Positions 1 to 64,000 of a DNA stretch of 64,000 nt are shown one piece after another. How positions within the stretch are numbered: position 1 is the first letter of the stretch; each line of letters starts with the position of its first letter. Source of the stretch: Porodaedalea pini (taxonomy: Eukaryota > Basidiomycota > Agaricomycetes > Hymenochaetales > Hymenochaetaceae); the NCBI GenBank assembly GCA_002794775.1, contig NBAY01000024.1:186001-250000 (forward strand). Reading direction: 5' to 3'. The position numbers and the translations under genes were made by a program. The notes beneath the pieces were generated by a model. It was not told the origin of the DNA. It ran no database searches and saw only the letters and a program-made list of their open reading frames with translations.

Positions 1-309
1 TCTGTAGAAATGTTCTGAGCTAGACAGCTAAGTCTTTCGAGATGTCCGAAAGACTCGGAATGCTTTGATTGCTTGTTTAAGACGTGTCGATCGGCCAAAT
101 CAGGCAACACAACCAACGCGTCGTCGTTGTTCGTATCGTTTCGTCTTCACCATCGACGACGAGCTCAGGTGTCCCACTAGCCACACACTCAAGGTAAGCA
201 AAAAAAATATTCATAAAACCCATCTAAATATACTAATAACTACTTTTCAGCATTTTTTTGCTTGCCTGAAGGGACAGAACACGACGAGCTCCTCAAGACA
301 CCACCGGCC

Positions 310-600
310 ATGAAGTGTTGACATCGCTGACCCGGCGACGGGCCAGCAAAAGACGATCGACATCGACGATGAGCGTCGTTACCGCATCTTCCACGGCAAG
401 AAGATGTCCCAGGCATCCCCGGTGACTCGCTCGGTGATGAGTCCAAGGGCTACGTCTTTCGCTTCTCTGGCGGAAACGACAAGCAGGGCTTCCCGATGAA
501 GCAGGGTGCTCCTTTCTGCTGGTCATTCTTCCCTCCATCTCTGCCGCACTGGTGCGGTTCAACTTCCCTCACCCTGTTCACACAGCACGCGTTCCTCGCC
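310..600 (+). pseudogene. Decayed 40S ribosomal protein eS6 (RPS6) copy
   Basis: The translation shows the start of eS6, a small-subunit ribosomal protein: an ATGAAG start at 310, then [19 protein letters not shown], then [18 protein letters not shown] and [11 protein letters not shown], and a blurred GHS..RTG segment. These are hallmark N-terminal eS6 blocks. The copy is broken. An extra base just after the start codon shifts the frame, a one-base loss near 410-415 shifts it again, and similarity fades after about 590, well short of the usual 230-240 residues. No intron interrupts the matched part, so this may be a processed or fragmentary copy, although a GTAAGC-to-CAG segment just upstream (194-249) could be a 5' UTR intron. 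The functional gene must lie elsewhere. Family identification is strong; the exact limits are inferred. Confidence 0.72.
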
Positions 601-841
601 TCTTCCTCCTGCCCCCCTTGACGATCCACGCTCTTCAACATCGACGTCAGCCGTTTTCCCATCCGCCCTTCTCATTGAGTACTTCGGCGAACGCGACGCA
701 ACCGTTGTGTCCGAGAAGGATCTCGTTCCGATCAAAACATTCGCAGCGACCTCTTCTCACGCATCGACTCCACCTGTCCTTCGACGCTCACAGATGCTCG
801 TCAACGCCCAGAGCCAGAGAGCCCGCCGCAGCGAATATGGC

Positions 842-1564
842 CATCGTCCACGCACCGCGCCATCCCCACCCCCATCCGCATCAGCATTCGATATCATCAT
901 CGAGTGCCAGCTCGAACCACTCGCCCTTCCGCCGCGTGGTGCGACGTACGCCCCCCTCCACCTGCGAAATCGTCTTCTGTGTCCGCCGCTGCCGCAGCGA
1001 CTACCTCGAGTTTTGTAAGCATCCCCCCTCTTTCCCCCCGATCTCTGATACTTGAGTGATGAGCGGCTGTTGATCGCTGTCTTTTTCTCTATCACGTTTT
1101 TTTCCTCCGACTGCGCCGAAAACGTTCGACAAAAAAACAGTCATCGGCAGTCCCGCGCGCACACCACTCACACCACCCCACGCCGGCAGCACCCCCACCG
1201 GCAATCGACACTTACTACGGGCACGAAGACACCAGCAAGCTCTGCGCGCGCTTCGTCAGCCATACCTTCAACTGCCCCGAGATCCTTCCTCCGTCGTCCT
1301 CCACCTCTTCCACATCGTCCTCGACCGCAGTCGTCTCGCGTTCCCCCGCTACCGCAACAGCAGGATCAGGAGGGGCACCAGTGATACCGAATATGCTTGC
1401 GCACTTCGTCGCATACGCGTTGCATCGCACTCGCCTCGCCGTTCATGCACGAGACGTAGCGTCCTGCAGTCGGCGCTCTGCTACATCGGGGTGGTGCGAG
1501 GGAAGGTGACGGGGCTCGCGGAGAAGAAGCTCAGCACGGGAGTGAGGGGCGAGCCGGCGAACTG
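842..1564 (+). pseudogene. Degraded Pho80/Pcl-type cyclin-like fragment
   Basis: Around 1205-1470 one frame reads IDTYYGHEDTSKLCARFVSH, then a Ser/Thr-rich linker, then LAHFVAYALHRTRL. This matches the cyclin box start of fungal Pho80/PCL-like cyclins, which pair with a Pho85-type kinase. After RTRL the frame changes and the expected helix (SVTFAALxLLQRLKARFP) is absent. A piece reading VLQSALCYI then VRGKVTGLAEKKLSTGV follows and stops at 1564. A possible first exon, rich in His, Ser and Ala, lies at 842-1015 and ends at a GTAAGC donor. The gene is truncated and frameshifted, so it is presumably dead. The assignment rests on one conserved block and is moderate. Confidence 0.42.
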
Positions 1565-1638
1565 ACTTTTTAACGAAGAACGTTCAAACGTGAGCTACCA
1601 CTGAGTCAGAATCGGTCACAGACAACGGCAGGTGAACA

Positions 1639-4440
<2,802 letters not shown>

Positions 4441-4445
4441 ATTTT

Positions 4446-4770
4446 GAGTTTGCACTACATGGCAACTGAGCATCTTGAGTGTGCAATTGAGAAGATACAG
4501 AGCACTATTGAGGAGCAGGGCAGCAACCTCATCATCAAAATGAAATGAAAGCAGGTTTTATGCATGCAACTACTTTATTATTCTACCTTGTACCAGCCAT
4601 TTGGCTTGTACAGCTCAAGGTGATGCCTGAGATGGATGAGGCAGAGCTATCACAGCTTATGGTGAAATGCAGCAAAGAGCCACCGATGTGTCAGACCCAG
4701 TTGTGTGGTATGTGCAGGTGCCCTCCACAGGTGGTCTTGAGAATAGGCCTTGTGAAACAGTTGCTTTGAC
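4446..4770 (+). pseudogene. Unidentified short gene remnant downstream of XPB
   Basis: Two stretches look like former coding sequence: MATEHLECAIEKIQSTIEEQ at about 4459-4520, and a run ending DPVVWYVQVPSTGGLENRP followed by CETVALTL and a stop at about 4768. They sit in different frames and are separated by a possible intron. I do not recognise the family. TG-rich composition suggests the same CpG decay as the neighbouring helicase copy. It may have been duplicated together with it. Confidence 0.25.
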
Positions 4771-5004
4771 ATTGTGATATAAGCAGTTGGGTTAGCCTCT
4801 TAAGAGATGCATGAGTCAAGACCACCTGCCACCAGTGAAAGCAAGGCAGTGACATAAGAGTCTAGAATGAAAGATTGAGAAATTCTCTGTAGAATTACCA
4901 AGGCTTCTATTCTAGACATATTCTAATTTTCATGACATAATGATTTCTATTTCAAAAATAAAATAAAAAAGATTCCTGGGCAGGAATAAAAAGGAGACCC
5001 AACT

Positions 5005-5670
5005 GGGCACTTCCAAATATTGGGCACTTCCTGAGCACTCCCAATAGTTGGGCACTCTTAAATAGTTGGGCACTCCCAAATAGTTGGGCGCTCCTAATTG
5101 GGCACTCCCAATTGGGCACTCCCAAATAGTTGGGCACTCCCAATAGTTGGGCACTCCCAATAGTTGGGCACTCCCAATAGTTGGGCACTCCCAATAGTTG
5201 GGCACTCCCAATAGTTGGGCACTCCCAATAGTTGGGCACTCCCAATTGGGCACTCCCAAATAGTGGGCACTCCCAATAGTTGGGCGCTCCCAATTGGGCA
5301 CTCCCAAATAGTTGGGCACTCCCAATAGTTGGGCACTCCCAATTGGGCACTCCCAAATAGTTGGGTGCTCCCAATTGGGCACTCCCAAATAGTTGGGTGC
5401 TCCCAATTGGGCACTCCCAAATAGTTGGGCACTCCCAATTGGGCACTCCCAAATAGTTGGGCACTCCCAATTGGGCACTCCCAAATAGTTGGGCACTCCC
5501 AATTGGGCACTCCCAAATAGTTGGGCACTCCCAATTGGGCACTCCCAAATAGTTGGGCACTCCCAATTGGGCACTCCCAAATAGTTGGGCACTCCCAATA
5601 GTTGGGCACTCCCAAATAGTTGGGCACTCCCAATAGTTGGGTGCTCCCGATTGGGCACTCCCAACTGGCC
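5005..5670. repeat. Minisatellite 1, palindromic TTGGGCACTCCCAA core
   Basis: About 650 bp of tandem short units alternate between TTGGGCACTCCCAAATAG (18 bp), TTGGGCACTCCCAATAG (17 bp) and a fused form in which neighbouring cores share a TT. Roughly forty cores are present. The core is an imperfect palindrome (TTGGG-CACT-CCCAA), and fused units add CCCAATTGGG, a perfect one. Open frames on the minus strand across it (up to 244 codons) are by-products of the repeat, not genes. Confidence 0.95.
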
Positions 5671-6048
5671 ATAAACTAGTTTTCTAGGCTCACTAAATCA
5701 AACTTCTCTGTCTCACTCAGTAATACCTAGTCTCAGAAGAATATACAATATTATTATCATATACAGTTCTAGTTATAAACTTGAGAATGCAGTCTCTATA
5801 CTGTCACACTTGTCTCTAAAGCATCAGTCAAATTTATGAACATTAAATGTTGTACCTGATATTTGAGCACAGGTCAAGCTTAGCTATTTTTTGGACCTCA
5901 GATCTATTTTTTTTTCTTGTTCTCTTCAGTTTTGCACTCTGCACTGTACTGTATATGGTATAATCATATTTAAAACTTCTAGCTCAAAGTACAGTCTGTA
6001 TTACAAGCCCTATGATATGGTATAGAAGATTATATATTATATCATATA
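5671..6048. other. AT-rich spacer with no recognisable feature
   Basis: Low-GC sequence between minisatellite 1 and the MITE. I see no coding potential, RNA gene or repeat structure. Confidence 0.5.
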
Positions 6049-6050
6049 TA

Positions 6051-6380
6051 CAGGTGGTTCTGAAAAGTGTTCAGCCCCTCCCCATTTTTGGAACCGATTG
6101 ACATGGCCTAAGCAGGAAGGTGATTAGCATGAGGGAGAAAACACTGGTCATTGAATATACATGATTCTTCCATTATTTGACAGGAAATAATGTATCTTGA
6201 GTGTATGTATATAATTGATACCTGTATAATTTTTTTCTAGACTGATTTTGCTTGAAGGATGAGGAGACAGATGTTAGAATGCACAGAATGGAGGTTTGAA
6301 TCATACAAATCACCTTCCTGCTTAGGCCATGTCAATCAATTCCAAAAGCAGAGGGGCCAAACACTTTTTGAAACCATCTG
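6051..6380. mobile_element. Tc1/mariner-type MITE (330 bp)
   Basis: The ends are inverted repeats of about 80 bp. The left begins CAGGTGGTTCTGAAAAGTG and the right, reverse-complemented, begins CAGATGGTTTCAAAAAGTG; both run on to CATGGCCTAAGCAGGAAGG. TA dinucleotides flank it at 6049-6050 and 6381-6382, the target duplication expected of Tc1/mariner. There is no transposase, so it is non-autonomous. Confidence 0.85.
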
Positions 6381-6387
6381 TAGGAAA

Positions 6388-7320
6388 GTACAGAGTGCTC
6401 TTTTGGCTTTAATATCTCAATTCTTATCAGAAAAGTAGCTAAATTCATAATTTGACTAATAGCAATAATTATGAACTTAGGCAATGTTTTAGCAACATTT
6501 TTAATGACATGCTAATGCTTTTGTAATAGCACAGCTAATAACTAGAAGATGTTGTTACAGAGCTAATTCAGTGCTATAATAATTAACTATTTTATCATAA
6601 AATGTCATATGCATTTAGTCAAGTCAACCCAAGCAGCCAATGTAGGGTGATACAACCTCAGTAACACTCTTATGAAGACAAGCACAACCTAAACACACAA
6701 ATAACTAATGTCATGATAGCCAAGTACAAGCATATTATTATACTATAAAAAATGTTCCTAAACAGGTTATTAAAGAGTGAAGTAAGAAAATAAAGAGCCT
6801 ATTCTGTAAATTTTAGGTGTTCAGACAGGCAATATTCTTCACTGATTCTTCCCTAGTTCAAATCTGAAGTTAAAGGCATAAAACTTACTGAAGGATGATC
6901 TATATGATTTATTATGATTTTAAGCAGTGACTGTGTATAGAAATGTATATTTCCTATCTTGTTTGTCTTAGCTTCAGAAACTCTAAAACTCTGCCAAACT
7001 TACTTAGCATTGACTGTCTTTAAGTATTTATTCTGCACCCAAGAGAAACATCTAAAAATCATAATAGCTTACATAAATCATTATTTAGCAAGTTTTATGT
7101 CTTTAGCTTCAGATTTGAACTCAGGAAGAATTATGGAAGAATATTGCCTGTCTGAACACCTAATCTTCACAGAATAGGCTCTTTATCTTCTCATGTCACT
7201 TGCTGCCTCATTGATATTTGGCAGTAATTAAACTATGTATTTAGCAATTTATTAGACATGAATTAGTGAAGAATTGAGTGAAATGTTGATTCTTGAAGCC
7301 AAAGGAGCACTTTCTGAGAT
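6388..7320. repeat. Fold-back (long inverted) repeat element 1
   Basis: Outer arms at about 6391-6470 and 7200-7318 are inverted copies (GAGTGCTCTTTTGGCTTTAA against AAAGTGCTCCTTTGGCTTC), and inner arms at about 6775-6905 and 7080-7190 are also inverted copies (both contain GTTCAGACAGGCAATATTC). The left half has about 300 bp of extra sequence between its outer and inner arms. No coding sequence is recognisable. It is related to the fold-back at 23360-24010. It probably represents a large non-autonomous DNA transposon; limits are approximate. Confidence 0.7.
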
Positions 7321-7544
7321 GCAAAAAAGGTGATTGTAAATACTTCAGCAAATGACTGTAACTCAGATCAAAGGTCAATTCATGCAGCCAGTAGTTTGCA
7401 ACCTAATCAACAGCAAAAGTGCTAAATTGTAAGGCTAAAAACAATAAAATACAGCCTCTAATGGTCCCAGATTTTATGGCAAAAATGAAATTGGGTGTGC
7501 CCAAAAGTCCCCCAGACAGTCAGTGACAGTGACACATTTGGGAA

Positions 7545-7725
7545 CACCCAATTGGGAGTGCCCAGCAGATTGGGTGTGCCCAATTGGGAGTGCCCAGAAG
7601 ATTTGGGCATGCCCAATTGGGAGTGCCCAGCAGATTTGGGCATGCCCAATTGGGAGTGCCCAGCAGATTTGGGCATGCCCAATTGGGAGTACCCAGCAGA
7701 TTTGGGCACTCCCAGTCATGATACC
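7545..7725. repeat. Minisatellite 2, reverse-oriented relative of minisatellite 1
   Basis: About four to five units of roughly 33 bp, each made of TTGGGCATGCCCAA (a perfect 14-bp palindrome), TTGGGAGTGCCCA and a GCAGA spacer. TTGGGAGTGCCCAA is the exact reverse complement of the minisatellite 1 core. The array ends about 70 bp before the 5' remnant of the Nudix gene. Confidence 0.92.
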
Positions 7726-7791
7726 TATTAGGTCAATTAGTTGCGTGTATGAATTGCCCTATTAGGTCTCCTTGAAGGGGTGGCCTGAAGT

Positions 7792-9167
7792 GATAATTTC
7801 AAACTTGCTAACCACCGCGATGAGCTAGCCGCCTTCTGCTTGTCTGGCGATTTCAGCTCTCGCGCCGCGCCCATAGGGCTCCTCTGGCCTGAGATAGTTC
7901 AAGCATTGCAAGAGGACAACGTTGCCGCACGGAACGAAGGGCGTGAACCGTTCTGGACATTCGTAACTGAAAGAGGGCTTAGCGGGCGCGTAACTCATGT
8001 GCACTTCGCCTCACACCTTATCGACCGTGCTTCGCGATCTGCTGCACTCGCAGCGACGTGCACGCGCTGGCGCGACTCCGGCGCGTTCGCGGAGACCATT
8101 GGAGGACGCCAGTGGCGCGACGAGCTGTACCCGATCTATGAGAACCCATTCCGCGGGCAGACACCCGACAGAGATACATGTATGATCGAGCGTGCAGCAT
8201 CCGCGTTGTTCGGGATCGTCACCTACGGGGTGCACATGACGGTCTTCCGCCGACCAGCGCCTGGTACGGAGGGCGAGACGATGATCTGGGTGCCGACGCG
8301 CGCAAAGACAAAGCAGACGTGCGTTGTCGCCACTATTTGTTGCACGAATATAAAGATGGCATTTTTAAGATTGGTTAGAACAGGTGGCCGGGATATTTGG
8401 ATAATACTGTTGCTGGAGGGATACCCGAAGGCATGATGCCATTTGAGGCACTTGTGAAAGAGTCTATGGAGGAGGCGAGCCTCTCGGAGGACGTAGTCCG
8501 CTCGCATGCGCGCTCCGTAGGCGCTGTTAGCTATTTCTTCCAGTGAGTGGTCTAAGTGCATTTAGCCAAGCCCTCTAACAATCTATAGGAAAGGCAGATG
8601 GCTCCAGCCCGAAATAGAGTAAGCTGCTCAGATGATTTGCATCTACAGCGGAGTGGCATATCTGACATAATTCCTCATCCATAGATATGTCTACGACCTC
8701 GAGATCCCTCCGACGGCAACCGACGCAGAGCTCAATGCATTTCGCCCTTGGCCGCTTGATGGAGAGGTGGAAGCCTTTGAGGTGCGCTTACGGTCATTCG
8801 CTATAGTTCTCCTCTAGCACGTTCAGTTGATTATCGAAAAGCTGATTGATATATAAAAGTTTCTTCCACTGAGCGAGGTCATATCACGAATGCACAAAGG
8901 ACTCTTCAAACCCAACTGTGCCTTAAGTAAGCCGTCTTGTTCTTTCTTTATCTCCCCGCAAATGCTGATAATGAAACATTGTGTCATCGTCTTCTTCCCC
9001 CTCCCTTCTCTTCGTCTCCCTTCTTTATCTTGCAAAAATCTCGCAAAATAGTCCTAGTCGACTTCCTGGTCCGCCACGGACACATCACGCCCGAGACTGA
9101 TCCAAATTATATGGAGATCGTCACGCGTCTGCATGGCCGCTTTGATTATGCGCTTTGGACGCGATGA
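7792..9167 (+). CDS. DUF4743-Nudix hydrolase (thiamine-pyrophosphokinase-related), 5' end missing
   Basis: Six exons can be joined in one frame: 7792-8318, 8384-8542, 8589-8618, 8685-8781, 8860-8926 and 9052-9167 (332 codons). The N-terminal half matches DUF4743 (GRVTHVHFASHL, ALAATCTRWRDSGAF). The C-terminal half is a Nudix fold with GGIPEG..FEALVKESMEEASL as the Nudix box and RPLDGE-like and ETDPNY tails. This two-domain arrangement is that of yeast YJR142W-type proteins, proposed to hydrolyse damaged thiamine diphosphates. The exon joints use GT-AG; the acceptor before FLPLSEV is a weak AAAG. No ATG is visible: reading upstream gives DNFKLANHRDEL and then a stop. The first residues (usually LDLxxACDNF) are therefore lost or lie in an unseen exon beyond minisatellite 2. 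The rest looks intact and well conserved. Confidence 0.82.
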
Positions 9168-10027
9168 TAACCGTGCTTGCTAGATTGGTACCGGATCGTC
9201 TGCACGGGACGCTGGCGATTTGAAGGATAACAGAGAAACGGTATATGATTTCATCAGATTGAATACATAGAATCTGAGAGGAAAAGGAAGAGCGAACTGA
9301 CTGTGGGATTGATAAATCTCACGCTGATTTGCATCTTTATATGATGTTGTCAAGCTTGCCTTGAGGTTGTCCATGCATACACAAACATGCCTCCAGGCTG
9401 GTCTACGATGGATACCGTAAGGAATTTGGTGAAATGAGGATGATCTAGTTTTGAACCACGACGGACTTAGAACTCCGACCATACTCTCGTCGCCGTCACT
9501 TCTGTTTCCTTGCTTGGTTTAGTTCTTCACCATGACACCAGCCTTCTGAACACTTGGCGAGTGCTGCTGTCTTACTTGGGCTTTACCACAAGACTCTACG
9601 GGATTGCAGGCTCGGATCATGACAATATGAAACTTTCTGCGTAGTCTGCCCTGCCAGCAATGCTACCTTGTGCTTCGGATCCGCGCAATCCGCGTTCTGG
9701 TTCTCGCCTTTTCACAACCGGACCATCATTCTACAAAGCGCAAATAGAGTCGGGAGCTTCTCTATCGTCTCGGATGCTACGAAGCACCAGCCTCGGTGCC
9801 TACGAAATTGTCTCGGCACAAGTATTGAAGCCTACTCATTTATCTAGCCAGCTAATCCCTATGGTCGCTGATCGTCTCTGGGCCTGTGATCGGCATGCAA
9901 AGCATACCTTTAATCGCTTGCGCTCACTTATAAGAGCGATGCCCGGGCTGCCGCGCTCGCAACGCACATCCCTTCGTGATTTATCGGACTAGCAGCGCTG
10001 GCAAGGACAAGTTTTTCCCTCGTCTTG
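9168..10027. other. Intergenic region upstream of the xyloglucanase
   Basis: About 860 bp holding the 3' flank of the Nudix gene and the promoter of the GH74 gene. A 110-codon open frame at 9660-9992 has no recognisable homology and I do not treat it as a gene. No tRNA was found. Confidence 0.5.
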
Positions 10028-10034
10028 TATAAAA
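10028..10034 (+). promoter_or_regulatory. TATA box of the GH74 gene
   Basis: TATAAAA lies 104 bp before the GH74 start codon in a pyrimidine-rich context. This spacing is usual for a fungal core promoter with a short 5' UTR. Confidence 0.6.
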
Positions 10035-10137
10035 TCCCGAACGATGTCCAAAGTCTCCAACGACAAGCTCGAGCTGTCGGCCAGTGTCTTGTCTAAAGTC
10101 TCCCTCTTAGTTTTAAAAACTTGAATTGCCTAGCATC

Positions 10138-13100
10138 ATGTTGCGGGGCTCCTTATCTCTCGCGTTCTGCCTCTCTGCCGCCTCGCTGTTCGCCTCAGCC
10201 ACGGTCGCGCCGCAGGCATACAGCTGGGCGAATGTGAGGATCGGAGGCGGCGGCGGCTTCGTGCCGTCGATCGTGTTCAACCCCTCCGAGAATGGCCTTG
10301 CGTACCTCAGAACGGACATCGGCGGCGCATACAGACTCAACGCGGACGATACGTGGACACCGCTTTTAGACTTTGCGGACGACGCACGCTGGAATTATTG
10401 GGGCGTTGATGCGCTCGCTACGGACCCTGTGGACACTGACCGCGTTTATCTGGTGAATATATATATATATATCTTGTTTTAACGAGTCGAACAGAGTCTA
10501 ACTTAAAAGATTTCTAGGCAACCGGGATGTACACGAATGATTGGGACGAGAATGATGGACAGATCCTCATTTCCGCTGACAGAGGTGATACTTGGACAGT
10601 ATCCAAGCTACCCTTCAAGGTGTGCATCGGTGCTTTATTATTCTCCCTTACGTTAATGTCGAACTCTCAGGTCGGCGGTAACATGCCTGACCGTGGAATG
10701 GGCGAGGTATGGGTCTTCAACTCAATACTGTTTTTACGGAGGAGCTGAGCAATTCCCCCAGCGCCTAGCGGTGGACCCGAATGATAACAGTATCCTCTTC
10801 TTCGGAGCACGCTCTGGTAACGGTCTCTGGAAGTCCACTGACTCTGGAGCGACTTGGGCGAACGTAACGAGCTTCACTAACACCGGTACGGTATTATGGA
10901 ATGCTCCTTTTCGGACTTCTGCTCATGAGATTGCAGGCACCTATGAGCCTGATCCCACCGACACCACGGGGTACGACAACGACAAGCTCGGTATCTCGTT
11001 CGTGACCTTCGACTCGATGAGCGGAACAGCTGGAAGTCCTACGCCCAGGATATTCGTCGGTGTGGCGAATTTGGGATCAAGCAACCTCTTCGTCTCAAAT
11101 GATGCCGGTGCAACATGTAAGCGTTTTGAATCAGTACATCGTACTCAATGGCTGACTTTCTAATTCTACCGTTTTCAACTTATAGGGAGCGCTGTTACCG
11201 GACAAAACAGCACATTCATCCCGCACAAATGCGTACTGTCTCCCGCCGAGAAAACCCTGTACATCTCTTACTCCAACGGTGGTGGACCATACGATGGAAC
11301 TCTCGGTAAATTAGACTTGTTTTCATACATTGCCGCGTGACTTACGTGTCCGGATCACCGCAGGTTCTGTCTACAAGTACAATATCACATCCGGCGTCTT
11401 CACCGACATTACGCCCGTCTCCGGGAGCGACCTCTACTTTGGTTTTGGGGGGCTCTCCGTCGACCTGCAGAACCCCGGCATCGTCATGGTTGCCGCGCTC
11501 AACTCCTGGTGGCCGGATGGGCAGATCTTCCGCAGCACGGACAGCGGTGCGACATGGTCGCCGCTCTGATCGTGGGAGGCGTACCCGAATATTGACAAAT
11601 GGTACTCGTACGACGACTCGCTCGCGCCGTGGCTTGGACCAGACTATGACGTGACTACGCTCGGAACGCTTCAGATTGGATGGATGATGGAAGGCCTTAG
11701 TATTGATCCGTTTGACAGTAATCATTGGTTGTATGGTACTGGTGTTACCGTACTTGGAGGTCACGACTTGCTCAAGTGGGATACAACGCATAATGTTACG
11801 CTCAAGTCGCTCGCAGATGGTGTAGAGGAAACGTCGGTCCAGGCTCTGATCTCTCCGCCGACGGGTCCTTCCCTCATCAGTGCCATAGGCGACGATGGAG
11901 GTGAACTAACAGCTTATTTTTGCATTCATTTGTTCACTTACGACGACATCCCTTAACCGCAGGTTTCGTTCATAATAGCTTGACAACAGCTCCGAGCACT
12001 TCGTTCACAAACCCAGCGTGGTCAACGACTGTCGACTTGGACTACGCTGGCAACGACCCGTCGAACTTTGTCCGGATTGGTAACGGAGACAGTACGTCCG
12101 GGAAACAAGTAGCTCTCTCAACTGATGGAGGAGCCACCTGGTCAGCTGAATTTATTATTTTGTACTTCGAATATGATCTCACAAGCGTGAGCAGGTCCCA
12201 AGACTATGGCGCGGCTGACAACGTAACTGGCGGCAAAGTCGCCGTCTCGGCCGACGCTGACACTGTCCTCTGGCGGACGAATGCCAACGACGTTCAAGTC
12301 TCCCAATACACCGATGCCTTCGTCGCCGTTCCGTCCCTCCCGTCTGACGCGCAGATCGCATCCGATAAGGTCAATAATTCGATCTTCTACGGCGCCTCGG
12401 GCTCGCAATTCTACATCTCGCGGGACGGCGGAAAGACATTCTCCGCTCCATCGTCCATCGGGTCCTCTACCGCACCGGTAAAGGTGGTCGTACACCCGAG
12501 CGTGAGCGGTGATGTATGGGTCTCGTCGGACAAGGGCCTCTTTCACTCGACGGACTTCGGATCGACTTTCACGCAGATCGCGGGGCTGTCGCAAGCGTGG
12601 GCGATCGCGCTTGGCGCGCCGAAGGTGGCCGGCGGATACCCTGCGATATTTGCAGCAGCGGCGTTCGGGACACAGTCCGGCTACTTCAGGTCGGACGATG
12701 TAGGTGTAAATTGGGTGCAGGTGAACGATGCGGCGTATGGATTTGGGTCGTTGAGCGCGAATGTGATTAGCGGGGACCCGCGCGTATATGGGCGGTAAGT
12801 CGAGTGCCGTGTTCTTCGGTATCCTTACTCATGTTTTCCGAAGAGTATACATCGGGACGAACGGACGCGGGATCTTCTATGGCGACGCGACGGGTTCTGC
12901 ACCACCCGCCACAGCAACCCCGTCCTCGATTTCAGCACCCAATACGTCAAGGAGCGCCTCTGCTAGCACGTCCATAGTCTCAACCCCGGTAGACTCCTCA
13001 TCCACTTCTGTTCCGGGTACGACCTCGGCGAGCAGCCTCGCATCGACGGCGACGCAGTCTGTTTACGGGCAGTGCGGCGGTACGTACTCTATCAGATATT

Positions 13101-13300
13101 TGATCTGGGCGACTTGTGAACAGTTGATATTCTAAATTATGAATACATAGGTACGGGATACACAGGCCCAACCGTCTGCGCCGCGGGTTCGACGTGCACG
13201 TTCAGCAACACCTGTGAGTATATCATTCTGTCCATTCATCCGAAATGGAACTAACAGGATTTGGACTCGTCATCTAGATTACTCCCAATGTCTTCCGTGA
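10138..13300 (+). CDS. GH74 xyloglucanase with signal peptide and C-terminal CBM1; one in-frame stop
   Basis: Secreted endo-xyloglucanase acting on plant-cell-wall xyloglucan. Twelve exons (10138-10452, 10518-10619, 10671-10706, 10762-10885, 10937-11116, 11186-11305, 11364-11900, 11963-12140, 12195-12794, 12844-13079, 13151-13213, 13278-13300) join into an 838-codon frame, the usual length. Residues 1-20 are a signal peptide. The first propeller carries YLRTDIGGAYR and the second GDDGGF, the regions that hold the family's catalytic aspartates; STDSGATW-type BNR/Asp-box repeats recur. A Ser/Thr linker leads to a CBM1 (YGQCGG...SQCLP, four cysteines). A TGA at 11567-11569 stands where GH74 proteins have Trp (SPL-W-SWEAYPNIDKWY). 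This single nonsense codon would remove the second propeller and CBM1. Everything else is intact, so it is a recent lesion or a sequencing error. Confidence 0.88.
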
Positions 13301-13724
13301 ATAATGAGTGGACAAGTTAAAATTCGGAGTCTGTATTTCGAGTTTCTGTTTCTTTGCTGTACTGTGTCTGTTGCTTCGTATCGGTCTTGATAGGAATAGA
13401 GTTAAAATAAAACCAAATACCTGTAATTGTCGTGCGAATGCGCACTGTGAGTTTCATGCACAGCTACAGACAGCGCTTAGCCGATCGGGAAGTCAGGATT
13501 AAACGGAGTTCAATTATTTACGCTAGAACTAGAAATTAAAGTATGGCGGAATACAATAAAGAAGGGCGAGGGGATGTGGACTAATGAGTAAAAAGTAAAT
13601 AAAAGGAAAGGGGGAGATTAAGGTATGGAGTAAAGGATCTATACAACAACAAAACAAAATGCAAAATAATTATGATCCAAATCTATATATTTCTTCGCTT
13701 TTTCGGACTAGAGTCGATTTGACT
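13301..13724. other. 3' flanks of two convergent genes
   Basis: AT-rich sequence between the GH74 stop and the stop of the minus-strand hypothetical gene, with AATAAA-like stretches suitable as polyadenylation signals. No gene is seen. Confidence 0.5.
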
Positions 13725-14897
13725 TTAGCGGGAGAAGACACGCCGGAGCGTATGTGCGTCACCCTGCGCCTGGGATCGGGAGCTTGAGCGGAGCCTGGGT
13801 TGGAGGAATACAGAGCCTCTTCCTCCATCTCTTCCTCTTGTATGGATAGAAGGGGGAAGAGCGGGGACCCGAAGGTTTTTATCGAAGACCGAGTCGCATT
13901 GGGAGCGAGATTCAGAATCAGAGACGGAGTCCAAGTCGTCGGCACCGTTGAATAGCCGTAAGGGCGGCGCGACGAGCGACTCGCTCGAGAGGAGGTCGTG
14001 CAGGCGGATGCGAGCTTCGTGTCTTGGCCCTTTTTGTCCTCCTCCTCCTCCTTCTTTCGCAGCTCCTTGTCCCTCGTTTTCCTTTTCTCCGTAAAAAGTT
14101 CTCTGATCGGGGAGTCGACGAGGAGAAGTCGGCGGGGAATGCACGGGAGTCGTGTAAGGCGAGCTTGAGGCGGTGCCGCTGAGAACGCGCCGCCGGAAGT
14201 GGTCTGGTGGGGGGGAGAGCGGGCGGGGGATCGGGTTGTGGTCTTCGATCGATGTGGAAATGGCTATGATGTGCGCGAGTGCGGGTGTACGTCGTTCGGG
14301 TAGCTCTGACTCGCGAGGCTTCGCACTCAATTCCGGCTTCAACTGCGACTCCGCGTTGGAATTGGGGGTTGAGGGACTTGCGTTGGAAGTGGATGTTAGA
14401 GAGTGCCGTGCGAGTGCGCACGCGAGCTCGTCGGGCGAGAGGATCGGGCCGGGTGTCCAGGCCGGGTTCGTAGGACGGCCCGTAGACGAGGACGAAGAGC
14501 ATGTTTGGGAGATTATGCTCGCGCTGTATCCAGTTGATCCAGAGCCCGATCCTAACCCCAGCCCACTTTCCGAGCCCGTACCAGACCCTGAATCGGAACG
14601 TTGCACGAGACCCGCGCGTTCCGCCCCCTCTTTATCTCCATTTCTATTGACACCAGCGTCGGTCTTCACGGTAGGGCAGGAAGCGACCGGTGAGTTCGCT
14701 TCACCTCCGCGACGGGAGGGATCGGCGATGCAGACGAGGCGCGAGGCCTTGCGCGGGAGGCGGCGGACGTTGTGGAGCGCATGAGTCAGCGAACGCGAGG
14801 ACGCGTGTGAGGCCGAGGTCGAGTGCGAGGATGGGGATGGAGGACAGGTAGATGTCCTTCTTTTGGGCTTTGGGATGGACTTTGAGGTGTCGGGCAT
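13725..14897 (-). CDS. Hypothetical Ser/Pro/Arg-rich disordered protein (390 aa)
   Basis: A single-exon frame from ATG 14897 (MPDTSKSIPKPKRR) to TGA at 13725. The frame stays open further upstream to 15167, but this ATG has a good context (AGCCATGCC) and begins the compositionally protein-like part. The sequence is low complexity: an SGSGTGSESG tract, Ser runs, Pro-rich stretches, and short ordered-looking pieces such as LSPDELACALARHSL and EARIRLHDLLSSESLVAPPL. No domain, signal peptide or membrane segment is evident. The DLLSSES motif near the C terminus resembles short linear motifs in fungal regulatory proteins, but this is only an impression. Frames on the opposite strand reflect the same GC-rich composition. 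It is convergent with the GH74 gene. Function unknown. Confidence 0.6.
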   Translation of the reverse strand: MPDTSKSIPKPKRRTSTCPPSPSSHSTSASHASSRSLTHALHNVRRLPRKASRLVCIADPSRRGGEANSPVASCPTVKTDAGVNRNGDKEGAERAGLVQRSDSGSGTGSESGLGLGSGSGSTGYSASIISQTCSSSSSTGRPTNPAWTPGPILSPDELACALARHSLTSTSNASPSTPNSNAESQLKPELSAKPRESELPERRTPALAHIIAISTSIEDHNPIPRPLSPPPDHFRRRVLSGTASSSPYTTPVHSPPTSPRRLPDQRTFYGEKENEGQGAAKEGGGGGQKGPRHEARIRLHDLLSSESLVAPPLRLFNGADDLDSVSDSESRSQCDSVFDKNLRVPALPPSIHTRGRDGGRGSVFLQPRLRSSSRSQAQGDAHTLRRVFSR

Positions 14898-16163
14898 GGC
14901 TATTTTCTCTTTTTGAGTGTTTCCCTTGAGTTTGGGGAACGCGGACTCAGAAAATGAGAAAGAGAAGTGGTGACACCTCATTCCTTTATACCCTTCATCG
15001 GAAGCGGAAACGGACAGGGATAGAGATAGAACGGAGGCCACAAAGCCGCGCAGCATCGTGTGGAAGACGAAGAAGGAAAAAAAAAGGTGGCCTGCTCTTA
15101 GATTTTGACTTTGGTTTGGTGGTTCGGTTTTGTGGCTCGCGGAGTCCCAATAGCCAGCTACAATCATAAGAGTAGAGAAGGCATGGATGCGGCCACGGAC
15201 TGCGCATGTAGGTAATGCACCGTTGGGCCAGGATTCGGGGATGATGGTATGTCAAAGCGCACGTTGGAACGGGGTGGTGATGTGGCTTGGTAGGCCTGTG
15301 CGTAAATGCAAGGTGATTTTCAGTTGCAAATGATAGATCTGACGATTGATAGAGGCAGATTTCTCAGTATTTTAGCTTGCCAGAGTCCTGTTCTTCCACG
15401 CTTGAAGAAGGATTGAGTATAAAATTAGCCTCGAGTGTCATGAGCGTCTTGATGTGTGCTTTGTTGCTAGGATGACCATGCGTTTGCAAGCAGGATCCAA
15501 TATGAAGACACAGCGTTTCAGATTCAGCATGGTTGAGCTACAATAACGATCAGTCACAGTTCATACACAGCGAGAGCAGTGACATGCAATAAGTAGAGAA
15601 GGAGATGAATGAGAGAGAAAGGGAATAAAGTTTACTTAACGGGCGCTTGTTTAGATCGACGATCAGATGGAGGTGTTACCTAATAATATCACTAGCGTCT
15701 CTTGTCTGCCTTGGCTGCTCTCTCTTTCTCCTACTCTCTGCATCCTGGTCCGACCCCCCTACGCTCTTTGCCTGCCATTTCTTACTTTCTCTCTCTCCAG
15801 CACCCTAATTAGTCCTCGTTCCCAATATCTGTCGATCGTCTGGACGCAAAAGGTTTCTAGCTGTCAAAGCCACCGGGAAGTTGGAAATCCGTTACATAAA
15901 ATCTGATTTAAATATAATAAATACCCCCGCCCTTCACTCTCGTCACCTCTCCACCACGCTCTTAGACATCTGAAAGCCGCATACGCTAGTCGATACGGCT
16001 TTTGAAGTAAAGGGGCGCAAAACTTGTTCAGTTTAGAGTTGGAGGCGCGTCGAGGCTCATCTAGTACTGTGCATTCGCCGCGCGTTTCTCGACAGACGGG
16101 TCTACCACTCATTTCACCTGCCTTGAAGACGCGTCGTCGTCAGCCACACTTCCTCTCTCTGCA
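14898..16163. other. Divergent promoter region between two hypothetical genes
   Basis: About 1.27 kb between divergent starts. It includes a CT-rich tract (15690-15810) and a TATA-like TATAATAAATA near 15912, about 250 bp before the plus-strand gene. Small open frames here lack protein-like character. Confidence 0.45.
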
Positions 16164-18347
16164 ATGCTGCTGCGCCTCATCCCCGAGCCACCGCTCCCGA
16201 CCATCCTCTTCACCCTCGCCTTCGGCAACCTCCCGGACGGCGTGCCTTATCCAGCAGCATGGACCTCACAGCTGCAACATATTCTACACGACGAGCTCGA
16301 AATGCCGCAGTACATCCACGCGCTCGATAAGGCGGCATGGGCGGCGTGTCTCCTGCATGAAGTTACCTTCAGCGTCGCTGCCCAGCGCGTGTCTGTATTA
16401 TTCGTGGACGGGACGAGTGTGGAGTGGCCCCTTGCGGATGGCGCGCTGGGAAGGGCGCTAAAGGAGGTAATGGACGATGTGAATGAGAGTGCTATTGCGG
16501 TGGAGATGGAGCAGCGCCGTGCGAGGGCGATACAGGCCGCGGCGCAGGCACAGGCGGCGCAGGAGCGGATGCCGGCTGCGCCGAGTCCGAGTCCCGCGAA
16601 GGGGAAGCATAAGAAATCAAGGAGCCTTTTGATGACGCTGGTCGCGTACGTTCATATGTTTCACTTCATACCTCGAATTTGATTCTAAAATCTATTCAGA
16701 TCATTTTGCCCCTCCTCCCAATCTTCTTCCCCACCAGCGCTCCTTCCACTGCCACTGGCCCCCCCTCCCCCACTCACGCCCCTCGAACTGGCACCTCCGC
16801 CTCCCGAACCGCCGCAGTCATCGCGTTACCTGCGCCGCAAGGCACGTGGTGCACTCGTTGATATCTATAGGCGGTATATCATCCCTGCGCTTGCCCTCGA
16901 GTCGCCATTCTCCGTTAGCAGGAGCGGCGCGGAAGGAGGAGGAGGGTATATACTATGGAATTTGCAGAGTATACTGCGCCGTATAGAGGAGCGCATGCAC
17001 CTGCTTGGGTTGGAGCTCGGTTTCTCTTCCTCCTCACCTGCCTCTCTTTCACGTTCCAATTCTTCTTCAACATCCAACCCGAAACGCCACCGTGTCTCCC
17101 CTTCTACGCTCTCAGAATCCCCCTTTGAAGAGGAAGAAGAGGACACCTCGAGCGCGAGCGGGACGACGGAGGAGAGTGAGAGTGCGGATACGGATGCGAG
17201 CTCGGTATCAGCGCATACGCCGCGCGATGTGCTGCCAGCTTATCCTGTTCTGTGCGCCGCTCCTGCGCAAGAGGACGAAAGCGTTAAGAAGGAGGGAGGA
17301 ATCGTTAACCCTGCTACGCGACTTGCTCCGTCTTCGTCTACTTCTCATCAACAAACTACACCTCGATCGCGGCGCACGTCCAAACGCCAATCTCATCCGA
17401 ACCGACACCCGTCCAAGCACGTTAACAACCCTCAGCACCAAGCGCAACAGCATGAATACGCGCTCCTGCACGCGAGCACGATTCGGCTTCGCGCGCTTAT
17501 CGCACGTACGTCTTCATTTGCACACGTGCAAGCGGAGGAACGGAGCGCGGCGCTCGTCCTCCTAGAGCGAAAGAGCCGGAGGCGGGCGTGGTCATCGAAG
17601 CAGCTGATGGGCGGCTCGGAGGTAGGGATGGGGATGAGGGAGGGGTTGGGCGTCCCTGTTAGGGAGAGTAGTTTGAGGTGGTGCTGGATGCCGGGGACGT
17701 CAGCGGGAGTGAGACAAAAGAGTGAGAGTGAGAGATTGGTGTTCGTGGGCGTACCCCGCATGCCTGGCGGGTTGCTCGCTGCGCGTCGAGAGATGGAGGC
17801 AGAGATGAAGATAGAGCTCCCGAACCCGACTCCGATCCTGGTTCCGACTCACCGTGTCCCTTCGCAGGAGGGGAGCGTACCCTTCCCGCAAACGGAGGGC
17901 GACGGAGGGGACGATTTTTGTTCTACAGGCCCGCAGGATACGAGCCGACTTTTCGGCGCTGTCGATGGCGAGGGCGAGGAGTTTGAATCTGTGGTTCTTG
18001 AGCAGACTCGGGGAAAGGAGATTATGGGTGGTAGGGCAGCGTACGCGCGCTCGTACTCGTCCGATGATCTCCCGGGTCTCTTCTCATCCTCATCCTCTCC
18101 CCCTTCTTCCGACTTTGAGGCATCTGCGTTTGAGGACTCCGAATCGGAGGAGATGGGAACGGAGCTTGACAGACCGTTCCATACGTTCGAAGATGGCGAC
18201 TCATTTGACCCGCCGTGTGATGCGTTCGCGTCTGCGTTGTGCTTTGAAGAGGTCTCGGACTTTAGCATGAAGCTCAATAAGGGGACGGCGGGTATGGGGC
18301 CGAGAACGAGGATACATGCGCGGAGGAGAGCGGCGCTCTCGCGGTGA
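16164..18347 (+). CDS. Conserved-looking hypothetical protein (709 aa, two exons)
   Basis: Exons 16164-16645 and 16700-18347 join through a 54-bp GT-AG intron in phase 2 (LMTLVA to SFCPSS) to give 710 codons including the stop. Residues 1-120 look globular (FGNLPDGVPYPAAWTSQLQ, LDKAAWAACLLHEVTFSV), followed by an Ala/Gln-rich helix of about residues 115-140. After a Pro-rich linker comes YLRRKARGALVDIYRRYIIP and GGYILWNLQSILRRIEERM, then a long acidic/Ser-rich tail with a conserved-looking WCWMPGTSAGVRQ patch. No catalytic motif, signal peptide or clear transmembrane segment is visible. The intron join and the shift from ordered to disordered segments support a real gene. I do not recognise the family. 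Confidence 0.72.
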
Positions 18348-19783
18348 CTTCGTCTTTCGTCTGTTCTTCGTTCGTTGTTTCCGTCCATCCACGCGTCCAC
18401 AGTTCTCCCATCGACAAGTCAAGTCAAGTCAAGAAGCAAAAGCAATCCTCCGCATCGTCATCCCAAGCCACCGACCTCTCCGCCACCACCACTCCAATCT
18501 CGAAACAGCATATCGTATCGTATCCTTATCAGTATCACTATCAGTATCTTCGCCGCCGCAGCGCATATTCAGCTCAAGTCTACGCATACGCATAATCTCG
18601 TCCTCGCTTCTCTCTCATTTCATCGCTCGTCGTTTCCGTTCTTTCATTATCATTTTTTACCCTTCTTTGGTCATCATCCAGATAACATTTCACAGTTGTT
18701 TCAAGCAAAGCAAAGGTATTGGGGATTCTCTTCCATTCATCTCATTCATTCGAAATCAATCAAACCAAATCAATCAATCTGCATACCGATACCAGCATCA
18801 TCCGACAAAGCATATTCATACTTGCATTTCATATCCATACTCATATTCATATTGCTCATTTATTCAGTCTTAGACCCTCCCTTGCACTCGCACTCGTTCC
18901 CGAATGTTCACGCTGTATTTCTTTCTTTGCCGCTTCTGTCCTGGTCTACGACTCCAACTGTCTTTTCTTTTCCTTTCTCGTTCTGTATATCGCATAATTC
19001 AGATAGTGCCCGTTTATTTCTTAGGGCTAGTGACGTTGCCTCTCCTGTCCATTCTCCTCCCTTTGCTTTGCTCTTCTCAATTGCATCTCTGATCCCCCTC
19101 TCCTTCTGCTCTCATCGCATATCGATAGCTTTTGGGCTTCAAGTGTCTCGACTCTTTTTCTTTTCTTCTTACAAAGCTGCATCTCTCGTTATCCTTACGG
19201 ACCCCCGTTCATTTCCTTTAATCCTTCCTGCCGTCCGCAATGCCTCGCAACGCCTTCTTGCGACCCTTTCCTTCCTTGCTCGATCTTCCGCATGCTATTT
19301 GACATTGCTTTCGAAATCCGTCCGATCCCATCCTTGCTGTTCTGTCCTCCCATCATTAATAGGTCCCCCTGCACAATATATCTGCGAAATCCCAGTCGAC
19401 ATGATTTTTCTGCTACTGCGCAAGCTTGAAGTATCCGATGGCAAGAAAAATGCTTTGACTCAAATCTTTCATACGGCGGCTACCCTTCATCATGTATGCC
19501 GAGCCGCAACGGCGGGAGATGGACGAAGCTCATGGATTTGCCTCTGTACCAGAGATTGCAGCCGGCCAACCGCACAAGGTACAAGTGATATTTTGTAAAG
19601 CTAGGACATTTCAGAATTTAATTGGAATGTCAATTGAACTGGTGATTTGGTAATACAAACAGAAAACTACGAAGAACAAATTTCCTGTCGATAACACACA
19701 TACATGTATCAGGTACCTCAATAAGCTGACTACACACTTCGTTGTTTTAGATTGCATTAGGCCTGTGTTCCATTCCCCTGCCC
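18348..19783. other. Pyrimidine-rich low-complexity tract, probably 3' UTR and intergenic
   Basis: CT-rich DNA with short simple repeats (TCAAGTCAAGTCAAG, AATCAATCAAACC, CATATTCATA). One frame is open for 407 codons (18375-19598), but it has no convincing start and its predicted protein is just Ser/Leu/Phe/His expected from CT-rich DNA. I treat this as non-coding. Convergent 3' ends of the flanking genes lie at its edges. Confidence 0.55.
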
Positions 19784-20989
19784 TCATACCAGGTCTCGGG
19801 TCCCTTTTACAGAAGGAATTAGCATAAGCCTGTGGTCGCTTCGTTCTACACTCACTTTTCTATTCTTGAGCCTCGAATTCTTCATTCTCCTAATGTACCA
19901 CTCGCCCTGCGTCACATTCGGGTGGTACCTCACTCGGTCCTCAGGGCTCATACGGGAAATCGCCTCCTTCACTACATCGCTCTCTTCCAGCGCACGGAGG
20001 TGCACATCATTAGCAGGACGTGAGAAGAACACGACTGACCAGCGAGGGTAAGAGCCTTGCGCGCCAGGCGGAGGCACAACGCGGTGCATGTTTGAGCGTA
20101 GAATTCCTGCTGAGAACAGAGAAAGTGCGTCCCCGATGTTACAGATGGCATGCCCAGGAATTGGGCGGACGTACTGCCAATCCGGACTATCCGGAGGGAG
20201 CACCTGAAGTCCGCCGAGCCGGTTGTGTAGGAAGGAAAGCGACCCAACGTCGGTGTGGGCACCAATCGCTAATTTGTCCTTGTCAATGGTACCCCCGATG
20301 TTAAGGTGCTTGGGAGGGCTCTTGATGCAACGCGCTTCCGAGCCGCTCGGGTCCATAAGCGCATGAAGTTTGAGAAGCGCGCCCGCTGTGAGGCCAAGCT
20401 TGTTCTCGAAGACAGACAGTATGGTGTCGACGACACCGAGGGACTTGCGCGAGAACGGAGCAATAGTCGACTCCATGCGCGCAATCACGGTCGAAGGATA
20501 GGTGCGATGTATGACCTGGGGGTACGCAAGAACGTCCTCCTTGGCGATACTGATCATCTCGTTGTTGTCAGGATTACCGTACTCATTTGTTGCATTTGTA
20601 CCCAGTGCTTTGTATCTTTTCCCGAGGAGTCAAGAGTCTCGAGCATATTCATAGCATGGTGATTTCTTACCCGAGAGCCGTCCCGCTATCTCCTCGCTCG
20701 AATTTCATCTTCTCGTCTATCGGAAGATCCATCGTCTCGGATCCCATTTCGAACATCCCTTCAACTTCATTATTGGCACCGTGGTTCTTCAGACTGGAGA
20801 CATTTGAGCAAAGATCAGAGGGATTTTGGTAGAATGGGGTACTCACTACCAGAATCCCAATTCCGTCGCAGCCTTCCAGAGTTTCTCAATCTCTTGAGAG
20901 TCGCCGGCTTTAATGAGCTCATAGTCGACGACCAACAGAGGGTGTGTGGGAATGTCATCAGGAAAAGGAGGGAGTGCTAGTCCAGGCAT
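19784..20989 (-). CDS. 2-oxoglutarate/Fe(II)-dependent dioxygenase (isopenicillin-N-synthase-like)
   Basis: Three exons on the minus strand, 20847-20989, 20671-20793 and 19784-20615, join in frame to a 365-residue protein starting MPGLALPPFPDDIP. The DIOX_N region is exons 1-2 (LLVVDYELI, GFWYLKNHG). The double-stranded beta-helix core follows with the metal ligands H209 and D211 (GAHTDVGSL) and H266 (SNMHRVVPPP), and the 2-oxoglutarate anchor R280 (PRWSVVFFSRP). Such fungal enzymes hydroxylate, desaturate or cyclise small molecules; the substrate cannot be read here. The second intron uses an AAAAG acceptor, chosen because it restores the family's GYKA..TNA stretch and the frame. No secondary-metabolite backbone gene is nearby. 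All key residues are present and the gene appears functional. Confidence 0.9.
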
Positions 20990-21103
20990 GTTAAGTGAGG
21001 ACGAAGCTGGTGCTACAGCTAGGTACCTTCGGGCGGATGCTCAGATCCCCCGTTCTTATGCTACGAGGGCGAGAGTTCGGTTATAGTCAAGAGAGCGAAC
21101 GAG

Positions 21104-21395
21104 ATGAGCGGAGTCCCGTCTGAGCTTTTACTGCGGATTTCTGAGTAGCACCTGACAAGAGGTCCGATAAGCGTCTTCTCTGAGTTATTGAGTAGATGCC
21201 AGATACACAAAGTTCTGAGACTTCTCCGTTCGACTCCGTTTGCGACGTATCGCCTGCATAATTTTGTCTCGTATGTTAAGCTCGAAGGTCATACTAGTAT
21301 ACCGCAGAAAGGATTGCAGGAGATCAGTAAAAATGTAACCAAGTTCAAGTTGGAAACGAAATTATCTCCTGCCGAGCACGTGACTGCTACATGAT
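21104..21395 (+). pseudogene. F-box-like gene remnant
   Basis: ATG at 21104 opens MSGVPSELLLRISE, the typical start of a fungal F-box (LPxELLLRIxExL), and then hits TAG. The same frame continues weakly (HLTRG, then FSELLS and ATYRLHNFVSY) to a stop at about 21392. If real, it was a substrate adaptor of an SCF ubiquitin ligase. It lies about 115 bp from the oxygenase start, in divergent orientation, so the two may once have shared a promoter. Only the first 14 residues support the call. Confidence 0.35.
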
Positions 21396-22397
21396 CCGCC
21401 GATCAATGCGACGATCAGTTGTTCAGTTGTTCCATCTCTTCGATTTTACCACCTCAAGATGTCAATATCGAATTTCGTCCAGCTTTTGGTCATTAACATT
21501 GCAGGTGGATCTAAAACTACATTATTACTCTGTAAAAATATTCTCAGAAAATTACCTCTCAGATTATTTGCAGATCACTGCTTTGAGTGTCATTGCTCAT
21601 CCTCTCCTATAGGAGTGCTATATAGATTGTGTAAGCCCTGCCTTTCTACCGCACCGTTCGGCGCTCCTTTTCGTTAGCTTTTACTTCCACAACACACTGC
21701 TCTGTACATGCTGCAGACCTATAGAATTGGTTCAACCGAAGTTCGTGCGACCTAAGCTCACCCAACACACTACAGTCCTACATCTCCGAGTCATCTGTTT
21801 ACACAGCATTATAACACATTGCTCACCAGAACTTACTGTGTTATCACCATCACTAGTACTGCTTCCTTCCAATCCGATGTATCTGAAAACGCTGGCTTGA
21901 ATTTGGGCGAATCACGGATCCGGACTGCTCCAGCGGCCATGATATGGGATATCACGAGAAGCAAAGCAAATTTCAAAGCCATGCATTCCATTGACGATTT
22001 GATGTCCATTTCCTTTGCGACGTGCTACTTGCTTTGCTCTGTATTCCCAATCTCAACTCCGATAAAGCCGTGCTTTTACCATAGTAAAGCTCAGTTAAAC
22101 TAATGAGGATAACATGTTAGGAACTTCAAGCGAGAACACTTGCATGGCAGGAAACCAAGACGGAATACGATGTGGTATCCAAATGAGCACATCTCGCATC
22201 CATGACCTGCCCTAAAACAATGGCTTGATCTCATGCAGTAAATTTTACAGATAAAGTGTGTCAGCTCGGATTTATATCTATATTTGTTTTCTAATCTCCT
22301 GTCCAGAGACAAGATGGATACAGTAGCAGTCTCTTATGCTGAGTACATTGACAAGCCTCGTTAGGTGATCAAAGTTTTTCTATTTCCTTCCTGAGCT
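21396..22397. other. Intergenic region with no recognised gene
   Basis: About 1 kb with small open frames that show no family features. The piece at 22315-22360 resembles the 3' flank of the paralogous coiled-coil gene at 62977 (see findings) and is probably the 3' UTR of the gene at 22398. Confidence 0.4.
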
Positions 22398-22622
22398 CTA
22401 TCTGCCTCCTCGAACCTCAGCCTTCCACTGTGCCAGGAGCTTCCTCTGTTCCACCAAGTTTCCCTTCTGCTTCGAAAAGGCTGTGACTTGACTTGGTAAG
22501 TCCGCCAATCTTTCCTGCTTTCCGATGTCTTCCAGCTGTCTGTCTATCGAATCAATCTGCTTTTGGATGTCCTTGGCAGTGACTGGCTTGGTCGACTCAG
22601 ATGTGCTTGCTTGTGCTGACAT
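22398..22622 (-). CDS. Small coiled-coil protein (74 aa), paralogue of the one at 62977-63405
   Basis: A single-exon frame from ATG 22622 (MSAQASTSESTKP) to TAG at 22398. After a Ser/Thr-rich head, residues 16-70 form heptad-like helices (AKDIQKQIDSIDRQLEDIG, then LPSQVTAFSKQKGNLVEQRK). The segment LPSQVTAFSKQKGNL shares the pattern [KL]P[SQ]x[VI]TxxxxxK with two repeats in the protein at 63 kb, and the flanking non-coding DNA is also similar. A TATA box lies about 85 bp upstream and CAAGCA immediately precedes the ATG. No known domain is recognised; it could mediate homo- or hetero-oligomerisation. The shared promoter layout makes a real gene more likely than its small size suggests. Confidence 0.55.
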   Translation of the reverse strand: MSAQASTSESTKPVTAKDIQKQIDSIDRQLEDIGKQERLADLPSQVTAFSKQKGNLVEQRKLLAQWKAEVRGGR

Positions 22623-22706
22623 TGCTTGGGCTTGATAATGTTAAGGGCAAGGATGGGGGTTTCTAGGGAGCTTGTTCATAGTGCTCTAGAGTCCAAGAAT
22701 GTCTCC

Positions 22707-22713
22707 TTTTATA
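22707..22713 (-). promoter_or_regulatory. TATA box of the 74-aa coiled-coil gene
   Basis: On the minus strand the sequence reads CCTTATAAAAGGAG, 85-91 bp before the ATG. The same arrangement (GGCTATAAAATGGGG) precedes the paralogue at 63 kb. Confidence 0.5.
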
Positions 22714-23084
22714 AGGCGTAGCTAGAGTTATATCATGATATCATGATGCAGCCCGTTAACTTCACACATTCAAGGTCAACTGGTATCTCACAATGCGTTA
22801 ATATTGATCCTAGCTTGGAGCAAAGAAATGGCGAGCTGAGAATAGAAAAGGTCTAAGGGTTAGCCATACAGGAACAAGTGCATCGGCAAACGGATACGAT
22901 AGAGTCTAAAATAAGAATATCGGATGCAAAATAGAGTGCGGCTTTTGAAGTAACTCATTGATTCAGACTCTTTTTTGATTGGGATCATTGATATCAAAGT
23001 AGTTTAGCCCTACCTGTTGTGCTTCCACTTGATCAAAGTCTTAAACACAGGTGCAAAGTGCATTGATGCAGAAGAATCAGAGAG
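22714..23084. other. AT-rich spacer
   Basis: Contains a short ATATCATGATATCATGA palindromic run near 22730. No gene is recognised. Confidence 0.4.
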
Positions 23085-23099
23085 CATCAGGAAAAACCT

Positions 23100-23345
23100 C
23101 CCAGTGGAATATCATGGAATAATTTTAGAATAGAAAGACATTTGTAGAATAGTTCGGAATGACATTAGGATGGATTTGGACCCCTTGGAATTGCACGGAA
23201 TTGAGTAGAAAAAAGGATCTGTCTTGGAATTTGCTAGAATCAGCAAGGTGGTTTGTGGAATTGCACGAAATTGAGTAGAGTAATAAAATTGTATTGGAAT
23301 TTTCTGGAATCGGCAAGGTGGGTTGTGGAATGAGCTAGAAAATGT
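23100..23345. repeat. GGAAT-rich subterminal repeats, left
   Basis: Frequent GGAAT and AGAAT words. Two longer copies, of about 75-80 bp, repeat the order GGAATTGCAC - GAATTGAGTAGA - TTGGAATTT - GAATC(A/G)GCAAGGTGG at about 23187-23255 and 23258-23330. Confidence 0.7.
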
Positions 23346-23359
23346 TATAGCAAATGCAG

Positions 23360-24010
23360 CATTTGAGCACCTCAGAAACTTGTAAAATCCATATCTCACT
23401 CAATTCTTCACAGAATAAGTTCAAAAAAGTTGCTAAATTTATGTTTCAATGGCTTCTAGATTTATGTGAGCTTAATGGACAGAAGGTGGAATATTAAGGC
23501 TGCAGTAGTGAGAATATGTGTTTTTCTAGTAAAACTCCTTCCCTGAATTTCCCTGAGCTCAATTGTGAAGCTAATGACATGAAACTTGTTGGAGAATGGC
23601 CTTATATTATATTGTTGATTTTATGAGGGCTGAACTAGAGTGAATGTCTCTTGATCTGCTTAACTGTTGTGCTGAAACTCAAATTTGCTTGACTCAGACT
23701 GTCTTCAAAAAATTCCATGCATTGTTATAAGCCATCTAAAATTCAATATACATTATATAGACCATTCTACAACAATTTTCATGTCATTAGCTTCACAATT
23801 GAGCTCAGGGAAATTCAGGGAAGGAGTTTTACTAGAAAAACACATATTCTCACTACTGCAGCCTCAATATTCCATATTCTGTCCTCTAAGCTTACACAAA
23901 TTTTAGAAACTATTGAAACATAAATTTAGAAACTTTTTTGAAGAGTTTTTGTGAAGAATTGAGTGAGATATGATATATTTTGTATTTGGAGGCACTTCAG
24001 GTGACAAACA
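23360..24010. repeat. Fold-back (long inverted) repeat element 2
   Basis: Two arms of about 260 bp (23360-23620 and 23750-24010) are inverted copies. Both contain TCACTCAATTCTTCACA, AATATGTGTTTTTCTAGT and AAACTCCTTCCCTGAATTTC. The loop is about 120 bp. The inner arm sequence aligns loosely with that of fold-back 1 (ATGTC.TTAGCTTCA...GAGCTCAGG), so they form one family. It could be transcribed into a long hairpin RNA. Confidence 0.75.
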
Positions 24011-24029
24011 CTGCTAAGTCCAATCCTGG

Positions 24030-24330
24030 ATGCATCGTCCACAGAAGAGGTGTGGGAACTTGATCACGTGTATGTTGGTTTTGGCACGACATGTCACACA
24101 GTCTTTACATCTGCTACCACTCCAATATGTCTGGTGCCGATGTCCTTACAGAATGTCTGAAAAAACCCTCGATTGCACCCACTGCAACCATCACACATGA
24201 AGTGGTAGCCTTGCCAGCTGCCTGGTGGGACACACTCACTGCTGCAGGCAACATGACATCCGAGTTCCGACTTTCAACTTATTAGAACACTCGTCTTCAA
24301 GCTGAAGACCGTAAAATCTGCCACAACAGT
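24030..24330 (-). other. Cysteine-rich coding remnant, unidentified
   Basis: Minus-strand translation gives cysteine-dense pieces in shifting frames: ECVPPGSWQGYHFMCDGCSG and CNRGFFQTFCKD, then CVTCRAKTN and FCGRCIQDW. This could be a decayed zinc-binding domain. Stops and frame changes prevent assignment. Confidence 0.25.
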
Positions 24331-25276
24331 TCCTGTTGTCGTCATTGCATGCATCACCGGACCTGCTAAAAGAAATTTTCACGGTGGACAAGGACTCCCA
24401 TGTGCACAGTCTCTTTATCTGTCCACACGCATTGTTAAAGTTCGTCCACTTTCACCATTAGCACTTGACGCAAACACGTTGTCAGGCCAGGAATACGTTT
24501 GGAAATAACTAGTGATAACTCTACACAGTAGGATCTAGCCAAACAGCACAGTATCATGAACACACCCAAAACTCGCACATATGCACTTGCATTACGCTCA
24601 TCAACTAGCATGTAACATGACACTCATAACAAATCATCTAAGGACATATCCCCCAAATCCCACCCAAGGCACAATCACTCAAGCACACCTGAATAATCAT
24701 TAGCCATGTGAAACTCTAACTAGAAATTATTATTATTATCATACCGAATAGGCCTCTGGACAAGCCGAGCCACATTGATCATAGGAGCCCAGTCTACCTC
24801 CACCCGAATAGTTGTCTCAACCAGGATACTGAAATAATATGCAGTCAGATGGTCTGACCCAAAAGAGGAAAGCAATCATTACCTAATTGGCTCCATCTGA
24901 CAGTAACCATCAGACCAGGTAGGTCTCAGAAAGGCCATCAAGTGATTAAACAAGCGGCGCAGGTAGGAGTGTATTTTGGCACAGCTCGACATCATAGAGG
25001 AAGACATTTAGGGAATTGCGTACCAGGCAATGACCTTTTCACAAAGATATTTGACTATCACAGTACTCAGATATCGGATATAAAGCCTAGCAAGGTCCCC
25101 GATCAAAAGCATTCAATTAGTCAGTTGCAGAAGAAAAGAGGGTACACATCTTATTCAGTAGTCATGGCTTCAGGAAGTTGCACAGCCTCACCCATTTTAG
25201 TGTGGGAAAGGAAGTCAGAAAGGATGGAAGACCAAGGTCTAGGCTGGTCTCTCCAAATGGAGGAAGCGGTGTTCAT
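24331..25276. other. Unassigned AT-rich sequence
   Basis: Small open frames only. A short imperfect inverted repeat occurs around 24840-24920 (GTCAGATGGTCTGACC, CCATCTGACAGTAACCATCAGACC). Confidence 0.3.
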
Positions 25277-25770
25277 GATGATCAGCAATGAGTCATACAC
25301 GGTCACAATGGCTTAATCAGTGGCAATCACATCAGAGCATGATGATGATCAGCAATGAGTCATATACTGTCACAATAGATCAGTCAGCCGTGATCCCATG
25401 TAGTCATGATGAAGTAGTCAAAATGAGTCACAAGGAGTCAGAAGGGATAGTCAGAGAGTGTCATGTATCATCATATGTAGTCATTTGTAGAATCAGGTCT
25501 CTAGTAGTGTAGTACAGCTTTGTATCTGCCAAAGGGCATAAATAGGGCATGTTTTGCTGCCCTAGAAAAAAATATACATTTTTCCCCTCTAGATCTCAGA
25601 AGCACAGAACCACCAGGGTTCTTAGTCAGACTACAGTTAGGAACTCAGCAGTTAAGAACTCAGCAGTTAAAACTGTCACTCTATTATATTCATTACCACC
25701 AATTAGTTTGGTACCCTATCTAGCACAGCCTAGATTCATCAGCAAGGCAAGCTTGCAATCTCCAACAGCC
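25277..25770 (+). repeat. LTR-like regulatory stretch with direct repeats
   Basis: GATGATCAGCAATGAGTCATA is repeated about 65 bp apart (25277 and 25342), each followed by GTCACAAT. Downstream come a TATA-like CATAAATAGGGC (25538-25549) and a repeated AACTCAGCAGTTAA. The layout (tandem upstream motifs, TATA, short leader) resembles a solo LTR, but no terminal TG...CA pair with a target duplication can be fixed. Confidence 0.3.
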
Positions 25771-26059
25771 ACACACAGCTATCACACCAATCTCTGTCCC
25801 TCTTCACTGAACACCTGGGAAGGACCCGTTTAGATAAATAGACCGGTCAACTCAGTGGAAGTACCATTGGATTCATTTTCACACCAGAATATTATCATCC
25901 CCACTTCCAGCAAGACAACGTTCCCAATTGCCACGGTTCTTGGTGCATCGCTCACATCATTGACTTCCCTCTTCGCCATACATGCACTTGCCTCCGATTT
26001 TATTGTCTTCCTCCCTGGAACCACTATTACTTCATACTTGCATGCTCACGAAAATGGGG

Positions 26060-26450
26060 AGACCAAGCTTCACGAGTTAGATTTTGTGGAACTCAAGGCT
26101 GAGGCTTATTTTCAAAAAGGAGCTATGACAGAGAAAGGGCACGCATCTTTGCATGTCTTTCACATAATATAACTCCTAATATGCTTTGCATGGAACAGCT
26201 ACTCCCTCAGAGACGGCGCCTCCTTCACTGAGCAAGCCTCCGGCACAACAATCAATCTCATCGGCAATGACAGCATTGCAGGTCGACACCACTGTAATGC
26301 ACAACTCAAATGGGACCGGAAGAAAAATAAGTTCGTAAAAGGCGATGGTGAGGGTGCAGACAACATGAGAATCGTAAAGACGGAAGGCAGAATGCACCTT
26401 CCCACGACATACCACAGCAGACATCACGATGAGTGGAAGGCGAAGATGCT
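26060..26450 (+). pseudogene. Fragment of DBP10/DDX54 RNA helicase C-terminal domain
   Basis: DBP10 is a nucleolar DEAD-box helicase needed for 60S ribosome maturation. The fragment covers its C-terminal DBP10CT region. LKAEAYFQKGAMTEKGHA comes first, a probable intron (about 26150-26195) follows, then YSLRDGASFTEQASGTT, LKWDRKKNKFVKGDGEGADN and TYHSRHHDEWKAK. The helicase core is absent and no start exists. The match ends at about 26430, where the prolyl-tRNA synthetase fragment begins in another frame, so two unrelated gene pieces are joined. It lies inside the candidate element 23085-28395. Confidence 0.7.
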
Positions 26451-26454
26451 GCAG

Positions 26455-27960
26455 CATGCACGTCTGCAATTGCCACCCAGGAAGATGCAACAAAAGAGGA
26501 ACGGATAACCGATGGCGTGGTGAAGATTGCTATTGGTGTGAAGAAAGAGGTCGACTCTTGGGCTTGGTATATGAACGTGCGTTGGTTGTTCTGTAATCCC
26601 TCACTTTGTGCTGACAAGTACTATAGGTGCTGATCAAGGTCAATATGACATGCGTCTTCAGAGGGAGCTCCAAGCTTGAGGAGCCATAGTAATCCATCCG
26701 ACTACAGAAACGGCCATGTATCCCTACTACACCAAATGGGTCAAGAGCTATCATGATCTACCCCTCAAGCCCAACCAGTGGATCAGTGTTGCGTGCTGCA
26801 AGTTCAAGAGCCCCCAGCCGTTCCTCCGTACACGTGAATTCCTATGGCAGGAAGGCCACACTGTGCATCTCACAAAGGAGGCCAACACTGAAGTATGGGA
26901 AATTCTCAATCTACATCGTCACGTGTACAAGGAGCTGCTTACTGTACCCGTCATCCCAGGCATCAAGTCCGAGAAGGAGAAGTTTGCCAGTGGTCTTTAC
27001 ACGACGACCGTGGAAGGCTTCATTCTGACGACCAGCTGTGGCACCCAAGCTGCGATGTCGCATTGCCTTTACCAAGGCTTCTCGCAGCCAGAGATGTTCA
27101 ACATGGTGGCCAAAGACCTGGATGATCTGCAGGGTATGGGTCTGAACGGTGCAAACCATTTGTGTGGCAGAACTCGTGGGGCCCAAGCACGCGCACAATC
27201 GGAGTCACAGTTATGATTCACGGTGACAACCAGGGTCTTGTTGTCCCACCACACGTTGTGAGTGTCCAAGCAATTGTTGTCCCCTGCAGTATCACCATGT
27301 GTACTAACAAGCAGGAGTCATATGACCGCTGTGCTCAGGAAAGCCAGTATCCATGTGAAGGCGGATGTACTGGACGACTATGCTCCTGGCTACAAGTTCA
27401 ACGACTGGGAACAGAAGATATGAAAATACATTATTCCTTATTCCTTGGTTTTCCTGTGGTCTTACAAATGGCATTTTGTCTGGTGTGTGCCACTCTGCCT
27501 TGAACTCGGTCCGATCAACATCCAGAAGAAGCAAACACTTTCTGTGCGATGTGATATGGGCGTGAAGGCGCCAATAGCACTCGCAGAACTGGAGACTGCC
27601 ATACCTGGACTTCCCGAGACTATCCAACAAGAGATGTTCCAGCATGCGAAGGCTTTGCACACTCTGTACATGTCTCACCTGCGTGTCATAACCAAATGGG
27701 ATGATGTTGTGCCGACACTCAAGTTGCAGTCCTTCCATAGTGCGAAGAGAAAGCATGCAAAGACAACATCAAGGAGCACAGTGGACGCAAGCATGTGTTT
27801 CCTCTCCTTCCTCCACTTTGCTAAAGCAAGTGAGCTGACCATTATTCTATTCTACATAGCTCGAAACCACAAGACATACGCGCGCCGTCCGCAGGCACAA
27901 AGTTGCATGCCATTCCCTTCAATCAGGTGCAGTACCCACCCATCGAGTCTGGCACCAATA
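26455..27960 (+). pseudogene. Decayed cytoplasmic prolyl-tRNA synthetase (class II, EPRS-type)
   Basis: Charges tRNA-Pro in its intact form. In order: ITDGVVKIAIGVKKEVD; an intron; a deletion that removes the stretch before SSKLEEP; two in-frame stops at 26684-26689; then MYPYYTKWVKSYHDLPLKPN, FLRTREFLWQEGHT, VIPGIKSEKEKFASGLYTTT, WQNSWGPSTRTIGV, MIHGDNQGLVVPP, LELGPINIQKKQTLSV and KAPIALAELETAIP. A C-terminal APSAGTKLHAIPFNQVQYPP follows near 27890. At about 27417 the intron donor has changed from GTATGA to ATATGA. Typical replacements (GATSH to AAMSH, RRDTGAKAP to RCDMGVKAP) are CpG transitions. A 40-bp piece around 27565-27605 recurs at 27950-27987. Clearly non-functional; another copy must supply the enzyme. 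Confidence 0.85.
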
Positions 27961-28074
27961 GCACTCACAGAACTGGAGACTGCCGTATCTATGATCAGCA
28001 TTGTGGCTATTATTCATGGTGATCTTCCTGGTGTGCTCCATGACCTGTTTTTTAAGTAGGTTGAGTAATTACGG

Positions 28075-28395
28075 ACATGTATGGAATGAGTACGGAATAG
28101 CATAATTTATATTGAAGAAATTTTGGAATACACAAATAAATGATGATGAAGAATCGGAATACACAAATAAACAATGAAGAAAAATTGGAATGCACGAATA
28201 AATGACAAAGAACTACTGGAATTCACGAATAAATGACATAGAATACTAGAGAAAGTCTAGAATAAAGGTGAAAAATGATGGAATACCACAGAATACGGAA
28301 TACCCTTATAGAATCTGCCTAGTATGGAATCAGCCAGAATCACCGGCTGATTCTGGCGATTCTGCTATTTTCTGCTGGGGAGGTTTTTCCTGATG
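28075..28395. repeat. GGAAT-rich subterminal repeats, right
   Basis: Repeated GGAATACACAAATAAA-type units (about 28125-28245), then GGAAT words and the hairpin AATCACCGGCTGATT, ending at the inverted CATCAGGAAAAACC terminus. Confidence 0.65.
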
Positions 28396-28589
28396 AGGGA
28401 AAACGATGCATTTTTTGCTAAAGATAGTTGCAAAGTATGTTACATTATCAAAGCAGAAGGACTATTATTCGCACACCCTGTCATCCATCGCTACCTAGGA
28501 AACATCTTCCTGTAAGAAGAACAAAAGATCCTGTCCAAAAGAGAAAGAGAAGAAAATCCTTGAGTCATCAGATTGAAGGGTCGTGGCTT

Positions 28590-28863
28590 AGTTGTCAAGG
28601 TCATGAATGATAAATTACCGCAAAGGGCACATTTAGGATGCCTCAGAGATGGTGAATACGGAACCAAAGTTGTTGAAGTTGCCGAGGCTGTGAGTTGAAT
28701 ATGAGTTACTAGTAGTATATCCTGAAAGCCAAGAAAGGACGACAGAATACGTGTGGATGCCTTGGTAGTTTTTACCAATGGACCAGATATAAGACAAATG
28801 GGGAGCACCACAGGCAGGAGGACCCTCTTGACCAGTGACAGTGAGCTTGCCAAGAATTGTCAC
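28590..28863 (-). pseudogene. Possible MFS (allantoate-permease-like) transporter fragment
   Basis: Minus-strand translation reads LTVTGQEGPPACGAPHLSYI, then a piece ending YSVVLSWLSG, then LGNFNNFGSVFTISEAS. The spacing recalls the late transmembrane part of fungal Dal5-family transporters (WLAxNxxGxTKR...GNxxGPxxFxAxEAP). Expected glycines and charged residues are missing. Low confidence. Confidence 0.25.
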
Positions 28864-28924
28864 CTAAAGGCTTCGCGCATCTCATGAGGTAAGCGATGGG
28901 CAACTTGAACTCTTCCTCAGTTGC

Positions 28925-29261
28925 GCTACACCTGTATGCATTGGAGAATCAGTCAGCCATATTGGCTCCTCCTGCACGACAGCAGTCAATGGGTGCAAAC
29001 CCCCTCATTGGGTCCATGTATCTCTCACTCATGGGCCACATCACTCCATCTGGTGCCTTTGGCTTTGGCTTGTGTTTGCTCGGGTGGCAGTTTTGTCTGT
29101 TTTGCTACCCGGAGATGGCATGGCTTAGTCTGGAGCAGGTTATGACGACTTTTGAGACTGGATTTGGGGTGCAGAGGAGTCAGAGGATGAGGGCGGAGAA
29201 GAGGGCGCTTAAGGAGGAGAAGGGAAGAGGAGATGTGGAACGGGATGCGGAGAAGGTGTGA
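28925..29261 (+). pseudogene. C-terminal fragment of an MFS sugar transporter
   Basis: The frame ends GHITPSGAFGFGLCLLGWQF, CLFCYPEMAWLSLEQVMTTF and ETGFGVQRSQRMRAEKRALK with an acidic tail and TGA at 29259. This matches the last transmembrane helix and the PETxGLSLEEV motif of fungal hexose transporters. PETAG has become PEMAW and LEEV has become LEQV, again mostly C-to-T and G-to-A changes. Upstream transmembrane helices are not found, so this is a 3' relic. Confidence 0.5.
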
Positions 29262-29309
29262 TCTGGATGCCACACCTGCTTCCCCTCCTACTTCCTCTCA
29301 TTCTTCACA

Positions 29310-29560
29310 TCCTCTTCTAGCGACTTCGGTTCAATACTGGGCCTGACTTGAGGAACTCGGAGCACTGCTTCTCGAGCGCCTTGTCGAGCTCGTATTTATT
29401 GTTGAAGGTGAGAAGGGGGATGTCCATGGTGCTTTCAATGAACTGGAAGCACGAGTAGACATGCTTGGCGTGCTCTAGATCTTGCAGCTTGATGAACCCG
29501 TTGGAGAAGGCTGGGTTGGAGCCTTCGACATGTTCTTGGGAGCTGGTTGGGGCACCTGGA
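29310..29560 (-). other. Unidentified C-terminal coding remnant
   Basis: A clean minus-strand frame reads NPAFSNGFIKLQDLEHAKHV, FIESTMDIPLLTFNNKYELD and KALEKQCSEFLKSGPVLNRS before TAG at 29318. It is protein-like and GC-richer than its surroundings, but I do not recognise the family and no start is visible. Confidence 0.3.
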
Positions 29561-29589
29561 GAACCAGAGTTGGGCTCTGCAACTTGAAC

Positions 29590-29785
29590 TTGAGTGATTT
29601 AGGGTTATGGTTACGCCAGCGGTTGAGGTTGTGACTGAGGTTGCAATTGAGACTGGAGTTGCGGATGGAGTTGTGGCTACAACTATGGCAGCGATTGCAG
29701 TTGAGGTTATGGCTGCATTTGTAATTGAGGTCAAGGTTGGACTCGAGGCTGGAGTCGCGGCTCCAGCCAGCCTGGTAGTTAATCA
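29590..29785. repeat. Degenerate GTTGNG short tandem repeat
   Basis: About 190 bp of loosely repeated hexamer (GTTGAGGTTGTGACTGAGG and similar) that keeps frames open on both strands. Read as non-coding. Confidence 0.5.
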
Positions 29786-30359
29786 CTAGGCATGTTCATA
29801 TCTGCACTCGTCTTGAACAGGAGGTGCGAGTCTGATTAGTTGTAAAGAATGTGGATATTCCAGAAGGAACAGGAATGCCAAAGAGGAGGGAGGGGAGGGC
29901 AACTTCCTTAGGATTCAACTTCCTCTCATTTGCATCAAGTCTTCAGATATGTGATAGATGTTTGGGGAATCAATGCTCAAGCATGATTCCTGAGCGCTTT
30001 CTCCTGGGCGCATTTGTTGTTGCTGAAGGAACTGTTGATCATTGTCCGGGTACGTCTGGGTAGGAGCTTGAACTTCGTCCCCGCCTTGAGCACCACAGCC
30101 TATCCCTAACTAGTTTTGCAGAAGGCTATTCCTCCAACCATGTAACACAGCCAAGGCACTTCATTTCTATCCTTGTACTCATAAAAGTACACACATATTG
30201 AGACCATCAAAACAGTGTACTCATGTACTGATGCTGTATTCATGGACTGATATTGATGGCTGCATTGTTCCCTCTGCATTGAGCAGCACCTTCCAGTCCC
30301 CCACGTTCATCCCAATCTTAAAGGCTGCGCCGTGGTATTCTCGCCATCCCTCTGCTATG

Positions 30360-31052
30360 TTCTCCTATGGATCGCACAAGCATGGATTCCTCTCACTACT
30401 ACACGTCGTGCTCCGATATTGTCAAGCTGGAGCTTGTCTGCTCTCATACGGATACAGATGCGACTGCTGACGATCTTCCTGGCCCTGGTCGTACCCTCAA
30501 TAAGGTGTACACAGTTGCTGGGTGTCAAATCAAACTCTTTCTCAGTAAATTGGCGGAACAACTCAGCTACAGGCCTCGCATGACGACACAGAGGATCCGA
30601 CAAAGGCGTGCCATTGTCATCTATGCGTCTGAGCATGTCGAAGGTCAATACTGTCGGAGATGTTATGTCGATACTTGCACAAAACACAATGCCAAGAAAT
30701 TTACTCAAAAGCCTGCCTCAATCAAAAATAGAACGGAGAAAATCAAGAAGGATATCCAGAGCTTACTGAAATATGTGAAGTACGTTTGGTGCTCCCACCA
30801 GTATGGCCTATCACTCACTCTGTACAAGCTTGAAAGTGCCATCAACACAAAAGCAAGCATTAGACCATATCCCCAGTCTCTCTGTCAGTTCTAGCTATCT
30901 TCATGTCTTGCTGAAATCAAAAGGCGCAACCCAAATCATCTCAGATTCGGTTCAAATCTATTCCAAGTTCCGTTTCAGTGACTTTGACGATGTGCTTCTC
31001 AATAGCTCGTGCAAGGCACTCATTTCCCTTGCTAATACAGATATCAACACGC
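30360..31052 (+). other. Unidentified coding remnant cut by Gypsy element 1
   Basis: A 175-codon frame (30367-30894) includes DLPGPGRTLNKVYTVAGCQI and LLKYVKYVWCSHQYGLSLTL. A second frame (30890-31050) ends ALISLANTDINT, where the LTR begins. Helical and leucine-rich composition suggests a former gene. I do not recognise it, and its continuation beyond the element (from 37385) is not evident. Confidence 0.3.
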
Positions 31053-31479
31053 TGTTAGAACTCGAACTTCCCCTTTTCTTTATTTTCCCTTTCCCCTTTC
31101 CTTTTCTTTAATTGCTCCTTTCTTTTCATTATCTTTAATCATCTTTCCAATCGCTTCCCACACTCCCTTCACATGACCTTCATTTGTTCCATTCCCACTT
31201 GTTATGTAATATTAGGTAATATAGTCTCACGGTCGTTGCTATATAAGGTCTCAAGAATCGCATGAACTCCTTGTTCTGCTTTTCCTCTTACCTCCACGAC
31301 GACCTAGGTGAGACTCATCCCCCTTGTATTAGTTTAGACTTGTATTGATCCTCTTACCTCCGCAACGACCTAGCCTGAGTACAGCGTGTCTCGAGTCCCC
31401 GCTCGAGTATAACACGTCCCAGACGACAGTCAGCCGAGGCCTGCCCAGTCTGAGTCGTCTCCCGGACTCCCGCCTAACA
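31053..31479 (+). repeat. 5' LTR of Gypsy element 1
   Basis: Contains TATATAAG (31239-31246) and, 34 bp later, GTTCTGCTTTT (31273-31283), the likely RNA start. Bounded by TG...CA. Confidence 0.93.
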
Positions 31480-31480
31480 T

Positions 31481-31491
31481 AAAAGCAGAAC
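31481..31491 (+). promoter_or_regulatory. Self-priming primer-binding site of Gypsy element 1
   Basis: AAAAGCAGAAC, one base after the LTR, is the exact reverse complement of GTTCTGCTTTT at 31273-31283 in the LTR. This is the Tf1/sushi arrangement, in which the 5' end of the RNA folds back as primer. No tRNA 3' end complement is evident. Confidence 0.7.
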
Positions 31492-32270
31492 CCCACCCAG
31501 GCTCATCCCCAGCGTATGTTGTCGCTGTTGACTCGCCTTCACTCGGTCTAGAGGAGCGCTCTCCTCGAAGGACTTGACGTGTAAACCCCCTGAACGACAA
31601 CCCTCAACCCTGCCCGGACGTTTTCGGACGTTCGTGTATTATGTAAATCTCCCAACCAACTTGTCCTGACTATTACTGCATTTGGACACCAACTTGACCT
31701 TGGAGGAGTTGACAGCTCGATTAAGAAACCCTTTCCCACCCTGGCTCTCCGTATCTCACTCTGGTGGAGGGACCATCTGACGTGGACGTGGGTAACTCAA
31801 CGCGTACAATCGTCGACGATGTTGTCGTTTGTAATCACAGCTGCGCACTTCCGCATAGTCATCAAGTTTGCCGACAAACCTGTCCTTTGTCAGCATAACA
31901 TCCATCCAAACAACCAGCCCTTACCTGTTCCCCCACCGACGTAGTCAAGATAGATCTCACTGAGGAACAGCAGCGGGCTCTCCCTTCTTCTTCACGCTAC
32001 GACAACGAACGACAATCGTACATAGCAGACGATAGAAACCACGTCACCCATAATCTCTGGTGGAGTGACACTAGGCACGCCTGGTACTTGACTGACCCAT
32101 CAGGTGAACGAACTCATTGGGCACCTCGACCTCCCCGTGCACCATCGTCACCTACAGTCTCAACATCGTCAGTCGTCCTCCCAAGCGAACCAGGAGGTTA
32201 TTGTACGCCCCGTAGAGACTCATCACCACCAACTCCCCCAGAACGCCTGACGCATACACCCATACTAGTG

Positions 32271-33338
32271 ATGGCGGAGGGCTTCACTACAAGGCAGCAG
32301 CAGGAGATCGCAGCAATCGTAGCTGCCGCCTTCACCCGAGCAGCAACGAATGCCCCTGCAGCCCAAGCTCCAGCTCCCTCGATTGATGTCGCCCAGCCAT
32401 GCGAATTCGCTGGCGGCGATGATTACCTTGACTTCAAGCGCGAAGTCCTACTCTTCGTCTCAGCGAACCCCGTGAGGTACCCCTCGTCGTCGAGCAAAAT
32501 CTATGTCGCCCTCTCTTACCTCAAGGGTGGCAACATGTCGACGTGGGCGCAAAACTATGTCCAGGAATTCACTACGAGTGGCGTCGTGAGTTTCACGGAT
32601 GACTGGACCAAGTTCCAGGAACGACTGGATGCCTCCTTCGACGATCCAAACAGGAAAGAGAAAGCATTGAAGAAGTTCTGAGACAAGATCCAGAAGGACC
32701 TCTCCGCCGACGAGTTCTTCCAGGATCTCGATGTGATCATCAAGGCCGCAGAGCTGAAAGATGACAACGTCATTTGCGACCGTCTGAAGCGCACAATGAA
32801 CATCGAGGTGGTCCGCGGTGTGTTGAGGTCGACGCCCGTGCCAACGACGTACGAGGTGTGGAAGAAGAAGGCCATTGAGATCGACCGGGGTGAACAACAG
32901 ATTCGTGCAATCCAACGAGGCCGTACATTACCATTCACGCCCTGTCTGACGCCCCAACAAGGACCTCCTGCACGCCGACAGGTGGTAGCCCCGCACGTCG
33001 ACAAGTGTGATGCGACGGGTGTCACTTTCGGAGGTGTAGGACAACCAATGGATGTCTCGATGAACGAGGCACAATGAAAGCGAGTGTGCTGGATTTGCGG
33101 CGGATTGGGCCACTTCAAGGATAAGTGCCCGCAGGGGAAGACAATCATCCAGCGCATGCTGGAACTGATGGCGCCAGGCGAATGTCGCATTCTCGTGGAT
33201 GAGCTTGGTGCGATGAAGGAATCGGCCTTCGAGGAAGTCGTAGACACTCGGAGGTCGACTGTGGAGGACTATGTGGAGGAAGAAGGTGATGACGAAGAGG
33301 TTGTTGACTCGCAGGATTTTGCGAGTGGTCAGGCGTAG
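32271..33338 (+). pseudogene. gag: gag of Gypsy element 1
   Basis: Starts MAEGFTTRQQQEIAAIVAAA. The capsid region carries FAGGDDYLDFKREVLLFVSA. A CCHC zinc knuckle (CWICGGLGHFKDKC) follows near 33090, and the frame ends SGQA at 33338. TGA codons at 32679 and 33075 interrupt it. It forms the particle shell and packages element RNA in intact copies. Confidence 0.85.
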
Positions 33339-36300
33339 CCATCGGGGCGACTGACCGAGAAGAACAAGGGACTTTGAATCTGGATTCGCTAAAATATAAC
33401 CAACCGTCTGTACAATACATAGATGCAAACGACGTCGATGGTTTCCCTGATTACAAAGTCCCCACCGGTGTGAACGAAAATGAAGAATACGAGCAGCTGT
33501 TCATGAGAGGAACTGGCGGACGCCAGCTGGACCTTCTCCTGAACGTCGGACACAGCGTAGCGGGCGAATCGAGAGAGGTAGACGTGCATGCCCTTGTGGA
33601 CTCGGGGTGTACAGGATCGTGCATCGACGTGAGGTTTGTCGAACGGTATGAGTTAGAGATGAAGCGTTACATCCGACCCCTTGCAGTGCTCAATGCCGAC
33701 GGCATGCACAATGAGGCCGGGTTGATCGAAGAATATGTCAATGTCGAGCTCATGATCAGTCACCACAAGGAAAGAATCGTCCTCGCAGTGACATCCCTAG
33801 CATCATCGAACATCTTCCTGGGGTACGACTGGCTTCGACGTCACAATCCAGAGGTCGACTGGAAAACGGGTTCAATCGAATTCACCCGCTGTCCAGAAGA
33901 ATGTGCGATCAAGAGAGAGCCAGTGGAGGACCTAGACAAAGTGAAGAAGGTGGTGGAACAGATGAGGAGGGTGAGTGAGATGTGAATGGACAAGGCGTCC
34001 TGGCCCGCATACCTCAACGACTACACCGACATTTTCAGTGAAAAGGACTTCGAGAAGCTGCCGGAACACCAACCCTGGGACCATGTCATCGACTTGAAGC
34101 CCGACTTCAAGCCGAGCGACTGTAAGATCTACCCACTCACGCCAACCGAGCAGCAGTCACTCAAGGACTTCCTTGATGAAAATCTGAAGTCTGGTCGCAT
34201 TCGACGGTCGATATCACCCTTCTTCTTCATTAAGAAGGCAGACAAATCGCTACGCACGATCCAGGATTACCGTAAGCTCAATGACGGTACAATCAAGAAC
34301 AAGTACCCCCTCCCTCTCATCAACGAACTCGTTGACAAGGTCAAGAAAGCGAAGTACATCACTAAGCTTGACCTTCGCTGGGGGTACTACAATATCCAGA
34401 TCCGCGAGGGTGATGAATGGAAGGCAGCGTTTCACACGAACATGGGCCTCTTCGAACCGACGGTCATGTTCTTTGGCCTTTGCAACGCGCCGGCCACGTT
34501 CCAGGCCTTTGTCAACCACATCTTCAAGGACCTGATCTATGCAAACTTGATCATCGTATACCTCGACAACATCCTGATCCTCTCAGAAACCATTGAGGAG
34601 CATATCAACACGTCAAGGTGCGTACTCCAGATCCTCCAAGAAAATGGCCTGTACCTAAAGCCGGAGAAGTGCGAATTCAATGCCAAAGTCATCAAGTACC
34701 TCGGTCACATCATTGGCAATGGCGAGATCAGGGCTGACCCGGCAAAGACGGAGGCAATTGCAAACTGGCCGGTCCCACGAAACCTCAAGGAGCTACAACA
34801 GTTCCTCGGCATGGGAAACTGGCTGAGATGGTTTATTAAAGACTACAGCAAGGTGGTCTGACTGTTGACATCGCTAACGGGCAAGAAGGACTGGGTATGG
34901 GAGACCAAACAGCAGGAAGCATTCGAGGAGCTGAGACGACGTCTCTGCTCACCTCCAGTCCTGGCCATCGCCAACGACGAGGGACCTTTCCGTGTAGAAG
35001 CGGACTTGTCGAACTTTGCACTCGGTGGTGTGTTGTTGCAGAAGCAGGAAGAGAAGTGGAGGGTGATCGCCTACAGGTCAGAAGCGCTCGAACCGGCAGA
35101 ACGAAACTACGAGATTTACGACAAGGAGATGCTCGTGATTGTTTCGGCACTCAAGGAATGGCGACAATATCTCCTCGGTGCTCGCCACAAGATCGAAATC
35201 TGGTCCGACCACGCCAACCTCACCTACTTCAGGTCGGCGCAGAAGCTGAGCTATCATCAAGCTCGCTGGCGGACCGAACTTGAAGAATTCGACTTCCACC
35301 TTGAACACAAGTCCAGGAAGACGATGGGAAAGGCCGATCTGTTATCACGCATGGCGGGTTATGATCAGGGCAAGGATGACAATGACAGCATCGTGTTCAT
35401 CAAGGACAAGTGGCTGAACCGTGGAGTAGTGCGGACATCGCACGACGAGGTGGTGAAACGAGTGGGTGAAGCACAGAGAGCACAGGATGAGTCGGAGAGG
35501 CCAACAGGTATGATGGAGGTTGACGGTTTATGGCGGATGAAAGGCAAGGTGTATGTACCGTCAACAATGAAGGAGACCGTGTTGCGGGAGTGTCACGACT
35601 CAGTGCTGGCTGGTCATCCGGGAGCGTTGAAGACAGTAGAGCTCATCTGTCACAATTTCTGGTGGGCATCGATGTTCTCAGACGTCCGAGCATATGTCCG
35701 AGGATGCGACTGTTGTCAACGGACGAAAGCCTTAAGAACGTCGAGGTCGAGGCCGCTTCATCCAAATGCAGTCCCTGAAGTTCCCTGGGAAATTGTTACG
35801 GTCAACCTAATCGGAGAACTCCCAGACTCCAAGGGACACAATGCGATCTGCGTCTTCGTGGATAGGTTCTCGAAGCAGATGCACGCGATCCCAACGACGA
35901 CAAAATTGTCAGTGGAAGGCATGGCTCAGTTGTACTGCGACCACATCTTCCGCCTTCACGGATTACCAAAAAAGATCATCCACAACAGAGGCACGCAGTT
36001 CAATGCATCGATGATGAAGGAGCTGTACAAACTCCTGCACATCGAAGGCAACCCATTGATGGCGTACCACCCGCAAACGGATGGTCAAACGGAACGCGTC
36101 AACCAAGAGCTTGAACAGTACCTCTGACTCTTCGTTGACCATCGGCAATCAGACTGGAAAGACTGGCTTCCCCTTGCAGAGTTTGCGTACAACAACCACG
36201 AACACTTGGCGACGAAGATGTCCCCCTTCTATGCAAACACCGGACGTCATCCCTTGAGCTTTGAAATGACATGAACCTCATCCGCTAACATGTCAGCGGA

Positions 36301-36952
36301 AGAATTCGCAAGGCACATCAAGGAGACTCATCGCATTGCAAAAGAAAATCTGGTCAAGGCAGCGGAGGATATGAAGCGCTACCATGACCGGACAGCAGGG
36401 GTGTCAGTGGAGTACAAGGCAGGAGACAAGGTCTTCCTCGACGGGCGGAACATCAGTACAGACTCGCCAACGAAGAAGCTCGCCGACAAGTGGTACGGCC
36501 CCTTTAACATCGTTGACAAGGTGGGAGCAAGCACTTACAAGCTCAAGCTCCCCAAACGGTGGAAAAAGGTGCACCCTGTTTTCAATGAAGCCCTGCTGAA
36601 ACCCGCCGTCGAACCGTCCTTCGAAAGCCAAAAACAACCACCACCGCCGCCACCCGACATCGTCGACAACGAGGAGGAGTACAAAATCGAGGAGGTCCTA
36701 GACTCACGCCTACACCGAGGAAAACTACAGTACCTCGTCAAATGGGTTGGCTACAACGAACCGACTTGGCAGCTGGAGATGGACTTCGGTGAGAACGCAA
36801 AGGAGGCAATCGCAGAATTCTATCGAAAACACCCTGGCGCCCCTCGTAAACTCGACATCCCTCGTGAATGCCTCCGTCCGCTCTTCGTCAACACTGAGCT
36901 TGATGACCACGATCATGGCTGGTCGGGATGCCCAGCCTTGAAGGGGGGGTAA
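33314..36952 (+). pseudogene. pol: pol of Gypsy element 1 (protease-RT-RNaseH-integrase-chromodomain)
   Basis: Open in the -1 frame relative to gag. Aspartic protease DSGCTGS near 33600. RT with IQDYRKLNDG, LRWGYYNI and the catalytic box altered from YLDD to YLDN near 34560. RNase H from 34980. Integrase zinc finger HDSVLAGHPG and the core VDRFSKQMHAIP. Chromodomain (EEVLDSRLHRGKLQYLVKWV) near 36690. TGA codons at 33983, 34859, 36125 and 36272, a deletion just before 34859, and loss of the second active-site aspartate all make it inactive. Confidence 0.85.
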
Positions 36953-37379
36953 TGTTAGAACTCGAACTTCCCCTTTTCTTTATTTTCCCTTTCCCCTTTC
37001 CTTTTCTTTAATTGCTCCTTTCTTTTCATTATCTTTAATCATCTTTCCAATCGCTTCCCACACTCCCTTCACATGACCTTCATTTGTTCCATTCCCACTT
37101 GTTATGTAATATTAGGTAATATAGTCTCACGGTCGTTGCTATATAAGGTCTCAAGAATCGCATGAACTCCTTGTTCTGCTTTTCCTCTTACCTCCACGAC
37201 GACCTAGGTGAGACTCATCCCCCTTGTATTAGTTTAGACTTGTATTGATCCTCTTACCTCCGCAACGACCTAGCCTGAGTACAGCGTGTCTCGAGTCCCT
37301 GCTCGAGTATAACACGTCCCAGACGACAGTCAGCCGAGGCCTGCCCAGTCTGAGTCATCTCCCGGACTCCCGCCTAACA
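36953..37379 (+). repeat. 3' LTR of Gypsy element 1
   Basis: Same 427 bp as the 5' LTR with two transitions. It is preceded by the polypurine tract AAGGGGGGG at about 36941. Confidence 0.93.
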
Positions 37380-37477
37380 CACGCTACTTCAGGAGTGGAT
37401 CATCATGACAGCAGATACATGTTTGAATGATCAAGCCATAGTAAGACCCTTGTGGAACAAGATTGCTCCATACCTTA

Positions 37478-39476
37478 CAGCCATTTTCATAAGTCCTGCG
37501 ACACATGCATTTCACGTGAAATGAGCCGCGTCTGAGCCAAAACGTCGAAAAATAGAATAAATGTTGATTTTCTCTGTAAATTCTGCGCAGTACCTGCTCA
37601 TTAAGTACTCAAAAAATAGGCATGGTTCTCAGGAGCAGAAATATGTAAAATAGGGAGCAATACATTGACTGTGTAGGTGGGTGGAGATCAAACAAGTGCA
37701 GCCAGTCTGTTCTCTCATACATTTCCACTGAGATTCAAAAATTATGGCTCCCCTACATCTACCTATAAAATTCTTTCCCATGACTGTAAATTAAGTATAT
37801 GACTATACCAACAGCTCCTGCAAGTCTGAAGCCAATCCATGCAGTATTCATGGTGCAGCAGCAAGGTTTGTGTTCCACTTCGAGCTCTTTCCACCTTCCT
37901 CTTCTCACAACAGGTCTTGCAGCACGGGTGAGAAGACCGTTAAGATTATGATTCTTTTTGTGTAATTATCGGACACATAAAAGCCATCTTCCCTGCAAGT
38001 TTCCTGTCCATTTGCTTTGTGCTTTGACTGCTATGCTCAAATTTCTGTGCATACTACCAACACCTGTGAGCACGTGAGCACATGTTAGCCAAGCCACCAC
38101 CATGCAAACACAAAAGCCAACACTCTACTTCCTCCTCCTCTCAGGTCATTCCATGATGGTTTCAGGCAAGGCACTCTCAGATGATGCAAGACACATCATA
38201 TTCAGACTGTATCAGTCATGACTCTTCACCATGCATGACCTGGCCAGGGTAATAGATATCCATCGAGCAACAATCCACCAAACTGTTGCTTAACACGAGC
38301 GCATGGGGCATTTATGACAGGAGGGCACGAGGACCGGAAGACCAAGGTTGCTTGATTATGCGGATACACAGGTGAGTGCATTTTTTGAATTCTAATGACT
38401 CACTGCAGCTAACTAAACTATAGTATCTCTTGAGCACGATAGAGCATTGCAAGGACCAGTACTTAGACAAGGTGAGGGAGGAGCTGGAAAGGGTAACAGG
38501 CAAGAAGGTTTCGGACACTACAGTATGGAGGTCTCTGCGCTGGGCTGGGTTCACTCTGAAGATGGTGCGGTGATGCTTATGGCTTCGCATCAGCAAACTT
38601 ACTCTGCTCAAGATATCAAAAAGGGCACTTGAATGCAGCGAGTCCGCTCAGCTCCAGTACACATTGAGAATGGGATCTCAATATGAGGCAGAACAGCTCG
38701 TCTTTGTTGACAAGAGTGCATGCGACTGACGTACCTTCTTGAGGAAGAAAGCATGGGCTTTGCAGGGTTATCAGGCATGTCGGAAAGTGATCTTTACACA
38801 GGGAAAAAGGTGCAATGCTTACCTTTATGACTGCAGATCTGACTGCTTGCCTCTTCTAGGTATTCGATCTTGCCCACAATCACTTCGACTGGCATGCTTG
38901 ACTGTACAATACTGGAAGGATCCTTCAATGCCACCTCCTTCTCTGCATTTATCAGGGATCTCTTGGACCACATGCAACCTTGGCCAGCCCAAAACTCTGT
39001 CATGGTGATGGACAACTGCACAATCCACAAGTCACTGGAAATCTGTGAACTCATTGAGTCAAGGTCCATCTATTTTGACCTGTTGTGCTGCGACACAGGG
39101 CTCTTACTGATCTGACTCCGCACAGGGGCATGAAGCTGGAATTTCTCCCCACATATTCTCCAGACTTCAACCTGATCAAGCTGGCATTCTCTCTGCTGAA
39201 ATCTCAACTTCATCAGGTCAAATTCAGTGATGAGGAAATGGACGCTTTGGTATTCGTGAAGCTTTACGGTGAAACCATGTCTATCAGTGCTGCAGACTGT
39301 CACGCTTTCTATCATCATTATGGTTATCTCTGTTAGTGTCGGGTTTCTTCATCGAGTGGATACAGGCTTCCTTGTCACTGTCTCAACTGGTCCAACAACG
39401 TAATATATTCTGTCTATATGATGTATGCATAACTACTGTTCCTTGATGTGAGAAACATCCTCCTGCACATATCAAA
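37478..39476 (+). repeat. Left 2-kb inverted arm
   Basis: Outer terminus CAGCCATTTTC at 37478. It contains the palindrome CATTTCACGTGAAATG (37508-37523) and a dead transposase gene. A diverged third copy of its first 366 bp starts at 63635. Confidence 0.85.
38156..39336 (+). pseudogene. Dead Tc1/mariner (DDE_3) transposase, left arm
   Basis: From ATG 38156 (MVSGKALSDDARHIIFRLYQ) the frame-corrected protein shows an N-terminal helix-turn-helix (LARVIDIHRATIH), GRPRLLDYADTQ, VSDTTVWRSLRWAGFTLK, LVFVDKSACD (first catalytic Asp), VMDNCTIHKS (second) and LEFLPTYSPDFNLIKLAFS, where Asn-Leu-Ile replaces the usual NPIE, so the last acidic residue is lost. Stops occur at the codon after LYQS (TGA), near 38290, before TFLRKKAW and elsewhere, with short introns or frameshifts between blocks. 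The right-arm copy carries the same lesions, so the arms were duplicated after inactivation, or homogenised. Confidence 0.8.
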
Positions 39477-41233
39477 TGATACAATTGAGTAACCCAATGC
39501 TTGCCTCCACTTGAGCATCAATAACCATCTTCTCGAGCCTTCCAAATTCTAAGTAAGCCAAGTCATCCAAGCGTTTAATATCATTGGCCTCGAAAACAGG
39601 TAGCAGAGACCTGTATTGGTAGTCATCGCAGCCTCTCTCCATGTCATCATGCAATGATTCAATCCAATTCTGAACAGAAGGGTAATTGCATGGCCTGTGC
39701 TCAGCTACTACTTGGTTATGCATTTCGTAGTGCTGGGCAATGACCGGCTGGTTGAAAGGTTGCATTGGCACTACAGTTGCCACTGTTCTGGCTGTCACAG
39801 GAGCACTGTTGGGGAAGGATGTTGTAGGCCCAGTTGCTATGTCAGAGCCAGTTCCTGCGCTGGCATTGTCAGCTGCTTTCTACTGCTTGTCCAATACTTT
39901 CAGTTGCCCTGGTACTTTGTCCACTTTGACTCCGGGAGTATTCTTATACTGGACAAAGTATGCTTTTAGTCTGGTGAGATTGCACTTTGTCAATGGACTC
40001 ACAATCAGTTTTGCATGTTCAACAAGATGTTTGTTGGAATACATAAGATGGTCTTTTGACCCTCTTATTTTACCACAGAGCCTGCCATCGTGTTTATCGC
40101 ATTTGAACGCTGCTGTGATTTGCACCATAATCCGTTCGAGTGCAGCATCGTAAGCTTCCTTAGCACCGGTGACCCCTGAAGGAGTCGCATTCATTCTAGT
40201 CGCACTTTGCTGTTTATTGCTGTTCCCATTGTTCCTGCATGTATTCTTCACTGCATGTCAGGAACCACTTTATACATCAAATACTATAGACGAACCTGAT
40301 TACTGAGATTCCAAATGACAATTCTGGGGTTTTCATTACCTTGTTTCTTCTTCTTTTCAGCTGCTTGATGCCTGTGAACTCATTTGAACAGCGCATCCAA
40401 CTGGTCTTGTGTATCCAAATATTCTGGTTCAAGCTTTGTCCCAGACTTCACAGACCAGCAAGCTGTGTAACCAAGTTGGTCGAATGTAGAATGACCCTGG
40501 GTGATTGAAACCGCTTCATTGATCAAATCAGCCAGTGACATCTTGGAGTTGATCTTCATGTCTCACATGCCAGTACCGTCATGAATTTTTACCATGACTT
40601 CCAGTTCGGGCTTTTTCTCTGCAGCAGGTGTTGATGTGATCCATCCATAAGCTTTTGCATGTCCAAGGGAGGGAGTATTCCAGTCCACATACTTGCCAGC
40701 TATACTTTTCTTAGCCACAGCCTTAGGCAACAATGAATGGAGGTTTTGTACCATCATCAAGATGGAAAGAATGCTCATCAGGCTTGTCAGGAGAGTCAGG
40801 AATTTCATCGAAGGCCGATCTGTCATCGTCAAAACCCTGCATTTCATTCATAGTGTCGTTCAAGCCAAGTCCTGAAGCCCAAATGACGTCCGCAATGGAT
40901 ATATCCCTCTGATCTTCAGGCAAATGCTCCTGTTCAACTGTATCCTTGTCATTGCCCTTCTTGCGTGGCTATGGGCATGAAAACTGGTCAGAGAGAGCAT
41001 TTGCATCAAATTTCACAACTCACAGTTTGGCAGGTCAGCTTTGCTGTTGTAGCATATTTCTTCCCACTCAATTTCGACTGCTTTTTTGCGGGAGTTTTGG
41101 GGACCTGATTGGGGACTTCATTTTTCCTGGGGCGACCAACAGGGTGTTTCTTCATCTGCACAGCTAATTCTGCAGCTAGTTCTTCGCCATCTTTGAGTTT
41201 TTTGGACTTCTTTCTGACACGTTGAGGTGGCAT
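39472..41233 (-). pseudogene. Cargo gene 1: AT-hook / SAM-like unknown protein, with stops
   Basis: Four exons on the minus strand: 41024-41233 (MPPQRVRKKSKKLKDGEELA, AT-hook-like VGRPRKN), 40752-40968 (LPEDQRDISIADVIWASG), 40340-40721 (KYVDWNTPSLGHAKAYGW, SLADLINEAVSITQGHSTFD), and 39472-40245. The last ends YPSVQNWIESLHDDMERGCD then FEANDIKRLDDLAYLEFGRL, which resembles a SAM-like domain. Introns are GT-AG and 36-94 bp. Two TGA codons in exon 3 (after HDGTGM and after LDALFK, probably former CGA) and a TAG in exon 4 (after VLDKQ) break it. The stop codon lies inside the last bases of the left arm. It may be a DNA-binding accessory protein of the transposon; I do not know the family. Confidence 0.5.
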
Positions 41234-41555
41234 CGTGGGGTCAGGAAAAGAAACACAATTTGATTTCGCTTAGAGCATCGGATATTTTTGCTTACCGAAT
41301 ATTTTGGTACCTAAGCCTCCCGAAAGATGTCGGTGACCTCTACCTCCTTCATGACTATTGCTTTCATGCCGACTGAGCCATTGTGGACCAAGGTTGAAGG
41401 TAGGGAACTGGCTATCCCAATGCAGCAAGAATACAAAAGGAGGGTTCAGGGCATCAAAATGCACCAGTCTTATCTTTATCTCTCATCCTTCTCCTCCCAT
41501 CCCCATCAGTCTTGCTCTCCCACCTCATCGCTCACCCCTATAAGTACCCATTGCT
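41234..41555. promoter_or_regulatory. Probable bidirectional promoter between the cargo genes
   Basis: About 320 bp between the ATG of cargo gene 1 and the likely start region of cargo gene 2. CCTATAAGTACCC (near 41538) is a TATA-like element just ahead of an ATG at 41556. Confidence 0.35.
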
Positions 41556-42914
41556 ATGGAAGGACAAGCTGGATGGCATCCTATGGATCCTTCCAGTGAC
41601 ATAGTCATGGTTAATGGTATGGAATAGATTGCCACGTTCTAAGTCTTTGGTGGCTTACAAACAGGCATTTTGTGTAGCACCCAGTGAAGTTCATGATCAT
41701 GAAGACACCATGGAAGACTCTGAGCAGTTGCAAGAGGTGCCATCTGGTAAGCATATGTCTTCCCTGGTAAGTTCCATGGGCCCTTCTGACATGACATCAG
41801 ATGAAGTTTCTTCTGAAGGACCTGCAGAGAATGATTCAAAAGGAAAGGGAAAGGAAGTGGCTCAAGAGAGTTCAGGGGAGGAATCTAGTTGTAGTAGCCA
41901 TAAGTACTATTTATACAATTGCTGCGGGATCGTCCTGATGCATCTGTGCACTATTTTTCAGCATCCGAAAGTGCAATGCTAAAGAAGCAGCTCGCTCAAG
42001 TGAAGGCATCACAGTCTATGACAAAGTTGTGGTAATTGTGGAGGCAGCTGTTGCTAAGCATGGTCAGATTGAGGAAAAGTCAAAGTGGCGTAAAAAAACA
42101 TCTTCACGCCAGAAAAGATTATGATTTTCTCTTGGCTAGGATAACCCAACTCGAGTCACAAATCTACACAAGCTCAGCCACCGTGCTTCAAACTGTTCAA
42201 GATAATGCTGCAGCCAATGAGGCATGTTCTTCGGAGGCCCAGGTTGGCCTTCTTATTGTCACAGATCGGGTTAATACGTTGGAGGAGAAAAGTGAACAAA
42301 GCGAAATCAATGCACATTGAGTAGAAGATGAAATACGTGGTGTACTTAGTCTTCATATGGATGCTATTCTTGGGGTAAAGCTCCTTCTCTAGTATCACTC
42401 TACTTGATTCTCACATTCTGATTTAGGAGCCTGAAGTGGCGGATAAGTTGCACCTTCGAAAATTAATTGAGGAAGGAAAGATTATACTCTTTATGGGCTT
42501 CAGTGTTGTGGAGCGTGTCCTGCAGATTCGCTACTGCTCGGGAAACACTTCAAATAATGAGGATGTCTGCAAGCCTAAAAGGATTCATTATTTCATCCCG
42601 ATCGACCACTCTCATATTCAGCAAAACACAGTGTATGACCCATGGTCATCCAAACAGGTCTTGAGGGGCCTTGTGTGGTGCGCTCAAACCCCAAAGGCAG
42701 GCCCTGGCATGCCCTTTGAGGCATTCAAATCAATTGCCAATATAACGAAAGACTACGCATTCGATCTCGGGCAACTCTATCTGAACTATGACAGAGAGAA
42801 GGTAATCCAAAACTTGCACGACTTGGTAGTTGCTTTTATGCGTGCTCATGAATGGCTGAGCTTCTGGGAGATGAACACTTTGCTTTCCCTTGCCATGAGG
42901 GTGGAACAGGCAGG
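41556..42914 (+). pseudogene. Cargo gene 2, 5' part (unknown protein), interrupted by Gypsy element 2
   Basis: Coding-like blocks in order: an acidic/Ser-rich region (41614-41905: EDTMEDSEQLQEVPSGKHMS, GKGKEVAQESSGEESS), a coiled-coil segment (42100-42320: ARITQLESQIYTSSATVLQT, LLIVTDRVNTLEEKSEQSEI), and a longer globular frame (42436-42914: MADKLHLRKLIEEGKIILFM, then FIPIDHSHIQQNTVYDPWSS and VVAFMRAHEWLSFWEMNTLL). The frame is cut by the LTR at VEQAG. Introns and several stops separate the blocks. No known domain is recognised. Confidence 0.45.
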
Positions 42915-43340
42915 TGTTAGGACTTGAACTTTCACCCTGTCTTTTATTTTCCCTTTTACCATTTCTTTTCTTTTAACCGCTCTTTTTCATTATATTTAAT
43001 CATCTTTTCAGTCATTTCCCACACTCCCTCCACATGACCTTCATTCGTTCCATTCCGTTCGTTTATGTAACTTTAGATAATATAGTCCCACGGTCGCCGC
43101 TGTATAAGGTCTCAGGAATCGCATGAACTCCTTGTTCTGCTTTTCCTCTTACCTCCGCGACGACCTAGGTGAGACTCGTCCCCCCTGTATTAGTTTAGAC
43201 TTGTATTAATCCTCTTACCTCCGCGACGACCTAGCCTGAGTAAAACGTGTCCCGAGTCCCCGCTCGAGTATAACACGTCCCAGACGACAGTCAGCAGAGA
43301 CCTGCCCAGTCTGAGTCGTCTCCCAGACTCCCGCCTAACA
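42915..43340 (+). repeat. 5' LTR of Gypsy element 2
   Basis: TGTATAAGG TATA-like element, then GTTCTGCTTTT at 43134-43144. The matching primer site AAAAGCAGAAC is at 43342-43352. Confidence 0.92.
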
Positions 43341-44050
43341 TAAAAGCAGAACTGCACCCAGGCTCATCCCCAGCGTACGTCGTCGCTGCCGACTCGCCTT
43401 CACTCGGTCTAGAGGAGCACTCCCCTCGACGGACTTGACATGTAAACCCCATAAACGACAACCCTCAACCCTGCCCGGACGTTTTAGAACGTTTGTGTAT
43501 TACGTAAACATTCCAACCGACTTTTCCCGGCCCTGGCTCTCAGAATTAGCCTCTGGTGGAGCACGCACCTGACGTGGACGTGGGTAACCAGACGAGTACA
43601 AACTTTGACTACAATCTCATTTGTGGTCTCGCTCGGATCCTACCGCCTCGTCATCAACTTCGCCAATGAACCCGTTCAACGTTGGCGTAACCCCGGATCA
43701 AACGCACAACCGATCCCCGTCCCTCCGCCAACGTCAAGATAGATCTTACCGACGAACAGTGACGGGCCCTTCCTGCATCAGCCCGTTGGGATCCAGACCG
43801 ACCAGGCTACGTCGCAACCAACAATAGCAGCGTCACTCACGACATCTGGTGGAGCGAAGTCCGGTGCAGCTGGTATTCGTCAGACGAATGAGGAAGGAGA
43901 GCCAGGTGGCCCCCAGCCGCTCCATCATCGCCTGCGCCATCGATGTCTACGGTCACCCTACCACCAACCCCAGGTCCTTACCACAAAACAAACAGAGACC
44001 CCTCACCACCGACTCCCCCGGAACCTTCGACACCCGCACCCGAACCCGCG

Positions 44051-45133
44051 ATGTCAGCAGAAGGTTTTAGCCAACATCAGATGGTGCAAATCGCGGCCAT
44101 CGTTGCAAACGCCTTTGCCCATCAGGCAAATAATGCCCCAGCACCAGTCGTGGCAGCTAACCCCCCAACCCCCAACATCGACGTCGCCCGGCCACGTGAA
44201 TTCACTGGCGGCGATGACTACCTAGACTTCAAGCACGAGGTCCTCCTCTTCGTCTCAGCCAACCCAAACAGATACCCCACGTCGGAAAGCAAAATCTACG
44301 TCACGCTCTCCTACTTGAAGGGCGGTAATGCAGCAACGTGGGTGCAGAATTACGTAGAGGAATCAACGACAGCCGGCATCGTAACCTTCACAGACAGCTG
44401 GACGAGATTCCAAGAGCACCTGGACGCCTCGTTCGACAATCCGAACCGGAAGGAAAAGGCGCTGGTGAAATTCTGGACTAAGGTTCAGAAGGACCTTACC
44501 GCCGATGAGTTCTTCCAGGATCTCGACATTGTCATCACAAGAGCCGGTTTAATGGACGACAGCATCATCTGTGATCGACTGAAGCGGGCGATGAACATCA
44601 AAGTGGTGAGAGGGGTACTACGGTCGACGCCAGTCCCGACAACGTATGAAGACTGGAAAAAGAAAGCGATCGAAATTGATCAGGGCGAGCAACAGATTCG
44701 TGCCATCCAATGAGGCCGCACCTTCCCATCCCCTCCACGCCCACAGCAACAACATGGACCCCCAGCTCGTCGCCAGGTGGTGGCCCCCCATGTTGACAAA
44801 CGCGATGCAACAGGCGTCACGTTCGGAGGAGCTGGCCAGCCAATGGACGTCTCCATGAATGAGGCGCAACGCCAACACGCGTGCTGGATATGTGGCCAGC
44901 TCGGTCATTTCAAGGACGCGTGCCCACAAGGGAAGACAATTGTGCAGTGTATGCTGCAGATGATGGCACCTGGCGAACGTCGCCTCCTCACCGACGAACT
45001 AGGGGCGATGAAGGAATCGGCATTCGAGGAAGTTGTAGACACTCGGAGGTCGACTGTGGAGGACTATGTGGAGGAGGAAGGTGATGACGAAGAGGTCGTC
45101 AACTCGCAGGGTTTTGCGAGTGGTCAGGCGTAG
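44051..45133 (+). pseudogene. gag: gag of Gypsy element 2
   Basis: Starts MSAEGFSQHQMVQIAAIVAN. The capsid core has FTGGDDYLDFKHEVLLFVSA, the zinc knuckle is CWICGQLGHFKDAC, and the frame ends SGQA at 45133. One TGA (44711) stands where element 1 has a CGA arginine (IQRGR). Otherwise it is continuous. Confidence 0.88.
45109..45115 (+). promoter_or_regulatory. GGGTTTT slippery heptamer in a hairpin at the gag/pol overlap (element 2)
   Basis: G GGT TTT fits X XXY YYZ in the gag frame. ACTCGCA before and TGCGAGT after it pair perfectly, placing the heptamer in the loop. Gag stops 15 bases further on; pol is open in the -1 frame. Suggests -1 ribosomal frameshifting; untested. Confidence 0.45.
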
Positions 45134-48100
45134 CCACCAGGGCGACTGGCCAAGAAGTTCCAAGGGTTTCAAGTTCGGATCTGTTAAAATATAGTCAACC
45201 GCCTGTACGATATCTAGATGCAAACAGCGTCGATGACTTTTCTGACTACGAAAACCCTACTGGTGTGAATGAAGAAGACGTCGAAGAGAAGTTGTTCATG
45301 AGGGGAACTGGCGGACGCCAGCTGGACCTCCTCCTGAACGTTGGACACAGCGTAGCAGGTGAGACGAGAGAGGTGGATGCGCATGCCCTCGTGGATTCGG
45401 GATGCACAGGATCATGCATCGACATGGGGTTCATTGAGCGATACGGATTGGAGACCAAATGATACATTCGGCCCCTCGCAGTGCTCAATGCTGATGGCAC
45501 GCACAATGAAGCCGGCTTGATCGAAGAATACGTCGACGTCGAGCTTATGATCGGGCACCACAGGGAGAGGATTGTCCTTGTGGTGACATCGCTGGCGTCG
45601 TCAAACATCTTCCTTGGTTACGATTGGCTTCGACGTCACAACCCAGAGGTCGACTGGAAGGCGGGTTTGATTGAATTCACCCGTTGCCCGGAGGAGTGCA
45701 CAATCGAGAAGGAGGACATGAAGGAGACGAGGAGGGTGAGAGAGATGCGAATGGACAAAGCGTCCTGGCCCACATACCTCAATGACTACGCCGACGTATT
45801 CTCGGAGAAGGGGTTCGAGAAGTTGCCTGAACACCGACCATGGGACCACGTCATCAATCTGAAACCCGACTTCAAGCCCAGTGACTGCAAGATCTACCCG
45901 CTCACACCAACAGAGCAGCAGTCGCTCAAGGACTTCCTAGACGAGAACTTGAAGTCTGGTCGCATCCGAAGATCTATATCACCTATGGCGTCGCCTTTCT
46001 TCTTCATCAAAAAGGCCGACAAATTGCTACGCCCGATCCAGGATTACTGTAAGCTCAACGACGGTACGATCAAGAACAAGTATCCCCTCCCTCTCATCGA
46101 CGAACTCATTGACAAGGTCAAGAAAGCGAAGTACATCACTAAGCTTGACCTTCGCTGGGGATACTACAACGTCCAGATCCGTGAAGGCGATGAGTGGAAG
46201 GCAGCATTTCGCACAAATATGGGCCTCTTTGAACCGATGGTAATGTTCTTTGGTCTTTGCAACGCACCGGCGACGTTCCAAGCTTTTGTCAACCACATCT
46301 TCAAAGGACTGATCTACGACAACCTGATCATCGTCTACCTCGACGACATACTGATTCTCTCGCAAACTCTCGAGGAACATATCGAGACGTCGAGACGCAT
46401 CCTTCAGATCCTGCGAGAGAACGGCTTATACCTGAAACCGGAGAAGTGCGAGTTCGATGCCAAAGTGGTGAAGTACCTTGGCCACATCATCGGCAATGGC
46501 GAGATCAAAGCGGACCCGGCAAAGACAGAAGCAATCGCAGACTGGCCCGTCCCACAAAACGTCAAACAGCTGCAACAATTCCTCGGCATGGGCAACTGGC
46601 TGCGACGGTTCATCAAGGACTACAGCAAGGTAGTCCATCCACTGACGTCGCTGATGGGCAAGAAGGACTGGGTATGGGAGACCGAACAGCAGGAGGCGTT
46701 CAAGGAGTTGAGACGACGTCTCTGCTCACCTCCAGTCCTGGCCATCGCGAATGATGAGGGCCCTTTCCGCGTCGAAGCGGACTCATCAAACTTCGCTCTT
46801 GGAGGAGTGCTGTTGCAAAAGCAGGAAGGCAAGTGGAGGGTAGTCGCCTACAGGTCGGAAGCGCTCCTACCGGTGGAACGAAACTACAAGATCTATGACA
46901 AGGAGATGCTCGCGATCGTTTCGGCACTCAAGGAGTGGAGGCAATACCTCCTCGGCGCCCGTCATCCCATCGAGATCTGGTCCGATCACGCTAACCTTAC
47001 CTACTTCAGGTCGGCACAAAAGCTAAGCTATCGACAAGCTCGCTGGCGGACAGAGCTCGAAGAATTCGACTTCCACCTCGAACACAAGTCAGGGAAGACG
47101 ATGGGTAAGGCGGACTTACTGTTGCACAAGGTGGGCTATGATGAGGGCAAGGATGACAATGACGATGTCGTGTTCATCAAGGACAAGTGGCTGAATCATG
47201 GGGTGGTGAGAACGTCGCATGATGAGGTGTTGGACAGAGTGGGTGAAGCGCAGAGAGCGCAACACGAGTTGGAGAGGCCGACGGGAATGACAGAGGTCAA
47301 CGGGTTGTGGCGCATGAAAGGCAAGGTGTACGTGCCATCATCAATGAAGGAGGCCGTATTGCGGGAATGTCACGACTCGGTTCTGGCGGGACACCCAGGA
47401 GCGTCAAAAACGGTGGAGCTCGTCTGTCGAGACTTCTGGTGGACGTCAATGTTCTCCGACGTCTGAGCGTATGTCCGAGGGTGTAATCGCTGTCAGCGAA
47501 CAAAGGCTCTGAGAGCATCGAGATCAAGGCCACTCCACCCAAACGCAGTCCCAGAAGGCCCCTGGGTAAACGTCACGGTCGACCTCATCGGAGAGCTCCC
47601 GGACTCCAAGGGACATAACGCGATCTGCGTCTTCGTTGATAGGTTCTCGAAACAGATGCACGTGATCCCAATGACGATGAAGTTGTCGGCGGAAGGCATG
47701 GCCCAGCTGTACCGCGACCACGTCTTCCACCTCCACGGCTTACCAAAAAAGATCATCCATGACCGAGGCACGCAGTTCGACGCTTTGATGATGAAGGAGC
47801 TGTACAAACTCCTGCACATCGAAGGCAACCCGTCCACGGCGTATCACCCACAGACGGATGGTCAAACGGAACACGTTAACCAAGAGCTCGAACAGTATCT
47901 TCGACTCTTTGTCAACCATCGTCAATCGGACTGGAAGGACTGGCTCCCCCTCGCAGAGTTCACATACAACAACCGCGAACACTCGGCGATGAAAATGTCC
48001 CCCTTCTATATGAACACAGGACGTCACCCCTTAAGCTTTGACACAACACGAACCTCGTCTACCAACATGTCGGCGGAAGAATTCGTGAAACACATCAAAG

Positions 48101-48730
48101 AAACTCATCGCGCTGCGAAGGACAACTTGATCAAGGTGGCGGACGACATGAAGCGCTACCACGACCGGACGGTGGGGATGTTGGTGGAGTACAAGGCTGG
48201 AGACAAGGTTTTCCTTGACGGGCATAACATCAGCACGGACTCGCCAACGAAGAAACTCGCTGACAAATGGTATGGTCCCTTCGAAATCGTTGACAAAGTG
48301 GGAGCTAGCACATACAAACTCAAGCTCCCCAAGCACTGGAAGAAAGTCCACCTGGTCTTCAACGAGGCCCTGCTAAAACCCGCCGTTGAACCATCCTTCA
48401 AGAGCCAGAAACAACCGGCACTGCCGCCGCCTGACATCGTTGACAACGAAGAGGAGTACGAGATCGAGGAAGTCCTAGACTCGCATCTGCATCGAGGAAA
48501 GCTTCAATACCTCGTCAAGTGGGTTGGCTACAACGAACCGACTTGGCAACCCGAAATGGACTTTGGCGAAAACGCAAAGGAGGCGATCGCTGAATTCTAT
48601 CAAAAACACCCCGGCGCCCCTCGAAAGCTCAACATTCCTCGCCAACGACTTCGCCCATGCTTCGTCGACACCGAACCAGTCGACCACGATCATGGCTGGT
48701 CGGGACGCCCAGCCTTGAGGGGGGGGGTAA
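45109..48730 (+). pseudogene. pol: pol of Gypsy element 2
   Basis: All pol domains are readable. Protease DSGCTGS (near 45400), RT with intact YLDD (near 46338), RNase H (VEADSSNFALGGVLLQ), integrase HDSVLAGHPG finger, DRGTQFD and TDGQTEHVNQE core blocks, and the chromodomain (EEVLDSHLHRGKLQYLVKWV). TGA at 45460 (Arg in element 1) and at 47464 (DV-RAYVRG in the siblings) split it into three open pieces; the 45481-47466 piece covers protease end to integrase start. The final frame runs past the polypurine tract into the LTR because of two extra G residues. Confidence 0.88.
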
Positions 48731-49156
48731 TGTTAGGACTTGAACTTTCACCCTGTCTTTTATTTTCCCTTTTACCATTTCTTTTCTTTTAACCGCTCTT
48801 TTTCATTATATTTAATCATCTTTTCAGTCATTTCCCACACTCCCTCCACATGACCTTCATTCGTTCCATTCCGTTCGTTTATGTAACTTTAGATAATATA
48901 GTCCCACAGTTGCCACTGTATAAGGTCTCAGGAATCGCATGAACTCCTTGTTCTGCTTTTCCTCTTACCTCCGCGACGACCTAGGTGAGACTCATCACCC
49001 CTGTATTAGTTTAGACTTGTATTAATCCTCTTACCTCCGCGACGACCTAGCCTGAGTAAAACGTGTCCCGAGTCCCCGCTCGAGTATAACACGTCCCAGA
49101 CGACAGTCAGCAGAGACCTGCCCAGTCCGAGTCGTCTCCCGGACTCCCACCTAACA
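48731..49156 (+). repeat. 3' LTR of Gypsy element 2
   Basis: 426 bp, partner of 42915-43340. Preceded by a run of nine G (polypurine tract). Confidence 0.92.
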
Positions 49157-50640
49157 GCAGGATATGTAGATTGCAAACCTTTCTGCGGCTGGGCCTAATG
49201 CAGCGATGTGGATGCTTATGTTCTGGCGGAAGTTATTAGGAGCAGACTTCCGCAGGCATCTGAGATATCCACGGAGCTACAGGAGAAACCTGAGACTATG
49301 AGCAAAATCAAGAGTTTCACAGGCCACGATGCGATGTAGATTTTCGATCAGTATCAGCAAGAGTATAAAAAGAGTTGGCCTAAAAGAGGCTCTGCTCACT
49401 ACTCCACACACTCTTCCCAACTCTCCAATGTGGGCTCTACCCCTTGCAATACTGTATTGGGCATGCAATTTGATTTGAAAGGGAGACTTACACATAATTC
49501 TGTCAACCGAATCGCATACGTACTTCATCTCACCTTCAGGCAACGAAAAGAGGATGTGGATATCTTGTTTAGCACTTCCCCGATACCAGAACTGGAGGGA
49601 ACAGAAAAATATGATTTTAAGTTGGCTGATAGTCGAATGAGAGAATATGCCAGTCTTGTTGTGGGTCCTTGTAATGAAGCAAGCTTGTCGTACAAAGAAC
49701 TGGACGACCGAGTACAACTTGCAGAGGCCAGTGCGACAGTGGGCAGTGTGAAGCACTCACTATGCATGAATTACAGGAATCTTAGGGTGTATATGCCTTT
49801 CATCAAGGACCTGTCTGCACTATCGGCAGCTCTCAAGCTCTTGGAGGACAGAATTGCTGACATTCTATTGCAGGAAGATGGCTATGACTCACTCGTAATT
49901 GCATTACACGGAGGTGCCCATGATATGTCTGAGCCTGTGGAATCTTACAAAGCTGCAATAAATGCATTGGAGGAGCGTGGCATTTTGCAGGGGAAGTTTA
50001 AGGAGTGTGCTCCACATTTCAGAGCGATTTTGGCCATCCAGCAGGGAATCAACATGCATAACAGTATCCCTGACAGACCTATAAGTGTAGGGTTCCCCCT
50101 TCCACATGTGGACAATGCGGTGCAATCCAGTGAACGGGAATCCAGTGCATTGCAAACCCATACGTCATCATCTGCAAACTCATTTTGCAAGCATCCCGCT
50201 GATGATCATGCCCTTATGACGAGGCCAGATAAAAAAAAGAATTGATTGAATTACCCGCATGACGAAGGCCCCTCTAATTCAAGGGGAGGCATGGCTTGTG
50301 GAGACATGTCCCCACCATCCCCCCCCCCACTTCGTCCTCGCTCCAGCCAGGCCCCTCTAATTCATTTAATGCCAGAAGGGGAGGCACGGCTCATGGAAAC
50401 ACATCCTGGTCCCTCCTCACTTTGTCCTCGTCCCAGCCACCTGCCCCTGTTGACTGGGATCAGACTTATGAGAACTACAGAAGAGAGGACAGAAGAGAGG
50501 GTAGAAGCGACCAGAAACAGAGACACGACCACCACTCTGGAAGAGAGGATAGAGATGACCAGAGACAGGAATACAGCTACTCCAGAAGAGGGGGTAGATG
50601 TGGACATCACTGTGAGAGTTCCGAAAGAGTTGCTCTGACA
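49157..50640 (+). pseudogene. Cargo gene 2, 3' part (unknown protein)
   Basis: Resumes after the GCAGG duplication. A probable intron (GTAGAT...AATGCAG, about 49164-49202) precedes DVDAYVLAEVIRSRLPQASE. A long frame from about 49430 to 50245 follows, with FDLKGRLTHNSVNRIAYVLH, FKLADSRMREYASLVVGPCN, LKLLEDRIADILLQEDGYDS and a basic end (MTRPDKKKN). A second open stretch, 50246-50638, is Pro/Ser then charged (TEERTEERVEATRNRDTTTT) and may be a further exon. Together with the 5' part it would encode roughly 900 residues. No known domain is recognised; one TAG follows TGHDAM (near 49338). Confidence 0.45.
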
Positions 50641-50775
50641 TCATGATGATGACCTCGAGGCATCCAAGGTGGTCACTGGAGTGGTGGTAATGAGGAGGGA
50701 CTCCAGCATGGATCAAATCGGTCTGAACAATCAGACACATGCTCTCACATAGCCTCAAATCCTTTTGTCTACTAT
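50641..50775. other. Downstream flank of cargo gene 2, cut by element 3
   Basis: No coding features. The sequence resumes after element 3 at 57030. Confidence 0.4.
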
Positions 50776-51198
50776 TGTTAGGCGGGAGTCCGGGAGACGA
50801 CTCGGACTGGGCAGGCCTCGGCTGACTGTTGTCTGGGACGTGCTATACTCGAGCGTAGACTCGGGACACGCTTACTCAGGCTAGGTCGACGCGGAGGTAA
50901 GAGGATTAATACAAGACTAGACTAATACAAGGGGGACGAGTCTCACCTAGGTCGACGCGGAGGTAAGAGGAAAAGCAGAACAAGGAGTTCATGCGATTCC
51001 TGAGACCTTATATAGCGATGACCGTGAGACTATATTACCTAACATTACATAACGAGTGGGAATGGAACGAATGAAGGTCGTGTAGAGGGAGTGTGGGAAG
51101 TGATTGGAAAGATGATTAAAGATAATGAAAAGGAGCAATTAACAGAAACGAAAAAGGAAAAGGGGAAATAAAGAAAAGGGGAAGTTCGAGTCCTGACA
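50776..51198 (-). repeat. 3' LTR of Gypsy element 3
   Basis: TGTTAGGCGGGAG...TCCTGACA as read on the plus strand. Adjacent internal C-run (GGGGGGG on the minus strand) is the polypurine tract. Confidence 0.93.
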
Positions 51199-54100
51199 TT
51201 ACCCCCCCTCAAGGTTGGGCGTCCCGACCAACCAAGATCGCGGTCGTCTGGCTCGGTGTCGACGAAGAGCGGACGGAGTCGTGAGCGAGGGATATCGAGT
51301 TTGCGGGGAGCACCGGGGTGTTTGAGGTAGAATTCAGCAATTGCCTCCTTTGCGTTCTCGCCGAAGTCCGTCTCCGGTTGCCAGGTCGGTTCGTTGTACC
51401 CGACCCACTTGACGAGGTACTGTAGTTTACCTCGGTGCAGACGTGAGTCAATGACCTCTTCAACCTCGTATTCCTCTTCGTTGTCGACGATTTCCGGTGG
51501 TGGCGGTGGCGGTAGCTTCTGGCTCTCAAACGACGGTTCAACGGCGGGTTTCAACAGGGCTTCGTTGAAGACAGGGTGGACCTTTTTCCATCGCTTCGGG
51601 AGTTTGAGCTTGTACGCGCTCGCTCCTACCTTGTCGACGACGTCAAAGGGGCCGTACCATTTGTCTGCAAGTTTCTTTGTCGGCGAGTCCGTACTGATGT
51701 TTCGCCCGTCAAGGAAGACCTTGTCGCCAGCCTTGTATTCCACCGATGCTCCTGCCATCCGGTCATGGTAGCGTTTCATGTCTTCTGCTGCCTTGACCAG
51801 ATTGTCCCTTGCCGTGCGATGGGTCTCCTTGATGTGCTTCGCGAATTCTTCTGCCGACATGTTGGTAGAGGAAGTTCGTACGGCGTCGAAGCTCCTAGGG
51901 TGACGTCCAGTGTTCGCGTAGAAGGGTGACATCTTTGTCGCCGAGTGTTCTCGGTTGTTGTAGGCGAACTCTGCGAGAGGGAGCCAGTCTTTCCAGTCTG
52001 ACTGCCGATGGTCAACGAAGAGCCGGAGGTACTGTTCGAGCTCTTGGTTGACGCGTTCCGTCTGACCGTCCGTTTGCGGGTGATACGCCGTCGACGGGTT
52101 GCCTTCGATGTGTAGGAGTTTGTACAGCTCCCTCATCATTGATGCGTCAAACTGCGTGCCTCGGTCATGGATGATCTTTTTTGGCAAGCCATGGAGACGG
52201 AAGACGTGGTCGCGGTACAGTTGAGCCATGCCTTCCGCTGACAATTTTGTCGTCGTCGGGATCGCGTGCATCTGTTTCGAGAACCTATCGACGAAAACGC
52301 AGATTGCGTTGTGCCCCTTGGAGTCCGGGAGTTCTCCGATGAGGTCGACCGTGACAATTTCCCAGGGACCTTCAGGGACCGCGTTTGGATGAAGTGGCCT
52401 CGATCTTGATGCCCTCAGAGCCTTCGTTCGTTGGCAGCGGTCACATCCTCGGACGTATGCTCGGACATCGGAGAATATCGACGCCCACCAGAAGTCTCGA
52501 CGTACCAGTTCGACCGTCTTCGACGATCCCGGATGTCCTGCCAGGGTCGAATCGTGGCACTCCCTCAACACCGCTTCCTTCATCGTCGACGGCACGTACA
52601 CCTTGCCTTTCATTCGCCACAACCCGTCGACTTCTACCATATTCGTCGGCCTTTCCGACTCGTCTTGTCCCCTCTGCGCTTCACCCACTCGTTCCAACAC
52701 TTCATCCCGCGACGTCCTCACTATTCCACGATTCAACCACTTTTCCTTGATGAAGACGATGCCGTCGTTGTCATCCTGGCCCTTGTCGTAACCTGCCTTG
52801 CGCGATAATAGGTCCGCCTTGCCCATCGTCTTCCCCGACTTGTGTTCGAGGTGGAAGTCAAACTCTTCGAGTTCGGTTCGCCAGCGGGCTTGACGGTAGC
52901 TCAGCTTCTGCGCTGACCTGAAGTAGGTGAGGTTAGCGTGGTCGGACCAGATTTCGATCGTGTGGCGAGCGCCGAGGAGGTATTGTCGCCATTCCTTGAG
53001 CGCCGAAACGATCGCGAGCATCTCCTTGTCGTAGATCTCGTAGTTTCGTTCAGCGGGTAGGAGCGCTTCTGACCTATAGGCAATCACCCTCCACTTCCCT
53101 TCCTGTTTTTGCAACAACACGCCGCCGAGCGCAAAGTTTGACGAGTCCGCTTCTACGCGGAAAGGACCCTCGTCGTTGGCAATGGCTAGGACTGGAGGTG
53201 AGCAGAGACGTCGTCTCAGCTCCTCGAACGCTTCCTGCTGTTCGGTCTCCCATACCCAGTCCTTCTTGCCCGTTAACGACGTCAGCGGATGGACCACCTT
53301 ACTGTAGTCCTTGATGAACCGTCGTAGCCAGTTACCCATGCCGAGGAATTGTTGTAGCTGTTTCAGGTTTCGTGGGACCGGCCAGTTCGCAATCGCCTCC
53401 GTCTTTGCTGGGTCAGCCTTGATCTCGCCATTACCGATGATGTGGCCGAGGTATTTGACGACCTTGGCGTCAAATTCGCACTTCTCCGGCTTCAGGTACA
53501 GGCCATTCTCTCGCAGGATCTGAAGGACGCGCCTCGACGTGTCTATATGTTCCTCAATGGTCTCCGAGAGGATCAATATGTCGTCGAGGTATACGATGAT
53601 CAGGTTAGCGTAAATCAGTTCCTTGAAGATGTGATTGACAAAAGCCTGGAACGTTGCCGGGGCGTTGCAGAGACCAAAGAACATGACCGTCGGTTCGAAG
53701 AGGCCCATGTTTGTGCGAAACGCTGCTTTCCATTCGTCACCCTCGCGGATCCGGATATTGTAGTACCCCCAGCGAAGGTCAAGCTTAGTGATGTACTTCG
53801 CTTTCTTGACCTTGTCGACGAGTTCGTCAATGAGAGGGAGGGGATACTTGTTCTTGATCGTACCGTCATTGAGCTTACGGTAATCCTGGATCGGGCGTAG
53901 CGATTTGTCGGCCTTCTTAATGAAAAAGAAGGGCGACGCCATGGGCGATATCGACCGTCGAATGCGACCCGACTTCAAGTTTTCATCGAGGAAGTCCTTG
54001 AGTGACTGTTGCTCTGTTGGCGTGAGCGGGTAGATTTTACAGTCACTTGGTTTGAAGTCGGGCTTCAAGTCGATGACGTGGTCCCACGGTCGGTGTTCCG

Positions 54101-54848
54101 GTAGCTTTTCGAAGCCTTTTTCGCTAAAGACGTCGGCGTAGTCGTTGAGGTATGCGGGCCAGGACTCCTTGTCCATTCGCACCTCTCTCACCCTCCTTGT
54201 CTCCTCTGCTGCTCTCCACACCCTCTGCATACCTTCCTCGTCGTCCTTCTCTACCACGCATTCACCTGGACAGCGAGTAAAGTCGAGTGTCCCCGTCTTC
54301 CAGTTGACCTCTGGATTGTGTCGTCGAAGCCAGTCGTACCCCAGGAAGATGTTAGAAGACGCCAATGAGGTTACTGCCAGGACGATCTGTTCCTTATGAT
54401 GACCGATCGTGAGTTCAACGTCAACGTATTCCTCGATCAACCCAGCTTCGTTGTGCGTGCCGTCGGCATTGAGCACCGCAAGGGGTCGGATATACCGCTT
54501 CGTCTCTAGCCCATACCGTTCGACGAACCTCACGTCGATGCACGATCCTGTACATCCCGAGTCCACGAGTGCGTGAGCGTCTACCTCCCTCACTTCACCT
54601 TTCACACTGTGTCCGACGTTCAGGAGAAGGTCCAGCTGGCGTCCGCCAGTTCCTCTCATGAACAACTGCTCGTACCCTTCACTTCTTTTCACACCGGTGG
54701 GGACTTCATACTCCGGAAAACCATCGACGTCGTTCGCATCTACGTGTTGTACAGACGGTTGGTTATATTTTAACGAGTCCGGATTCAAAGTCCCTTGTTC
54801 TTCCCGGTCAGTCGCCCCGATGGCTACGCCTGACCACTCGCAAAACCC
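51045..54848 (-). CDS. pol: pol polyprotein of Gypsy element 3 (intact frame)
   Basis: About 1,250 residues without a stop. Domains from the N terminus: aspartic protease DSGCTGS (about residue 80); RT (RPIQDYRKLNDG, LRWGYYNIRI, FFGLCNAPATFQ, YLDDILIL); RNase H (VEADSSNFALGG, EMLAIVSALKEWR); integrase with HDSTLAGHPG...CDRCQRTKA zinc finger and DDE core (VDLIGELPDSKG, IHDRGTQFD, TDGQTERVNQELE); and a C-terminal chromodomain (YEVEEVIDSRLHRGKLQYLV, KWVGYNEPTWQPETD) that would target insertion to marked chromatin. There is no ATG at the head: the frame opens inside the gag end, just after a TGA, and its first methionine lies shortly before the protease. The frame runs through the polypurine tract into the LTR, so the natural stop may have been lost. 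Expression probably uses -1 frameshifting from gag. Confidence 0.92.
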   Translation of the reverse strand, partial: GFCEWSGVAIGATDREEQGTLNPDSLKYNQPSVQHVDANDVDGFPEYEVPTGVKRSEGYEQLFMRGTGGRQLDLLLNVGHSVKGEVREVDAHALVDSGCTGSCIDVRFVERYGLETKRYIRPLAVLNADGTHNEAGLIEEYVDVELTIGHHKEQIVLAVTSLASSNIFLGYDWLRRHNPEVNWKTGTLDFTRCPGECVVEKDDEEGMQRVWRAAEETRRVREVRMDKESWPAYLNDYADVFSEKGFEKLPEHRPWDHVIDLKPDFKPSDCKIYPLTPTEQQSLKDFLDENLKSGRIRRSISPMASPFFFIKKADKSLRPIQDYRKLNDGTIKNKYPLPLIDELVDKVKKAKYITKLDLRWGYYNIRIREGDEWKAAFRTNMGLFEPTVMFFGLCNAPATFQAFVNHIFKELIYANLIIVYLDDILILSETIEEHIDTSRRVLQILRENGLYLKPEKCEFDAKVVKYLGHIIGNGEIKADPAKTEAIANWPVPRNLKQLQQFLGMGNWLRRFIKDYSKVVHPLTSLTGKKDWVWETEQQEAFEELRRRLCSPPVLAIANDEGPFRVEADSSNFALGGVLLQKQEGKWRVIAYRSEALLPAERNYEIYDKEMLAIVSALKEWRQYLLGARHTIEIWSDHANLTYFRSAQKLSYRQARWRTELEEFDFHLEHKSGKTMGKADLLSRKAGYDKGQDDNDGIVFIKEKWLNRGIVRTSRDEVLERVGEAQRGQDESERPTNMVEVDGLWRMKGKVYVPSTMKEAVLRECHDSTLAGHPGSSKTVELVRRDFWWASIFSDVRAYVRGCDRCQRTKALRASRSRPLHPNAVPEGPWEIVTVDLIGELPDSKGHNAICVFVDRFSKQMHAIPTTTKLSAEGMAQLYRDHVFRLHGLPKKIIHDRGTQFDASMMRELYKLLHIEGNPSTAYHPQTDGQTERVNQELEQYLRLFVDHRQSDWKDWLPLAEFAYNNREHSATKMSPFYANTGRHPRSFDAVRTSSTNMSAEEFAKHIKETHRTARDNLVKAAEDMKRYHDRMAGASVEYKAGDKVFLDGRNISTDSPTKKLADKWYGPFDVVDKVGASAYKLKLPKRWKKVHPVFNEALLKPAVEPSFESQKLPPPPPPEIVDNEEEYEVEEVIDSRLHRGKLQYLVKWVGYNEPTWQPETDFGENAKEAIAEFYLKHPGAPRKLDIPRSRLRPLFVDTEPDDRDLGWSGRPTLRGGNVRTRTSPFLYFPFSFFVSVNCSFSLSLIIFPITSHTPSTRPSFVPFPLVM

Positions 54849-55902
54849 TGCGAGTCAACGACCTCTTCGTCATTCTCTCCTTCCTCCACATAGTCCTCCA
54901 CCGTCGACCTCCGAGTGTCTACGACTTCCTCGAAGGCTGACTCCTTCATCGCTCCGAGCTCGTCTGCGAGGATGCGGCGTTCGCCAGGGGCCATCAGTTC
55001 CAGCATACGCTGGATAATCGGTTTCCCCTGCGGGCACCTGTCCTTGAAGTGGCCTTCTTGACCACAGATCCAGCAAGCTCTTCTGCGACGTGCCTCGTTC
55101 ATAGAGACGTCCATCGGTTGTCCGATACCTCCGAACGTGACGCCGGTCGCGTCGCGTTTGTCGACGTGCGGGGTCGCAACTTGGCGCCGAGCGGGGGTGC
55201 CTGTTGTTGTTGGCGAGGTTGCGGTATGAACGGGCGGCCTCGTTGAATCGCGCGGATCTGCTGTTCTCCGCGATCGATCTCGATAGCTTTGTTCTTCCAC
55301 GCCTCATACGTTGTCGGTACGGGCGTCGACCTCAGCACGCCGCGGACTACCTCGATGTTCATTGCTCGCTTGAGGCGGTCGCAGATAACGCTGTCGTCTT
55401 TCAGTTCCGCCCGCTTGATGATGACGTCAAGTTGTTGGAAGAACTTATCCGCGGTGAGGTCCTTCTGAACCTTCTCCCGGAAATCCTTCAGTGCAGCTTC
55501 CTTTCGGTTCGGATCGTCGAACGAGGCGTCGAGTCGTTCCTGGAATCTTTCCCAGCTGTCCGTGAAGGTAACGATTCCCGCCGTTGTCGACTCCTCGACG
55601 TAGTTCTGCGCCCACGTTGCCGCATTACCACCCTTCAGGTAGGAGAGAGCTACGTAGATCTTACTCTCCGACGTAGGGTATCGGCTTGGGTTCGCGGACA
55701 CGAAAAGAAGGACTTCGCGTCTGAAGTCAAGGTAATCGTCGCCACCAGTGAATTCACGTGGTCGGGCGACGTCTATGTTGGGGGTCGGGGGGTTAGCGGC
55801 CGCGACCGGTGCTGGGGCGTTGTTCGCCTGATGGGCGAAGGCATTCGCAACGATGGCCGCGATCTGCGCCATTTGCTGTTGGCTGAAACCTTCTGCTGAC
55901 AT
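54824..55902 (-). pseudogene. gag: gag of Gypsy element 3, one frameshift
   Basis: ATG at 55902 (MSAEGFSQQQMAQIAAIVAN). Capsid FTGGDDYLDFRREVLLFVSA and TPVPTTYEAWKNKAIEIDRG. The frame then breaks near 55190, where a C appears to be missing in a CCCC run compared with elements 1 and 2. The other frame continues ARRQVATPHVDKRDATGVTF, zinc knuckle CWICGQEGHFKDRC and SGQA at 54824. A single-base lesion, therefore recent. Confidence 0.87.
54842..54848 (-). promoter_or_regulatory. GGGTTTT slippery heptamer in a hairpin (element 3)
   Basis: Same heptamer and 7-bp ACTCGCA/TGCGAGT stem as in element 2, just before the gag stop at 54824-54826. In element 1 the heptamer is mutated to GGATTTT. Confidence 0.45.
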
Positions 55903-56594
55903 CGCGGGTTTGGGTGTTGAAGGTTCTGGGGGAGTCGGCGGTGAGGGATCTCTGTTGGTCTCGCGGTAAGGACCCGGAGTCGGTGGTAGGTTAACCGTAG
56001 ATGTTGACGGTGCGGGTGACGATGGGGTAGCTGGAGGCCACCTTGCTCTCCTTCCTCGTTCGTCTGACGAATACCAGCCGTGCCGGATTTCACTCCACCA
56101 GATGTCGTGAGTGACGCCGCTGTTATTGGTCGCGACGTAGCCTGGTCGATCTGGATCCCAACGGGCTGAGGCAGGAAGGGCCCGTCGCTGTTCGTCGGTG
56201 AGATCTATCTTGACGTTGGCGGTGGGACAGGGATCGGTTGCGTGTTCGATCCGGGGTTACGCCAACGTTGAGCGGGTTCGTCAGCGAAGTTGATGACGAG
56301 GCGGTAGGATCCGAGTGAGATTACAAACGAGATTGTCGTCGAAGTTTGGACTCGTCTGGTTACCCACGTCCACGTTAGGTGCGTGCTCCACCAGAGGCTA
56401 ATTCGTAGAGCCAGGGTCGGGAGATGTCGGTTGATATGTTTACGTAATACACGAACGTCCGAAAACGTCCGGGCAGGGTTGAGGGTTGTCGTTCAGGGGG
56501 TTTACACGTCAAATCCGTCGAGGGGAGCGCTCCTCTAGACTGAGTGAAGGCGAGTCGACAGCGACGACGTACGCTGGGGATGAGCCTGGGTGGG

Positions 56595-56605
56595 GTTCTG
56601 CTTTT
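56595..56605 (-). promoter_or_regulatory. Self-priming primer-binding site of Gypsy element 3
   Basis: AAAAGCAGAAC on the minus strand, one base inside the 5' LTR edge. Its complement is at 56802-56812 in the LTR, downstream of the TATATAAG box. Confidence 0.7.
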
Positions 56606-56606
56606 A

Positions 56607-57029
56607 TGTTAGGCGGGAGTCCGGGAGACGACTCGGACTGGGCAGGCCTCGGCTGACTGTTGTCTGGGACGTGCTATACTCGAGCGTAGACTCGGGACAT
56701 GCTTACTCAGGCTAGGTCGACGCGGAGGTAAGAGGATTAATACAAGACTAGACTAATACAAGGGGGACGAGTCTCACCTAGGTCGACGCGGAGGTAAGAG
56801 GAAAAGCAGAACAAGGAGTTCATGCGATTCCTGAGACCTTATATAGCGATGACCGTGAGACTATATTACCTAACATTACATAACGAGTGGGAATGGAACG
56901 AATGAAGGTCGTGTAGAGGGAGTGTGGGAAGTGATTGGAAAGATGATTAAAGATAATGAAAAGGAGCAATTAACAGAAACGAAAAAGGAAAAGGGGAAAT
57001 AAAGAAAAGGGGAAGTTCGAGTCCTGACA
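56607..57029 (-). repeat. 5' LTR of Gypsy element 3
   Basis: 423 bp, one base different from the other LTR. Contains the promoter for the minus-strand transcript. Confidence 0.93.
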
Positions 57030-57301
57030 ACTATTTCCTTTTGTATTCCTCCTACTAAGTCTTCTTTCATACAGAAATACCAGGGTTTTGTATGATTAGT
57101 TGTGTAGAATGTACATTTTATTTATTCAATGATTGAAGTTTACTGCTAGAAAGTGACCATGATGATGGAGTGCGTGATGTTCTGCACCGCTCAACTCATT
57201 GTCCATCGCTACAATAGCCTTTGGGCATGGCAAGACTGCATATGGTCCAAGAGCGAAGGATGCAGAGGTCAAGACAAGTCTTGCATTACTCACTCACACT
57301 G
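57030..57301. other. Remainder of the composite's interior
   Basis: About 270 bp between element 3 and the right arm, probably downstream sequence of cargo gene 2. No coding features. Confidence 0.4.
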
Positions 57302-59300
57302 TTTGATATGCGCAGGAGGATGTTTCTCACATCAAGGAACAGTAGTTATGCATACATCATATAGACAGAATATATTACGTTGTTGGACCAGTTGAGACAG
57401 TGACAAGGAAGCCTGTATCCACTCGATGAAGAAACCCGACACTAACAGAGATAACCACAATGATGATAGAAAGCGTGACAGTCTGCAGCACTGATAGACA
57501 TGGTTTCACCGTAAAGCTTCACGAATACCAAAGCGTCCATTTCCTCATCACTGAATTTGACCTGATGAAGTTGAGATTTCAGCAGAGAGAATGCCAGCTT
57601 GATCAGGTTGAAGTCTGGAGAATATGTGGGGAGAAATTCCAGCTTCATGCCCCTGTGCGGAGTCAGATCAGTAAGAGCCCTGTGTCGCAGCACAACAGGT
57701 CAAAATAGATGGACCTTGACTCAATGAGTTCACAGATTTCCAGTGACTTGTGGATTGTGCAGTTGTCCATCACCATGACAGAGTTTTGGGCTGGCCAAGG
57801 TTGCATGTGGTCCAAGAGATCCCTGATAAATGCAGAGAAGGAGGTGGCATTGAAGGATCCTTCCAGTATTGTACAGTCAAGCATGCCAGTCGAAGTGATT
57901 GTGGGCAAGATCGAATACCTAGAAGAGGCAAGCAGTCAGATCTGCAGTCATAAAGGTAAGCATTGCACCTTTTTCCCTGTGTAAAGATCACTTTCCGACA
58001 TGCCTGATAACCCTGCAAAGCCCATGCTTTCTTCCTCAAGAAGGTACGTCAGTCGCATGCACTCTTGTCAACAAAGACGAGCTGTTCTGCCTCATATTGA
58101 GATCCCATTCTCAATGTGTACTGGAGCTGAGCGGACTCGCTGCATTCAAGTGCCCTTTTTGATATCTTGAGCAGAGTAAGTTTGCTGATGCGAAGCCATA
58201 AGCATCACCGCACCATCTTCAGAGTGAACCCAGCCCAGCGCAGAGACCTCCATACTGTAGTGTCCGAAACCTTCTTGCCTGTTACCCTTTCCAGCTCCTC
58301 CCTCACCTTGTCTAAGTACTGGTCCTTGCAATGCTCTATCGTGCTCAAGAGATACTATAGTTTAGTTAGCTGCAGTGAGTCATTAGAATTCAAAAAATGC
58401 ACTCACCTGTGTATCCGCATAATCAAGCAACCTTGGTCTTCCGGTCCTCGTGCCCTCCTGTCATAAATGCCCCATGCGCTCGTGTTAAGCAACAGTTTGG
58501 TGGATTGTTGCTCGATGGATATCTATTACCCTGGCCAGGTCATGCATGGTGAAGAGTCATGACTGATACAGTCTGAATATGATGTGTCTTGCATCATCTG
58601 AGAGTGCCTTGCCTGAAACCATCATGGAATGACCTGAGAGGAGGAGGAAGTAGAGTGTTGGCTTTTGTGTTTGCATGGTGGTGGCTTGGCTAACATGTGC
58701 TCACGTGCTCACAGGTGTTGGTAGTATGCACAGAAATTTGAGCATAGCAGTCAAAGCACAAAGCAAATGGACAGGAAACTTGCAGGGAAGATGGCTTTTA
58801 TGTGTCCGATAATTACACAAAAAGAATCATAATCTTAACGGTCTTCTCACCCGTGCTGCAAGACCTGTTGTGAGAAGAGGAAGGTGGAAAGAGCTCGAAG
58901 TGGAACACAAACCTTGCTGCTGCACCATGAATACTGCATGGATTGGCTTCAGACTTGCAGGAGCTGTTGGTATAGTCATATACTTAATTTACAGTCATGG
59001 GAAAGAATTTTATAGGTAGATGTAGGGGAGCCATAATTTTTGAATCTCAGTGGAAATGTATGAGAGAACAGACTGGCTGCACTTGTTTGATCTCCACCCA
59101 CCTACACAGTCAATGTATTGCTCCCTATTTTACATATTTCTGCTCCTGAGAACCATGCCTATTTTTTGAGTACTTAATGAGCAGGTACTGCGCAGAATTT
59201 ACAGAGAAAATCAACATTTATTCTATTTTTCGACGTTTTGGCTCAGACGCGGCTCATTTCACGTGAAATGCATGTGTCGCAGGACTTATGAAAATGGCTG
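57302..59300 (-). repeat. Right 2-kb inverted arm
   Basis: Mirror copy of 37478-39476. The outer terminus is at 59300, followed by TA. Two base differences noted, one of them a CpG transition. Confidence 0.85.
57442..58622 (-). pseudogene. Dead Tc1/mariner (DDE_3) transposase, right arm
   Basis: Same gene as 38156-39336 in opposite orientation with the same stops and frame breaks. The only coding difference noted is Cys for Tyr near the C terminus (YHHCGYLC), which matches the residue usual in this family. Confidence 0.8.
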
Positions 59301-59302
59301 TA

Positions 59303-59771
59303 AGTACGTGAGACCAGCCCTGGAGTTCCCAGCTTTGCTGGGAACTCTGCTGGCCATCAATCCGAGTTTTTTAGGCATTGCTTAATCTGAGTTTTCTTGT
59401 TTCTTCAGATTTAATTAATACAATTTCTCACTCTAAAAGCTATACCTATTCAAAGTTCCTTGCTGGCCATCAGTCTAAGCTCTTAGAACAATGCTTCATC
59501 TTAGTTCACATGATTCTTCAATTGCAAAACTATATATCTCACATACATATGCTTGAAAGCAATCTGAATTGTATGACATTCTATTTACAACAAAACCTCA
59601 CTAAGAACAATATCGGTTGTTGAGAACTTGAAGATAAAATAAGTCTCCTTCAATGGAGAGACATAGTGCATAATACCTGCTTCTCATGTCTCCATTTAAA
59701 ATAGAAAGGATATTCTTTATACAATATAGATACTATGTTAGGACACCTTATATTATATTCATAAAAGGCTA
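59303..59771. other. AT-rich flank of the composite
   Basis: TTGCTGGCCATCA occurs twice (with one mismatch) about 110 bp apart, each followed by related AT-rich sequence. No gene is seen. Confidence 0.4.
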
Positions 59772-59773
59772 TA

Positions 59774-60030
59774 CAGTAGGCAAAAAAAGTATTGCATCAC
59801 CCCTCTGAACCAAAGTTTAGTCTGTAACTCACTCAGAAGAACATATCTTTTCTTCACACTCTATAGGCTTGTAAGCCTCCATGAAGAGACTATCTATCCT
59901 GTATAAGAACCCATGCTCTGTAGTGTAAGAGATGAAATGAGCTCTAACATATATTTCAAAATAAGGCTAAAAGAGAGATTCAACTTGCCCTATAAATTTA
60001 ATATGAGGCAAGACCTTTTTGCACTGCCTG
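59774..60030. mobile_element. Tc1/mariner-type MITE (257 bp)
   Basis: The left end CAGTAGGCAAAAAAAGTATT and the reverse-complemented right end CAGGCAGTGCAAAAAGGTCT are imperfect inverted repeats flanked by TA (59772-59773, 60031-60032). There is no coding capacity. Its ends are unlike those of the MITE at 6051 and of the 2-kb arms. Confidence 0.65.
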
Positions 60031-60032
60031 TA

Positions 60033-61145
60033 TTTAGAGATGTATACAGTGGTTCTATGCTTCTGTACCATTAGGAGAGAAGAATTGTATCTGTGAAAAA
60101 TATACTTCAGTAAATTGTGATGAAAATTTGGTCTATAAAGAAGAACATCAGAAAAAGTATGCTTTTCAGAGTACAACTATCTATATAATACTATGGGTAC
60201 CTGCATGTAAGAAAGCTACTAATACCTTCTGCAGTGACATAAAATAAATGGACATATTGATGTGCTTGCATCAAGTGTGCTTTATCTTTCATGGTCTAAC
60301 ACAACCATGTAGCTGTACCACAATTATGAGGAGTCCAAGTCTGAGACTCAGTGGCAGCCTCCAGACCTTTGGAGTCTGGCACATTATGTTTAGTTCATGC
60401 CCTTTTCACATTCTCTTTACTGCCCAACTCATCCAAAGCTTATATGCACTTATACTGAGTTGTGCTATGTATACTCTAGCATGAGCCAGGCCAATGATTT
60501 ACATATTCTGAGAGTAATTCTCAATGGACTCCAATTGGTTGATTTTCTACTGATATTTATTTTATAATACACATGAAGAAGATAGAAGAATATTTGTCTA
60601 ATTGACTTATTTTTTTCCTGCATTTTTCCTAACTTTTTCATATGAGGAATGAGTTGTTTGAGCTCAGAGTATAAAATTGATTGAAGATGATTTGCATGCT
60701 ACTGCTTTGGAATTACCACTTTTAGTCATAAAATTTTTGAGAGAAGAGCATTATTTAATTATAATGGTTTTCCCTGATTTTTGCATTTTTTTTCATATTT
60801 TTTACAATTTTTTTTCATATGGGAAATGGGTTGATTGAGGCTACAGACCGGTCTGCTCACGGATGTGTGCACATGTGCAGACATCATGTGATGATCTGCA
60901 TGTTGCTGCTTTGAGCCATCAAATGTTTCGGAGCTGGCCGGAGCAGGAGCATGTGATGTGATGACTGAAGAAGGAAAAAGGAAGCATCAAACAATTCAAA
61001 GTCCGAATTGTCAGCTTGTGGCTATGTAAAAGTAGGGGGTTGCGTTTGTATATTAAGATCCCTTCCACTCATAACCAGAAGTAAGCTCATATTCTATCTA
61101 ATACCCCCTGGCCTTTATAGCAATCCCGAGTTTACGTTCCTTGTC
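60033..61145. other. AT-rich region upstream of the 61-kb gene
   Basis: Contains two loosely similar segments of about 190 bp (from about 60635 and 60815, both starting TTTTTCATATG) and a short hairpin, GTCTGC...GCAGAC, at 60863-60896. No gene is recognised. Confidence 0.4.
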
Positions 61146-62660
61146 ATGCGAGTTCTCCGGAGAATGGACAAAACTTACTATAGTTCGACATTAGAATGTG
61201 CGCTTGCTTCAGTCAAAAATGCGCCAAACTACTTCGAATGGGAAGCATGTGAAGCAGTGTTCCATTATGTTATCCTGAACATATACTTGTTTTCGGAAAA
61301 AGTCCAATCTTCCCTGGGCGAATGGGTTCTCCGGTATGTTAAGTAACCTCAGAGACATGGTAAAATGTTTGACTTATAACACACAGGCATGCAGATAAGA
61401 TGCCTCGAGTACTTAACTCGGACCCATTTCAGTGGCAATCAATAAAATTCTATGAGACGGACTCTTCTAGCATTCTCTATGTACACAATGTAAGAAGCGC
61501 CTTTGTGCGGGCCATGATATCCACTGGAGGGGCTGATGAACATAATCTGTCCTTGGACGTGCTGAGAAGCACATATACATACCCAGGTTTACAGCCTCTT
61601 CTTAGCGCCCTCGCATATCCACTTGAGTGTACAGTAGTTGACTTTGTCGAAGACAATTCTATCTTTTATCGTCTTACTCCGACTTCTGCAGAGTTTCATT
61701 TTATAACAGAATTGTTGGCTACATTGATTGGTGAGCAGTGCAAACATACCAATTCCACTCGCTGACAGCAGTTGATAGTGCCGACGATACACTGTGGATG
61801 AAGGCCTGGGATTATGCCAGCTACTTCCTTTCGCTCGACATCTATCGGTGTGATATGATGATTCAGGCTCTGTCAGCAATGAGATTCTTGAAGATACGTG
61901 GCTTCTCAAGCTTAATGAAAACAATGAAGGAGAAATGCATGCCTGAGGAAGGCATTGACTGTCGGTCTATTTCCCGCCACAAACGATGGCCAGATACATC
62001 TTGTGAGCTAATTATCAGCTTCTGTGTATCAAGACTAACTTGCTTTACAGCATAATGGGTTTACGTACCATTGTTCGTGCGACGTCATAGACGAAGAGTA
62101 GATGACATATTACAGTGACTAGACCTTAAAATTTGAAGTAGAGTTTCATACGGTGTTCTCTAGTGCAGGGCTATACCCGCTACTTGCAGGATATGGAGCA
62201 GATGGAAAATGTGCCTATGTGGCTTGGATTTACTTCCATGCCTTTGATTGCGCAGAGTGCCATATCTCTGCCGAAGGTGCTCTATTCATGCTTTCAACCG
62301 TGACAGAAGGCACAAAACCGGAAGACCTGCCCATTGAAGTGCATTGTCCTCACCGAAGGGCATTGACAATTTGCGAGCGGTTTGAGGGTACCGTCCTTTG
62401 CTACACTCCTGAGGCATATCCCAAGGTGCTGAAAATCGACGAGGAAGGTGTGGACACAACAGGACCTTTTTCATGGATAACTGCACGAGAACATATTGCA
62501 CAACACAGATGGCATGGTGCAAAGGTCTTTTCCACATGGGATGAAGTGAAAAAACATTTTTGGAAACAGAGGGAACATTGACTCGGATGTGGATCATGAT
62601 GAGATTGGACTTTACCCCTCTGACGGAGAACGTGAGGCTGAGTCTAGCTCGTAGTCTTTG
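61146..62660 (+). CDS. Unknown spliced gene, possibly decaying
   Basis: ATG at 61146 (MRVLRRMDKTYYSSTLECAL). Exon 1 ends at 61333, exon 2 is 61387-61730, exon 3 begins at 61769; these join in frame (WVLRHADKMPRVLN; TLIAVDSADDTLWM). Exon 3 contains AWDYASYFLSLDIYRCDMMI and ISRHKRWPDTS. The last part (62140-62581) reads FHTVFSSAGLYPLLAGYGAD, YVAWIYFHAFDCAECHISAE and WITAREHIAQHRWHGAKVFS. Between them the join is unclear, with a stop after DVIDEE, and an acidic tail (NIDSDVDHDEIGLYP) sits one frame off after 62578. It may be a pseudogene or have an intron I have misplaced. The Trp/His-rich ending is distinctive; the family is not recognised. It lies between two Tc1/mariner-like elements. Confidence 0.45.
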
Positions 62661-62976
62661 GAGGCAGAGCTTCTGGCGTGGGTAGGGAAGTTGATGCCAA
62701 ACTCAAATCATGGACAAGCAAAATGAGGTCCCTGGCATGCGATGGAATACGTCAACCAAAAACCGAGGTCGATTCTCCAATCTGCGACTCTGATGGGGGG
62801 ATGGAAACCAATTCAGCACCTGAATCAGGTGAATTTGAAGTAGTCTCATAGGTGAAGTGCATTAGCCCCAAGGTTTGTATTTAACTTTGGTTCCATTCTT
62901 CTATTCATTGACTAGATCAGTACAAGTAGCAGTCAGTTATGCTAAGTACATCAGGGGAAACTGGAGCCTTGGTTGA
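62661..62976. other. Spacer and 3' flank of the coiled-coil gene
   Basis: Includes GTAGCAGTCAGTTATGCTAA (62928-62947), closely matched near 22325 beside the paralogue. No gene is seen. Confidence 0.4.
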
Positions 62977-63405
62977 TTAGAAGTATTCCATCCTTCCAAT
63001 TGAGGTGCTAATGTTGTCCAACTGTCTATTCTGAGCATTTATCTCCCCATACAACCTTTGCTTCTCTTTTGCATACTGTGTGACTTCACTTGGCTTATTC
63101 ACCGCATTCTCTTGCTGTTCAACACGCTGTACATCCTTCTTAAGAGATGTGATAGTTGCTTTAATGTTGCTAATCTGCGTTTTGTAATTCCTAGCATTGG
63201 TAATCTCAGCTTGGATTTTTCTGTTCTTCTCATACAGCTGTTGCTTCTGCTGGGCATATCTTGTTATGTCTTGGGGCTTCAAATTCGTGGCCATCTCCTT
63301 GTCTGCAACGTTTCTCACATTGGCATCTACCTTGCTCATTGCTGTGTTGGCAGACGTGAGTTTGACATTGTAAGTGGACACAAACTGGTCTACTGCGGAT
63401 GGCAT
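62977..63405 (-). CDS. Coiled-coil protein with a duplicated motif (142 aa)
   Basis: A single-exon frame from ATG 63405 (MPSAVDQFVSTYNVKLTSAN) to the stop at 62977. The whole protein is predicted helical, rich in Gln, Lys, Asn and Glu. Two related repeats stand out: LKPQDITRYAQQKQQLYEKN (about residues 42-61) and NKPSEVTQYAKEKQRLYGEI (about 103-122), separated by a heptad-like stretch (SNIKATITSLKKDVQRVEQQ). The 74-aa protein at 22398 carries one copy of the same motif. A TATA box lies about 95 bp upstream, and the 5' leader ends CTCAAGCAATC before ATG. No enzyme motif, signal peptide or membrane segment is present. It may be a structural or adaptor protein; I do not recognise a family. Confidence 0.6.
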   Translation of the reverse strand: MPSAVDQFVSTYNVKLTSANTAMSKVDANVRNVADKEMATNLKPQDITRYAQQKQQLYEKNRKIQAEITNARNYKTQISNIKATITSLKKDVQRVEQQENAVNKPSEVTQYAKEKQRLYGEINAQNRQLDNISTSIGRMEYF

Positions 63406-63498
63406 GATTGCTTGAGCTGCAGCGTTTACTTGATGAGAGTGACCATGTGAGAGTGATTATGGGTTGTTGTAGGCAATTTGAGTCTCGCAGCGTCCCCA

Positions 63499-63505
63499 TT
63501 TTATA
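63499..63505 (-). promoter_or_regulatory. TATA box of the 142-aa coiled-coil gene
   Basis: On the minus strand GGGGCTATAAAATGGGG, 94-100 bp before the ATG. Same position as in the paralogue. Confidence 0.5.
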
Positions 63506-63634
63506 GCCCCAAGCGGTCCTCAACTCTGCACAATTGTGAGTACATGGTGGTGGCGTATCAGCAGCAACTCATTATTTTTAGAGTCAAGGAATCAAAGCAT
63601 GTTGCAGTGATGGTGCTAGTGTTGCCACGAGTTA

Positions 63635-64000
63635 CAGCCTTTTTCATAAGTCCTGCGACATGTGCATGTCACGTGAAATGAGCCACGTCAGAGCCAAAGT
63701 GTCGAAAAATTAGAATGAATGCCTATTTTCTCTGTGAATTCTGCGCAGTACCTGCTCATTAAGTACTCAAAAAAAAGGCACAGTTCTCAGGAGAAGAAAT
63801 ATGTAAAATAGGGAGCAATAAATTGACTGTGTAGGTGGGTGGAGATCAAACAAGTGCAGCTGGTCTGTTCTCTCACCCATTTCCACTGAGATTCAAAAAT
63901 TATGGCTCCCCTACATCTATCTATAAAATTCTTTCCTGTGTCTGTAAATTAAGTATATGACTATACCAACAGCTCCTGCAAGTTTGAAGCCAATCCATTC
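63635..64000 (+). mobile_element. Third copy of the long-arm transposon end (cut by window edge)
   Basis: Starts CAGCCTTTTTCATAAGTCC after a TA (63633-63634) and follows the left arm for the remaining 366 bp at roughly 93% identity by eye, with most changes C/T or G/A. It shows that the arm terminus is a genuine, repeatedly transposed end. The rest lies outside the window. Confidence 0.8.

What the first reader, a model, noticed from the sequence alone, without database searches (positions are those of the whole stretch)
37478..59300. A 21.8-kb composite transposon with exactly matched 1,999-bp inverted arms and two cargo genes
The arms are equal in length to the base, nearly identical, face outward with the same CAGCC terminus and have TA on both outer flanks. 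Neither has an inner terminus. Two independent insertions of a normal Tc1/mariner element would each show both ends, so one long-TIR element is the simpler reading. The transposase in each arm is dead with the same lesions, so movement would need a source in trans, or the arms are homogenised by gene conversion. Unknown divergent genes fill the interior; a third end copy at 63635 supports a family.
Basis: partly seen in the sequence, partly recalled or inferred. Interest (0 to 1): 0.78.

Follow-up and report, generated by a model that had tools for sequence, protein, structure and literature searches.

The report
Two-armed fungal transposon with cargo
This is one copy of a jumping DNA element, probably from a mushroom-type fungus, that carries a whole transposase gene in each of its two mirror-image ends plus two extra genes between them, and whose two ends seem to keep overwriting each other so that they stay almost identical while the element decays.

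Summary
In detail: 37478-39476 and 57302-59300 are inverted 1,999-bp arms with 2 mismatches and TA outside each. The unit is repeated: 60 of 73 inner arm ends in this 53-Mb genome form 30 convergent pairs, and 72 of 73 adjoin cargo gene A or B; the exception is the window's right arm, displaced by a retrotransposon. The basic element is 9.3 kb; the window copy is 21.8 kb because two LTR retrotransposons sit in it. Each arm holds a five-exon DD34E Tc1 transposase gene, broken here, open in 12 of 26 arms read. Two copies sit inside MITEs of the same family, whose empty site can be read. A second family has the same plan with a related gene B and a different gene in slot A. Arms co-evolve within elements: over 13 elements, 290 private changes are in both arms, 65 in one, and three elements have one insertion at the same base in both arms. 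Conversion does not slow CpG decay. A new variant of Tc1/mariner; roles of A and B are open.

The parts
37476..37477 (.). TA flanking the left end (half of the TA target duplication)
37478..39476 (+). Left arm (long terminal inverted repeat, 1,999 bp) carrying a decayed Tc1-type transposase gene
   Evidence: 2 mismatches in 1,999 to the right arm
38153..39336 (+). Transposase gene in the left arm: five exons, GT-AG introns, 323 aa when open in other copies; 4 stops here (limits mapped from arm positions 676-1859)
   Evidence: (PF13358 in copy C148)
39475..40257 (-). Last long exon of cargo gene B (one stop in the window copy)
   Evidence: C24:225475-226257
40340..41233 (-). Earlier exons of gene B (approximate limits, mapped from copy C65; exact splice sites not settled)
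41400..42914 (+). 5' part of cargo gene A (approximate start), interrupted by an LTR retrotransposon
   Evidence: C24:228427-228918
42915..49156 (+). Nested LTR retrotransposon (Ty3 kind), target duplication GCAGG, LTRs 8 of 426 different
49157..50598 (+). 3' part of cargo gene A
   Evidence: C24:235157-236326 and 236233-236598
50776..57029 (-). Second nested LTR retrotransposon (Ty3 kind), target duplication ACTAT, LTRs 1 of 423 different
57302..59300 (-). Right arm (long terminal inverted repeat, 1,999 bp)
57442..58625 (-). Second transposase gene copy, in the right arm, with the same number of stops (4)
59301..59302 (.). TA flanking the right end
63633..64000 (+). Left part of an 853-bp MITE of the same family (ends outside the window)

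Best explanation
A single DNA transposon of the Tc1 (DD34E) kind, about 9.3 kb when unbroken. Each of its two 2-kb terminal inverted repeats contains a complete transposase gene reading inward; between them two divergent genes, A and B, read outward. Shown by sequence: one unit, many copies, TA at both ends, insertion of the whole unit into MITEs of the same family. Inferred: transposase made from any open arm copy binds the outer ends, which are the only ends, and cuts and pastes the whole unit into TA; it also moves the MITEs, which are two arm ends joined head to head. The two arms of an element are kept alike by gene conversion between them (pattern shown, mechanism inferred). Gene B, shared by two distant families, is most likely an accessory protein of transposition; the gene in slot A was exchanged or has diverged beyond recognition. 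The window copy is an old, dead member carrying two later retrotransposons.
For: 30 convergent pairs of inner arm ends, 16 of 30 with spans of 5,378-5,494 bp. 72 of 73 inner ends adjoin gene A or B within 2.5 kb. TA at both ends in 13 of 13 elements read. The elements on C12 and C4 lie inside MITEs: the joined flanks (one TA) align in single stretches through the junction to the MITE loci listed (12 loci for C12, 11 for C4, the best of 20 given), and the joined bases read as in MITE L030. Transposase: PF13358 E 9e-31; D-83-D-34-E; splice dinucleotides kept in 26 of 26 arms; 12 of 26 arms without internal stop, 9 of these 12 with all three acids. Private changes in both arms 290, in one arm 65, over 13 elements; window 62 and 2. 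Same-site insertions in both arms on C35, C110 and C4, 100% identical where shared. CpG decay of arms like that of interiors (window 0.294 and 0.308), so the arms are not simply younger. Left-right differences at tract edges. Second family with the same plan.
Against: The protein database gave no relative of gene B and one of gene A, from an unnamed source (about 8,000 candidates scored in each, capped), so the accessory role is inference. dN/dS of gene A is 0.64-0.90 against six more diverged copies, only weakly below 1. Thirteen of 73 inner ends are unpaired. C39 has more one-arm (21) than both-arm (11) private changes. On C5a the arm difference is what the nested LTRs predict without conversion. 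C24b has an insertion in one arm only. Only 13 of 30 pairs were read in full; no reads and no second strain were available.
Confidence: 0.88

Rival explanations
1. Classical composite transposon: two separate Tc1 insertions in opposite orientation trapped host genes between them, as insertion sequences do in bacteria, and later lost their inner ends.
For: Two full transposase genes flank unrelated genes; IS630 composite transposons are mentioned in PMC9977792 (passages seen).
Against: No inner terminus in the window arms; 72 of 73 inner ends adjoin gene A or B; no two-ended single-arm element was met, in a partial list; a second family whose gene B is 26-42% identical has the same plan. As a remote origin it stays possible; as a description of today's element it fails.
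Confidence: 0.05
2. The arms are made identical by the assembler or polisher, not by the cell.
For: No reads could be inspected; sequencing method unknown; long inverted repeats are hard to assemble.
Against: Arms of different elements differ by 1.5-3.6% on average while arms of one element differ at 0-21 sites. C35 and C110 carry a full LTR element in one arm and a solo LTR at the same base in the other, which a collapse would hardly make. Family 2 shows the same: 2 of 2,266 (33 flank bases included), 3 of 1,856, 0 of 994 and 3 of 628.
Confidence: 0.05
3. Arms are homogenised only when the element moves (gap repair with template switching), not while it sits in place. (Rival to one step of the best explanation, so its odds overlap with it.)
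For: MITEs look like products of such switching (two arm ends head to head). C5a: 9 left-right differences against 2 in 417 between nested LTRs, so no conversion is needed since that insertion.
Against: In the window the nested LTRs differ at 8 of 426, so about 37 arm differences would be expected at the same rate; 2 are seen (conditional binomial P 2.9e-5; assumes equal rates, and the retrotransposon could have been carried along in a later move). Edge-clustered differences and arms as CpG-decayed as the interior point to conversion in place.
Confidence: 0.25
4. Genes A and B are passengers with no role in transposition. (Rival to one step only.)
For: No known domain in either; slot A differs between the families; weak selection signal.
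Against: Gene B sits in the same place and orientation in two families whose B proteins are only 26-42% identical. Of the distant gene B loci in the genome, five were opened and all five lie beside such a transposase.
Confidence: 0.3

Closest known systems
Tc1 (DD34E) elements of basidiomycetes, e.g. the relative in Sanghuangporus vaninii (53% identity)
   Same: DDE_3 domain, DD34E spacing, TA target, transposase of similar length.
   Different: Usual Tc1 elements have one gene between short repeats and are about 2 kb or less (recalled); here the whole gene lies inside each 2-kb repeat and two further genes are carried. The context of the Sanghuangporus gene was not seen.
TBE elements of Oxytricha (PMC4724952; passages seen)
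   Same: Tc1/mariner transposons with three genes: transposase plus two of unknown function. One accessory gene (57kD) is much less conserved between families, as slot A is here.
   Different: TBE repeats are short (78 bp in TBE1, 112 and 117 bp in TBE2.2) and lie outside the genes; target ANT, not TA; one transposase copy per element.
Sardine and Thon elements of Paramecium (PMC3408717; passages seen)
   Same: Tc1/mariner with long (500-700 bp), complex repeats and TA; solo repeats persist as short derivatives.
   Different: DD(35)E; the passages seen do not place the transposase inside the repeat and mention no A or B genes.
Galileo of Drosophila (PMC3573991; passages seen)
   Same: Long repeats that can recruit inner sequence; derivatives made of two repeats only; the authors propose that long repeats attract recombination and conversion.
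   Different: P superfamily, 7-bp duplications; longest repeats about 1.26 kb, found in copies without transposase. Here the gene is in both repeats of all 13 elements read.
Bacterial composite transposons (two insertion sequences around cargo)
   Same: Two transposase copies bracket other genes.
   Different: Each insertion sequence has both ends and can move alone (recalled); these arms have one end each.

Membership tests
Tc1/mariner superfamily, Tc1 (DD34E) group | DDE transposase with 34 residues between second D and E | tested here: met
   83 and 34 residues in copy C148; PF13358 E 9e-31
Tc1/mariner superfamily, Tc1 (DD34E) group | N-terminal helix-turn-helix DNA-binding region | tested here: met
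   PF13592 25.1 bits (cut-off 25), a narrow pass; HTH_32 and HTH_Tnp_Tc3_2 matched below their cut-offs
Tc1/mariner superfamily, Tc1 (DD34E) group | TA target duplicated on insertion | tested here: met
   TA at both ends in 13 of 13 elements; empty site with one TA read in MITEs for two
Tc1/mariner superfamily, Tc1 (DD34E) group | Terminal inverted repeats | tested here: met
   13 of 13 elements read
Tc1/mariner superfamily, Tc1 (DD34E) group | Small element with a single gene outside the repeats (typical, not defining; recalled) | tested here: not met
   9.3 kb, transposase inside both repeats, two more genes
IS-type composite transposon | Each flanking copy has both ends and can move alone | tested here: not met
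   no inner terminus in the window arms; 72 of 73 inner ends adjoin cargo
Foldback / long-TIR elements | Long inverted repeats making up much of the element | tested here: met
   2 x 2 kb of 9.3 kb; MITEs almost wholly repeat
TBE-like multi-gene Tc1 elements | Homologous accessory genes (22kD, 57kD) | not tested
   TBE sequences were not at hand; genes A and B have no Pfam match

The most novel reading that the evidence does not exclude
A previously undescribed, long-lived lineage of eukaryotic Tc1 transposons whose stable form is two-armed: a full transposase gene in each inverted repeat is an inherited body plan older than the split of two families (transposases 42-70% identical by segment, gene B 26-42%), and ongoing conversion between the arms is what keeps the two ends matched and mobile. 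Gene B would be a conserved transposition partner and slot A exchangeable. The bolder idea that conversion repairs the transposase against CpG decay was tested and not supported.
Probability: 0.5. Interest if true: 0.75.

Novelty: new variant of a known kind. Interest (0 to 1): 0.62.

Why it matters
Eukaryotic Tc1 transposons are usually thought of as one gene between two short ends. Here two families share a plan in which the gene is inside both ends, so ends and gene evolve as a pair. The system makes two open questions directly testable: how long inverted repeats of transposons stay identical (dozens of natural replicates, some dated by nested retrotransposons, with insertions copied from arm to arm), and what extra genes do for a Tc1 transposase. 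It also shows that annotation which cuts such an element into its arms would hide the unit.

Tried and rejected
Two independent Tc1 insertions: rejected by the pair census. Two-ended progenitor: none met, but only about 100 of 661 termini are listed, so a rare one could be missed; the listed end pairs on C6 (5.6 kb apart) and C7 (1.3 kb) were read and are neighbouring or nested MITEs without cargo or a transposase gene (one 44-residue match at E 0.005 in the C7 stretch). Gene A and B homologs: one hit and none (candidate lists capped); Pfam none. Gene A of family 1 against the slot-A gene of family 2: no similarity by tblastn (one copy) or profile comparison (shallow profiles). Structure of the gene A relative P0001, folded without an alignment: mean pLDDT 38, so no fold search was made. 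Codon-position test among copies of one burst: no signal; pairwise dN/dS 0.64-0.90 against six diverged copies, 0.29 and 0.53 against two close ones, inconclusive. Conversion as repair: CpG decay lower in arms in 8 of 13, P 0.45, not supported; other sites are less changed in arms in 10 of 13 (P 0.02, few sites). Naming the host: not achieved; basidiomycete is inferred from transposase relatives. A first splicing of the transposase was off by one base and was put right. Literature: ten searches, of which listings and starts of abstracts were seen (20 of 55 listed); no listed entry describes a Tc1 element with a transposase gene in each repeat. Most subscription papers are not in that library.
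Full report
WHAT WAS CHECKED. The window is G000:C24:186001-250000, part of a 53.27-Mb genome in 201 contigs. The arms 37478-39476 (+) and 57302-59300 (-) are each 1,999 bp and differ at 2 positions; TA lies directly outside both. Similarity stops abruptly at the inner ends, and the inverted terminus is absent there (best match 22-23 mismatches of 40). This is far beyond chance.

WHAT FILLS THE INTERIOR. Most of it came later than the element. Two LTR retrotransposons lie at 42915-49156 and 50776-57029 (minus), each with a 5-bp target duplication. Reverse transcriptase, RNase H and integrase zinc-binding domains were found in both, integrase core and chromo domains in the second; 'Ty3 kind' is my reading of these. 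A third such element sits outside, 96 bp left of the transposon (31053-37379). Without the two nested ones 9,317 bp remain, the length of undisturbed copies elsewhere (C65 and C7 about 9.31 kb, C148 and C26 9.36 kb).

IT IS ONE REPEATED UNIT. The outer end occurs 661 times with up to 3 mismatches, its reversed control 0 times. The inner arm end occurs 73 times (38 plus, 35 minus), so most outer ends must belong to shorter relatives. Sixty of the 73 inner ends form 30 convergent pairs, 16 of them 5,378-5,494 bp apart, the rest 5,868 bp to 39.6 kb. Gene A or gene B hits lie within 2.5 kb on the inner side of 72 of 73 ends; the exception is the window's right arm, displaced by a nested retrotransposon. 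In 29 of 30 pairs one side has A and the other B; the 30th is the window copy. Thirteen elements were read in full; all 13 have TA at both ends. On C12 and C4 the element lies inside a MITE at the same inner TA. With the element left out and one TA kept, the flanks align in single stretches through the junction to the MITEs listed (12 loci for C12 over about 860 bases, 11 for C4 over about 620; best of 20 loci given; 4-12 gap openings per alignment, not placed), and the joined bases read as in MITE L030. That is a direct record of the whole unit inserting into TA.

THE SHORT RELATIVES. Of 20 loci fetched around listed termini, 17 hold at least one head-to-head pair of arm ends and three hold fragments. 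The four printed are 841-853 bp, made of arm positions 1 to about 408 joined to 448 to 1 or similar. Two end pairs of odd spacing on C6 and C7 turned out to be MITEs too.

THE TRANSPOSASE. Each arm carries five exons with GT-AG introns, the dinucleotides kept in 26 of 26 arms; spliced, 323 residues with D-83-D-34-E. It matches PF13358 (E 9e-31) and a winged helix-turn-helix just above cut-off. The best-scoring named relatives are Tc1-like proteins of basidiomycetes: Sanghuangporus vaninii 53%, Tricholomella constricta 47% (597 hits, 120 listed). In the window both arms have 4 stops and the third acid is replaced. In the family 12 of 26 arms have no internal stop, and 9 of these 12 keep all three catalytic acids. 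So the window copy is dead, but the family has or recently had its own transposase.

THE CARGO. Genes A and B start near the middle and read outward. Gene A has a long open exon of about 660 residues with a basic C-terminus; gene B has several exons and an AT-hook-like motif (GRPRK; recalled, no call). In copy C65 the frame of gene B ends inside the arm. No Pfam match was found. Protein searches gave one hit for A (P0001, 92%, unnamed source) and none for B; both scored a capped list of about 8,000 candidates.

A SECOND FAMILY. Gene B has distant relatives (25-38% identity) at other places of the same genome. Five such loci were opened (C97, C54, C100, C72, C28); all five have a Tc1 transposase beside gene B. 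Inverted arms were seen in four; C54 keeps one arm in the stretch read. A different gene lies in slot A in the same four. Arms are about 2.24 kb, and the terminus reads CTGCCC(C/T)TTTCAGAAGTATTGTCACAC after TA. One undisturbed copy is C28:226434-235160, 8,727 bp; its arms differ at 2 of 2,266 positions, 33 of which are flank. Other arm pairs differ at 3 of 1,856, 0 of 994 and 3 of 628, against about 7% between elements. This terminus occurs 298 times, among the first places listed often as pairs about 1.08 kb apart. Between the families transposase segments are 42-70% identical (the lowest span introns) and gene B segments 26-42%. The plan is therefore older than that split.

CONCERTED EVOLUTION OF THE ARMS. 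Interiors of the other 12 copies are 96.1-99.2% identical to each other, the window copy 93.9-94.5% to them. Of 1,055 C-to-T changes (either strand) in interiors, 968 are in CpG, as expected of methylated repeats. Against the majority of the other elements, private changes shared by both arms number 290 and one-arm changes 65, summed over 13 elements; the window has 62 and 2, C39 at the other extreme 11 and 21. Arms have decayed as much as interiors at CpG sites (window 0.294 and 0.308; lower in arms in 8 of 13, P 0.45): they are as old as the interior, yet decayed together. Three elements have the same insertion at the same base in both arms: C4 933 bp in both; C35 a full 6,253-bp LTR element in one and a 419-bp solo LTR in the other; C110 6,240 and 412 bp; identical where shared. 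C24b has a 987-bp insertion in one arm only. Left-right differences sit at edges: on C12 all 6 lie in positions 23-53; 8 of 13 elements have one at 1989-1997; on C39 they are spread. In the window the nested LTRs differ at 8 of 426, which predicts about 37 arm differences; 2 are seen (conditional binomial P 2.9e-5; equal rates assumed). C12 gives 5 of 420 against 6 of 1,999; C5a 2 of 417 against 9 of 1,999, the last needing no conversion. In-place gene conversion is the best reading, homogenisation at transposition the main rival.

HOW IT PROBABLY WORKS. Shown: architecture, whole-unit insertion into TA, open transposase copies, arm co-evolution. Inferred: transposase from any open arm pairs the two outer ends of full elements and MITEs and moves them by cut and paste; the inverted arms, normally 5.3 kb apart, convert each other; MITEs arise by joining of two arm ends during faulty repair. 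Gene B is a likely partner of the transposase because it stays with it in two families; slot A is variable, much as the 57kD gene is the least conserved of the three genes of TBE elements (PMC4724952, passages).

WHAT IS KNOWN. Long repeats, multi-gene Tc1 elements and repeat-only derivatives are each known (Sardine and Thon, PMC3408717; TBE; Galileo, PMC3573991; passages seen in each). None of those passages describes a transposase gene inside both repeats of a Tc1 element, and no entry listed by the ten paper searches does; that library lacks most subscription papers. Verdict: a new variant of a known superfamily, well supported as a unit, with the roles of genes A and B open.

Noticed in passing
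L062 to L064 (G000:C28:225601-236000): The undisturbed family-2 element is flanked on both sides by about 350 bp that are inverted copies of each other (97.7%), including part of an LTR.
   Followed up: partly
arm position about 128; C12, C4, L038, L049: Elements or MITEs are nested in MITEs at the same TA near arm position 128 at several loci, as if this TA were a preferred target.
   Followed up: partly
window 31053-37379: A further LTR element of the Ty3 kind with 5-bp duplication CACGC and LTRs 2 of 427 different, ending 96 bp before the transposon.
   Followed up: partly
window 4998-5671 and 7536-7714: Tandem array with 32-bp period and a related inverted copy about 2 kb away.
   Followed up: no
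window 23390-23972 and 6776-7200: Two palindromic stretches (81% and 72% self-complementary), possibly other foldback or MITE copies.
   Followed up: no
window 59350-59384: A 35-bp repeat right of the element that also borders the family-2 element on C28, on both sides in inverted order.
   Followed up: partly
L011 (C148), right flank: A family-2 type terminus lies a few bases from the right end of this family-1 element, so the two families insert close to each other.
   Followed up: no
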